From the IMG/VR virus record IMGVR_UViG_3300038435_000085, positions 1 through 36,108 of that record: a stretch of DNA of 36,108 nucleotides. One strand, written 5' to 3'. Position 1 is the stretch's first letter; the number at the start of each line of letters is the position of its first letter. A model generated the notes under the pieces. It worked only from the letters and a program-made list of their open reading frames with translations. It was not told the origin of the DNA and ran no database searches. Of the stretch, positions 1-36,108 are shown one piece after another. The DNA is from a virus. A program made the position numbers and the translations under genes.

Positions 1-2
1 CG

Positions 3-227
3 TTAGCTAAACACCCCATCAAAAAAGCTCCTCATAGGGTTATCCACCTCGCACCCAATCACCACCAGCCGCTTAAAACCCGACAGCTTTCGGTTCAGGT
101 ATTTCTCCAAATCCACCTGTGCAGCAATAGAGCTCTCCCGCCGTTTCACCAGCATCTTGCCCTCCTTCAGCACACAGCCATCCCTGTCCAGTGCCTTGTA
201 TTTTATGATGTAGTTATTTGTTCTCAT
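3..227 (-). CDS. Small early phage protein, unknown function
   Basis: A 74-residue basic protein whose stop codon is at the very left edge of the window. I do not recognise a family. It begins MRTNNYIIKYKAL and is rich in Lys and Arg, with no membrane segment or clear motif. Its start overlaps the end of the preceding gene (214-402) by 14 bases, the tight packing seen throughout the early operon, so it is probably translated as the last visible gene of that operon. It could be followed by further early genes beyond the window. I am fairly sure it is a real gene from the overlap and position, but its job is unknown. Confidence 0.55.
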   Translation of the reverse strand: MRTNNYIIKYKALDRDGCVLKEGKMLVKRRESSIAAQVDLEKYLNRKLSGFKRLVVIGCEVDNPMRSFFDGVFS

Positions 228-402
228 CTATGTATTCCCAAAAATGTACATCCCATGCTGAATAGAACCTCTGGCTATTAACCCAAAATAATTGATCGTG
301 AAGCACGAACACTCCAATGTCCATGTGTCCCGGCCCTTTTGAAAACCGCAGCTTGCGGCCTTCGGCAGGCAGCGTATCTTTGTCAATCTTTATCTCTGTC
401 AT
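214..402 (-). CDS. Small early phage protein, unknown function
   Basis: A 62-residue protein, not recognised. It has an aromatic C-terminal half (residues FYSAWDVHFWEY) and no signal peptide or membrane segment. The gene overlaps the upstream gene (399-725) by four bases in an ATGA stop/start arrangement and the downstream gene by 14 bases, which argues for translational coupling in the early operon. It could be a small regulator or host-takeover peptide. Nothing in the sequence decides this. Confidence 0.5.
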   Translation of the reverse strand: MTEIKIDKDTLPAEGRKLRFSKGPGHMDIGVFVLHDQLFWVNSQRFYSAWDVHFWEYIDENK

Positions 403-725
403 TCGTTTTCCAGTTTTATCCCGTTCAGGCTTTTGGTAGATCGCAGGTGGAGATCAATAACCTCTTTCACATATTCCCGCACCTTCTCTATGCCATCCCG
501 CTCGTATATCTTCTTCAACCTCCGGTAATTGTTCACCGGCTGCTTGATCTTTGTTTTAAACTCATACTCTTTTTTCCCTTCGATGGGCACATCATACTTT
601 GTTACCGAAACACCACCATTTAATAATGCCTCGCCAATAACCCTGCGGTAAACGTCCACCTCAGTATATGTCGCCGGAAGCTTATTCGCCAATCGCCTGA
701 TGTCTCTCAATGTTGCTTTATTCAT
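399..725 (-). CDS. Early phage protein, unknown function
   Basis: A 108-residue charged protein beginning MNKATLRDIRRLANKLP. A helical, Lys/Arg-rich region follows at about residues 60-95 (VNNYRRLKKIYERDG). Part of that region resembles the INNYRRRKGK segment of the small protein at 8479-8721, so the two may share a short motif. The gene lies directly after GemA with only a short tandem repeat between. In Mu this is the place of the middle-gene activator Mor, but I see no convincing Mor/C helix-turn-helix here, so that role is only a guess. Family C/Mor was looked for elsewhere in the early region and not found. Confidence 0.55.
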   Translation of the reverse strand: MNKATLRDIRRLANKLPATYTEVDVYRRVIGEALLNGGVSVTKYDVPIEGKKEYEFKTKIKQPVNNYRRLKKIYERDGIEKVREYVKEVIDLHLRSTKSLNGIKLENE

Positions 726-729
726 ATCA

Positions 730-760
730 AATCGTAATTCGTCAATCGTAATTCGTAATT
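730..760 (-). repeat. Family F short tandem repeat (TAATTCG type)
   Basis: Degenerate near-tandem copies of a 9 to 10 base unit (on the + strand: atcgtaattc, gtcaatcgta, attcgtaatt), ending a few bases in front of the start codon at 725. The same unit recurs at 5030-5059, 11170-11193, 12881-12899, 18125-18157 and 19533-19560. Confidence 0.8.
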
Positions 761-1215
761 CATTTCTTCCCCGTCAAAACTTTCCCCAACTGCGTACACA
801 GCTTGGGCAATTCCGCCGCCGTATATTCGTGCAGCGGTTTCTTCAGGTAGCCGTATTTCCGCAGCCAGCTACCCAGCCTGCCCAAATCGGCATACATCCC
901 CCGCTTGTTGAGCGGAGCCGAAACAACCCAATTAAGCTGATGGCAATAGCTCAGCAGCAGCCGGTGTTGCTTGTTGGCATTGTCAAACTTTGCATAGTCA
1001 CGGTCGCCCGGCTCGGCCTCGAACGCCCACCGCTGCCCGCCCAGCCGCACTATCAGTTCATTGGCCTGGTCAAAGGTCAAATCCTTGGTGCTGCGTTTTT
1101 TCGGATCGCCCGTGTAGCACTCTATCATATCTCCCTTCAGGTCGGCATCGTTCTTCACCATGTCGGGCATCTTTATGTGGATGCTCTTTATCTGCTGGTC
1201 AGTTACACTGTGCAT
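760..1215 (-). CDS. gemA: GemA / Mu gp16-like early regulatory protein (DUF1018 family)
   Basis: A 151-residue protein with the layout of the Mu gp16/GemA family. The N-terminal part has the typical opening TDQQIKSIHIKM. A central DLTFDQANELIVRLGGQ segment follows, then a helical C-terminal half with LLLSYCHQLNWV and YADLGRLGSWLRKYG. In Mu, GemA modulates host gene expression and DNA topology; here that role is taken from the family, not shown. The gene start overlaps the end of the interrupted methyltransferase reading frame (which runs to 1199) by 17 bases. A family A palindromic element (905-926) lies in frame inside the gene and encodes part of residues VVSAPLNKRG. Family assignment is fairly firm. 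Confidence 0.8.
   Translation of the reverse strand: MHSVTDQQIKSIHIKMPDMVKNDADLKGDMIECYTGDPKKRSTKDLTFDQANELIVRLGGQRWAFEAEPGDRDYAKFDNANKQHRLLLSYCHQLNWVVSAPLNKRGMYADLGRLGSWLRKYGYLKKPLHEYTAAELPKLCTQLGKVLTGKK
905..926 (+). repeat. Family A palindromic element inside gemA
   Basis: Core TGAGCGGAGCCGA flanked by complementary arms TTGTT / AACAA. It lies in frame within the GemA-like gene. Confidence 0.7.
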
Positions 1216-2107
1216 TTCTAATCATATTATCAATTACCCTGTATATCTCATAAACCACTTGCGGCACTACGGCGTTGCCATATCCTTTGATACTTTCGTT
1301 TCGCCATTTAGAAAAGGTAATTCCGTCCAGTCCGGCGGAAAACCCATCATCTCCGCCACAAATCGGGGATTCAGTTGGGAAGTCTGTCCAGTTCTCATAA
1401 GAAAACCAATCACTGTGTGGCGGCCCTTTTGGCTGATGGGTAGCATTGAATTTTGCCCATCTTGGGATGTTGGCGTCGGCAACATCCCACTTTTTGCCAT
1501 TGTGCCTAAGTTCGTTGTCGTTTTCCCTACGTTTTTAGGATTGCCGCTCCTGACCATTCTGGCTTTCCAGTTCTGGTAATTTTCCTCTATTTCGGTTGAT
1601 TTCGGCGTGGGCAACAAACCAAACCCTTTCCCTTCGGTGCGGAGCGTTGACGCCACAAGCTGGAAGTATAAACGCTTGTACTTCGTAGCCTTCAGCCTCC
1701 AACTGAGCCTGCACCTGCTCGAATACCAGGCCTCCGTCCCAACTAACAAGGCCGCGAACGTTTTCGCCCACAACCCAGCCTGGCTGAATTTCCCGAACTG
1801 CTCTAAGCATCTCTGGCCATAGGTGGCGTTCGTCTTCCGCTCCTTTGCGGAGTCCGGCAACGCTGAAAGGCTGGCAGGGGAATCCGCCGCTGAGCACATC
1901 AACCTGCCCTCGGTGAATAGTGAAATCTGTCTTGGTAATGTCTCCATAACTTATAGCCTCTGACCAGTAATATTCAAGCAGTCGCCTTGCAAAAGGATTC
2001 CACTCGCAGTGCAGCAGGTTTTTCCAACCAACCCACTCCGCTGCGAGATCAAATCCCCCAAAACCTGCAAACAACGATGCGTGTACAATTTCTTCATTTT
2101 TGGTCAT
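1199..2107 (-). pseudogene. DNA cytosine-5 methyltransferase interrupted by an in-frame stop
   Basis: Reading from 2107, residues 1-190 carry the m5C methyltransferase motifs: FAGFGG (13-18, cofactor binding), PCQ with catalytic Cys78, ENV (115-117) and PHRRERV (156-162). Codon 191 is TAA (1537-1535). The same frame then stays open to a TGA at 1201-1199, and this second part has FPTESPICGGDDG (243-255), KWRNESIK (267-274) and motif X GYGNAVVPQ (275-283). Those features are typical of the C-terminal end of phage Dcm-like enzymes. The gene is therefore full length (302 codons) with one nonsense codon, and needs a base substitution, readthrough or a sequencing error to explain it. The enzyme would protect phage DNA from host restriction. 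A long second reading frame overlaps it (1267-1947). Confidence 0.85.
1267..1947 (-). CDS. Overlapping frame inside the methyltransferase gene, LLPTP-type protein
   Basis: A 226-codon open frame lies entirely within the methyltransferase gene, in a different frame on the same strand. It contains GFGLLPTPKS, SGMLPTPTSQD and LNPRFVAEMMGFPPDWT. I recall such text from proteins found next to, or as parts of, phage cytosine methyltransferases. M.EcoHK31I and M.AquI are known two-polypeptide methyltransferases with overlapping genes, so a second subunit is conceivable. The alternative is that this is just an alternate-frame shadow of a conserved gene; family matches seen in databases could themselves be such shadows. 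This frame stays open where the main frame has a stop. I cannot decide from the sequence alone. Confidence 0.4.
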   Translation of the reverse strand: METLPRQISLFTEGRLMCSAADSPASLSALPDSAKERKTNATYGQRCLEQFGKFSQAGLWAKTFAALLVGTEAWYSSRCRLSWRLKATKYKRLYFQLVASTLRTEGKGFGLLPTPKSTEIEENYQNWKARMVRSGNPKNVGKTTTNLGTMAKSGMLPTPTSQDGQNSMLPISQKGRHTVIGFLMRTGQTSQLNPRFVAEMMGFPPDWTELPFLNGETKVSKDMATP

Positions 2108-2120
2108 GCTACCCCTTTTT

Positions 2121-2145
2121 TGTCATGCTGCGGTATGAAGCATCT
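2121..2145 (+). repeat. Family C palindromic element
   Basis: Variant gtcatgctg...gaagcatct, with arms TGCT/AGCA, directly upstream of the methyltransferase start. Confidence 0.75.
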
Positions 2146-2174
2146 AATAAAAGGGGCGGCACAATCACCGCCCC
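2146..2174 (-). terminator. Rho-independent terminator in the early operon
   Basis: Read on the minus strand there is a perfect 7-bp stem GGGGCGG / CCGCCCC with an 8-base loop, followed by TTTTATT. It lies between gam and the methyltransferase and points with the early genes. It would reduce transcription into methyltransferase, GemA and the genes beyond, splitting early from later expression. Confidence 0.7.
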
Positions 2175-2331
2175 CGGTTTGACGTTCACGGGGCCAGAAA
2201 GGTTTGGCTACATTCTCAGACGGCAGGCTCGTCACACCTCCCGAATTTGCCAGGTTATCCAAACTGTAGCTGGCGAAACACCTCATTCTATAGGCCCCTA
2301 TTTGCATGTATATATAGGTTTCAATTTTGTT

Positions 2332-2351
2332 CACTGAGCGAAGTCGAAGTG
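2332..2351 (+). repeat. Family A palindromic element after gam
   Basis: Full copy CACTGAGCGAAGTCGAAGTG lying one base beyond the gam stop codon. The gap 2108-2351 holds this element, a terminator and a family C element; I see no convincing gene in it. Confidence 0.9.
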
Positions 2352-2879
2352 TCAATTCAACATCGCATCAACCTCTTCCCTTTTCAGATCAATGAAGAAT
2401 GTCTCATCCTGCACGATGTCTATACCCACTTCGAGGCACAGCACCTTCACCTCCGGTTTCTCGCGGTTGGCAATCAGCAGGTCTTTGGCCACCTCCTCTT
2501 TGGTTTTCACATACTCCTGGTTTTTCAACTTCAGCAGTTTCAAAATGGCTGCCCAGGTAAACCCTTTCGATGGGGTGCATTTGGGTGTTCCCGTGCGGAA
2601 ACCAACAGTGCCCTGCGTCATCTCGTAGCTCTTCTTTTTGCCAAACAAACCCCTGTTTGTTTCGAAATAGGCCTGCACCCGCTTGTAGCTCTTGGCCATG
2701 CGGTCTGTGAGCTCTTGCAGATAGGCCGCATTCTCGGCCCTTATCTGGGCCATCTGTGCATCCATCTCTGCCTGCACTTTCGTGAGCTCACTCTGATCCT
2801 GGGCATACATTGCCATTTCCTTTTCCACACCCGTCAGGTCTTGTGGGGCATCTAATGCCGGTGTTTTCTGTCTTGTCAT
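2352..2879 (-). CDS. gam: Mu Gam-like host-nuclease inhibitor
   Basis: A 175-residue protein resembling Mu Gam, which binds double-stranded DNA ends and blocks exonucleases such as RecBCD. A long charged helix (about residues 15-60, EKEMAMYAQDQSELTKVQ and onward) fits the Gam coiled coil. It is followed by the core with FETNRGLFGKKKSYE and VGFRTGTP. The start is placed at 2879 because its ATG overlaps the stop of the upstream DnaA-domain gene as ATGA; an upstream Met at 2930 would add 17 residues inside that gene. It belongs to the early operon and ends just before a terminator. The family assignment is good, the biochemical role is by homology. Confidence 0.85.
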   Translation of the reverse strand: MTRQKTPALDAPQDLTGVEKEMAMYAQDQSELTKVQAEMDAQMAQIRAENAAYLQELTDRMAKSYKRVQAYFETNRGLFGKKKSYEMTQGTVGFRTGTPKCTPSKGFTWAAILKLLKLKNQEYVKTKEEVAKDLLIANREKPEVKVLCLEVGIDIVQDETFFIDLKREEVDAMLN

Positions 2880-3355
2880 ATTGCTTGTTTTATAATTAAT
2901 TCTCTTGATTGACTGTTTTCGAGCATCCAAACCCTAACCTTATCCTTGCATCGCTCATACTGTTTCCTATACTGTGCATCCACTTCCAAGTGATCATAAT
3001 GAGCATCTCGTTGTGTCAATATAGTCGAATGATCTCTGCCGCCCATTTGATCTCCTATAAATTTCAGCGTCACCGGACAGTAATAGAGCATACACGCGAC
3101 TATCATTTTGCAGCAGTTGATGTACTCACGTTTTCTCCGCCGAGATTGTATGACTCCAACGCTCAGGCCGTGATCCTCTAAGCATATTGCCTCTATGTTG
3201 TCATACATGTTCCGCAGGCTTAATATGTCTGGCCCCGATTCACTTTTACCGTCTTCTATGAAGATTATATGCACCCGTTTTCCGGTTAATTGGGAAACGA
3301 CATTTTCCCAATCGCTTTTCAAATTGCCAATCAATTCACTGCCGAGCACCATCAT
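2876..3355 (-). CDS. DnaA domain IV-like DNA-binding protein
   Basis: A 159-residue protein whose C-terminal half has the signature of DnaA domain IV: GGRDHSTI at residues 105-112, preceded by helices of the NCCKMIVACMLYY type. This domain reads DnaA boxes in the bacterial initiator. There is no AAA+ ATPase domain. The N-terminal 80 residues are not recognised, though SRRRKREYIN (71-80) just before the domain is basic. The gene overlaps both neighbours by four bases (ATGA) in the early operon. It could recognise DnaA-box-like sites on phage or host DNA, compete with host DnaA, or act as a regulator; this is inference. The domain call itself is strong. Confidence 0.85.
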   Translation of the reverse strand: MMVLGSELIGNLKSDWENVVSQLTGKRVHIIFIEDGKSESGPDILSLRNMYDNIEAICLEDHGLSVGVIQSRRRKREYINCCKMIVACMLYYCPVTLKFIGDQMGGRDHSTILTQRDAHYDHLEVDAQYRKQYERCKDKVRVWMLENSQSRELIIKQAI

Positions 3356-3585
3356 ACCACATTGATATTAAACAGTGGATGCACCTCATTTCTCCGGTGG
3401 CTGGGCAGGTAGCATATCTCCTCGTTCAGTGCCCGCACAAAACGCTTTTCGCGTTCGGCTGCAATCTGCTCCGTCAGTTCCTTCACTGTCTTCCAGCTTG
3501 CCTCCAGTTCTTCCTGGGTGATGACATCGCCATACTCCTGCAACCGCTTTTCTATGGCCTTTAGTTTTGTTTCTGCTTCAGTCAT
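3352..3585 (-). CDS. Small coiled-coil early protein
   Basis: A 77-residue, highly charged, helical protein. Residues 1-50 (KLKAIEKRLQEYGD, ELTEQIAAEREKR) look like a coiled coil. No catalytic motif or membrane segment is visible. It overlaps the start of the DnaA-domain gene by four bases, so the two are probably made together, and a helper or partner role is possible but not shown. I do not recognise a family. Confidence 0.6.
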   Translation of the reverse strand: MTEAETKLKAIEKRLQEYGDVITQEELEASWKTVKELTEQIAAEREKRFVRALNEEICYLPSHRRNEVHPLFNINVV

Positions 3586-3588
3586 GAT

Positions 3589-4032
3589 TTATCGCAATTT
3601 GTTTACACCTTGTTTATCCTGTGGTTGTGTCTTGTGACCAACCACTCCTGCTGGTGCGAGTTTGCAACTCGTACCTTCATTCCTAATCTTATCTATCAGC
3701 ACCCTGGCAGGCCGCACCTCGAAACACGCCCGGTGCTTGATGCTCATCAACTCCTGCAAGCCTATCTGCTCGTTGCGGGTAAGGCTGTCTATATCCTTCA
3801 AACCAAGCTCTTTGTAGATGCTGTAGTTTCGCAAATCCCACTGCTGCCGCCACCATGCCCAAAACACCGGGCTGGTTATAAACTGCTGCTTCCAACTGTT
3901 AAGACTGCCCAGGCTCTTATCCAGCCAGCGGACACCCGTATCGTAGGTCTCGTCGAAATGCTCCTGGGCACTGAGCCCGGCCAGCCGCTCTATGGTGGCT
4001 TTCGCTTTTTCTAAATCTTCTCTTGTTATCAT
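3589..4032 (-). CDS. Early phage protein with repeat-derived C-terminus
   Basis: A 147-residue protein of unknown function. The N-terminal 110 residues are helical and Trp-rich (FWAWWRQQWDLRNY near residue 60), and then come VRPARVLIDKIRNE. The last 28 or so residues are encoded by two dispersed palindromic elements. One is family D, giving GTSCKLAPAG; the other is family E, giving VVGHKTQPQDK. The natural stop codon was therefore probably lost when the elements arrived, and the last part is not ancestral protein. The gene overlaps the preceding ATPase gene by four bases (ATGA). Family not recognised. Confidence 0.6.
   Translation of the reverse strand: MITREDLEKAKATIERLAGLSAQEHFDETYDTGVRWLDKSLGSLNSWKQQFITSPVFWAWWRQQWDLRNYSIYKELGLKDIDSLTRNEQIGLQELMSIKHRACFEVRPARVLIDKIRNEGTSCKLAPAGVVGHKTQPQDKQGVNKLR
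3621..3675 (+). repeat. Adjacent family E and family D palindromic elements
   Basis: Family E (3621-3645, arms GTGGTTG/CAACCAC) is followed by family D (3651-3675, arms GGTGCGAGTT/AACTCGTACC). Both lie inside the 3' end of the gene at 3589-4032. Confidence 0.85.
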
Positions 4033-4706
4033 CTCAATTTCTTTTTGTCACCCTTTAACTCCCCTCCTTCCAAAGGAGGGGCAGGGGTGGTTGTAGTGCC
4101 ATAATACTTCCCCGCCCCTTCCTCCCATATCACATACTCGCTGTTGTCATCCCTGCTGTAGCTGCTGCACACAAAAGCCTTGTAGCCCTCTATCCGCACC
4201 TTTATGCGGCAGTCACGCCATATCTTCACAGCCGTTTTGCCATCGGGCAATCTGCCGTCGGTGTGGCTCAGGTAGATAAATGTCTTGTCCGGGTACCGCT
4301 CCTTCAGCATCTTGTAGTCGGCAAAGCTCATGTCGGCATATTGCAGCGTATCTACCATCACAAACGCCGGGCTTCGCGGGGCATCCAGCACCAAGAGCAT
4401 ATCGCTCAGGTCGCCGCACATAAGCCGCATCTTGTTGCCCATATCGTCCATCCGCTCTTGCACCAGCACATTCTGTATGCTGACGCTGTGGCCCTCTTCC
4501 ATGCTGTTATACAGCACCGTCCCGAATCCGCACAGGTATTTGGCCAGTTGCATCATAAAGGTGGTTTTGCCCTGCCCAACCCCGCCATACACTATCCAGG
4601 GCTTGCCCACCTCCGGCTGCCCGAACACCTCTGCCCACTGCCCCTCGAAGCCGAACACCTTCTTCTTTTGCCGTATCAACTGTTTAGCAGTCATGGTCTT
4701 TTGCAT
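4029..4706 (-). CDS. RecA/DnaB-like P-loop ATPase
   Basis: A 225-residue ATPase of the RecA-like (AAA_25 type) fold. Walker A is GGVGQGKTT at residues 41-49. The strand FVMVDT (115-120) is the Walker B, with Asp119. FIYLSHTDGR follows as the sensor-like strand. Such proteins in phages act with replication or recombination, for example as helicase-like or single-strand-binding accessory ATPases; the precise role here is unknown. The C-terminal tail after YYGTTTT is encoded by a family B palindromic element (PAPPLEGGELKG) and is probably an addition to the original protein. It lies in the early operon between a small gene and the gene at 3589-4032, overlapping the latter by four bases. Confidence 0.75.
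   Translation of the reverse strand: MQKTMTAKQLIRQKKKVFGFEGQWAEVFGQPEVGKPWIVYGGVGQGKTTFMMQLAKYLCGFGTVLYNSMEEGHSVSIQNVLVQERMDDMGNKMRLMCGDLSDMLLVLDAPRSPAFVMVDTLQYADMSFADYKMLKERYPDKTFIYLSHTDGRLPDGKTAVKIWRDCRIKVRIEGYKAFVCSSYSRDDNSEYVIWEEGAGKYYGTTTTPAPPLEGGELKGDKKKLR
4058..4092 (+). repeat. Family B palindromic element in the ATPase 3' end
   Basis: Hairpin CCCCTCCTT-cca-AAGGAGGGG followed by the family tail caggggtggtt. It is read in frame as the C-terminus of the ATPase. Confidence 0.85.
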
Positions 4707-4710
4707 CCTC

Positions 4711-4762
4711 CGTAATTCGTCAATCGTTTTTCCTTTTTGTCATGCTGAGGTACGAAGCATCT
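4711..4762 (+). repeat. Family F remnant plus family C element
   Basis: Short TAATTCG-type repeat (4711-4728), then family C (4738-4762, arms TGCT/AGCA). They fill the gap in front of the ATPase start. Confidence 0.75.
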
Positions 4763-5031
4763 CAATCATTAGTAATCACTGCCGTTAGCCTGTCTTTTTC
4801 TCCGTGTATATTCAAGTGCCACACCTCAACCTTGCCCGGTAGCTCTTCAACTTTGTAGAATACACTGGCGGCACCCGTGCTCATTTTCCTCATGCAGTCT
4901 ATTTTGTATTGAATGCCCCGGCGTACATCTGCCAGGTCTTCGGCGTATTGAACTGACTCCCTTATGGCCGCTCTTACATTTAGCTCGTAAAAGTTGCTCC
5001 TTCCCGATTTTATATCTACTTTTAGTCCCAT
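4762..5031 (-). CDS. Small early protein, unknown function
   Basis: An 89-residue protein starting MGLKVDIKSGRSNFYELNV. It is helical in the middle (ESVQYAEDLADVRRG) and ends with a strand-rich part (KVEVWHLNIHG). No known motif, signal peptide or membrane helix is visible. It lies downstream of MuB, separated from it by a family F tandem repeat that runs into its start codon. I do not recognise it. Its position between MuB and the P-loop ATPase suggests a replication or regulatory accessory, which is a guess. Confidence 0.55.
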   Translation of the reverse strand: MGLKVDIKSGRSNFYELNVRAAIRESVQYAEDLADVRRGIQYKIDCMRKMSTGAASVFYKVEELPGKVEVWHLNIHGEKDRLTAVITND

Positions 5032-5059
5032 CGTAATTCGTAACTCGTAATTCGTAAAT
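5030..5059 (-). repeat. Family F tandem repeat in front of a start codon
   Basis: Three degenerate copies of the TAATTCG/TAACTCG unit between MuB and the gene starting at 5031. The last copy contributes the start codon context. Confidence 0.8.
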
Positions 5060-5061
5060 CC

Positions 5062-5925
5062 CTAAGCCGTTTTCTTTATCTCGATAAATATCCTCGTTAG
5101 CGATCCACCCGTTCTCCGGAACATCTCCTGCCCCGGAATTTTGCTTCCGTTGGCTGCGGCTATCAGGGCCACTTGCTTGCGGTTGAAATCTTCCAACGCC
5201 TCACGACCTTCAGGGCTTACCCGCTGGAAGCGGCCACCAAATCGACGGAATATTTCGGCGTATCCCACTTTTTTATGATCTTTATTGCGTTCTATCTTCA
5301 CCCTCAAAGCGTCTGCTCCCATCATAAACCAACCACATCGTCTTTCTGTAGCGTTCCAAAGTGCTTTAATTTCCAGAAAGGCGGGGTAATCCAGGTCTCC
5401 TGCCTCATCCAGCACCACCAATGGGGTTTTGATGCTTCGGAGGTAATACACAAGGGTTTCGTAGACATCCTTATATGTGCCCGAATTATCTACCCCAAAC
5501 TCCTTAGCTATGAGACGGATGAGATTTTGGCGGCTCTTCACCTGGCTGCAATCTATGTACACCGCATTCTTGTGCTCCCGTGCATAGTGCATACCAGCGT
5601 GGGTTTTGCCCGTGTCCGCTTCGTCACACAATATTCCGCTAATACTCCAGTCCTGGCAGGCCCCAAGTTGGCCGGTCACATATTCAAACACTTCTGTCCG
5701 TGCTGTTTTCCATGCCTCTCCTGCTCCCAGGTGTATCTCCAGCCTTCGGGCAATGCTTATCCATTTGGCGTCGCTCAGCACCTGGTCGTTGTCGCCGCCC
5801 AAGACCCTGCTCAGTTGGCTGCCGCTGATGTCAAGAGCTATGGCCATTTTGCTGGCACTCTTGTAGTTTCCCAGATGGGTTTTCAGCCCCTCGGTGATTT
5901 GTTGTTTTACTTCTGCCGTTATCAT
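5062..5925 (-). CDS. MuB-like transposition ATPase
   Basis: A 287-residue AAA+ protein resembling Mu B, which binds target DNA, stimulates the transposase and gives target immunity. An N-terminal helix-turn-helix covers about residues 20-45 (NYKSASKMAIALD, GSQLSRVLGG). The ATPase domain follows, with a Walker A DEADTGKT (101-108) and Walker B LVVLDEA (169-175). The C-terminal part FRRTGGSLTRI resembles the end of the MuB family. The start is placed at 5925 because its ATG overlaps the stop of the preceding gene (ATGA). Extending upstream to 6174 would add 83 Arg- and Cys-rich residues that merely mirror the gene in the other frame. The Walker A is slightly unusual, with Asp at the third position before GKT. 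Confidence 0.9.
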   Translation of the reverse strand: MITAEVKQQITEGLKTHLGNYKSASKMAIALDISGSQLSRVLGGDNDQVLSDAKWISIARRLEIHLGAGEAWKTARTEVFEYVTGQLGACQDWSISGILCDEADTGKTHAGMHYAREHKNAVYIDCSQVKSRQNLIRLIAKEFGVDNSGTYKDVYETLVYYLRSIKTPLVVLDEAGDLDYPAFLEIKALWNATERRCGWFMMGADALRVKIERNKDHKKVGYAEIFRRFGGRFQRVSPEGREALEDFNRKQVALIAAANGSKIPGQEMFRRTGGSLTRIFIEIKKTA

Positions 5926-6209
5926 AAATGGTTTGTTAAGATGTGTATTAATCTGAGCAGGTTTTCCCGCTCTACTTGTATCAGTTCTACCCCGTCCTTT
6001 TTTTTGTTTGGTCGCTTTATGTGTAGCCATATCTGCACAATGTCCGACTCGCGGCCATCCACCTCTATGGTACCTGCGTATTCCTGGTGTATGACATTTT
6101 CGGCACATACACCGGGCCCCTGAGCGAAGTCGGTTGGAAAGTATCTGCTCCCGGCCTCCGGTTCGCCGCCCCATTCCTTCGGGTCGTAGTTTTCGTTTTC
6201 GTGGCTCAT
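5922..6209 (-). CDS. Small protein between transposase and MuB
   Basis: A 95-residue acidic protein. It is not a recognised family, but it sits between transposase and MuB and overlaps both by four bases (ATGA at each end), so it is surely translated with them. Residues 48-95 (GTIEVDGRESDIVQIWLHIK) are strand-rich. A degenerate family A element (6117-6134) encodes residues FPTDFAQGPG near position 25. It could modulate transposition; no direct evidence. Confidence 0.6.
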   Translation of the reverse strand: MSHENENYDPKEWGGEPEAGSRYFPTDFAQGPGVCAENVIHQEYAGTIEVDGRESDIVQIWLHIKRPNKKKDGVELIQVERENLLRLIHILTNHL

Positions 6210-6279
6210 AAATTCGCTAACGCCCTCTTTTTTACATCGTCGTTGTTTTCCACCAGCACATACTCGTCATCATCCCGGT

Positions 6280-6299
6280 CACTGAGCGAAGCCGAAGTG
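6280..6299 (+). repeat. Family A element in the transposase C-terminus
   Basis: Arms CACT/AGTG and core TGAGCGAAGCCGAA, in frame, encoding about DTSASLSDRD. Confidence 0.85.
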
Positions 6300-6327
6300 T
6301 CCGGCACTATAATATCCGCAAGCTCCA

Positions 6328-6362
6328 ACTCCCCTCCTTCCCAAGGAGGGGAAGGGGTGGTT
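6328..6362 (+). repeat. Family B element in the transposase C-terminus
   Basis: CTCCCCTCCTT hairpin arm with AAGGAGGGG and the aaggggtggtt tail. It is in frame and encodes about KTTTPSPPWEGGEL. It lies 28 bases from the family A copy. Confidence 0.85.
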
Positions 6363-8209
6363 GTCTTCATTATACCAATTTTGGCCAATTCCCCCACCTG
6401 CTGCTTCTTCCGGGCGTCGAACTCGCTGACAAATTTGGCCTGCTCGGTATAGGTGTCGGCATCTTCCGCCGTCCACTCGGCTTTCGCTGTGTTGTAGGCT
6501 CCCAGCGGGGTGCAGCGGCAGATGTATTTATCCTTTTGAAACAGGTAGCACTCCTGCACTATACCCTCGCTGTTTGGCAGATAATAGGCATCTACCCCGT
6601 AGTCGTTGGTGGCCAGCTTGTCCATAACTTCCGGGCCCGGTATCTGGTATTTGTCGCCGCGAAGCGTCACATACTGGTTTCGCTGTATGCTCGTGCGGGC
6701 TTTGTAGCCGATGCTCTTGGTCACCTGTACCATCGGCACCGTTGGGGCCTTCGGGTTTTGGGTGCCCAGCAACACTTGCCAGCGGCTTTTGCCGCCGTAG
6801 CGTTTCTCGTTGCGGTGCTTGTTGTTGTTGTATTGGGCTATATCGGCCTTGTCGTCGGCCACCAGCGTTTCGTAGCTGTATCGCTTCTCTTTGTACTCAT
6901 CGTCGGCCTTCATCACGTCTATGCGGTATGCTTCGCCATGTGCCCACCAACGCCCTATGCCCTTGTGGTTTTTCTTCTCTACCTCGTACTTTTTGGCTTT
7001 ATTAAAATGCTCGGCGTGTTTCTCCTGGCTGTTGCCGGGGTTGCATATTTTCACATTCGGAAACATCAGGGCCAGATCGTCGAAGAACTTGTTCACCAGA
7101 TGGTTTTCTACCTCCACCTCCAGCGGCATACCCAACCCCTCGCGGTGTATGGTTCTAACATGTCCCGCATACAATCAAGAAACAACTCCTCGTCCTTGCT
7201 CTTGCTGTAGGCAGCACCGACCACCGCACCACTGGCAACATCATAGACATAGTAGGCCTTCACCCGCTGGCCGTTATCCATCTTGCGTGGCAGGTCTCTA
7301 TCGTCCATCGTCACCTTGCTGAAAGCATATTGCGGCTTCCGGCGGTTGTGGTGCGGGCGGTGCATTCCTTGATACTGGAACTGCCCGTTTCTCATCTTAT
7401 CTACCGTGCTCCGGTTGTCGGGCTGGTTCAGGTAGTTCCACACCGTTTGGCGGGTTATCTCTATCGGGTTGCCGTGCCCGTCCACAAAGCTCTTGGGGTC
7501 GAACAGTTCGCCGGTCTTTGTGTTAAAAAGCTCGATGTTGCCCTTCATGAATTCCGTGTACAGATCGTGCACATCCAGTGCAAAGGGCTTGTTTGGCATC
7601 GTGTAGATGCTCATCAGTAGTTGCTCCAACTGTGCCGTCACCTTCAGTTTGTTATCATTGCCATAGCCGCCATGCACCAGGGCCGCATAGCCGCACTCTA
7701 TATATTTCTCATAAGCCCGTTGCAGGCTGCGGTAGTTGGTAAATTTCTTTTGGCCGTCGTTGGTCACAGCGGCCCTCTCGGCTATCATCGGCCAGAAACC
7801 TTTCACACTGGCCCCGTGTTTGGCTCTTGCCGCTCTGTAATTTGTCCAGATAATCTCGATGGCATTAAACAGCCTTGCAGTGGCGTTGTACTCCTTTTGT
7901 CGCTGTGCCGAAATATGGTCGCCATTTGGCAGCAGATAGCCGCTGTAGAAATTCACCGCCTTGGCATCGCCCTCGGTAGCAATCGGCTGATGTGTCGGCC
8001 TCTCGTATGGGTCGCCGCACATGTTGATGATCTTAGTCTTTATCCGCTCCGGCATCGAGTCAAACTCCACCAACGCCTGCCTGCCGTTGCCGCCTGTTCT
8101 TAGTTTTTTCAAATCGCCCCGGTGTATCAGTTGGTCATAATTACTCTTAGTCACCAGTCCGCGATCTATAATCATCGCAGCCTGCACACACAAGGTATTT
8201 TGGAAATGC

Positions 8210-8482
8210 TCAAACATGGGCTACACGTATTACGTCCTGCTGAACTTGTTTCAGCATCTCTTCTGCTGCAACCAATACGATTCTATTAGCCCTACTTCCA
8301 CAACTTCCACCAGTAACGGGTCTCATATTTTCATACCGGTTTGCCTGGCTTATAACTTTTTGTAATCTTTCCTCACTATAGCCATCTGCGGTGAAGCTTT
8401 TTATGACACTTTTGATTTCTCTCATGTCCTCATCCCGTATTTTTGAGACGGACATTTTGATTTGACCCGTGTTTACGCTCAT
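8210..8482 (-). CDS. Small early protein upstream of transposase
   Basis: A 90-residue protein. The helical first half (KIRDEDMREIKSVIKSFTADG, EERLQKVISQANRYE) is followed by a short segment and a C-terminus encoded by a family C element (EEMLKQVQQD). No family recognised. It overlaps the transposase start by eight bases and the upstream gene by four (ATGA). A role in early control next to the transposase is plausible but unproven. Confidence 0.55.
   Translation of the reverse strand: MSVNTGQIKMSVSKIRDEDMREIKSVIKSFTADGYSEERLQKVISQANRYENMRPVTGGSCGSRANRIVLVAAEEMLKQVQQDVIRVAHV
8234..8260 (+). repeat. Family C element in the 3' end of 8210-8482
   Basis: Arms TGCTGA/TCAGCA around acttgttt, in frame in the small gene. 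Confidence 0.8.
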
Positions 8483-8721
8483 AGTGATATAGGTTTTAGA
8501 ATATTAACCGGGGCCAGCCCGTGTGTAATCAGAATTTTGTCAACCTCAATAGCGGCCAGTCGTTCAGTATCCCATTGTTGCTTCCCTGTCACAAATCGGC
8601 CACCCACATCTACCTTGGCCCTGAAACCTGTTATTATCGCGGGGAAACATTTCCCCTTCCGGCGGCGGTAATTGTTTATCACCGGCACTGTGCCCTGGTA
8701 TATACCTCTTACCCCTCTCAT
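8479..8721 (-). CDS. Small early protein, unknown function
   Basis: An 80-residue basic protein beginning MRGVRGIYQGTVPVINNYRRRKGK, with a possible strand-helix fold and no clear motif. The INNYRRR segment is similar to the VNNYRRLKK segment of 399-725. It is translationally coupled by ATGA-type overlaps to the genes on both sides. Family not recognised. Confidence 0.55.
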   Translation of the reverse strand: MRGVRGIYQGTVPVINNYRRRKGKCFPAIITGFRAKVDVGGRFVTGKQQWDTERLAAIEVDKILITHGLAPVNILKPISL

Positions 8722-8942
8722 GATACCAGGCTTTCACTTGAAACCATCACCTCAAATTGATTCTTTGTAGAGTGCATCAGATCAATCAATATTTCGCAGG
8801 CTTTAATAATTCCTTCGTGTTGCCGCTCGTCGCTTAACACCATATTGATGTATCTAACAGAATATCCCATCTCGCTCGACACCATCTGCTTCATTTCTGG
8901 TGTCATTTCCTTTTGTAGTTGATTCCAACCTTGTTTTCTCAT
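8718..8942 (-). CDS. Ner/Cro-like small HTH regulator
   Basis: A 74-residue protein at the head of the early operon, where Mu carries ner. Residues 11-45 (EMTPEMKQMVSSEMGYSVRYINMVLSDERQ) fit a helix-turn-helix, with EMGYS as turn and VRYINMVL as recognition helix. A C-terminal helix (IIKACEILIDLM) may dimerise. It probably represses the repressor and/or autoregulates the early promoter as Ner does; this is by analogy. The start at 8942 is preferred over the upstream Met at 9035, which would lie inside the divergent repressor gene. It is more AT-rich than the neighbouring early genes. Confidence 0.7.
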   Translation of the reverse strand: MRKQGWNQLQKEMTPEMKQMVSSEMGYSVRYINMVLSDERQHEGIIKACEILIDLMHSTKNQFEVMVSSESLVS

Positions 8943-9000
8943 TTCTTTTTTCTTCCTTTGTTCCAAACAACGGCACAATATTGATTGATATTTACACAAT
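8931..9000. promoter_or_regulatory. Divergent early/repressor switch with candidate operators
   Basis: The 58-base gap between the Ner-like gene and the repressor. For the repressor there is a Bacteroidota-like promoter: -33 TTG at 8931-8933, a 19-base spacer, then TTCCTTTG (8953-8960; consensus TAnnTTTG). Candidate operators are the inverted repeats TTGTT-cca-AACAA (8958-8970) and AATAT-N6-ATATT (8977-8992). There is also a direct repeat CACAATAT at 8974-8981 and 8995-9002, spaced 21 bases or two helical turns. The early promoter on the minus strand is not clear. All assignments are by pattern only. Confidence 0.45.
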
Positions 9001-9729
9001 ATGCAAGAAAAACGGGAAATAAATTTTTCTGACACTATTTACGAACGGTTGAAAACTATCCGTTTGTCACATAAGCTGACTCAGGAAGAATTTGCCTTAT
9101 CCGTTGATTGCAGTAGGAGTAACTACTCGCAAATAGAACTTGGTCGGCAAAATCCAACGATTGATATTCTCACAAAAATTGTTAGTAAATACGGAGTCAC
9201 TTATGACTACATTTTGGAAGGATCAGAATCAAAACGGGAAAATCAACCCGCTTTAAATGTTGTTAAAGAGTCTTTTCAAAAATATTCCGGCAAATCCGAG
9301 AAACACCTCCCTGAGCAATTATTACCTTTATATAATATAGTAGCCACCGCTGGCATGGTCAGCCTGTTTGCCGACAACGCAAACTCCCAACCGGTTGACA
9401 CCATGAAAATACCCAACCTCCCCCGTTGCGATGGGGCCATGTTCATCAAAGGTGATAGTATGTATCCGCTCCTTAAATCCGGCGATCTGGTAGTTTACAA
9501 ACAAGTCCCCGTCGAGTATGATAGTATCTTATGGGGCCACATGTATCTGTGCGGCATAGAGATGAACGATGACGAGTATATATCCGTCAAATACATCCAG
9601 AAATCAGACCGTGGCCCCGATCATGTTTGCCTCGTCTCCCAGAACGAACACCACCAGAGCCGCGATATTTTATTGAAAAACATCAAAGCTCTTGCACTTA
9701 TCAAAGGGTCATTCCGCTACAATATGTAA
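9001..9729 (+). CDS. LexA-like self-cleaving phage repressor (XRE HTH + S24 peptidase)
   Basis: A 242-residue repressor. Residues 14-70 form an XRE-type helix-turn-helix (KLTQEEFALSVDCSRSNYSQIELG). The C-terminal part is an S24 peptidase domain with GDSMYPLLKSGD, catalytic Ser153 and Lys197 (ISVKYIQ). An Ala117-Gly118 pair lies 36 residues before the serine, close to the 35 in LexA, so RecA-stimulated self-cleavage is plausible and would make the prophage SOS-inducible. It is divergent from the early operon and would hold the lysogenic state. Base composition changes within the gene: the first 340 bases are AT-rich and the rest is GC-richer like the neighbours, as if the DNA-binding part had been exchanged. 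Start at 9001 just follows the operator region. Confidence 0.9.
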   Translation: MQEKREINFSDTIYERLKTIRLSHKLTQEEFALSVDCSRSNYSQIELGRQNPTIDILTKIVSKYGVTYDYILEGSESKRENQPALNVVKESFQKYSGKSEKHLPEQLLPLYNIVATAGMVSLFADNANSQPVDTMKIPNLPRCDGAMFIKGDSMYPLLKSGDLVVYKQVPVEYDSILWGHMYLCGIEMNDDEYISVKYIQKSDRGPDHVCLVSQNEHHQSRDILLKNIKALALIKGSFRYNM

Positions 9730-9732
9730 AAG

Positions 9733-9766
9733 CTCCCCTCCTTCCAAAGGAGGGGCAGGGGTGGTT
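9733..9766 (+). repeat. Family B element between repressor and tail genes
   Basis: Perfect 9-bp hairpin CCCCTCCTT-cca-AAGGAGGGG between two convergent genes. It could slow transcription but has no T-run on either strand. Confidence 0.85.
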
Positions 9767-10553
9767 AATACAACCTCACCCTATGATTAAACTGTATCTT
9801 CACAGCACCCGCCGCCGGTGCCGTTGTCTCGTTTATCACCACATTACCATTCTGATAAATCGTGCAATTAAACGCATGGAAATCACTGTTCGAATCCTCG
9901 CCAATCACAACGATCTGCTGCCTGTATGCCGGGCGGTATTTTATCTTCGCATCGCTCAATAGAGGCAAGTTGAAGATAATACTCGCTGACGCAAATGTCG
10001 TCATCAGGCAGGCCCCCTGCAATTCAAGAAATGCTCCGCGTTTTCTAAATTTTAGCCCCTCATATCCATCCGAGAGCATCCCAGAGTCTGGCCCAACCCA
10101 ATCATCATATCCGGCTATCGGATCAGTCTCCACTGTGTGAAATACATCACCGTAGTCGGCCATTTCCGCCACCTTCAGCTTCACTGGCTGGCTGGCTTCC
10201 TCCTCCCATGCCATTTGCCGTTTATAATGGACATTGTGGCTGCTTTTATCCGCAAAACCCACCGGGCTGTATGCCGTGTCCACCACATCGCCCTGTGGCA
10301 CCAACACCGGCACCGTAAATGCACCCGAATGGGAAGGCACATAATATATCTCCCCGCCATATGCAACGTATCCTGATGTTTGAGCTCCAACAGAAACCCT
10401 GCAACCCATTAAGATAATTCCTGTTGTGCTGTCACCATAATAATCTGAGATGGTTAGGCTAATAAACATGTCGCGGATAGATTGCTGGAGATACTTCCAG
10501 TCCTTCAGACTCATACCCTGTCCACCAATTAAATCAAAATCTATTTTATTCAT
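9765..10553 (-). CDS. Putative tail fibre / distal tail protein
   Basis: A 262-residue strand-rich protein at the distal end of the late operon. It begins MNKIDFDLIGGQGMSLKDW, followed by repeated Gly/Tyr/Ser strands (YVAYGGEIYYVPSHSG). The end is FNHRVRLY, a layout typical of receptor-binding or short tail-fibre tips in Bacteroidota phages. No enzymatic motif is seen. Its place after the other fibre-like genes and before the repressor suggests a tail appendage. The call is by layout and position. Confidence 0.5.
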   Translation of the reverse strand: MNKIDFDLIGGQGMSLKDWKYLQQSIRDMFISLTISDYYGDSTTGIILMGCRVSVGAQTSGYVAYGGEIYYVPSHSGAFTVPVLVPQGDVVDTAYSPVGFADKSSHNVHYKRQMAWEEEASQPVKLKVAEMADYGDVFHTVETDPIAGYDDWVGPDSGMLSDGYEGLKFRKRGAFLELQGACLMTTFASASIIFNLPLLSDAKIKYRPAYRQQIVVIGEDSNSDFHAFNCTIYQNGNVVINETTAPAAGAVKIQFNHRVRLY

Positions 10554-10612
10554 AATCGTAATTCATTAATCCTTTTTTACTCCCCTCTTATTTTAGGAGG
10601 GGTAGGGGTGGT
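10553..10612 (+). repeat. Family F remnant plus family B element
   Basis: TAATTCAT repeat (10553-10568) and a family B copy with a longer loop (10580-10612). They fill the gap between two tail genes. Confidence 0.8.
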
Positions 10613-10614
10613 AA

Positions 10615-11094
10615 CTAAAACAACACAACCTCCCATCTCATCCCCGCCAACGCATACATCCTCACCCTCGCCGTTATCTTAGGCACATCCGCACTCAACG
10701 CCGTCGGCACCATCACCCGGAAGTTAATCCCGTCATAAATCTCCTCCGGCTGCCAGAAGTACACCGGATTCCCCTCACTCGGCTGGTAGAAATAAACAGG
10801 CTTATTCTCGCTCGGCTGATAAAACACCGGCTGTATCTTCCCGTCACTCACCGTCTCCACCCTTATCAGCCTGTTCGTCGGGTCATACAGGTCATTCAGC
10901 AAATGAGCCAACACTATCTGCTGGCTGCTGTACTTCGTGTTGAAATCAATCTCATCACTCTGGCTTTTGAATTCCGCATGCATATCCTCCAAAGGCTTCA
11001 GCAACGCGTAGAACCACGCAATCGCAAACGCCCTCCTGAAGAAGCTCCGCAGATTCCTCTCCACCCAATCCCTTATGTCCCAATCGTAATTCAT
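10615..11094 (-). CDS. Tail/baseplate-associated protein with aromatic triplet repeat
   Basis: A 159-residue protein. The N-terminal helical part has WVERNLRSFFRRAFA and LLNDLYDPTNRLIRVET. Then come three tandem copies of a 12 to 13-residue unit: PVFYQPSENK, PVYFYQPSEGN and PVYFWQPEE. The C-terminus DGINFRVMVPTAL...MYALAGMRWEV is related to proteins I know from the tail module of Bacteroidota Mu-like phages, which sit next to the baseplate J-like protein as here. A role in joining fibre to baseplate is an inference. The start codon overlaps a family F-like repeat (ATGAATTACGATT). Confidence 0.6.
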   Translation of the reverse strand: MNYDWDIRDWVERNLRSFFRRAFAIAWFYALLKPLEDMHAEFKSQSDEIDFNTKYSSQQIVLAHLLNDLYDPTNRLIRVETVSDGKIQPVFYQPSENKPVYFYQPSEGNPVYFWQPEEIYDGINFRVMVPTALSADVPKITARVRMYALAGMRWEVVLF

Positions 11095-11106
11095 TTATCC
11101 TTTTTT

Positions 11107-11193
11107 GTCACCCTGAACTCGTTTCAGGGCCTCTTTTCTTTTTTGTCATGCTGACGAAGGAAGCATCTCAATCGTAATTCGTAATTCGCAATT
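11107..11193 (+). repeat. Two family C elements and a family F tandem repeat
   Basis: Family C with arms CCCTGA/TCAGGG (11107-11133), family C with arms TGCT/AGCA (11145-11170), and family F (11170-11193), end to end in the gap. Confidence 0.85.
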
Positions 11194-11195
11194 CA

Positions 11196-12020
11196 TCATT
11201 GAGCAACGTATGTAAGTCCAACCGCCAGCGTATCAGTCGCATCATGTCGGTAATATCCGGCAATACTCTCATATTCCCGCGTTACTGTCGTATAACTCCC
11301 ACCATCCGGCTTTATCTGCACACTCGTTATCTGGAAATCACTCACAATATCCACCAACGCCTCGCAGGCATCGCGGTAATCATTTATGTTGAATTTCCCA
11401 CTAAAATAAATCCCCTTTAAATGCTCATTCAACGCCGTTTCAACAGCCGTTTTCACATCCGCCAACGCCAGTTGCCCGTTGTAGTATATCGTGCCTTCTG
11501 TTTTCACCAGATCAGCATCCTCGCTTATCGTCAGGTGATCAGTCCCCGCAAACTTTATTTGCTTGATATAACTATCCAGACTCGTCCTTTCAGCCGAGCT
11601 CAAAGGAGCCAACTCACCACTCACCTCCTTAGCCACCTTTATCTTCAGCGGCCTCGTACCCTCACCCACCGCCACATACTTCACCAGCTTCGCCGCATCA
11701 TCCTCCACCAGATAGTAGGGAGCTATCTGGCCACTGAGCGAAGTCGAAGTGGAAGACACCGTCAGTGCATACCCATACTGCCATTCCTTCACCCTTGCCG
11801 CCATCCATGCCGCCGTCCCCGGCACCACCGCCGCCGCCAACGCCTCCAGTTCCAGCTTCTTAGCATCCCACAACCCCGTCAGGTAGCTCATCCCAAACGC
11901 CACAAACCTGATGATCACCCGCCACCATGCCACCTTGCTGGTAGATGTCAACCCGCTCAAATCTCCCTCGGCCCCTTGTGCCGCCAGTATTATTACCTCA
12001 CATTCGTCTGTTGTCTTCAT
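11196..12020 (-). CDS. Baseplate J-like protein (Bacteroidota type)
   Basis: A 274-residue protein. RFVAFGMSYLTGLWDAKKLELEAL and AAVVPGTAAWMAARVKEWQYGYAL are characteristic of the baseplate J-like (gp47-like) proteins of Bacteroidota contractile phages, as is the strand-rich C-terminal half (RPLKIKVAKEVSGELAPLSS). It would form the baseplate wedge or periphery. The start at MKTTDECEV (12020) is preferred; the 16 residues upstream are read from a family E repeat. An in-frame family A element (11732-11751) encodes STSTSLSGQ in what is probably a surface loop, between YGYALTVS and IAPYYLVEDD. Confidence 0.7.
   Translation of the reverse strand: MKTTDECEVIILAAQGAEGDLSGLTSTSKVAWWRVIIRFVAFGMSYLTGLWDAKKLELEALAAAVVPGTAAWMAARVKEWQYGYALTVSSTSTSLSGQIAPYYLVEDDAAKLVKYVAVGEGTRPLKIKVAKEVSGELAPLSSAERTSLDSYIKQIKFAGTDHLTISEDADLVKTEGTIYYNGQLALADVKTAVETALNEHLKGIYFSGKFNINDYRDACEALVDIVSDFQITSVQIKPDGGSYTTVTREYESIAGYYRHDATDTLAVGLTYVAQ
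11732..11751 (+). repeat. Family A element inside the baseplate J-like gene
   Basis: Perfect copy CACTGAGCGAAGTCGAAGTG, in frame. Confidence 0.9.
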
Positions 12021-12041
12021 TCGCAATTCGTTTACACTCCC

Positions 12042-12066
12042 GTGGTTGTGTCTTCTGACCAACCAC
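12042..12066 (+). repeat. Family E palindromic element
   Basis: Arms GTGGTTG/CAACCAC, between the LamG-type gene and the baseplate J-like gene. Confidence 0.8.
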
Positions 12067-12078
12067 ACCTATTTCCTT

Positions 12079-12849
12079 TTAATAAACACTCACCCACGGC
12101 ACCCAAACCCCATTCACTATAATCATAGATCTTCGCATTCTTACTGGCTGTACCAATCGCTGAGAGGTCAACAACACCTCTGCTTGCGACAGTGCCCTTT
12201 TAAATAGCCTAACATATTCTATCTTTCCCGAAAATGATTGGATCATCACCCCTGATTGTATTCTTGCTCCAATATTTATAGTTCCATTATTTGTTGTATT
12301 TCTCAAAGTCAGCCCCGTGTTGTTAGAAACCAACACGTTGTCGAGATATATCTGTAATGTCGTACCAATTCTGATTGCCACCACATCATGCCATAGTCCA
12401 TCGTGTGGATTTACCCCTTCGGAGGTTGTAAACGAGGACGATGCATCTTGCGTCAGTAGTCGTATGTAAGGGTCTGTGGTTCTTAGATAAAGTTGCACAG
12501 CACCCTGTGAGGCATCGTCACCCTTAGCATAAATTACTCCGATGTGCGATCCGTTCGATTTAAAGCGGGCGGCGATGCTGAAATTCCCAGACCCCAAATC
12601 AACGTAAGAATTATTTACCCCACTGACATAGTTATCCGTGCCGTTATATTCCAGAGCCTGACAGCAATTATCCGCCCCAAGACTCCATTTTGGGCTATTA
12701 ACAAACGAGAGATGATTCCCATATCCGCTCCGGTCTCGCAATGTCAGACCACTCCCATCACCTATCCAATGGCCCACAAGACCGGACCTCAGTCGTTGAT
12801 CCGTCTGAGCATAGTCAAAATATCGCTGTCCCTGTGGTCTGTATCTCAT
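12079..12849 (-). CDS. LamG / concanavalin A-like tail protein
   Basis: A 256-residue protein with a LamG/pentraxin-like domain at about residues 20-225. Recognisable pieces are LVGHWIGDGSGLTLRDRSGYGNH, ALEYNGTDNYVSGVN, NFSIAARFKSN, DGLWHDVVAIR, LQIYLDNVLV and GKIEYVRLFKRALS. Such domains bind carbohydrate or protein on cell surfaces. Here it is likely part of the receptor-binding tail apparatus, since it sits among the tail fibre genes. The N-terminus (RPQGQRYFDYAQTDQRL) resembles a translated dispersed repeat. The domain call is strong, the binding target unknown. Confidence 0.8.
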   Translation of the reverse strand: MRYRPQGQRYFDYAQTDQRLRSGLVGHWIGDGSGLTLRDRSGYGNHLSFVNSPKWSLGADNCCQALEYNGTDNYVSGVNNSYVDLGSGNFSIAARFKSNGSHIGVIYAKGDDASQGAVQLYLRTTDPYIRLLTQDASSSFTTSEGVNPHDGLWHDVVAIRIGTTLQIYLDNVLVSNNTGLTLRNTTNNGTINIGARIQSGVMIQSFSGKIEYVRLFKRALSQAEVLLTSQRLVQPVRMRRSMIIVNGVWVPWVSVY

Positions 12850-12854
12850 TGTTG

Positions 12855-12899
12855 GTCATGCTGAACTTGTTTCAGCACCTCGTAATTCGTAATTCGTAA
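12855..12899 (+). repeat. Family C element and family F tandem repeat
   Basis: Family C (12855-12881, arms TGCTGA/TCAGCA) with family F (12881-12899) directly after it. Confidence 0.85.
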
Positions 12900-12900
12900 A

Positions 12901-13404
12901 TTAGGTAATCGTCTCATAAACCGGCACCACACTCAACACATGATTTCCACCCGTGCTGTTCAGGTTCACACCCGTATTATGCGTCACAAACACACTGAAC
13001 TTTGGCGGCACCACCCCGCCAAACAACGCCGCCACACTCACCGGCCCGAAATAATAGGCCCTGTCACTCGTGTTGTTTGTTGCTATTATGGCCACCAGTT
13101 TCAACCCTGCATCTCTCACCCCCACACTGGTGATGGTTTCCGCCGAGTCCGTGCCATCCATCTCATCTGGCCACAGAGGTGTGTCGTTGTGCACACCCGC
13201 CACATATACCCTTATCTCTTTGGCATCCGTCGGGCTCGTGCCCACCGTTATCTTGCCGCTGAGCATGTAGTCCAGGTATTTGTTCGAGGTGTTGTCAATC
13301 ACATCGCTTTCCCGGCCCACCAGTTGGGTGGTGTCCGTCGCCAGACTCGCCAGCGTTATAGCCACTGCCGCCGAAGCAGCATATTCAATCTTTACATTGC
13401 TCAT
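12901..13404 (-). CDS. Phage structural protein, probably virion decoration or tail
   Basis: A 167-residue protein with text typical of a phage structural family: TQLVGRESDVIDNTSNKYLD, GKITVGTSPT, DGTDSAETITSVGVRD, YYFGPVSVA and VFVTHNTGVNLNSTGGNH. It has no membrane segment. Proteins of this type are encoded with tail fibre or virion-surface genes; I recall the sequence style but not a specific function. The start codon overlaps the stop of the upstream gene by one base. Confidence 0.65.
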   Translation of the reverse strand: MSNVKIEYAASAAVAITLASLATDTTQLVGRESDVIDNTSNKYLDYMLSGKITVGTSPTDAKEIRVYVAGVHNDTPLWPDEMDGTDSAETITSVGVRDAGLKLVAIIATNNTSDRAYYFGPVSVAALFGGVVPPKFSVFVTHNTGVNLNSTGGNHVLSVVPVYETIT

Positions 13405-13628
13405 TACTTATTTAATAAATTAGCTACTACCGTTGCCACACTTGCTTTATCAGTTTTTTCCAACTCTTTGCTGGAAAACTTTGCCTTTGCTCTTGCGGCA
13501 AAATCAGCAAGGCTCTGGCTCTTGCTCGTGTCCACCCTTTCCTCAGTATACACAAAATCACCATTCACCGCCGTCAGGGTTCCCAACCCCGCCTTGTCTG
13601 TTGTCTGTTCAAATTTTACTTCCCACAT
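13404..13628 (-). CDS. Small structural or fibre-associated protein
   Basis: A 74-residue protein starting MWEVKFEQTTDKAGLGTLTAVNG, strand-rich then helical (ADFAARAKAKFSSKELEK). The start at 13628 is chosen because seven further residues upstream (MTKKGII) come from the preceding family C repeat. It shares one base with the next gene. I do not recognise it; position suggests a fibre assembly or tail accessory protein. Confidence 0.55.
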   Translation of the reverse strand: MWEVKFEQTTDKAGLGTLTAVNGDFVYTEERVDTSKSQSLADFAARAKAKFSSKELEKTDKASVATVVANLLNK

Positions 13629-13644
13629 AATTATTCCTTTTTTT

Positions 13645-13731
13645 GTCATGCTGAGGCACGAAGCATCTCAACTCGTACCATTTAAACCTTTCAACCCATC
13701 AACCCCGGTAGCTGAGCGAAGTCGAAGCTAC
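13645..13731 (+). repeat. Family C, family G and family A elements in one gap
   Basis: Family C (13645-13670), a tcaacccatcaacccc family G stretch (13683-13706) and family A with arms GTAGC/GCTAC (13708-13731). Confidence 0.85.
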
Positions 13732-15266
13732 GGCAACTGAAACACCAGCCTCACCATCAACCCCTTTGTCCCCGTGCCAGCCACATCAATATCAATCCGG
13801 AAACCGTCATTCGTAGCCACATCGTCATACGTCGTATTTATCACCGCCGCCGTTGCCGCCGTGCCGCTCGTTTTCTCGCTGGCATCTATCGTCAGCTTCG
13901 TGCTCAGCACATCCTGTGCATGTCGCAGGTTGTGTATCTGCACCGTCGGTATTCCACTGCTGCTCACCGTGTCTAACGAGGCAAACACATCCACCAGGTT
14001 CATCCCGTTAACCTTCGCCGGAGCATACCAGGTATATTTCCCATCGCCCACCGCCCAGGCATCAGCAATACCCAGCACCCCGATGTCCACTATCACCTTC
14101 CCGAAGTTGCTGCCAGCCAAACTATCAGGCGTCACCGCTTTGTTAGCTTCAGTCCCTGCGTTCGTTTCTGTTATATCCGCATAAACAGCATCTGCTCCCG
14201 CAGCCCCGGCAGCACCAGTCGCTCCCTTGTAATTCTTCCACAGACCGGCAAAATCTCCAACCGCCGGAGAGCCAATAGCCACCGTCGTTGTCTTGATCGC
14301 GATGTAGTTAAGGTTGGCATCAAAAGTCATCGTGAAACCCGTGCCACTCGCATCACTCGCATACGCTATGTAAACATAGGCATCAGCACCATCCGAGCCG
14401 TTAGAACCGTTCGACCCATCATTACCATCCGCCCCCGCAGCACCAGTCGCCCCCTTATAATTTTTCCACAGACCGGCAAAATCCCCAACAGCCGGACTGC
14501 CAATGGCCACCGTCGTTGTCTTGATCGCGATGTAGTTAAGGTTCGCATCAAACGTCATCGTGAACCCTGTGCCACTCGCATCACTCGCATAAGCAATGTA
14601 AACATAAGCATCAGCACCATCCGCTCCGTTAGAACCGTTCGAACCATCATTACCATCCGCACCGGCAGCACCAATCGCTCCCTTGTAATTCTTCCACAGA
14701 CCGGCAAAATCTCCAACAGCCGGACTGCCTATGGCCACCGTCGTGTTTTTGATAGCAATATAGTCCAGCCCTGCGTCAAAAGTCATCGTGAACCCTGTGC
14801 CACTCGCATCCGAGGCATAAGCTATGTAAACATAGGCATCATCACCATCCGCTCCGGCAGGCCCTGTAAAATCTCCCTGTTGTGCCCAGGCTCCGGTTAT
14901 TTTCTTATACCAGAGACCGTTGGTTCTCATATAAATATCACCATCTGCACCAGTGCCATTGTCTGGCACTCCGGCTCCTGTTAATATTGTTGCACCGTCG
15001 GCACCATCATTTCCCGGATCACCTTGATCGCCTTGCGGCCCTTTGAGCGTAAACTGCTCTTCCCAGGCTCCCGTAATCTTTTTATACACTGGCATGCTGC
15101 CAGTAGTGTCCAGATAGTAATAACCATCCAACCCATCACCAACCTCCGGGGCCTCGTCAGATATAAGCAAAAACGTCCGCTCGTTGTTTATCAGCAACGG
15201 GGCCACTTGTATCTGCCTGTCGCCGCTACCCAGCGTCTTACTACCCAATTTTACTGTTATATTCAT
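13728..15266 (-). CDS. Collagen-like repeat tail fibre protein
   Basis: A 512-residue fibre protein. An N-terminal domain (1-80) is followed by Gly-X-Y collagen-like runs (GPQGDQGDPGNDGADG and GPAGADGDDA). Then come three 76-residue repeats, each with YIAYASDASGTGFTMTFDA, DYIAIKNTTVAIGSPAVG and DFAGLWKNYKGA, separated by Gly/Asn/Ser-rich linkers such as GADGNDGSNGSNG. At the DNA level the repeats have a 228-base period. A C-terminal domain (about 390-512, VYADITETNAGT, VDVFASLD, VQIHNLRHAQD, GLMVRLVFQLP) follows. It is likely a trimeric fibre with the globular end facing the host. Repeat number may change by recombination. Confidence 0.75.
   Translation of the reverse strand: MNITVKLGSKTLGSGDRQIQVAPLLINNERTFLLISDEAPEVGDGLDGYYYLDTTGSMPVYKKITGAWEEQFTLKGPQGDQGDPGNDGADGATILTGAGVPDNGTGADGDIYMRTNGLWYKKITGAWAQQGDFTGPAGADGDDAYVYIAYASDASGTGFTMTFDAGLDYIAIKNTTVAIGSPAVGDFAGLWKNYKGAIGAAGADGNDGSNGSNGADGADAYVYIAYASDASGTGFTMTFDANLNYIAIKTTTVAIGSPAVGDFAGLWKNYKGATGAAGADGNDGSNGSNGSDGADAYVYIAYASDASGTGFTMTFDANLNYIAIKTTTVAIGSPAVGDFAGLWKNYKGATGAAGAAGADAVYADITETNAGTEANKAVTPDSLAGSNFGKVIVDIGVLGIADAWAVGDGKYTWYAPAKVNGMNLVDVFASLDTVSSSGIPTVQIHNLRHAQDVLSTKLTIDASEKTSGTAATAAVINTTYDDVATNDGFRIDIDVAGTGTKGLMVRLVFQLP
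14165..14850 (-). repeat. Three 228-bp tandem repeats within the fibre gene
   Basis: The segment with ttccacagaccggcaaaat recurs at about 14235, 14463 and 14691, a period of 228 bases, with a nearly constant sequence between. It encodes the 76-residue units of the fibre protein. Confidence 0.9.
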
Positions 15267-15607
15267 TCCAGAATTCCCAATTGAAAAACCTTCACACCCA
15301 TCCTTGTCGGGTAAATCGTATCATTAACCTCAATCTCCGCCCGCAATTCCATCAAACCCTTCGGCCAGTTAGTCATCCGGGCACCCTCTATCGGCACTAT
15401 AATCTCGTTATCCTCTACACCGGCAATAGCCGCTTCAAACCCATCCTCCGCCTCCAGACTGTATTTCTCCATCTCAATTTTATTGATGAGAATAAAGAAT
15501 CTCGCCGTAGCCACATCACTCAGATCAATTGGCACATCATCATCCGCCGTCACAAAAACTTGCAACGGATAATCCTGGGCTCTGTATAGTACTTCAGTCG
15601 TTATCAT
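15263..15607 (-). CDS. Small fibre-module protein
   Basis: A 114-residue strand-rich protein (VLYRAQDYPLQVFVTADDD, PIDLSDVATARFFI, MELRAEIEVND, TRMGVKVFQLG). It overlaps the collagen-like fibre gene by an ATGA stop/start and so is expressed with it. It resembles the small immunoglobulin-like or BppU-type proteins placed near phage tail fibre genes, but I cannot name the family. A role in attaching or assembling the fibre is a guess. Confidence 0.55.
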   Translation of the reverse strand: MITTEVLYRAQDYPLQVFVTADDDVPIDLSDVATARFFILINKIEMEKYSLEAEDGFEAAIAGVEDNEIIVPIEGARMTNWPKGLMELRAEIEVNDTIYPTRMGVKVFQLGILE

Positions 15608-15625
15608 TTTTCATTCTCCTTTTAG

Positions 15626-15679
15626 CTCCCCTCCTGTTCACTGAGCGAAGCCGAAGTGAAAGGAGGGGTAGGGGTGGTT
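15626..15679 (+). repeat. Family A element nested inside a family B element
   Basis: The family B left arm ctcccctcct (15626-15635) and right part aggagggg plus taggggtggtt (15661-15679) are separated by a complete family A copy (15639-15658). Family A entered or replaced the loop of family B. Confidence 0.85.
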
Positions 15680-15684
15680 GTCTA

Positions 15685-16398
15685 TCATAGCTGATCCCTC
15701 GTCCACCAATCTGTCCCATCCGTAAATGCCGCATACGACCCCAATGGGTTAGCCATCACCTTCGTAGCACTGCCATCTATATTTGCCGCTCCGTCTCCCG
15801 TATGAGGCCGCAGCGTCAGGTCTGTCGTTCCCGTCTTTAGTTTCAAAATAATCACCTTCGATATGCCGTTTGCCGCATCCCAGCAACTCGCTATCGTCGG
15901 CAGATACACCGATTGGGCAAAATCCCCGCTATTGTCTATCAGAGCCACCACATCCGTAGCCGGTAGGTTCACATCGTTGCCACTCGTCACCGTGTAGTTG
16001 GTAATCTTCGCCGCCTGCGTTCCCCGGTATTCATAGGTGCTCGCCAGAGCAGTTATGTCATCATCAATATCATCAGCCTGTACTTCCAGAGCATCCATCA
16101 CCGTATCCAGGTCATCCAACGCATCCTGCAATCCGGGTATATCAGCTATCTGCATATCCAGTATCGTTTTCACTTCCGCCACTGTCAGGCTCACAATACC
16201 ACCCGTAGCCTTCCGGCCCAGAAACTCACTGGCATCTACCGCAACCTCGGCCAGCGTTCCGGCGTTGTCCTTCACAAACACGGCATTGTTCGTCGCCAAC
16301 AGAGACTTGTTCAGCTTGTTGTCTTCCAGATGGGTAAAGTTACCATCCAGTTCCGCCTCCGTCAGTGGGCTGCCTTTTATTGACCTTAATACTATCAT
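15685..16398 (-). CDS. Tail fibre protein, PLTEAELDGNF type
   Basis: A 237-residue protein opening with SPLTEAELDGNFTHLEDNK, a motif common at the N-terminus of phage tail fibre proteins. The middle is helical and acidic (DIPGLQDALDDLDTVMDALEVQADDIDDD), probably a trimeric coiled-coil shaft. The C-terminal part (NYTVTSGNDVNLPATDVVALIDNSG, LPTIASCWDAANGIS, DGTDWWTRDQL) matches the C-terminal half of the neighbour at 16461-17447. The two are paralogues. It would belong to the tail fibre set; host receptor unknown. Confidence 0.7.
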   Translation of the reverse strand: MIVLRSIKGSPLTEAELDGNFTHLEDNKLNKSLLATNNAVFVKDNAGTLAEVAVDASEFLGRKATGGIVSLTVAEVKTILDMQIADIPGLQDALDDLDTVMDALEVQADDIDDDITALASTYEYRGTQAAKITNYTVTSGNDVNLPATDVVALIDNSGDFAQSVYLPTIASCWDAANGISKVIILKLKTGTTDLTLRPHTGDGAANIDGSATKVMANPLGSYAAFTDGTDWWTRDQL

Positions 16399-16426
16399 TT
16401 ATCCTTTTTTATCATACTCAATTAAA

Positions 16427-16460
16427 CTCCCCTCCTTCCAAAGGAGGGGCAGGGGTGGTT
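16427..16460 (+). repeat. Family B palindromic element
   Basis: CCCCTCCTT-cca-AAGGAGGGG hairpin with caggggtggtt tail, filling the gap between the two paralogous fibre genes. Confidence 0.85.
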
Positions 16461-17447
16461 TTACAGTATATCCATTATCCACCAATTCGTTCCATCCGTC
16501 ACCACTGTCAGCGACGTATGGGTTGTATCCATTTGCTTGCTCGTGCCGTTATCCACCTTAGCCCCTGTATCCGATGGGTTGGCCCTCACGTGCAAAAATC
16601 CGCTCGCCGTCAGCAGCTTGATGTAGATCACCTGAGAGATGCCATTAGCCGCATCCCAGCAGCTTGCCATCGTCGGCAGGTTGCAGAATTCATTGAAGTT
16701 GCCGCTGTTGTCAACAATCACAATCACATCGTCAACAGTCAGATCAACATCTTGCCCCGATGTTTCAGTGTAGTTTGACACCTTGCCCTCCGGCTTTCCA
16801 ATCACCGTCAGTGTTGTCGGGGCATCATCCAGTGCCTCTATGGCCGCATCCAGAATCACAGCCACCGCCGTTTCCCTGTCGGCCAAATCCGTCAACTCCG
16901 TTTGCAGGCCATCAATATCAGCTATCGCAAAACCTAAAACACCAAGCACCTCTGCCACACTTAAACCTTCTATATCGCCTGTCGCCTTGCGGCCCACCAA
17001 CTCACTAATAGCAATGGTCGCCTCGGCAAACTCGCCCGCCGTATTTCTGATCACCAGGCTGTTGTTGTTTTGCAGAATGCCAGCATCCAGCTTTCCTTCT
17101 TCCAGCACCACAAACTTGTTGTCCCAGAATTCAGGGTCTTCCGTGTCCAGGTATTCATCCTCCACATACCCATCCTCCACATATCCACCCTCCGGCACCG
17201 CCCCCTCCATACCCGCATTGGGCCTTATCCCCGCATCCGTTATCCTCCGGCCCACAGATATATTCTTCGTCGTAATCTCCGGCACCACCGTCCGTATCTT
17301 CAACACCTGCCCGCCATACAATAGAGAATTCGGCCCCAGGTTGTTATCCATCAAAATATAGATAAAACCCTCCTGGCACCCATATTCCATCACAGCGATG
17401 TCCTCCACCGTCTGCCCGCTACTTACTATTATGTTTTTAAACTCCAT
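16461..17447 (-). CDS. LysM-like domain fused to tail fibre domain
   Basis: A 328-residue protein. The first 55 residues (VSSGQTVEDIAVMEYG, YILMDNNLG, LLYGGQVLKIRT) look like a LysM or tail-protein-X-like domain, as found on phage baseplate proteins. A Gly/Glu/Tyr-rich linker follows (GYVEDGYVEDEYLDTED). From about residue 120 the protein parallels 15685-16398: LVGRKATGDIEGLSVAEV, LPTMASCWDAANGIS, DGTNWWIMDIL. The fusion suggests the fibre domain is anchored by the N-terminal domain at the baseplate. The start at 17447 is chosen since three further residues upstream (MTK) come from a family C repeat. Confidence 0.7.
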   Translation of the reverse strand: MEFKNIIVSSGQTVEDIAVMEYGCQEGFIYILMDNNLGPNSLLYGGQVLKIRTVVPEITTKNISVGRRITDAGIRPNAGMEGAVPEGGYVEDGYVEDEYLDTEDPEFWDNKFVVLEEGKLDAGILQNNNSLVIRNTAGEFAEATIAISELVGRKATGDIEGLSVAEVLGVLGFAIADIDGLQTELTDLADRETAVAVILDAAIEALDDAPTTLTVIGKPEGKVSNYTETSGQDVDLTVDDVIVIVDNSGNFNEFCNLPTMASCWDAANGISQVIYIKLLTASGFLHVRANPSDTGAKVDNGTSKQMDTTHTSLTVVTDGTNWWIMDIL

Positions 17448-17451
17448 TTTC

Positions 17452-17504
17452 GTCATGCTGAACTCGTTTCAGCACCTCTCGGTAGCTGAGCGAAGTCGAA
17501 GCTA
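17452..17504 (+). repeat. Family C and family A elements
   Basis: Family C (17452-17478, arms TGCTGA/TCAGCA) and family A with arms TAGC/GCTA (17483-17504). The latter overlaps the stop codon of the next gene. Confidence 0.85.
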
Positions 17505-18110
17505 TTTCCCCAAATGACTCAACACAATCCTCAACCCCGGATTCAACGGCCCGCTCGTTTGCTGCCCCTCGTCATTGTATCCATTCCACCAGTAGCAATA
17601 CACCTCCAGCCTCACAGCCATGCTGCCATGACTATTCTCCCACATTTTATGCGTCTTCCCTTCAATTGATAAACACATCGGCGTCTGGTATCCTCTCAGG
17701 TCAAGCCACATCAGGTTCCAGTTAGTCACCCATAACATCGGCGAGCCGTCACCCTGAACTCGTTTCAGGGCCTCGTTGCCTGAGCGGAGTCGAAGGCCAA
17801 AACCACTCTGCAACCAAAGCTGGCTGTTCCTTGGGTCATTCGGCAAAGCAAAACTTCCTCTAACCCTCATTTGCAGCCACCCATTCGTGTTCACCGTATA
17901 TTCCCCACCCATCGTTTTCACATATCCCTGCGTCGGCATAGCCACAATCCCCAGTTGGAACGTGCTCTCCTCACCAGATATAATTCCCTTCGCTGGTGCG
18001 AGTTTGTAACTCGTACCTTGTGAGTCCTGAGCCGGTACCTGAGCGAAGCCGAAGGTCACCATCCCCAGCACAAACAGCATCACCAATAATACAATCACTA
18101 ATCTTTTCAT
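17502..18110 (-). CDS. Signal-peptide protein carrying four in-frame repeat elements
   Basis: A 202-residue protein starting with a strongly hydrophobic leader (MKRLVIVLLVMLFVLGMVTFGFAQ), probably a signal peptide or membrane anchor. The rest is strand-rich (LGIVAMPTQGYVKTMGGEYTV, GWLQMRVRGSFALPN, MAVRLEVYCYWWNGYND). Parts of it are translated repeats: an A element gives VTFGFAQVP, D gives GTSYKLAPAK, an A variant gives GLRLRSGN, and C gives EALKRVQGDG. A signal-peptide protein within a tail gene cluster is odd; it may be an accessory gene acting on the lysogen or in entry. The start could also be the Met at 18119. Function not recognised. Confidence 0.55.
   Translation of the reverse strand: MKRLVIVLLVMLFVLGMVTFGFAQVPAQDSQGTSYKLAPAKGIISGEESTFQLGIVAMPTQGYVKTMGGEYTVNTNGWLQMRVRGSFALPNDPRNSQLWLQSGFGLRLRSGNEALKRVQGDGSPMLWVTNWNLMWLDLRGYQTPMCLSIEGKTHKMWENSHGSMAVRLEVYCYWWNGYNDEGQQTSGPLNPGLRIVLSHLGK
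17748..17797 (+). repeat. Family C and family A elements in the 17502-18110 gene
   Basis: Family C (17748-17774, CCCTGA/TCAGGG arms) followed by family A with arms GCC/GGC (17778-17797), both in frame. Confidence 0.85.
17992..18056 (+). repeat. Family D and family A elements in the 17502-18110 gene
   Basis: Family D (17992-18017) and family A with arms ACC/GGT (18037-18056), the latter within the leader-peptide coding region. Confidence 0.85.
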
Positions 18111-18124
18111 ACTCTCCATTTTAA

Positions 18125-18157
18125 AATCGTAATTCGTCAATCGTAATTCGTAATTCT
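18125..18157 (-). repeat. Family F tandem repeat
   Basis: Copies of the TAATTCG unit directly in front of the leader-peptide gene. Confidence 0.8.
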
Positions 18158-18443
18158 AAACCCTCACCGCATCCACCATCAACTCATCCACCCCATATTC
18201 AATCCTCACCTTTTCCCAGCCATCAGCCTTCAGTTGCCTTCTCACCTCACTCACCGCCAGTTCCATACCCTGCCTCTGCTTCGCAAATCTCAGTATCCCA
18301 ACACCCGTCAACGGATCAAAACCCCACTCACCCGGTATCTGGCTCAGCAGGTGTTCCAGATTCTGACCATCAGCCTCATCCGCCACAAAGTCCCCGTCCA
18401 CTATCACCGGATCACCATTCTCATCTATTTGCAGATCAATCAT
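18156..18443 (-). CDS. gp25/GPW-like baseplate wedge protein
   Basis: A 95-residue protein resembling the T4 gp25 / P2 W family in its Bacteroidota form: GDFVADEADGQNLEHLL (residues 17-33), GEWGFDPLTGVGILRF (38-53), then helical ELAVSEVRRQLKADGW. These proteins sit in the baseplate wedge near the sheath and have a lysozyme-like fold. The gene overlaps the hub gene by four bases (ATGA). Function is taken from the family. Confidence 0.8.
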   Translation of the reverse strand: MIDLQIDENGDPVIVDGDFVADEADGQNLEHLLSQIPGEWGFDPLTGVGILRFAKQRQGMELAVSEVRRQLKADGWEKVRIEYGVDELMVDAVRV

Positions 18444-19465
18444 GACGCCTTCTCCCCCATACCCAAACTCACCCTGTATCCATCCATCCCAAAATCAATC
18501 ACCCGCCTGTCAACATAATGCTCCGCCGCCTCAATCTCATATTCCTCCGTATCCAGATGAACCCGCTGGCCCACCCTTACCCTCGGAATTCCAAACGTCG
18601 TCACATCACCCTCAAATCGGTCTTTCTTAGTCTCCGTGTAAAGCTTCTTAGCTGCCGCCTCCACCTGTGCCTGCGTCAATCCCGGAATACTCAGCTTCTT
18701 AGAAACCGATGCGGTCACTGAGCCTGTCGAAGCATCACCCTCAAACTTGCTGCTTATAAACTTCCCGTCAGCCTGTCGGCTTTTCACCTTCACCTCCACA
18801 ATCATATCCTCAGCCCTGGTAAGCTCCAGATTGTTGTCAATCACATTGCGGTTCAACCGCAGATTCACCGTCGGCGTACCCGCCTCATGCAAATAATGTT
18901 TCCCAACCACCAGCGTCACCGCTCCCGTTCCATCCAACGCAAACCAGCTTTTCAACCCATACACCTGCTCCACCACATCCAGCACATGTGCCGCCGTCGG
19001 TTGGTCGGCAGCTATAATAAAAGCCGCCCCCAATTGCGTATCCAGCACATCCGTCTCATAGTCCGGGGCAATGTATGCTATCACATCACTCAGCTTACCC
19101 GTTATCACCTTCGGGCTAACCCTCCGGCGTTTCAACACATACATCTCATCCTCACACTCAATCTCCATCGGCACCTTCGGATTCACCCTTACCACATACC
19201 CCGTAAACTCAATCGGTAGTTGGTCACTGAGCGAAGTCGAAGTGTAACCCAACCGCACAAGCACCTTATCACCACCCTTCACCACCTTACTCAGCGGCGT
19301 CTTGCTCATATCAGCACCCTTCACCACAATTCGCTTCCCAAACTTTAGCACCGCAGTAGCCGTCATTTGCTTCCAGTCCCGTTCTATATGCACATCATGC
19401 ACATGCGGCATCTTTATCAGACCACCCGCCGTTTCAATCTCTATATATGAACTCAGTTCTAACAT
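18440..19465 (-). CDS. Late control D-like baseplate hub protein
   Basis: A 341-residue protein related to the gpD/gp27-type tail hub: MLELSSYIEIETAGG, MPHVHDVHIERDWKQMTATA, KVLVRLGY, EFTGYVVRVNPKVPMEIECEDEMYVLKR, and a C-terminal GIPRVRVGQRVHLDTEEYEIEAAEHYVD. It would form the hub ring above the spike. The start at 19465 is preferred over 19522, since the 19 residues upstream come from a family D repeat. Two in-frame elements are inside: family A (YTSTSLSDQ at 19225-19244) and a family A variant (DASTGSVTAS at 18716-18732). Confidence 0.75.
   Translation of the reverse strand: MLELSSYIEIETAGGLIKMPHVHDVHIERDWKQMTATAVLKFGKRIVVKGADMSKTPLSKVVKGGDKVLVRLGYTSTSLSDQLPIEFTGYVVRVNPKVPMEIECEDEMYVLKRRRVSPKVITGKLSDVIAYIAPDYETDVLDTQLGAAFIIAADQPTAAHVLDVVEQVYGLKSWFALDGTGAVTLVVGKHYLHEAGTPTVNLRLNRNVIDNNLELTRAEDMIVEVKVKSRQADGKFISSKFEGDASTGSVTASVSKKLSIPGLTQAQVEAAAKKLYTETKKDRFEGDVTTFGIPRVRVGQRVHLDTEEYEIEAAEHYVDRRVIDFGMDGYRVSLGMGEKAS
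18716..18732 (+). repeat. Family A variant inside the hub gene
   Basis: CACTGAGCCTGTCGAAG. Unlike most family A copies, its arms (CACT/GCAT) are not complementary. In frame. Confidence 0.7.
19225..19244 (+). repeat. Family A element inside the hub gene
   Basis: Perfect copy with CACT/AGTG arms, in frame between LVRLGY and LPIEFTGY. Confidence 0.9.
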
Positions 19466-19472
19466 ATTATTT

Positions 19473-19560
19473 GCTGGTGCGAGTTTGTAACTCGTACCCA
19501 TTTCGCTGGTGCGAGTTTGCAACTCGTACCAAATCGTAATTCGTAATTCGTACCTCGTAA
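19473..19560 (+). repeat. Two family D elements and a family F tandem repeat
   Basis: Family D at 19473-19498 and 19505-19530 with loops tgt and tgc, then TAATTCG-type repeats to 19560. Confidence 0.85.
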
Positions 19561-19561
19561 A

Positions 19562-20179
19562 TCATATCACCAACAACTCATACTCCACCGGACTATCACT
19601 CAGCATCGTTATCTCAAACGGACAAACATTACTGTGGCCCTCCATCGGCGGAAACCTGATGTCAGTCGTCACCACATAGTCAATCCCCAGGCTGCTCATC
19701 CATTCACTCGTCACCTCCAACGCCTTGTTAATCTCAAAGAAGTCATTCATCGCCACCTGCTCCTCCAGCGGATAATCCACCGATTCATAGTTGATAATGA
19801 AACCCCGCAGCACAATGTTCCAGTCATCCAGACTGATGTATTCCTTCACCGTATTATTCAGGCCCCGCATAGGAGTCTTCACAATATTCTTCGCCCTGTG
19901 ATACTCCGCCACCGTCTCAATCGGCATCCTGTATATCCCGGTCGGTGAGGCCCCCGAACCGAACCGCAACCTGTCCGGCACTATCACCCCACCCTGGGCA
20001 ATCCTGTCAGGGCTGCTCACCCGGTTATCATCCTCCGCTCTCCCCTCCGGGAAACTCGGCAATTGGCCGCCGTCACCCTGAACTCGTTTCAGGGCCTGCG
20101 GAACAAAAAGAGGTATCCGGCTACTAATACCAAATACCTCTTTAAATGCGTCAGGATAATTAAACTTAACCAGTGCCAT
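19562..20179 (-). CDS. DUF6046-like tail/baseplate protein
   Basis: A 205-residue protein with KTPMRGLNNTVKEYISLDDWNIVLRG, YPLEEQVAMNDFFEINKALEV and SLGIDYVVTTDIRFPPMEGHSNVCPFEI. I associate this with the DUF6046 tail proteins of Bacteroidota phages, which lie between tail chaperone and hub as here. Function is unknown beyond tail assembly. An in-frame family C element (20072-20098) encodes QALKRVQGDG near residue 28. It is the first gene after the tail chaperone, where the tape measure gene usually lies; the tape measure is elsewhere in this phage (32682-34286). Confidence 0.65.
   Translation of the reverse strand: MALVKFNYPDAFKEVFGISSRIPLFVPQALKRVQGDGGQLPSFPEGRAEDDNRVSSPDRIAQGGVIVPDRLRFGSGASPTGIYRMPIETVAEYHRAKNIVKTPMRGLNNTVKEYISLDDWNIVLRGFIINYESVDYPLEEQVAMNDFFEINKALEVTSEWMSSLGIDYVVTTDIRFPPMEGHSNVCPFEITMLSDSPVEYELLVI
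20072..20098 (+). repeat. Family C element inside the DUF6046-like gene
   Basis: CCCTGA/TCAGGG arms around actcgttt, in frame. Confidence 0.85.
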
Positions 20180-20203
20180 CTATTATCATTCTTCTCTTTT
20201 TTA

Positions 20204-20240
20204 GTTCCCCCCTTTTCGAGAGGGGATTAAGGGGGGTGTC
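20204..20240 (+). repeat. Family B variant (CCCCCC/GGGGGG type)
   Basis: gttccccccttttcgagag plus the tail ggggattaaggggggtgtc. The stop codon of the -1 frame chaperone extension lies in its last bases. Confidence 0.8.
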
Positions 20241-20447
20241 AAACACCTATCCCTCCATTACCATCACCCGCATGTCTTCTCGACTCAAACTCCAGCACCC
20301 ATTTCAACTGCTCCCACTTGTTCATCCAAACATCCTCCGGCAAATCCTCCGGGAACGGAATGTTAAAATGAAAGCTCAGCAGCCCGTCAATCTTTCTTAT
20401 CAGGTCTTTCCCAGCCTCCCGGCTTATCGGGAAGACCTCTAAACCTC
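20239..20447 (-). CDS. -1 frame extension of the tail assembly chaperone
   Basis: The gap after the chaperone gene is open in the -1 frame from the G-run at 20447-20451 down to TGA at 20241-20239. It gives a charged, helical protein tail (GGGLEVFPISREAGK, then DLIRKIDGLLSFHFNIPF, PEDLPEDVWMNKWEQLKW, VLEFESRRHAG). No ATG suits an independent start. This is the layout of lambda G/GT and of most long-tailed phages, where ribosome slippage makes a longer chaperone that binds the tape measure protein. Slippage would occur at ACG GGG GAG, by re-pairing of the Gly tRNA on the five-G run. The heptamer is not the classic X XXY YYZ, so efficiency is uncertain. It was found by reading the sequence between the named genes. 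Confidence 0.7.
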
Positions 20448-20825
20448 CCCCGTCTTGCCGGGTATAAAGTCAACAAAATCGTTGGCTATCACCGCAGCAC
20501 TCTCAGTCAGGCTTTCATCCGTACCCTTCATCCTTGGGTCGCCGCCCAGCCAGCAGTTTTGTATGATGAACTCGCCGGTCTCTACCACCTTCTTCTCACC
20601 GTAAAATTGCATCGCCTTACTCTTGATGCTCTTATCAGGCGGCTTCAGGTAGCAAATGCAAGGCCCCTCCGGTGCATCCAGCACAATAGTCTTCAGGCTT
20701 TTCAACCCGTGTTCCTTCTTCCATGCCGCAATCTGATCAGCACTAACCTCACCAGTCATCGTCGGTGTCCAGTCCTGTGGTTGTGTGTTTTCACCAACCA
20801 CCACTTTTTTATTAGCTTCAGCCAT
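20439..20825 (-). CDS. Tail assembly chaperone (short form, G-like)
   Basis: A 128-residue protein with the features of G-type tail chaperones: small, acidic to neutral, placed directly after the tail tube gene. The middle part is GLKSLKTIVLDAPEGPCICYLKPPD, then KSKAMQFYGEKKVVETGEFIIQNCWLGGDPR, ending GKTGEV. The last part overlaps a slippage site (20447-20451) that leads into the -1 frame extension. A family E element lies in frame near the N-terminus (VVVGENTQPQD). Function by synteny and length, with modest sequence support. Confidence 0.7.
   Translation of the reverse strand: MAEANKKVVVGENTQPQDWTPTMTGEVSADQIAAWKKEHGLKSLKTIVLDAPEGPCICYLKPPDKSIKSKAMQFYGEKKVVETGEFIIQNCWLGGDPRMKGTDESLTESAAVIANDFVDFIPGKTGEV
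20777..20801 (+). repeat. Family E element in the chaperone N-terminus
   Basis: Arms GTGGTTG/CAACCAC, in frame near residues 8-17. Confidence 0.8.
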
Positions 20826-20828
20826 TAC

Positions 20829-20892
20829 TCTTAACTTTTAGTTCTTAACTTTTTAACTCCCCTCCTTGTTTTAAGGAGGGGCAGGGGTGGTT
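20829..20892 (+). repeat. Family H tandem repeat and family B element
   Basis: cttaacttttagttcttaac units (20829-20855), then family B (20856-20892). Confidence 0.85.
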
Positions 20893-21301
20893 ATTTCACC
20901 TCACTGCACCAAAACTGCAACTGAGTCATCAACGCCCCTGAGCTTCCGCCGTCCGCCGAGTTATCAGCATTCGTAAACTTCACACCCGTCAGCGTCTCCT
21001 TTATAATGATCCCGTTCTTGTTCTTCACAATCGTTATCGGAAAAGCAGCCAGCTTCAGCACACTGCCGCCACCCGCCAGCTTCAGTCCCTGAAACTCCTC
21101 ATTCAGCAACTCCACACTTCCGCTGTAACCCCTCTTACTTACCGTGTGGCCCACACTCTCCCTGTTGCCCGTCACATAAACAGGCTCCACCGTCTGGCTT
21201 TCCTTCCAGTCAATCTTCGCCACACCCAACACTATCCTTCCCAGCATCGAAATCGTCACATCCGCTGCACTGAACCGCTCCTGATTTATTACTACATCCA
21301 T
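20891..21301 (-). CDS. Tail tube protein
   Basis: A 136-residue protein directly downstream of the sheath gene. That position, together with VVINQERFSAADVTISMLGRI, DWKESQTVEPVYVTGNRE and a Gly/Lys-rich C-terminal half, fits the tail tube (gpFII/Mu M-type) family. It would polymerise into the inner tube of the contractile tail. The family assignment comes from size, order and general character. Confidence 0.7.
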   Translation of the reverse strand: MDVVINQERFSAADVTISMLGRIVLGVAKIDWKESQTVEPVYVTGNRESVGHTVSKRGYSGSVELLNEEFQGLKLAGGGSVLKLAAFPITIVKNKNGIIIKETLTGVKFTNADNSADGGSSGALMTQLQFWCSEVK

Positions 21302-21326
21302 AGCATCAATTCTTTTTTACCTTGTT

Positions 21327-21418
21327 GTCACCCTGACGCAGGTCAGGGCCTCACTCTGCACCCCTTTTGTCATGCTGAGGCACGAAGCATCTGCTGGTGC
21401 GAGTTTTTAACTCGTACC
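21327..21418 (+). repeat. Two family C elements and a family D element
   Basis: Family C with arms CCCTGA/TCAGGG around cgcagg (21327-21352), family C TGCT/AGCA (21369-21392), and family D (21393-21418) directly abutting. Confidence 0.85.
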
Positions 21419-21419
21419 G

Positions 21420-22649
21420 TTATCCCTGCGGATTATTAAACCCTACATTCACAGTTATCAACCTTCCAATACTCATCGGAATAGCCGTTATCTCCACATT
21501 CAGCGTAGCACCCGCCAGCAAGTTCACCTTCTCATTGATATAGCAGCTTATCCCGCCGCTCAGATCACCATCAGTTTTCATACTCTCCAGAGCATCCTCC
21601 ACCAACGCTTCCATCATCGCCTTATCTCCTTGGCTCAGGTAGCCCGTAGCCTCGTCAACAGTCAATCGGCTTTTCACCTTCGGCAACACCGCCGCCCGTG
21701 CCAGACTTATCATTTTATTGATCGTCCGGTTATTCTCCGCATAAGCATAGTCGCTCGTTATCAGCGTCGCACTGTGGGCATCCGTTATCCAAACTCCATC
21801 CATCCCAGCAGGTTGCTCCGCGAATATCAACCCCTTCGCATCCAATGATGTCAGGTTCGCATCCGTGTAAGTCGTCAGTGCCAGGTTACTGCTCAGGCCA
21901 ACCCTTTGAAAATAGCCCTTCGCATTATCCTTCAGGTTAAAATCCTCAATCAACTCACCCGGATTTTGACTCACCGCCGCCTTACTTATAAGGCCCAGAT
22001 AAGCCCCAACAGCCGCATATCCGTTAAACAACACATTGTTATCGCTGATGTCCAGATCAGCAAATCCAACCACACTTACCCCTTCGCTGTCCTGAGCTCT
22101 CAGATCGAGCGAACTCGCCACCGTGCCGTTAAAGCTTCGGCCCTCTACCACCACAGTCGTATATCTGGCCTCGCCAGCTTCCTCCTCTACCAATGCCTGA
22201 GCTTTGGTTATAGCCGTCAACACATCGGCATCGTATCCGGTCGTCAGCGTAGGAGTATATCCACTCACCGGATTGCGTATCACACCCAAGAGCTTTATAC
22301 TTCCAGTATCCTTCAGCAGCTTCTTCGCATTGTTCACATTGGCAATGTCCACCAACTGACTCAGCGTGTTGGTTTGTGCCAGCACCATCAGGTGCACCTC
22401 CGCATTCGGGTTGTAGTGATACAGCATCTTGATGTGGTGATGCAGCAACGTCACGTTAGTCGTGTCATAAGCCTCCGTCACCCCAAGGTCTTCCAAATCC
22501 TTCAAGCCCGTAAGCTTGTATATAGTACCCAGCACCAACCCACTCGCAGCAACACCTGTGGTAATAATACCAATAATGTTGTCAGTGTTAGGGCCAGTTC
22601 TTCCGAGCTTGCCCTGTAGTCTGTTTATTGTAATTTTTGGCCTTGTCAT
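21420..22649 (-). CDS. Tail sheath protein (DUF2586 type)
   Basis: A 409-residue protein with sheath features: the start MTRPKITINRLQGKLGRTGPNTDNIIGIITTG, later GLKDLEDLGVTEAYDTTNVTLLHHHIKMLYHYNPNAEVHLMVL, and a C-terminal NVEITAIPMSIGRLITVNVGFNNPQG. The N-terminal and C-terminal strands are the arms that link neighbouring subunits in contractile sheaths. It is followed by the tube gene as in Mu and P2. This establishes that the virion has a contractile tail. The family name is recalled, but the order and character make the call strong. Confidence 0.85.
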   Translation of the reverse strand: MTRPKITINRLQGKLGRTGPNTDNIIGIITTGVAASGLVLGTIYKLTGLKDLEDLGVTEAYDTTNVTLLHHHIKMLYHYNPNAEVHLMVLAQTNTLSQLVDIANVNNAKKLLKDTGSIKLLGVIRNPVSGYTPTLTTGYDADVLTAITKAQALVEEEAGEARYTTVVVEGRSFNGTVASSLDLRAQDSEGVSVVGFADLDISDNNVLFNGYAAVGAYLGLISKAAVSQNPGELIEDFNLKDNAKGYFQRVGLSSNLALTTYTDANLTSLDAKGLIFAEQPAGMDGVWITDAHSATLITSDYAYAENNRTINKMISLARAAVLPKVKSRLTVDEATGYLSQGDKAMMEALVEDALESMKTDGDLSGGISCYINEKVNLLAGATLNVEITAIPMSIGRLITVNVGFNNPQG

Positions 22650-22678
22650 CTACCTATCAATTCGTTTACACCTTATTT

Positions 22679-22704
22679 GCTGGTGCGAGTTTTCAACTCG
22701 TACC
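22679..22704 (+). repeat. Family D element between sheath and spanin genes
   Basis: Arms GGTGCGAGTT/AACTCGTACC with loop tc, reaching into the end of the spanin gene. Confidence 0.8.
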
Positions 22705-23204
22705 TACTTCAAAACTTTTAATACGAACCAAACCACTCCCAGAAAGTTAAATAGGATACTCAACACCAGTAACCATCTGCACCAATTGGGAACTCTATTA
22801 ATTATCACCGTGCCCTCAACCTTCGTTTTCTTAGCACTCTGTTCATTGATCGTCTTTATCAACGCCTGCACCGCCTGATCCTTCTTCTCACATTCAACTT
22901 GCAACCTTCCAAAAGCATCCTGGTAAAACTTCATTGCAACGCCGTTGTTATAGCTTTTAAAGATCACTGTATCCCGTCCCGTTCCCTGAGCTTGTCGAAG
23001 GGCAGCATTTATCGCCGCATACCCCGCACTATCCAAACCCGTCACCACATTTTCACCCGGAAGGTATATCGTCGTGTCACGATATTTCTCCGTGTAGGTA
23101 TGAATCGTTTCAACCTTGGTCACCGTCTCGGTAGCTGAGCGAAGCCGAAGCTTACACCCTGTTCCCAGCATCAACACACACAATATCACCAACCAACTTT
23201 TCAT
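22704..23204 (-). CDS. Candidate unimolecular spanin (lipoprotein + C-terminal membrane helix)
   Basis: A 166-residue protein with a hydrophobic leader ending in a lipobox-like LGTGC (Cys17). A charged, helix-prone middle part (ETVTKVETIHTYTEKYRDT, ECEKKDQAVQALIKTINEQ) follows. The C-terminal membrane helix covers about residues 142-166 (WLLVLSILFNFLGVVWFVLK). This is the topology of a u-spanin, tying outer and inner membranes for lysis of Gram-negative cells. It lies next to endolysin and holin genes, which supports the role. The -3 position of the lipobox is Gly, which is unusual. Two in-frame family A elements encode CKLRLRSATE and AALRQAQGT. Confidence 0.6.
   Translation of the reverse strand: MKSWLVILCVLMLGTGCKLRLRSATETVTKVETIHTYTEKYRDTTIYLPGENVVTGLDSAGYAAINAALRQAQGTGRDTVIFKSYNNGVAMKFYQDAFGRLQVECEKKDQAVQALIKTINEQSAKKTKVEGTVIINRVPNWCRWLLVLSILFNFLGVVWFVLKVLK
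22984..23002 (+). repeat. Family A variant in the spanin gene
   Basis: Arms CCC/GGG around TGAGCTTGTCGAA, in frame. Confidence 0.8.
23133..23152 (+). repeat. Family A element in the spanin gene
   Basis: Arms AGC/GCT around TGAGCGAAGCCGAA, in frame just after the lipobox cysteine. Confidence 0.85.
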
Positions 23205-23208
23205 TTTT

Positions 23209-23667
23209 CTAACTCAATATTTTTGGATGAACAAACAGGCACCGCTTGTAACCCCTTGTTCTGATCATTACCTGTCCGCCATTGCTGTCGTTCACCAGTG
23301 AGGTGTTTCCCTCAATAGATTCAAACGTGCTGTTACTCAGCCTTCTCACAAATATTCCCGTATGGTCATATCTGCCGTCGCCGTTCCAGTCAAAGAAAAC
23401 AATGTCGCCCTCTACTGGATTTTTCGTCAACTCACCCGTTTTCGTGAAATGGGCCACCGCCGTCTGGCAACCTGCAAACCCTTTTGTGAAACCAATTTTT
23501 CCCAATGAAAAACCAGCCTGAGCGTAGCACCAACTCACAAACATTCCGCACCATGCCACCCCGTCGAAACCAAACCACTTGCCATATTTCGTCTTGTTAG
23601 AATTCGCCGGTGTCTCGGTGTATCCTATCTCCCCTTTGGCAATACCTATGATCTTAGTCCCGTTCAT
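23209..23667 (-). CDS. CHAP-domain endolysin
   Basis: A 152-residue peptidoglycan hydrolase. The CHAP-type catalytic pair is visible as Cys40 in VAWCGMFVSWC and His102 in GRYDHTGIFV; a Glu/Asn follows in FESIEGNTS. It begins with a GIAKGEIGYTETP segment typical of phage amidase or endopeptidase CHAP proteins. It has no signal peptide, so it would rely on the holin to reach the wall. It lies between the holin and spanin genes, completing a lysis cassette. Confidence 0.85.
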   Translation of the reverse strand: MNGTKIIGIAKGEIGYTETPANSNKTKYGKWFGFDGVAWCGMFVSWCYAQAGFSLGKIGFTKGFAGCQTAVAHFTKTGELTKNPVEGDIVFFDWNGDGRYDHTGIFVRRLSNSTFESIEGNTSLVNDSNGGQVMIRTRGYKRCLFVHPKILS

Positions 23668-23671
23668 TTTT

Positions 23672-23947
23672 TCATTCTTTCACTTCTTCATTCGAGCCTC
23701 GGTCACTGAGCGAAGTCGAAGTGCCATTCTTCATTTTATCCACCACACTCATCACCCCAATCCCCAGTATCAAAGCAACTGTGGCGTATATCAGATCAAC
23801 CTGAACCTCCCTGCCCGTCATCAGGTGAAAAATCACCTCCAGACAAAACAGCACCGTCCCTATCAACCAGGTGATACTCTTCCGGCTCCACTTATTGTTC
23901 GGCCCCGTCAGCGTATCTACCACCAACTTCCTCCACCACGCCGTCAT
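23672..23947 (-). CDS. Holin-like two-helix membrane protein
   Basis: A 91-residue protein with two predicted membrane helices at about residues 25-43 (ITWLIGTVLFCLEVIFHLM) and 52-70 (LIYATVALILGIGVMSVV), and a charged C-terminus. This matches class II holins, and it is the gene just before the endolysin. The C-terminal tail NGTSTSLSDRG is encoded by a family A element (23704-23723). Confidence 0.7.
   Translation of the reverse strand: MTAWWRKLVVDTLTGPNNKWSRKSITWLIGTVLFCLEVIFHLMTGREVQVDLIYATVALILGIGVMSVVDKMKNGTSTSLSDRGSNEEVKE
23704..23723 (+). repeat. Family A element in the holin 3' end
   Basis: Perfect CACT/AGTG copy, in frame. Confidence 0.9.
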
Positions 23948-23956
23948 CCTGTCGGT

Positions 23957-23976
23957 AACTGAGCGAAGTCGAAGTT
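23957..23976 (+). repeat. Family A element before the holin gene
   Basis: Arms AACT/AGTT around the core. It overlaps the stop codon of the gene at 23975. Confidence 0.85.
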
Positions 23977-24316
23977 AGTCAATCTGCACCGCCAGTGCAT
24001 CCATCACGAAGTTGGTGCCGTCAAACGTATAGGTCGCAACCTTCGTCTTACTCACAACCAAAACTATCGTTGGGCCGTCCATACCCGTACCCGGAATCAC
24101 ATCACGCTCCGTACCATCACACAAAGCCTTCACCACCAGTTTCGCACCGGCTTCAAGCTCCGCATCTATCGTCAGGTTCAGCGTCGTATCAGCCGCCAAA
24201 GCAGCCGCAAACGACAAAAACGTCATGTTGTTTGTAATCGTAGCTGCACCTACACCCGCTGCCGGGGTAACAACTATCGCACTTGCTGGGCCGTAGGGCC
24301 ATTTTGGATTGCTCAT
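23975..24316 (-). CDS. Probable head decoration protein
   Basis: A 113-residue, Ala/Gly/Thr-rich strand protein (NPKWPYGPASAIVVTPAAG, TLNLTIDAELEAGAKLVVKAL, YTFDGTNFVMDALAVQID). It lies between the major capsid region and the holin, as small head decoration or stabilisation proteins often do. No family is recognised with confidence. Confidence 0.5.
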   Translation of the reverse strand: MSNPKWPYGPASAIVVTPAAGVGAATITNNMTFLSFAAALAADTTLNLTIDAELEAGAKLVVKALCDGTERDVIPGTGMDGPTIVLVVSKTKVATYTFDGTNFVMDALAVQID

Positions 24317-24318
24317 AT

Positions 24319-24381
24319 TCTTAACTCTTAGTTTTTAACTTATAACTCCCCTCCTTCTTTTAAGGAGGGGCAGGGGTGGTT
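24319..24381 (+). repeat. Family H tandem repeat and family B element
   Basis: ttaactcttagtttttaact units (24319-24343), then family B (24345-24381). Confidence 0.85.
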
Positions 24382-24382
24382 A

Positions 24383-24778
24383 TTAACCCACCAACTCCGC
24401 TTTCCTTTTCTCCGCCGCCTTCAACACCTTCTTCCAGGTAATGCCTTCAGTCAACTGATCAACAGCCTCCACCGTCTCCGCAGCATTCACCGACGCAATC
24501 AGTTCCTTCTCCGCCGCCGCCGAATAAACCGGCTTTGTCTCCCCACCTGTGCCCTCGGTGTCTGAGCCGGTCGAAGACTCACCAACCACCACTGGAACCT
24601 CTTTTTCAAAGTGGCTCCGATGCACCGTCTCCATACTGGTATCCTTCAAACTTCCCGCATGATTTGCCGCCGTATTGCCGTGCGTAAAACACTGCCCGTC
24701 ACTCGTCACCACAAACTGATTCACCTCCGGGTTGCTCTCAAATGCCTTCTTTACTTTCGCGTATGCTTCTGGACTCAT
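24383..24778 (-). CDS. Small head-associated protein
   Basis: A 131-residue protein with MSPEAYAKVKKAFESNPEVNQFVVTSDGQCF at the start. An Ala/Glu-rich C-terminal helix follows (AAEKELIASVNAAETVEAVDQL, WKKVLKAAEKRKAELVG). The start is placed at 24778 because upstream residues derive from family H and E repeats. A family A variant (24560-24578) encodes STGSDTEG in the middle. It lies directly downstream of the capsid gene; the role is unknown but likely structural. Confidence 0.6.
   Translation of the reverse strand: MSPEAYAKVKKAFESNPEVNQFVVTSDGQCFTHGNTAANHAGSLKDTSMETVHRSHFEKEVPVVVGESSTGSDTEGTGGETKPVYSAAAEKELIASVNAAETVEAVDQLTEGITWKKVLKAAEKRKAELVG
24560..24578 (+). repeat. Family A variant in the head-associated gene
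   Basis: Arms GTCT/AGAC around GAGCCGGTCGA, in frame. Confidence 0.8.
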
Positions 24779-24783
24779 AATCT

Positions 24784-24940
24784 TCACTTTTAGTTTCCTG
24801 TGGTTGTGTGTTTTCACCAACCACACCTTGTCTTCACCGCCCCGTGCCCGCATCCTTTCGGAATACGGGCTCTTGCGGCAGGTTTTATCGTTCACTCGAC
24901 TTCGGTAACCAAGCTTCGGTCACTGAGCGAAGTCGAAGTG
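24784..24940 (+). repeat. Family H, family E and family A elements upstream of the capsid end
   Basis: Family H stretch (24784-24798), family E (24800-24824), then a degenerate region and a family A copy (24921-24940) ending next to the capsid stop codon. Confidence 0.8.
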
Positions 24941-26065
24941 TTAGTCAGTCTCAACAATCGCAATCACCCCTTTCAGGTCTTTGCGGGTCTTTCCTCCGGC
25001 TCTCACCAGCGTAGAGAATATGTCGCCATAGTACTCCGGCTTCTTCTCATCCAGCAAAAAGAAGGTGCTTCCTTTCGCCCTGGTCACCCACTTGTCAACC
25101 CATACAAGAGCCGCCAAATGGTCAGTAGCTGCACCAGCCGCACCCAACGCCTTTTTCACAGGAGTTGCCGTGTCGTCATAAATACCCACATTGCTTCTCA
25201 CAAAGATGTTTATCCCCAACAGCTTACCAATGCTTCCAGTCACCAACGCACTACCACTGCCAATCTTGTCAGCATGTATGAAATCGTCAATCGTCAACAA
25301 GTCACTCAGAAATTCAGCAGGAATCAACATGTTTCTGCCATCCATCGGAGCATCCATTCTGTTCAGTTTTTCAAGAGCAGAAATCAAATCAGCTTTCACC
25401 AATCGCTTTCTTGTGCCTGTAGCACTTGGAGCACTCGCCGTTCTCGTTGTTGATCCACTCGTCCGCACAATGTTAGCGGCACCGTCAGGCAGCCACAAAT
25501 TGGCGAAGTAATCCGCAATCAAGGTGTTCAACGTTTCCGCATGATTTCTCAGCATACTCGCTCTCTTGGCATAATGCACAATGCTCTCCTCTGTAATCGT
25601 TATCAAACTCGGATCGGTTGTGAATTCCTTCAGCGGGTATTCATTGCTGTCGTCCACACGTCTGATAATGGTCGCAGGCAGCAGCGTTCTGTTTATCGCC
25701 GTCCCCGGATTATCACCGCTCACACCATAAACAACCTTCTCCCCGTCACCACTCTGTTGCACAAAGGCCGTATCGTCCTGGCTCTGTGTATAGAATTCGT
25801 TAGTCGGAAACACCTTCTCCTCCAGTGTCTTGGCAAACAATGTCGCCACCGCTGCATCTGCATACAGACTACCCTTCGGCAGAAAAAAGGCATACTGGTC
25901 TGGAACCAATTGTGCCAGGCAAAATATAGCAGGTGCCACCGGCCAAAACTTCACCAGATTGCCATCCAGCCCATAGCCGTAGTCCACCGCACCGAGCAGC
26001 ACCACAGCCCCGAAACATGCCATCAGCAGCCCCGTAATCAATGTCAAAATTCTCTTGCTTTTCAT
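24941..26065 (-). CDS. Major capsid protein
   Basis: A 374-residue protein in the position of the major head protein, directly after the protease/scaffold gene. It contains NRTLLPATIIRRVDDSNEYPLKEFTTDPSLITITEES, ADYFANLWLPDGA, DGRNMLIPAEFLSDLL and KLLGINIFVRSNV, typical HK97-fold features such as the long spine helix and the E-loop region. Residues 1-50 are strongly hydrophobic (RILTLITGLLMACFGAVVLLGAV and FWPVAPAIFCLAQLV), which is unusual for a capsid protein but also occurs, as I recall, in other Bacteroidota phages. It may be removed by the protease during maturation. The start is placed at MKSKR (26065); upstream residues are family H repeat. Confidence 0.75.
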   Translation of the reverse strand: MKSKRILTLITGLLMACFGAVVLLGAVDYGYGLDGNLVKFWPVAPAIFCLAQLVPDQYAFFLPKGSLYADAAVATLFAKTLEEKVFPTNEFYTQSQDDTAFVQQSGDGEKVVYGVSGDNPGTAINRTLLPATIIRRVDDSNEYPLKEFTTDPSLITITEESIVHYAKRASMLRNHAETLNTLIADYFANLWLPDGAANIVRTSGSTTRTASAPSATGTRKRLVKADLISALEKLNRMDAPMDGRNMLIPAEFLSDLLTIDDFIHADKIGSGSALVTGSIGKLLGINIFVRSNVGIYDDTATPVKKALGAAGAATDHLAALVWVDKWVTRAKGSTFFLLDEKKPEYYGDIFSTLVRAGGKTRKDLKGVIAIVETD

Positions 26066-26072
26066 CTCTTTA

Positions 26073-26158
26073 TCAACTTTTAACTTTTCGTTTTTTACTT
26101 TTAACTTTTTGTCACCATTATTGGTTCCCCCCTTTTTTTGAGGGGGATAAAGGGGGAT
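26073..26158 (+). repeat. Family H tandem repeat and family B variant
   Basis: ttttaacttt units (26073-26110), then ggttccccccttttttt with the tail agggggataaagggggat (26124-26158). Confidence 0.85.
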
Positions 26159-26159
26159 G

Positions 26160-27308
26160 CTACAGCCCCGTGTACTCAACCCCGTGCTCCTCCTTCATCA
26201 AAGCATTAAACCCTTCTGCATTCTCATGCTTCATCTTCATCAACCCATTAGGGTCTTCCTTGCTCCACCTCGTGAAATTCCAATCCTTCCGGTCGGTGGC
26301 TGAGGCTCCCGAAGCCCCGGCCTGTGCCCCTTTAATCACCGCATTCGGGTCAACCCTCTTGCCCATCGCATTCAACGCAGCAATGCCACTTCCAAAATCT
26401 GCCGTCAGCAACTTCTTCCAAGCCGGGCGTTGCTCCGCTACAAATTTGCCTTCAGCTTGTGCTGTGTCCAGGGCAGCTTCTATACTGTCACCCATCTGGG
26501 TATCCAGCTTCGCCTGCAACTCTGTGATCTTATTGTCCTTTTCAGTCAGGGCAGCAGTCACCTCCTTTACATAGTCCATCTCAGGAGCATCGTCCTTCAA
26601 CAGCATCAGTGTAGGCACCAGCGTACCCAATCCGGCTTTCAATGTGTTTTTCATAATATCGCTTTCTTCGTTTTCAGTATTTAGAACAGCGGCAAAAGCA
26701 TCTACAAGCTTCTCCGCATCTGGATGCTTAAACATCGCAGCCGGAAGGCTAACCTTCGGGCCTTCAATTATTTCATGGCAGATACCCATATCCCGACACT
26801 CCTTGGCGGTAAGCCATTTGTCAACCCCAGGCTTCAGCCAGGTGGCAACAATCTCGGCACTTTGTCCGGTTCTTTCTATCAATATGGCCGTCAGGCGTTC
26901 ACCCTCCGCATCCATCATATCGGCATAAGCTCTTATAGCTTCACTCTCTCCGCCGACAACACCTTTAGCCCTGTGAATCATTACCCGGCTGTGCTTGGTC
27001 ATCTTTCTAATGTCGCAGGCCAGAAACAGCCATAAACCCATACTCGCAGCCACTCCCTCTACCAAACCCGTAACCTCAGACTCGCTATCCCTTATACCAT
27101 CATACATAGCAAGACCCTCAAAGATTGACCCGCCGTAGCAGTTCATCTTTATAGTCAGTGGGGCTTTCTTAGATGTTAGATTAGTAAGGGCCTCCTCAAA
27201 CCGCTTCCAGTCCGTACCCTTCTCCGTAGTATCTATATGACCATACAGCTTTATCTCCGGCTTGCCCGCCAGCAGATTCACATGGTAAAATGGCTTTATA
27301 ACTGTCAT
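26160..27308 (-). CDS. ClpP-like prohead protease fused to scaffold
   Basis: A 382-residue protein. The N-terminal half is a ClpP-fold serine protease: oxyanion segment NCYGGSIFEGLAMYD (56-70), catalytic Ser89 in GVAASMG, and His112 in MIHRAKG. The C-terminal half (from about 215) is helical and charged (EKDNKITELQAKLDTQMGDSIEAAL), typical of a scaffold. An in-frame Met at 219 (IMKNTLKAGL) could start a separate scaffold protein, as in lambda C/Nu3 or Mu I/Z. It matures the capsid, whose gene follows. This is the first gene of the leftward late operon. Confidence 0.85.
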   Translation of the reverse strand: MTVIKPFYHVNLLAGKPEIKLYGHIDTTEKGTDWKRFEEALTNLTSKKAPLTIKMNCYGGSIFEGLAMYDGIRDSESEVTGLVEGVAASMGLWLFLACDIRKMTKHSRVMIHRAKGVVGGESEAIRAYADMMDAEGERLTAILIERTGQSAEIVATWLKPGVDKWLTAKECRDMGICHEIIEGPKVSLPAAMFKHPDAEKLVDAFAAVLNTENEESDIMKNTLKAGLGTLVPTLMLLKDDAPEMDYVKEVTAALTEKDNKITELQAKLDTQMGDSIEAALDTAQAEGKFVAEQRPAWKKLLTADFGSGIAALNAMGKRVDPNAVIKGAQAGASGASATDRKDWNFTRWSKEDPNGLMKMKHENAEGFNALMKEEHGVEYTGL

Positions 27309-27321
27309 ATACGCTGTAAAA

Positions 27322-27356
27322 ACTCCCCTCCTGTTTTAGGAGGGGCAGGGGTGGTT
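27322..27356 (+). repeat. Family B element in the late control region
   Basis: aactcccctcctgttttagg hairpin with the aggggcaggggtggtt tail, between the leftward late promoter and the protease start codon. Confidence 0.85.
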
Positions 27357-27373
27357 AGGCCCCAATTCTTTCA

Positions 27374-27405
27374 CAAAGATTTACCTATTTGTGCCCGCTC
27401 CCAAA
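27374..27405 (-). promoter_or_regulatory. Leftward late promoter candidate
   Basis: On the minus strand TTTG (27405-27402), a 20-base spacer, then AATCTTTG (27381-27374). This fits the Bacteroidota -33/-7 consensus TTTG and TAnnTTTG with one mismatch. The first dyad (27372-27393) overlaps the -7 element, as expected if a regulator acts there. Confidence 0.5.
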
Positions 27406-27418
27406 TGTTTTGTTTAAC

Positions 27419-27440
27419 GTTTCACCTCAAAATGTGAAAC
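27419..27440. promoter_or_regulatory. Perfect 7-bp dyad, possible activator/repressor site
   Basis: GTTTCAC-ctcaaaat-GTGAAAC. The half-sites match parS arms, but an extra 8 bases separate them. As a dimer site in the divergent late region it may bind the late activator. Confidence 0.55.
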
Positions 27441-27523
27441 AATAACCTTCCCCGCTGATTCCTTAAATCCCGCCCCTATATAATGTACCCGCACGCCCCA
27501 TCTTTGTATTAGAAAGGACGGGC

Positions 27524-27582
27524 CACTGAGCGAAGTCGAAGTGATAAACCTATCAACCCTTCAACCTATCAACCCATCAACC
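27524..27582 (+). repeat. Family A element and family G tandem repeat
   Basis: Family A (27524-27543, CACT/AGTG arms) then cctatcaaccct units to the start codon at 27584. Confidence 0.9.
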
Positions 27583-27583
27583 G

Positions 27584-28024
27584 ATGAGAAAACCAAACCG
27601 CGAAAAAGCCGACAACAAGGCCAAATCCGAAATAGCCTACGACCTCTTCATCAACACCGATAAGAGCCAGAAAGAAATATGTGCCCTCATCGGGTGGACA
27701 GAACGCACCTTCACCAAATACAAACGCGACGGCCTCTGGGAAGAACAGAAGTCAGCCCTCAAACTAACACCCGGCAAAATCATCCTCAACATCTACAAGC
27801 GGATGCACGAAATATCCGAAACCGGAAACCCCGATGCCGACAAGCTCATCAAACTGGCCAACACCCTCGAAAAGCTCTTAGACAAAAAGACCACCATTTC
27901 CCAGGCCATGTCCGTCTTCAAAGAATTCACCACCTTCTTGTGGGATCAAGACCCCGAATTCGCCAAGCAAAACAACATCTATCAGCAGCAGTTTGTGGAC
28001 TTAAAGATTGCATCCTATGGCTGA
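27584..28024 (+). CDS. Terminase small subunit-like protein
   Basis: A 146-residue protein with an N-terminal helix-turn-helix region (SEIAYDLFINTDKSQKEICALIGWTERTFTKYKRDG), which matches DNA-binding small terminase subunits, and a helical C-terminal half (LANTLEKLLDKKTT). It is the first gene of the rightward late operon and directly precedes terminase large subunit, overlapping it by eight bases. It would recognise phage DNA at the packaging start. Confidence 0.75.
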   Translation: MRKPNREKADNKAKSEIAYDLFINTDKSQKEICALIGWTERTFTKYKRDGLWEEQKSALKLTPGKIILNIYKRMHEISETGNPDADKLIKLANTLEKLLDKKTTISQAMSVFKEFTTFLWDQDPEFAKQNNIYQQQFVDLKIASYG

Positions 28025-29573
28025 TATCAAGCTGCGAGACATACGGGAATGGCAAGCCTTCTGCGAACAAGTGCAGAACAGCACCGGCATAGCCCCAAAC
28101 GAGTTGCCCGAAACAAAACGCCTGCGAATCGTCCGGGCCCTCAAAGAATACAACTACTTCGTCAAAACCTACTTCCCCCTCTATGCCGATGCCGACTGTG
28201 GCTACTTCCATATAGAAGCCGCCAACGCCATCGCCAAAGACCCAAACATCCTTGCCGTCCTCGAATGGCCCCGCGAACATGCCAAATCCGTCCATGCCAA
28301 TATCATCATACCACTCTGGCTCATCGCCAAAAAAGAAATGACAGGCATGATCCTCATGGGCAAAAATGGCGATGACGCCAAAAACCTCCTTGCCGACGTA
28401 CAGGCACAGCTTCAGTTCAACAACCTTTTTGGAGCCGACTTTGGCGATCAGTACAACTCCGGCTCATGGGTCGAAGGAGATTTTACAACCAAATCAGGCA
28501 TCCGGTTCCTCGGCATAGGGCGAGATCAGTCTCCCCGTGGTGCTCGTAAAAACGAGAAACGACCAAACTATGCCGTCATAGACGATATAGACGACGACAT
28601 AATCGTACAGAATCCACGCCGCGTAAAAGAAATCATCGAGCGTATATTCGGGGCCCTCTACTTTGCCCTATCCATCAAAGGAGCCCGCATGGTTGTAGCT
28701 GGCAACCGTATCCATCACAACTCGGTGCTCGCCAATATCGTCGGCGACACCAAACCCACACAACCCAAGCGGCCCGGCATCTATCACTCCAAAGTGTTCG
28801 CCACCGAAAGCCGTCACGGAATCAAAGCCACCATCGCCGAAGGAGGCACACCCGCATGGAAAGAGCGGTACACCATCGGCGAACTCGAACGCAAAATAAT
28901 CAAAGCAGGTCGCATCGTCTCCGACCGCGAATTCTATCACAACTGCACCATCGAAGGCAGCATTTTCACCGACGACCTTATCCGGTTCAAGCCCCGTCGC
29001 AAATGGCATTTCTACAATGTCATCATCGGGTATTTCGACCCTTCTTTCGAAAACAAAGTCACGTCCGACTTCAAAGCAATCCGCGTATGGGGCCTCACCG
29101 GAAATGAACGCCACTGCCTCGGCAGCTTCGTCCGCCGAACAGAATTAACAACCTGCTTCCATTGGATGATCCAATACGAGAAATCCCTGCCACCCGGCAC
29201 CGGAATCATCTGGTATGTCGAAGAGCAATTTTTCAACCGGCCAATCCGCGACGCCCTCGAAGCAGTTCGAAGCCAAACCGGACACAACCTTCGAGTCATA
29301 GTTGACAAGCGTGACAAAGAAAACAAGTATGTCCGCATCGTCAAAATGGAACCACAGTATTCCCTCGGAAACGTCTTTTTCGATCAGGAACTCATTCACG
29401 ACCCCGACATGCAGGCAGGCAACGAACAACTCAAAGGTATCGAACCCGGCTACAAAAGCCCCGACGATGCCCCCGATGCCGACGAAGGAGCATGGCATTA
29501 TCTCGACATGCACATGCCATCCCACCAATTCAAACCCCTCATCGGTGTCAAAGACCACAAATCAATGTACTAA
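28017..29573 (+). CDS. terL: Terminase large subunit (Mu gp28-like)
   Basis: A 518-residue packaging motor. A Walker A-like WPREHAKS (84-91) is followed by a Walker B strand YAVIDDIDDD, and then a nuclease domain with GYFDPSFENKVTSDFKAIRVW. Like other Mu-type terminases the P-loop has Arg-Glu instead of the usual Gly pattern. The start is at 28017 (ATG), three codons after an alternative TTG, because it overlaps the small subunit stop by eight bases. It drives headful packaging of host-flanked phage DNA. Confidence 0.9.
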   Translation: MADIKLRDIREWQAFCEQVQNSTGIAPNELPETKRLRIVRALKEYNYFVKTYFPLYADADCGYFHIEAANAIAKDPNILAVLEWPREHAKSVHANIIIPLWLIAKKEMTGMILMGKNGDDAKNLLADVQAQLQFNNLFGADFGDQYNSGSWVEGDFTTKSGIRFLGIGRDQSPRGARKNEKRPNYAVIDDIDDDIIVQNPRRVKEIIERIFGALYFALSIKGARMVVAGNRIHHNSVLANIVGDTKPTQPKRPGIYHSKVFATESRHGIKATIAEGGTPAWKERYTIGELERKIIKAGRIVSDREFYHNCTIEGSIFTDDLIRFKPRRKWHFYNVIIGYFDPSFENKVTSDFKAIRVWGLTGNERHCLGSFVRRTELTTCFHWMIQYEKSLPPGTGIIWYVEEQFFNRPIRDALEAVRSQTGHNLRVIVDKRDKENKYVRIVKMEPQYSLGNVFFDQELIHDPDMQAGNEQLKGIEPGYKSPDDAPDADEGAWHYLDMHMPSHQFKPLIGVKDHKSMY

Positions 29574-29576
29574 ACT

Positions 29577-29744
29577 ATGAATCTAAACATGCACCTATCC
29601 ATCCTGAAGACATGGGGATTAAACCTGAGCGTAATCATGCTCGACTATATAGGAAATCTCAAAGACGGAATGACCATAATACTCCTTGGTCTCACAATGA
29701 TATTCACCCTGTACAGGATTAGAAACGAACGCAAAAAACAATGA
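29577..29744 (+). CDS. Small single-pass membrane protein
   Basis: A 55-residue open frame between terminase and the gp36-like gene. It starts three bases after the terminase stop codon. The first half is amphipathic (MNLNMHLSILKTWGLNL). One membrane helix, GMTIILLGLTMIFTLYRI, is followed by a basic end, RNERKKQ. Its location, good reading frame and the following family G repeat make it likely to be a gene. Its role is unknown. Confidence 0.6.
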   Translation: MNLNMHLSILKTWGLNLSVIMLDYIGNLKDGMTIILLGLTMIFTLYRIRNERKKQ

Positions 29745-29780
29745 ACCTATCAACCTATCAACTTATAAACCTATCAACCA
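29745..29780 (+). repeat. Family G tandem repeat before the gp36-like start
   Basis: cctatcaacctatcaac units leading directly into the start codon at 29782. Confidence 0.85.
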
Positions 29781-29781
29781 A

Positions 29782-30345
29782 ATGAGCTACATCCTTAAAC
29801 GCGACTACGATCACATCATCCGGGCAGAAGTCCGCCAGATGGTGCAGGGCAATAATGACTATACGCTGAATGCAGCCGAAGTCACCGCCATAGAAATAGC
29901 CTCCGGCTATCTACGCCAGAGGTACGACGTCGCCAAAATATTCGCCGACATCCCCTCAACCCTTCAACTTATCAACCTATCAACCCCCATCGTAGAAAAC
30001 GACTATTGCCACGATGCCAACGACAATATCTACAAAGCCCTGGTTGACGAAGCCAATCCGGCCCAACTCACCGACACCGACCAATGGACGTTGAGTGATC
30101 CGCGAAACAAAGCCCTGCTCCTTTGGGTCATAGACATTTGTGTCTATAACATCCACAGCAATCTGGCTCCGCAAAACATACCACAGCTTCGGCAGAATCG
30201 CTACGACGATGCAATGAAATGCCTCCGCGAGATTCAAAAAGAAACCATCACCCCCGATCTGCCACTACTCGTCACCGACGATGTAGAAGCAACTTCTGGC
30301 ACATACACCTTCTCACCCGACACTAAAGCAACAACCAAATGGTAA
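29782..30345 (+). CDS. Mu gp36-like head-tail connector protein (DUF1320)
   Basis: A 187-residue protein with MSYILKRDYDHIIRAEVRQMV, AAEVTAIEIASGYLRQRYDVAKIF and NRYDDAMKCLREIQK, characteristic of the gp36/DUF1320 family that works at the head-tail joint. Residues PSTLQLINLSTP in the middle are encoded by a family G repeat (29955-29986) inserted in frame. The stop codon overlaps the portal start. Confidence 0.75.
   Translation: MSYILKRDYDHIIRAEVRQMVQGNNDYTLNAAEVTAIEIASGYLRQRYDVAKIFADIPSTLQLINLSTPIVENDYCHDANDNIYKALVDEANPAQLTDTDQWTLSDPRNKALLLWVIDICVYNIHSNLAPQNIPQLRQNRYDDAMKCLREIQKETITPDLPLLVTDDVEATSGTYTFSPDTKATTKW
29955..29986 (+). repeat. Family G repeat inside the gp36-like gene
   Basis: ctcaacccttcaacttatc and catcaacct-type units in frame. 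It is the only family G copy clearly within a coding region. Confidence 0.8.
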
Positions 30346-31784
30346 ACACACGCATAGGAAGAACATACGAACCATCGGCAGAAGACAAACAATCAGCCGA
30401 CCTATACCGAAAATTCAAAAAAGACCCCGTAGGCGTCTTCTCAGCCATCGTGCGTAACCAGCACAGTCAGTATAATAAAGAAATACTCACATGGAAGACC
30501 GCACGAATGGAAGCCGAAAACATCTGGCGGCCACGCCGCACCACGCTGTACGATCTGTATGACGACATCATGCTCGACGGCTACATACACGGCATCATCG
30601 AGAACAAACGCAAGCTCAAAGTAGCCAACAAGCCTTATCGTATTGTCAACGCCGACGGCGACGAAAACAAAGAAGCAACCCAACTCATCCGAACCAAATG
30701 GTTCACCGACTTCATCAAGTCAGCCCTCGACAGCCGCTTCTATGGCCACAGCCTCATCTATCTCAATGAGTTTGATGCTGCAACCCGCCGCTTCAAATCC
30801 ATCGAAACCGTCTATCGCAAACACGTTTTGCCTTGGGCAAACAAATGGATCAAACAAGAGCAGGACGAAGAAAAAGACGGCATAGACTATACACAGGCCC
30901 CATATCTGCAATACATGATCCCCGTCGGCGACACCGACAATCTCGGCCTGCTCAATCAGGCAGCACCGCTCTATATCCTCAAAAAACACTCCTGGCAAAG
31001 CTGGGACGAATTCGAAGAAATATTCGGAATCCCGATCCGCGTCGCCAAAGTAGCCAGCGGCGACCCCAAAGTGCGGGCCGAAGTTGCCGGTTGGCTCAAA
31101 TCTATGGGATCAGCGTCTTATGCCATGTTTCCGCCCGAAGCCGAACTCGAAATAACCGCCAACTCCCAAACCGACAGCTTCAACGTTTTTAACATGAAAC
31201 GCAAAGCCGCCAACGAAGAACTCGAAGTCCTTCTCATGGGCGTCCGCAACGTCTCCGAAAGCAGCGGCACCTACGGCAAGCAGCGGGCAATCCTCGAAGA
31301 GCAGGACGAAGTAGAAGAAGACGACAAGAAATTTATCCTAAACCTCGTCAACGACGAGTTGCTTCCCCGCCTCCGTGCTCATGGCTATCCAATACCCGAT
31401 GACAACCTCTTCGATTGGGAAGATGTAGATTGGGGCGATCCAGTCGAGAAAATGGTCATATACCAAAGCCTTCAGGCAATGGGTTACAAACTCGACAGCC
31501 AGCAGATCAGTGCCGACCTCGGCGTCAACATACTCGGCGAAATGACCGCCGAAGAAATGGCCGTCAAAAAAGGTGTCACCCCCGGTAGTCAGGGTGGTAG
31601 TTCCCTGAGCGGAGCCGAAGGGAAGAAAGATAAAGGGGGTAAAGCCAAAAAACCAACACAAGAGCCCTCCACCGCACCCCGCAAACCAACCGCTTCCGGG
31701 AGCGATGGCCGTCACCCTGAACTTGTTTCAGGGCCTGCACCCTCGTTATTAATGGACTTATACTTCAACAAGCACCGCAATTAA
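30339..31784 (+). CDS. Portal protein (DUF935, Mu gp29-like)
   Basis: A 481-residue protein of the Mu portal family: LYDDIMLDGYIHGIIENKRKLKV (about 68-90), FIKSALDSRFYGHSLIYLNEFD, KKHSWQSWDEFEEIFGIPIRVAK, AMFPPEAELEIT, and a C-terminal part rich in Lys/Gly/Ser. It forms the ring through which DNA enters the head. The extreme C-terminus (from about 425) is full of repeat-derived text: a family A element gives SLSGAEGK and a family C element gives GRHPELVSGP. The original C-terminus was probably altered there. Confidence 0.85.
   Translation: MVNTRIGRTYEPSAEDKQSADLYRKFKKDPVGVFSAIVRNQHSQYNKEILTWKTARMEAENIWRPRRTTLYDLYDDIMLDGYIHGIIENKRKLKVANKPYRIVNADGDENKEATQLIRTKWFTDFIKSALDSRFYGHSLIYLNEFDAATRRFKSIETVYRKHVLPWANKWIKQEQDEEKDGIDYTQAPYLQYMIPVGDTDNLGLLNQAAPLYILKKHSWQSWDEFEEIFGIPIRVAKVASGDPKVRAEVAGWLKSMGSASYAMFPPEAELEITANSQTDSFNVFNMKRKAANEELEVLLMGVRNVSESSGTYGKQRAILEEQDEVEEDDKKFILNLVNDELLPRLRAHGYPIPDDNLFDWEDVDWGDPVEKMVIYQSLQAMGYKLDSQQISADLGVNILGEMTAEEMAVKKGVTPGSQGGSSLSGAEGKKDKGGKAKKPTQEPSTAPRKPTASGSDGRHPELVSGPAPSLLMDLYFNKHRN
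31601..31624 (+). repeat. Family A variant in the portal C-terminus
   Basis: Arms TTCCCT/AGGGAA around TGAGCGGAGCCGA, in frame. Confidence 0.85.
31711..31737 (+). repeat. Family C element in the portal C-terminus
   Basis: CCCTGA/TCAGGG arms, in frame. Confidence 0.85.
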
Positions 31785-31786
31785 CA

Positions 31787-32599
31787 ATGTGCCAAATTTG
31801 CAACGATATAGTCAACTCCCCCTGGGCAGAAGCCGAGTACACAAAAATACTCCGGCAAAACAACAGCCTGTCCGAGTTTATCAAGCAACTAAGCAAGGCC
31901 AATTCCCCCCTTATTGAGGGGGGCCGAGGGGGGTTGCACCTTCTCACCGTCCAGCTAACATACCACCGCCTGCTCGACACCTTCACCAACGATGGCAAAT
32001 CCCCACTTATTGAGGGGGGCAGGGGGGTGTCACTCAAACAAAACCTCTTCACCTTCGCCGCCGCCAAAAACGCCAACTACATCAAAACCGCTTTAGTCAC
32101 CCTAAACTCGTTTCAGGGCCTCCAGCAGGTAGCCGAAGAAAAAGCCCTCCATAAACTATACTACCGCCAATTTCAGGAAGTAGAAGCCGAGCACGTCAGG
32201 CAGGTAGCCCAGGCATGGCAAAATTGGGCCGACATCGAGCGATTTCCCAATGCCAGCAAATACCTAACCTACCACACCGCAGGCGACGACCGGGTACGGC
32301 CACAACACGCCGCTTGGTCAGGCATCAACCTGTTGTCGTCAAACCCCTTTTGGAACACCCGCTACCCGCCCAATGGCTACAACTGCCGTTGCTGGGTCAC
32401 CTCCGATTTCGAACGTGCGGCGGGTCATGCTGAACTTGATTCAGCATCTCTTTCCAAATTGCCTAAACCCGATCCCGGCTTCGCCGTCAATTGGGGCAAA
32501 ACAAACTATGCCTTTCCACCCGAACACCCATATTTCAAAAATATGTCCCCAACACTTAAAAAAGAAATAGAACGACTATGGAACAACCAACCACAATAA
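31787..32599 (+). CDS. Mu gp30/F-like head morphogenesis protein with four in-frame elements
   Basis: A 270-residue protein of the F/gp30 family. The conserved C-terminal box is YHTAGDDRVRPQHAAWSG (about 163-180) with YPPNGYNCRCWV (about 194-205). It binds the portal and is needed for head assembly. Four palindromic elements sit in frame: two of family B (31901-31936, NSPLIEGGRGG; 31999-32031, KSPLIEGGRG) and two of family C (32096-32122, VTLNSFQGL; 32424-32450, HAELDSASL). All fall in the parts outside the conserved box. It is remarkable that the frame survives four times. Confidence 0.8.
   Translation: MCQICNDIVNSPWAEAEYTKILRQNNSLSEFIKQLSKANSPLIEGGRGGLHLLTVQLTYHRLLDTFTNDGKSPLIEGGRGVSLKQNLFTFAAAKNANYIKTALVTLNSFQGLQQVAEEKALHKLYYRQFQEVEAEHVRQVAQAWQNWADIERFPNASKYLTYHTAGDDRVRPQHAAWSGINLLSSNPFWNTRYPPNGYNCRCWVTSDFERAAGHAELDSASLSKLPKPDPGFAVNWGKTNYAFPPEHPYFKNMSPTLKKEIERLWNNQPQ
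31901..32031 (+). repeat. Two family B variants inside the gp30-like gene
   Basis: Copies at 31901-31936 and 31999-32031 with CCCC/GGGG arms around ttattga-like loops, both in frame. Confidence 0.85.
32096..32122 (+). repeat. Family C element inside the gp30-like gene
   Basis: CCCTAA/TCAGGG-like arms with one mismatch, in frame. Confidence 0.8.
32424..32450 (+). repeat. Second family C element inside the gp30-like gene
   Basis: TGCTGA/TCAGCA arms around acttgat, in frame. Confidence 0.85.
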
Positions 32600-32610
32600 A
32601 TACATACTTT

Positions 32611-32681
32611 GTCATGCTGACGAAGGAAGCATCTATAATGCTGGTGCGAGTTTTCAACTCGTACCCATCAACCCATAAACC
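32611..32681 (+). repeat. Family C, family D and family G elements before the tape measure gene
   Basis: Family C (32611-32635), family D (32640-32665), then atcaacccataaacc directly before the ATG at 32682. Confidence 0.85.
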
Positions 32682-34286
32682 ATGATACGCGGACTCGATT
32701 ACTACATAAACCTGCACGACCGGAGCTTCACCCGAAACATCACCAGAGCACAGGCCCAAACCGCCCGGCTCGATAGCATGTTCGCCGGACTAAGCACCCG
32801 CGTCGCCGGGGTCTTTGGGGCTTACCAGGCCGCCGCTTTTATCAAAAGCAGCACCGACACTTTCGCCCAACTCGAAGCCCTCGACGTGCGGCTCAAAACC
32901 GTCCACTCCACAACATCCGGTTATGTACAGGCAAACCGCAGTTTAAACGATATTATAACAAGGTTGAAACTACCCATCATAGAAACAACCGAAGGCTATA
33001 CCCGTATGGCAGCCGCCACACAAGGAACCAACCTCGAAGGGCAAAAGACCATAGACATCTTTCGCGGCATTTCTACCGCCGGTCGTGCCCTCAAATTAGA
33101 CCCCGTAATGGGAAATATCTTTTTATCTCTGGAGCAAATGCTCTCCAAAGGAACAGTCATGTCTCAGGAGCTTCGCCTTCAGTTGGGTAACGCCCTGCCC
33201 GGTGTCTTCCAGAGGGCCGCCGCCGCTATGGGTATGACCCAGAAACAATTCTCCAAACAAATGGAACTCGGCAACATCAAGTCTGCCGACTTTGTACCCA
33301 AGTTTGCAGCATACCTCGAAGAGTATTATAAAGACAAAATACCCGCCGCTCTTCAGGCCGTGCAGGCAAAAATGACCGAATCAAACAACGCAATCATCCG
33401 CAAAACTGCCGAGATAGGTGAGAAGGCAGCACCCGTGTATCTTAAATTTTTAGAGGTAAAACTAAAGCTGCTCGGCATCGTCGAGCGTTTGATGCCACTC
33501 CTCGAACGCTTTACCAATTTTTACGAGCGTCATTTCGATACCATCAACCGCATCGTTGGTGTCCTGGCTCTGCTCTGGCTTCGCACCAAAGCCCTCAACA
33601 TTGTGTCAATGCTATGGGCAGGCACCCTGCGAACAATCGGGCCCATTTACACAACAATGAGCAGAATATCCGCCGTTAGTATGTTATCGCAAACCAAAGG
33701 CATAGCCCTGTGGAAATCCTTTGCCCTATCATCAATTGGGCTTGTGGCCAAACGAATTGCCATACTCGGTATCGCTTGGGAGTTAATCAGTCATACACCC
33801 GAACAATGGACTAAGTATTTCAAATCAATGCTCGTTGATCTAAAAGCAATTGGTTTTTGGATAAAAGCCATCACAACCCTCGACACCAAAGCGATGGACA
33901 AGGCGATGGAGTATGGGAAAGATTTTGGCCACGTCCGACCTGACAATATGCTATTGACTGACGCCCAGAAGAAAGCGGCATCAAAAGCCAGTAGAAACGT
34001 AACATTCGATGAATTTAACGTCGCCGACTCAAAAGGGCGATATTATGATTCAATCGCCAAAAAGTTTGTCAAAAGAGCAGATGAGGGTGGATCAGGGTCT
34101 GGGTCTGGTACTGACACCGAACCAGTCACTGTATCCGCCGGTCGCTCTGTCCGCAACATATCCGTAGTGGTAAACAATAAAATAGAAGTAACCACTACCA
34201 CCATCAAAGAAGCTGGCATACAGGTAGCCCGCACCCTGCAAGACCAACTAAACCGTGCCGTCCTCGATTTCGAGGCAGCATTATAA
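32682..34286 (+). CDS. Tail tape measure protein
   Basis: A 534-residue protein. The N-terminal 250 residues look like the tape measure N-terminal domain: TFAQLEALDVRLKTVHSTTSGY, AAATQGTNLEGQKTIDIFRGIS, LSLEQMLSKGTVMSQELRLQLGNALPG. Two or three hydrophobic helices lie at about 290-320 (VGVLALLWLRTKALNIVSMLWA) and 350-370 (IGLVAKRIAILGIAWELI). It should set tail length; at about 1.5 angstrom per residue this means a tail near 80 nm. Its place in the rightward operon, away from the sheath, tube and chaperone genes, is unusual. Confidence 0.8.
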   Translation: MIRGLDYYINLHDRSFTRNITRAQAQTARLDSMFAGLSTRVAGVFGAYQAAAFIKSSTDTFAQLEALDVRLKTVHSTTSGYVQANRSLNDIITRLKLPIIETTEGYTRMAAATQGTNLEGQKTIDIFRGISTAGRALKLDPVMGNIFLSLEQMLSKGTVMSQELRLQLGNALPGVFQRAAAAMGMTQKQFSKQMELGNIKSADFVPKFAAYLEEYYKDKIPAALQAVQAKMTESNNAIIRKTAEIGEKAAPVYLKFLEVKLKLLGIVERLMPLLERFTNFYERHFDTINRIVGVLALLWLRTKALNIVSMLWAGTLRTIGPIYTTMSRISAVSMLSQTKGIALWKSFALSSIGLVAKRIAILGIAWELISHTPEQWTKYFKSMLVDLKAIGFWIKAITTLDTKAMDKAMEYGKDFGHVRPDNMLLTDAQKKAASKASRNVTFDEFNVADSKGRYYDSIAKKFVKRADEGGSGSGSGTDTEPVTVSAGRSVRNISVVVNNKIEVTTTTIKEAGIQVARTLQDQLNRAVLDFEAAL

Positions 34287-34301
34287 TTTGTCATCCCCTT
34301 T

Positions 34302-34338
34302 GTTTCCCCCCTTTTTAGGGGAGATTAAGGGGGGTGTA
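34302..34338 (+). repeat. Family B variant between tape measure and gpG-like genes
   Basis: tgtttcccccctttttagg hairpin with the gagattaaggggggtgt tail. Confidence 0.8.
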
Positions 34339-34349
34339 AAAGCGTCTAA

Positions 34350-34916
34350 ATGAATAACGAAGCCCACAAACTCGCCGAAGTGCGAATCAACTTCCAACGG
34401 GGCCTGCCCCGTGCCGCCGAAGACATCAGCTATGTAGCCGAGCAGTTCTTCCGTCGCAGCTTTGCCCTGCATGGCTCCCTCAATGGCGGCCTGCACCCTT
34501 GGAAGCAGCGGGCCTTTGAGTTTCCGGGGCCCAAACGGGCTATACTCATCAAACGCGGCAGATTGAGAGACAGTGTTCGTCGCTCAGTTGTCGGCAATGT
34601 AGCCCATATAAAAAGCAACGAACCTTATTCCGAGATACACAATGAAGGGGGGCAAATACCCATAACCCCTAAAATGCGGCGTTTCTTCTGGGCCATGTAC
34701 TACCAGGCAACCAAAGGGATGACCCGCACAAAAAAGGGTTCCCTCAGCAAATCAGCCGCAAACCTTAAACTGAGCCAGACAGCACAGATATGGCGAAACC
34801 TCGCCCTCACAAAGAAAACACATTTCACTATGCCACCACGCCCATTCATGTACCATAGTATAGAGTTAATGGGCAAAATAGACCGATACATCACCAAATT
34901 TATTCGCACCCTGTAA
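34350..34916 (+). CDS. Phage virion morphogenesis protein (Mu gpG-like)
   Basis: A 188-residue protein of the gpG / tail-completion family: LAEVRINFQRGLPRAAEDISYVAEQFFRRSF, the conserved KRAILIKRGRLRDSVRR (about 60-76), and PPRPFMYHS near the end. In Mu it is a virion morphogenesis protein acting in tail completion. It is expressed with the tape measure gene upstream. A Lys/Ser-rich loop (RTKKGSLSKS) is present at about 125-134. Confidence 0.8.
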   Translation: MNNEAHKLAEVRINFQRGLPRAAEDISYVAEQFFRRSFALHGSLNGGLHPWKQRAFEFPGPKRAILIKRGRLRDSVRRSVVGNVAHIKSNEPYSEIHNEGGQIPITPKMRRFFWAMYYQATKGMTRTKKGSLSKSAANLKLSQTAQIWRNLALTKKTHFTMPPRPFMYHSIELMGKIDRYITKFIRTL

Positions 34917-34953
34917 ATCTATCAACTTATCAACCCATAAACCTATCAACCAG
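34917..34953 (+). repeat. Family G tandem repeat
   Basis: atcaacttatcaacccataa and further units leading into the start codon at 34956. Confidence 0.85.
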
Positions 34954-34955
34954 TT

Positions 34956-35522
34956 ATGAGCGTCAAAAAAACAACATACCTCGAACTAATCGCCGCACTT
35001 CGCGAAGTGCCTGGCATCATGTATCTCGATAAAGATTTTGGCCAGATAGAAGGGGTTGGCCCCGGTAGCGGCCCTGTTTTCCCTATGCCTGCCATATTTA
35101 TAAGTTTCGGCAACGCACCCCGCCAGCACATAAGCGGCGGCCTTGTGCAGGCTCAGCAAACCATTCGCTTCCGCGTGTGCTACGAGAATTACGCCGACAG
35201 CTTCGAAGGGTCACAAGATCAGGAATCCGCAATTGCCTATTTCGATTTTATGGAAGATGTTATGCAGGCCTTAACAGGATTAAGTGGTACACACTTCACC
35301 AGCCTGCAACCAGTTAATGACGAGGAAGATGTAGAGCACAAGAACTATATAGTCACCATCTTACAATTCGGCACCGTCCTTACCGACGAAAGCACAACCA
35401 CAGCCGGACGCGGCACCACAAAAGATATAACCCTTTCCGATGCCAAACTCACCGTCGAGCGTAAAGACGAACTCACCGAGCCAGACGTCAACTTTATCAC
35501 CGACTTTCTAACCCCAACCTAA
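34956..35522 (+). CDS. gp37-like tail terminator / connector protein
   Basis: A 188-residue protein with YLELIAALREVPGIMYLDKDFGQIEG, FPMPAIFISFGNAP, GLVQAQQTIRFRVCYENY and FDFMEDVMQALTGLSGTHF. This resembles the small tail terminator/head-tail proteins (gp37, DUF1834-like) of Mu-type phages. It is the last gene of the rightward operon. The exact family name is not certain. Confidence 0.65.
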   Translation: MSVKKTTYLELIAALREVPGIMYLDKDFGQIEGVGPGSGPVFPMPAIFISFGNAPRQHISGGLVQAQQTIRFRVCYENYADSFEGSQDQESAIAYFDFMEDVMQALTGLSGTHFTSLQPVNDEEDVEHKNYIVTILQFGTVLTDESTTTAGRGTTKDITLSDAKLTVERKDELTEPDVNFITDFLTPT

Positions 35523-36108
35523 CCATTTTTAGGGTAAAATAAATCGAAAAGTACACCAGAATCTCCCTTTTTTCACACCTTAGTAGGCTTCAAACCCGCA
35601 TCATTGTTAGAATTATGTCAAAAACAATACTCTCAAAAAAGCGTTTAAATGGTCGTTTTTTTACTAAAAATCACTAAATACATTCAAAAAACCGTGTTTT
35701 TTGTCATTCATATACCCCTTAAATTGAACTTTTGTAAGCCCAACTGTAAGCCCAACTGTAAGCCCAACTTGTATATTTCGTTTTGTGCATATTTTTGGGG
35801 TGTTGGTCGGGGTGGGGTCGCAGCAGGGGCTTAATCTTCACTTTTAGTTCGTAGATTTTCACTCTATACCCTTGTGTGGCGTTGTTTTGGTGTTATAGTA
35901 CTGTTGTGTGCCCGCTATGGTATATTTGGGCCTTATATAGCCCCTTTTGCCGCTTCACAATGTCACTGCAATGGTAGTTAAATATCATTTTTGTACTTTT
36001 CTATTTTTACAGGGCTTTTTACAGGAATCGGCCTTTTCCTTTATTCATGCTGGTTTTCGGCCTTTTTATCTCTATTACATTATGTATTATTCGTTTTTAC
36101 CCCCATAC
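35523..36108. other. AT-rich non-coding right end
   Basis: 586 bases without a convincing gene. Three direct repeats TGTAAGCCCAAC lie at 35733-35768. Two short repeats of the TTTTACAGG type are at about 36005-36025 and TTCGGCCTTTTT-like repeats at 36028-36067. It could be the phage end region with transposase binding sites, or host DNA at the right junction. No TG...CA ends or target duplication can be confirmed. Confidence 0.6.
35733..35768 (+). repeat. Three direct 12-bp repeats
   Basis: TGTAAGCCCAAC three times in a row, perfect copies. They could be protein binding sites or simple slippage. Confidence 0.9.

Follow-up and report, generated by a model that had tools for sequence, protein, structure and literature searches.

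IS200-like REP-associated transposases (RAYT, or TnpA-REP) of subclass 2.6 (group 5) are found in Bacteroidetes, and their elements have been described as structurally atypical (PMC6006769). The CGTC-tagged REP superfamily, which includes some Rickettsia palindromic elements (RPE), is also known in Bacteroidetes, with copies within genes, mostly head-to-head dimers and no known transposase (PMC3733652); the text of that article contains no word starting with 'phage' or 'leading'. The IS200/IS605 elements insert into the lagging-strand template, such that the direction of replication fixes their orientation (PMC5371812).

The DNA analysed here, hereafter the window, comprises positions 1 to 36,108 (36,108 nt) of the IMG/VR record IMGVR_UViG_3300038435_000085 and is a phage of Bacteroidota, Mu-like as indicated by its MuB-like ATPase and MuA-like transposase. 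Searches with the terminase, portal and sheath found neither its host nor a closer complete relative. The ORF layout agrees with the gene directions given in an earlier note on this sequence (leftward at 0-8.9 and 9.7-27.3 kb, rightward at 27.6-35.5 kb), the flip being at 27.5 kb. GC skew is strong (-0.23) and negative along the entire length, both on + ORFs (-0.18) and on - ORFs (-0.28).

Both strands of the window were scanned with patterns for hairpin families A to E, and the chance level was obtained from dinucleotide shuffles. All 55 pattern-defined hairpins (A, 15; B, 9 B1 and 6 B2; C, 9 plus 5 C2; D, 7; E, 4) lie on the + strand and none on the - strand, with a shuffle expectation of 0.00 for A, B, D and E and of at most 1.35 for the C types (C2, - strand). 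Three D calls on the - strand were rejected, as they were the + strand D palindromes read in reverse. A looser scan added five A copies whose cores are shorter or variant (905-926 and about 18718, 22986, 24562 and 26300), all on the + strand, and the loose A matches that it gave on the - strand of the window lacked the flanking stem. The total of about 60 elements (A, about 20; B, 15; C, 14; D, 7; E, 4) is close to the approximately 61 counted by eye in the earlier note (20, 14, 16, 7 and 4, respectively), which had correctly placed the first at 905 and had assigned all of them the single + orientation that the scans of both strands recover. The elements and main gene blocks are listed below; those of families A, B, D and E come from the pattern scan unless the looser scan is given.

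905..926 (+), family A (TTGTTGAGCGGAGCCGAAACAA), looser scan
2122..2147 (+), family B2
2330..2351 (+), family A
3621..3645 (+), family E
3650..3675 (+), family D (RAYT-linked REP)
4057..4094 (+), family C, common to the window and its relative L249
4708..4735 (+), simple repeat of TCGTAATT type, its site cleanly empty in L249 (L249 comparison)
4739..4764 (+), family B2, its loop holding a nested A element in L249 (pattern scan, L249 comparison)
5062..8217 (-), MuB-like ATPase and MuA-like transposase, two overlapping frames
6278..6299 (+), family A, C-terminal end of the MuA reading frame, absent from the L249 counterpart (pattern scan, L249 comparison)
6327..6364 (+), family C, common to the window and L249
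8234..8260 (+), family B1
9731..9768 (+), family C, junction of repressor gene and late block
10578..10615 (+), family C
11107..11133 (+), family B1
11145..11170 (+), family B2
11730..11751 (+), family A, in frame within gene
12042..12066 (+), family E
12855..12881 (+), family B1
13645..13670 (+), family B2
13706..13731 (+), family A, at stop codon
15623..15681 (+), family C, split by A element
15637..15658 (+), family A, occupying the loop position of the C element
16425..16462 (+), family C
17452..17478 (+), family B1
17480..17505 (+), family A, immediately 3' of B1 element
17748..17774 (+), family B1
17776..17799 (+), family A, immediately 3' of B1 element
17992..18017 (+), family D
18033..18056 (+), family A
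18712..18736 (+), family A-like, variant core CTGAGCCTGTCGAAG, looser scan
19221..19244 (+), family A, in frame, baseplate hub gene
19473..19498 (+), family D
19505..19530 (+), family D, head-to-tail with D at 19473..19498
20072..20098 (+), family B1, within tail gene
20202..20238 (+), family C2
20777..20801 (+), family E
20855..20895 (+), family C
21369..21392 (+), family B2, directly followed by D
21393..21418 (+), family D
22679..22704 (+), family D
22982..23004 (+), family A-like, variant core CTGAGCTTGTCGAAG, looser scan
23129..23152 (+), family A
23700..23723 (+), family A
23953..23976 (+), family A, at stop codon
24344..24384 (+), family C
24558..24580 (+), family A-like, variant core, looser scan
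24800..24824 (+), family E
24917..24940 (+), family A, adjoining stop codon
26122..26158 (+), family C2
26297..26319 (+), family A-like, variant core, looser scan
27321..27358 (+), family C
27520..27543 (+), family A, between divergent genes
27584..35522 (+), late genes, rightward (terminase, portal, Mu F, tape measure); elements within are sense
31602..31623 (+), family A, in frame, portal gene, sense
31711..31737 (+), family B1, in frame, portal gene, sense
31900..31936 (+), family C2, sense
31996..32030 (+), family C2, sense
32096..32122 (+), family B1, in frame, Mu F-like gene, sense
32424..32450 (+), family B1, in frame, Mu F-like gene, sense
32611..32634 (+), family B2, followed by D, sense
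32640..32665 (+), family D, within rightward gene block
34301..34336 (+), family C2, sense

In a test independent of the patterns, the repeated 14-mers of the window formed 927 direct pairs versus 4 inverted pairs, and the flanks of the element copies were unrelated to each other. Strand-biased substitutions could leave only one orientation recognisable in a genome with such a strong skew; however, A and C run counter to the skew, being rich in G although they lie on the C-rich strand, chance copies are expected at about zero, and exact element copies recur in unrelated genomes. This mutational explanation is refuted by the shuffles and the shared sequence, and we give it almost no weight. An A-like match at 6113-6132 was rejected as a chance occurrence, because its hairpin is incomplete and its counterpart in L249 is ordinary MuB coding sequence.

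Comparison of the window with the close relative L249 revealed nested insertions as well as sites filled in one genome and empty in the other, all in one orientation, and the syntenic relatives L031-L033 are essentially devoid of copies. The filled and empty sites, together with the nested and in-frame insertions among syntenic and near relatives, indicate that the elements are mobile. Two simple-repeat families (TCGTAATT and CTATCAACC) are also one-way in the window; these microsatellites are not obvious transposons, which counts against an explanation by insertion.

Within the leftward block the elements of the window run antisense to the genes and within the rightward block they are sense, maintaining the + strand across the flip at 27.5 kb and bearing out the earlier view that transcription does not fix their orientation. 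We examined further phage contigs retrieved by exact element patterns, using GC skew as a proxy for replication direction and excluding from the statistics high-GC viral contigs with A matches. Skew predicted the element strand for the window as well as for other phages: the elements occupied the C-rich strand in 31 of 39 independent phage clusters with A/B elements (binomial p = 3e-4). Each of the seven clusters with at least four copies was uniform and on the C-rich strand, and eight clusters of one to three copies each contradicted the skew. Orientation in phages is biased, and equal numbers in both orientations, the outcome named beforehand as contrary to the claim, were not found.

Alternatively, transcription or an RNA function might fix the orientation, as for REPs situated 3' of genes, since the elements of most phages run antisense to the prevailing gene direction and, in chromosome G235, all the A copies between co-directional genes are sense. 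Nevertheless, L267, L055 and L052 break the antisense rule, as the window does, and among discordant elements 27 follow the skew and break this rule, versus two that do the reverse; in L267, skew is equal on both ORF classes (-0.257/-0.254) and the elements are 7/0. For the window, this explanation is largely refuted by the rightward arm, and we consider it highly improbable overall.

The element families of the window also occur in Bacteroidota chromosomes, where copies of A and B occur as inverted pairs spaced 35-60 bp apart, as in REPINs; such pairs are absent from phage genomes with many copies. No strand lock was seen in the chromosomes in which it was sought (G009, G096, G228, G303, G414 and G415). 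An arrangement by replichore was rejected both for G235, where orientation follows the genes, and for complete chromosomes, whose complete listing shows inverted pairs. The host-type chromosomes tested carry copies in both orientations, so that the one-way pattern is specific to phages. The presence of the same families in chromosomes would also fit elements gathered during a prophage state, with the host fork setting their orientation, or one ancestral cluster copied around. We find this quite unlikely, because a Mu-like phage can integrate in both directions, the copies have unrelated flanks and the host-type chromosomes lack a strand lock.

Common to families A and B is a CTGA-hairpin-GAAG core whose loop is GNA and whose stem covaries; the GNA core is shared by A and B2. 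Elements of family A start with GGTCA, GGTAG or GGTAC and have an outer stem of 2-6 bp, whose first two positions are paired in 140/167 and 156/167 copies, versus shuffled means of 55 and 62, by pairs of several types. In 29 of 35, the B2 loops have the form S-GNA-S' with a swapped closing pair. These features are a signature of folding as a single strand. Only for family D did standard DNA folding energies distinguish one strand from the other, as these energies take no account of tandem G-A pairs or GNA loops.

Family D is a REP linked to an IS200-like RAYT. D-type hairpins adjoin RAYT genes of one clade in six genomes (G009, G001, G004, G008, G006 and G007). Most RAYT loci with D-type hairpins show at least 64 % identity, and RAYTs at 58 % identity or less have other hairpins or none detected, with the exception of a locus at 47 % identity (L350) that has a degenerate D-like copy. 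The D-linked RAYT (181 aa; motifs SHIH, WQ and YIHNNP) matches Pfam Y1_Tnp (PF01797, E = 1.2e-7) and, weakly, E. coli TnpA-REP (4ER8), and its SHIH and YIHNNP motifs resemble those of subclass 2.6 (PMC6006769). As in that subclass, D hairpins flank such genes in several genomes; in the window, by contrast, D elements are carried by a phage, either singly or head-to-tail, in one orientation and without a transposase. They start with GCTG and lack the 5' GTAG/GGAG tag of RAYT-associated REPs. The Y1_Tnp loci examined had no C or E copies next to them, no RAYT or other enzyme for insertion could be tied to family A, B, C or E, the true host genome not being found, and the tested phage records contained no such enzyme. 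The earlier proposal of REPs and an IS200-like transposase is thus supported for family D, in Bacteroidota genomes; no transposase could be linked to the other four.

Family B resembles the CGTC REPs in its GTC tag (CGTC/TGTC in most copies), its in-gene copies, and its 8-bp stem starting from AT with a 5-nt loop and a short tail. The ATGC-type copies fit the class pattern of a CGTC, TGTC or CCTC tag, a stem of 8-9 bp beginning with AT and a loop of 4-5 nt, that at 17452 being CGTC-ATGCTGAA-CTCGT-TTCAGC, whereas some B copies have a GGTC or AGTC tag and the CACCC-type copies a shorter stem. Unlike the CGTC REPs, B elements of the window form no head-to-head dimers and keep a strict orientation, although B dimers are present in chromosome G096; C and E fall outside this class. 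The elements also resemble IS608 and ISDra2, of the IS200/IS605 family, in that orientation tracks replication, as judged by GC skew, and in hairpins with strand-specific features, but they lack a transposase. Their polarity relative to skew is also opposite to the simple IS608 expectation, with the 5'-tagged strand on the C-rich strand, the leading-strand template by the usual skew, a comparison that hinges on which strand is active and on the polarity of the skew.

Our preferred interpretation, to which we assign a probability of about 58 %, is that these are small mobile REP-type hairpins that came from the host and were put into one phage strand by one-directional replication and host enzymes. 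Hairpin repeats would have entered the phage genome from its host, with D as RAYT-linked REPs, B as CGTC-like and A, alongside B, probably so, and C and E unplaced. The single orientation would result from insertion into one particular strand, exposed or marked by one-directional phage replication; replication would thus be the cause, single-stranded DNA the substrate and the host the source of the enzyme. A host IS200-like RAYT (subclass 2.6 / group 5) may insert D, and A, B, C and E may depend on that same RAYT or on unknown single-strand enzymes supplied by the host. The chromosomes without a strand lock, the polarity relative to skew and the eight clusters that contradict the skew weigh against this interpretation. 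Selection after insertion could instead have eliminated wrong-way copies if the elements or their motifs were one-way signals (packaging, Chi-like exonuclease protection or fork protection), consistent with the G-rich motifs that several families read one way (in C, AGGAGGGGCAGGGGTGG) and with an orientation that tracks the replication axis. This appears unlikely, because the same selection would have to act on at least three unrelated families and two simple repeats in unrelated phages, and the syntenic relatives are essentially without copies.

More specifically, insertion from the host into one phage strand might represent a replication-coupled, single-strand process of Bacteroidota that acts on several unrelated families, including CGTC-type REPs, recognises a GNA-loop hairpin on one strand as its mark and leaves one orientation in phage DNA, a proposal that we advance tentatively. 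The literature poses the mode of movement of CGTC-type REPs as an open question (PMC3733652), and RAYT-driven movement of REPs is difficult to follow in chromosomes, whose copies frequently come in pairs. Phages with dozens of one-way singleton copies offer a clean record of the insertion strand, close relatives in which sites are filled or empty, and a small genome in which insertion might be observed as it happens. If this interpretation is true, the orientation of the elements could reveal the replication direction of uncultured phages.

By gene content, the 36,108-base IMG/VR virus contig is a Mu-like phage, with genes for a MuB-like ATPase, a MuA-like transposase, an S24-type repressor, a major head protein, a sheath-like DUF2586 protein, a terminase, Mu portal, Mu F and a tape measure. 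Genes run leftward up to 27.3 kb, the repressor excepted, and rightward from 27.6 kb. The MuA-like transposase occupies two overlapping frames (6206-7174 and 7108-8217), an arrangement that may stem from a sequencing-type frameshift error, from decay or from programmed frameshifting, and a collagen-like tail fibre gene (14203-14886) contains a 228-bp unit three times in tandem. An earlier note claimed that the five families of short hairpin repeats (A to E) scattered in this genome all lie on the + strand, and pattern scans bore this out, with near-zero chance expectation.

Hairpin repeats in the window, from pattern scans of both strands
A: 15 copies, + strand (0 on −)
B1: 9 copies, + strand (0 on −)
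B2: 6 copies, + strand (0 on −)
C: 9 copies, + strand (0 on −)
C2: 5 copies, + strand (0 on −)
D: 7 copies, + strand (0 on −)
E: 4 copies, + strand (0 on −)

Five more A-like copies with a variant core, every one on +, bring the total to about 60, and a pattern-free check of repeated 14-mers gave 927 direct versus 4 inverted pairs. Two simple-repeat families, TCGTAATT and CTATCAACC, also occur only on + (scattered over 731-19568 and 13688-34962), and their one-way arrangement is not easily explained by transposition.

The elements are antisense to genes in the leftward block and sense in the rightward block, which upholds the earlier claim that transcription does not set their orientation and excludes it as the cause in this phage. 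GC skew is negative along the entire window (−0.08 to −0.40), unlike AT skew, which switches sign together with gene direction. Several elements are read in frame within virion genes (portal, Mu F, baseplate hub); relatives of hub and Mu F, where alignable, are shorter or different at the element, and no relative aligned across the portal positions.

Exact patterns for A, B1, B2, C and D served to gather phage contigs; related contigs were merged into clusters and, with elements masked, A/B strand was compared with GC skew and local gene direction. Strand agreed with skew (p = 3e-4) in 31 of the 39 clusters whose skew could be used, with the caveats that copies from the same cluster do not count as independent, that skew is a proxy and that single-copy clusters are noisy. 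The seven clusters with at least four copies were all uniform and all on the C-rich strand (strand counts 30/0, 0/8, 7/0, 0/6, 0/6, 0/5 and 4/0). Where a skew rule and an antisense-to-genes rule disagreed, skew prevailed by 27 to 2. The one-way orientation first noticed in the window is right and belongs to a wider pattern. A second phage group (L264, L267, L272, L277, L281, L291, L299; GC 0.43-0.57) has strong skew, many same-way elements, mixed gene directions in several members and a further element family, GTCATTCCC...GGGAATCC. In phages L040, L046 and L052, A copies lie within larger terminator-like inverted repeats between genes, the copy inside such a repeat in L052 being inverted relative to L046 once the flanks are aligned.

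The elements are not strand-locked everywhere: copies in the bacterial chromosomes tested are paired, two-way or gene-following. A copies in genomes G215 and G179 form mostly inverted pairs (spacing 35-60 bp), those of B1 in G096 are arranged as head-to-head dimers (spacing about 51 bp), and D copies occur in both orientations. A copies in G235 match gene direction wherever the two neighbouring genes agree, with no clear replichore bias.

A and B2 share the core CTGA-x-GAAG. Two positions outside the A core are paired in 140 and 156 of 167 distinct copies (shuffled means 55 and 62), by several pair types. B2-type copies with an outer stem carry an S-GNA-S' loop in 29/35 cases, the closing pair alternating between C-G and G-C, against GNA in 8/104 copies without the stem. 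C-G-closed GNA loops are unusually stable DNA mini-hairpins, the type case being d(GCGAAGC), and the complement of the loop would read TNC. These features of the A/B2 core suggest that what counts is a structure formed on one strand. In the D hairpin, one pair reads G-T on the top strand and A-C on the bottom strand.

Comparison of relatives shows the elements to be mobile. Phages L031-L033 are syntenic with the window (terminase 60-69% identical, same divergent layout) and essentially copy-free, with no pattern match at one substitution allowed and, at two, a single weak A-like match in L031. Phages L248 and L249 match the window at 77-87% across 3.7-9.7 kb and have C copies in common with it. 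The comparison also revealed a B2 copy in MuB absent from the window, a B1 copy adjoining a shared C copy, a window A copy missing in L249, an A copy nested inside a B2 loop and a clean empty site for one TCGTAATT repeat, with one orientation throughout. L249 also carries an insert of roughly 0.7 kb between the MuB and MuA genes (about 3600-4330), absent in the window. An unrelated phage (L029+L053) contains A, B1, B2, D and E in a single orientation.

The phage records that were tested contain no Y1 (IS200-like) transposase gene; such genes are present in most host-type genomes. D copies flank two RAYT (REP-associated Y1 transposase) genes in G009, and among D-bearing genomes RAYTs at least 64% identical are mostly adjoined by D-type hairpins, more distant ones mostly by other hairpins. 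The D-linked protein matches TnpA-REP subclass 2.6/RAYT group 5 of Bacteroidetes, whose flanking structures have been called atypical (PMC6006769). The Y1 loci examined gave no enzyme link for A, B, C or E; family B fits the CGTC REP class, which is without a dedicated transposase (PMC3733652).

Mu replication starts mainly at the repressor end. Directly beside the L249 repressor is a region with three 12-bp repeats; this region is also conserved in the window, at its right end, and the position of the repressor by this end region suggests that the fork moves leftward in the phage. The three tandem units (window 35733-35769, L249 8110-8146) occupy the same place with different sequence (TGTAAGCCCAAC / CTATGCCCAACT) and are possible transposase-binding sites. 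The repressor gene of L249 is followed directly by the end-like region (7905-8222, equivalent to window 35537-35845); in the window they are separated by the entire late block (9731-35530), and a C element sits at the junction. Either a movement of modules at a repeat or a join made there during assembly would account for the difference.

A leftward fork agrees with the skew provided that the leading strand is the G-rich one, and would then place the 5'-tagged strand of the elements on the leading-strand template. IS200/IS605 elements target the lagging-strand template when inserting and hence record replication direction (PMC5371812); the simplest expectation from IS608 would be opposite to this polarity of the phage elements, in which case either the other strand is active or a different process operates. 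The strand-specific process suspected in the earlier note stands in part: a replication-linked strand preference, favoured by the skew, is the best-supported cause of the orientation, and the biochemical step behind it is one that we infer.
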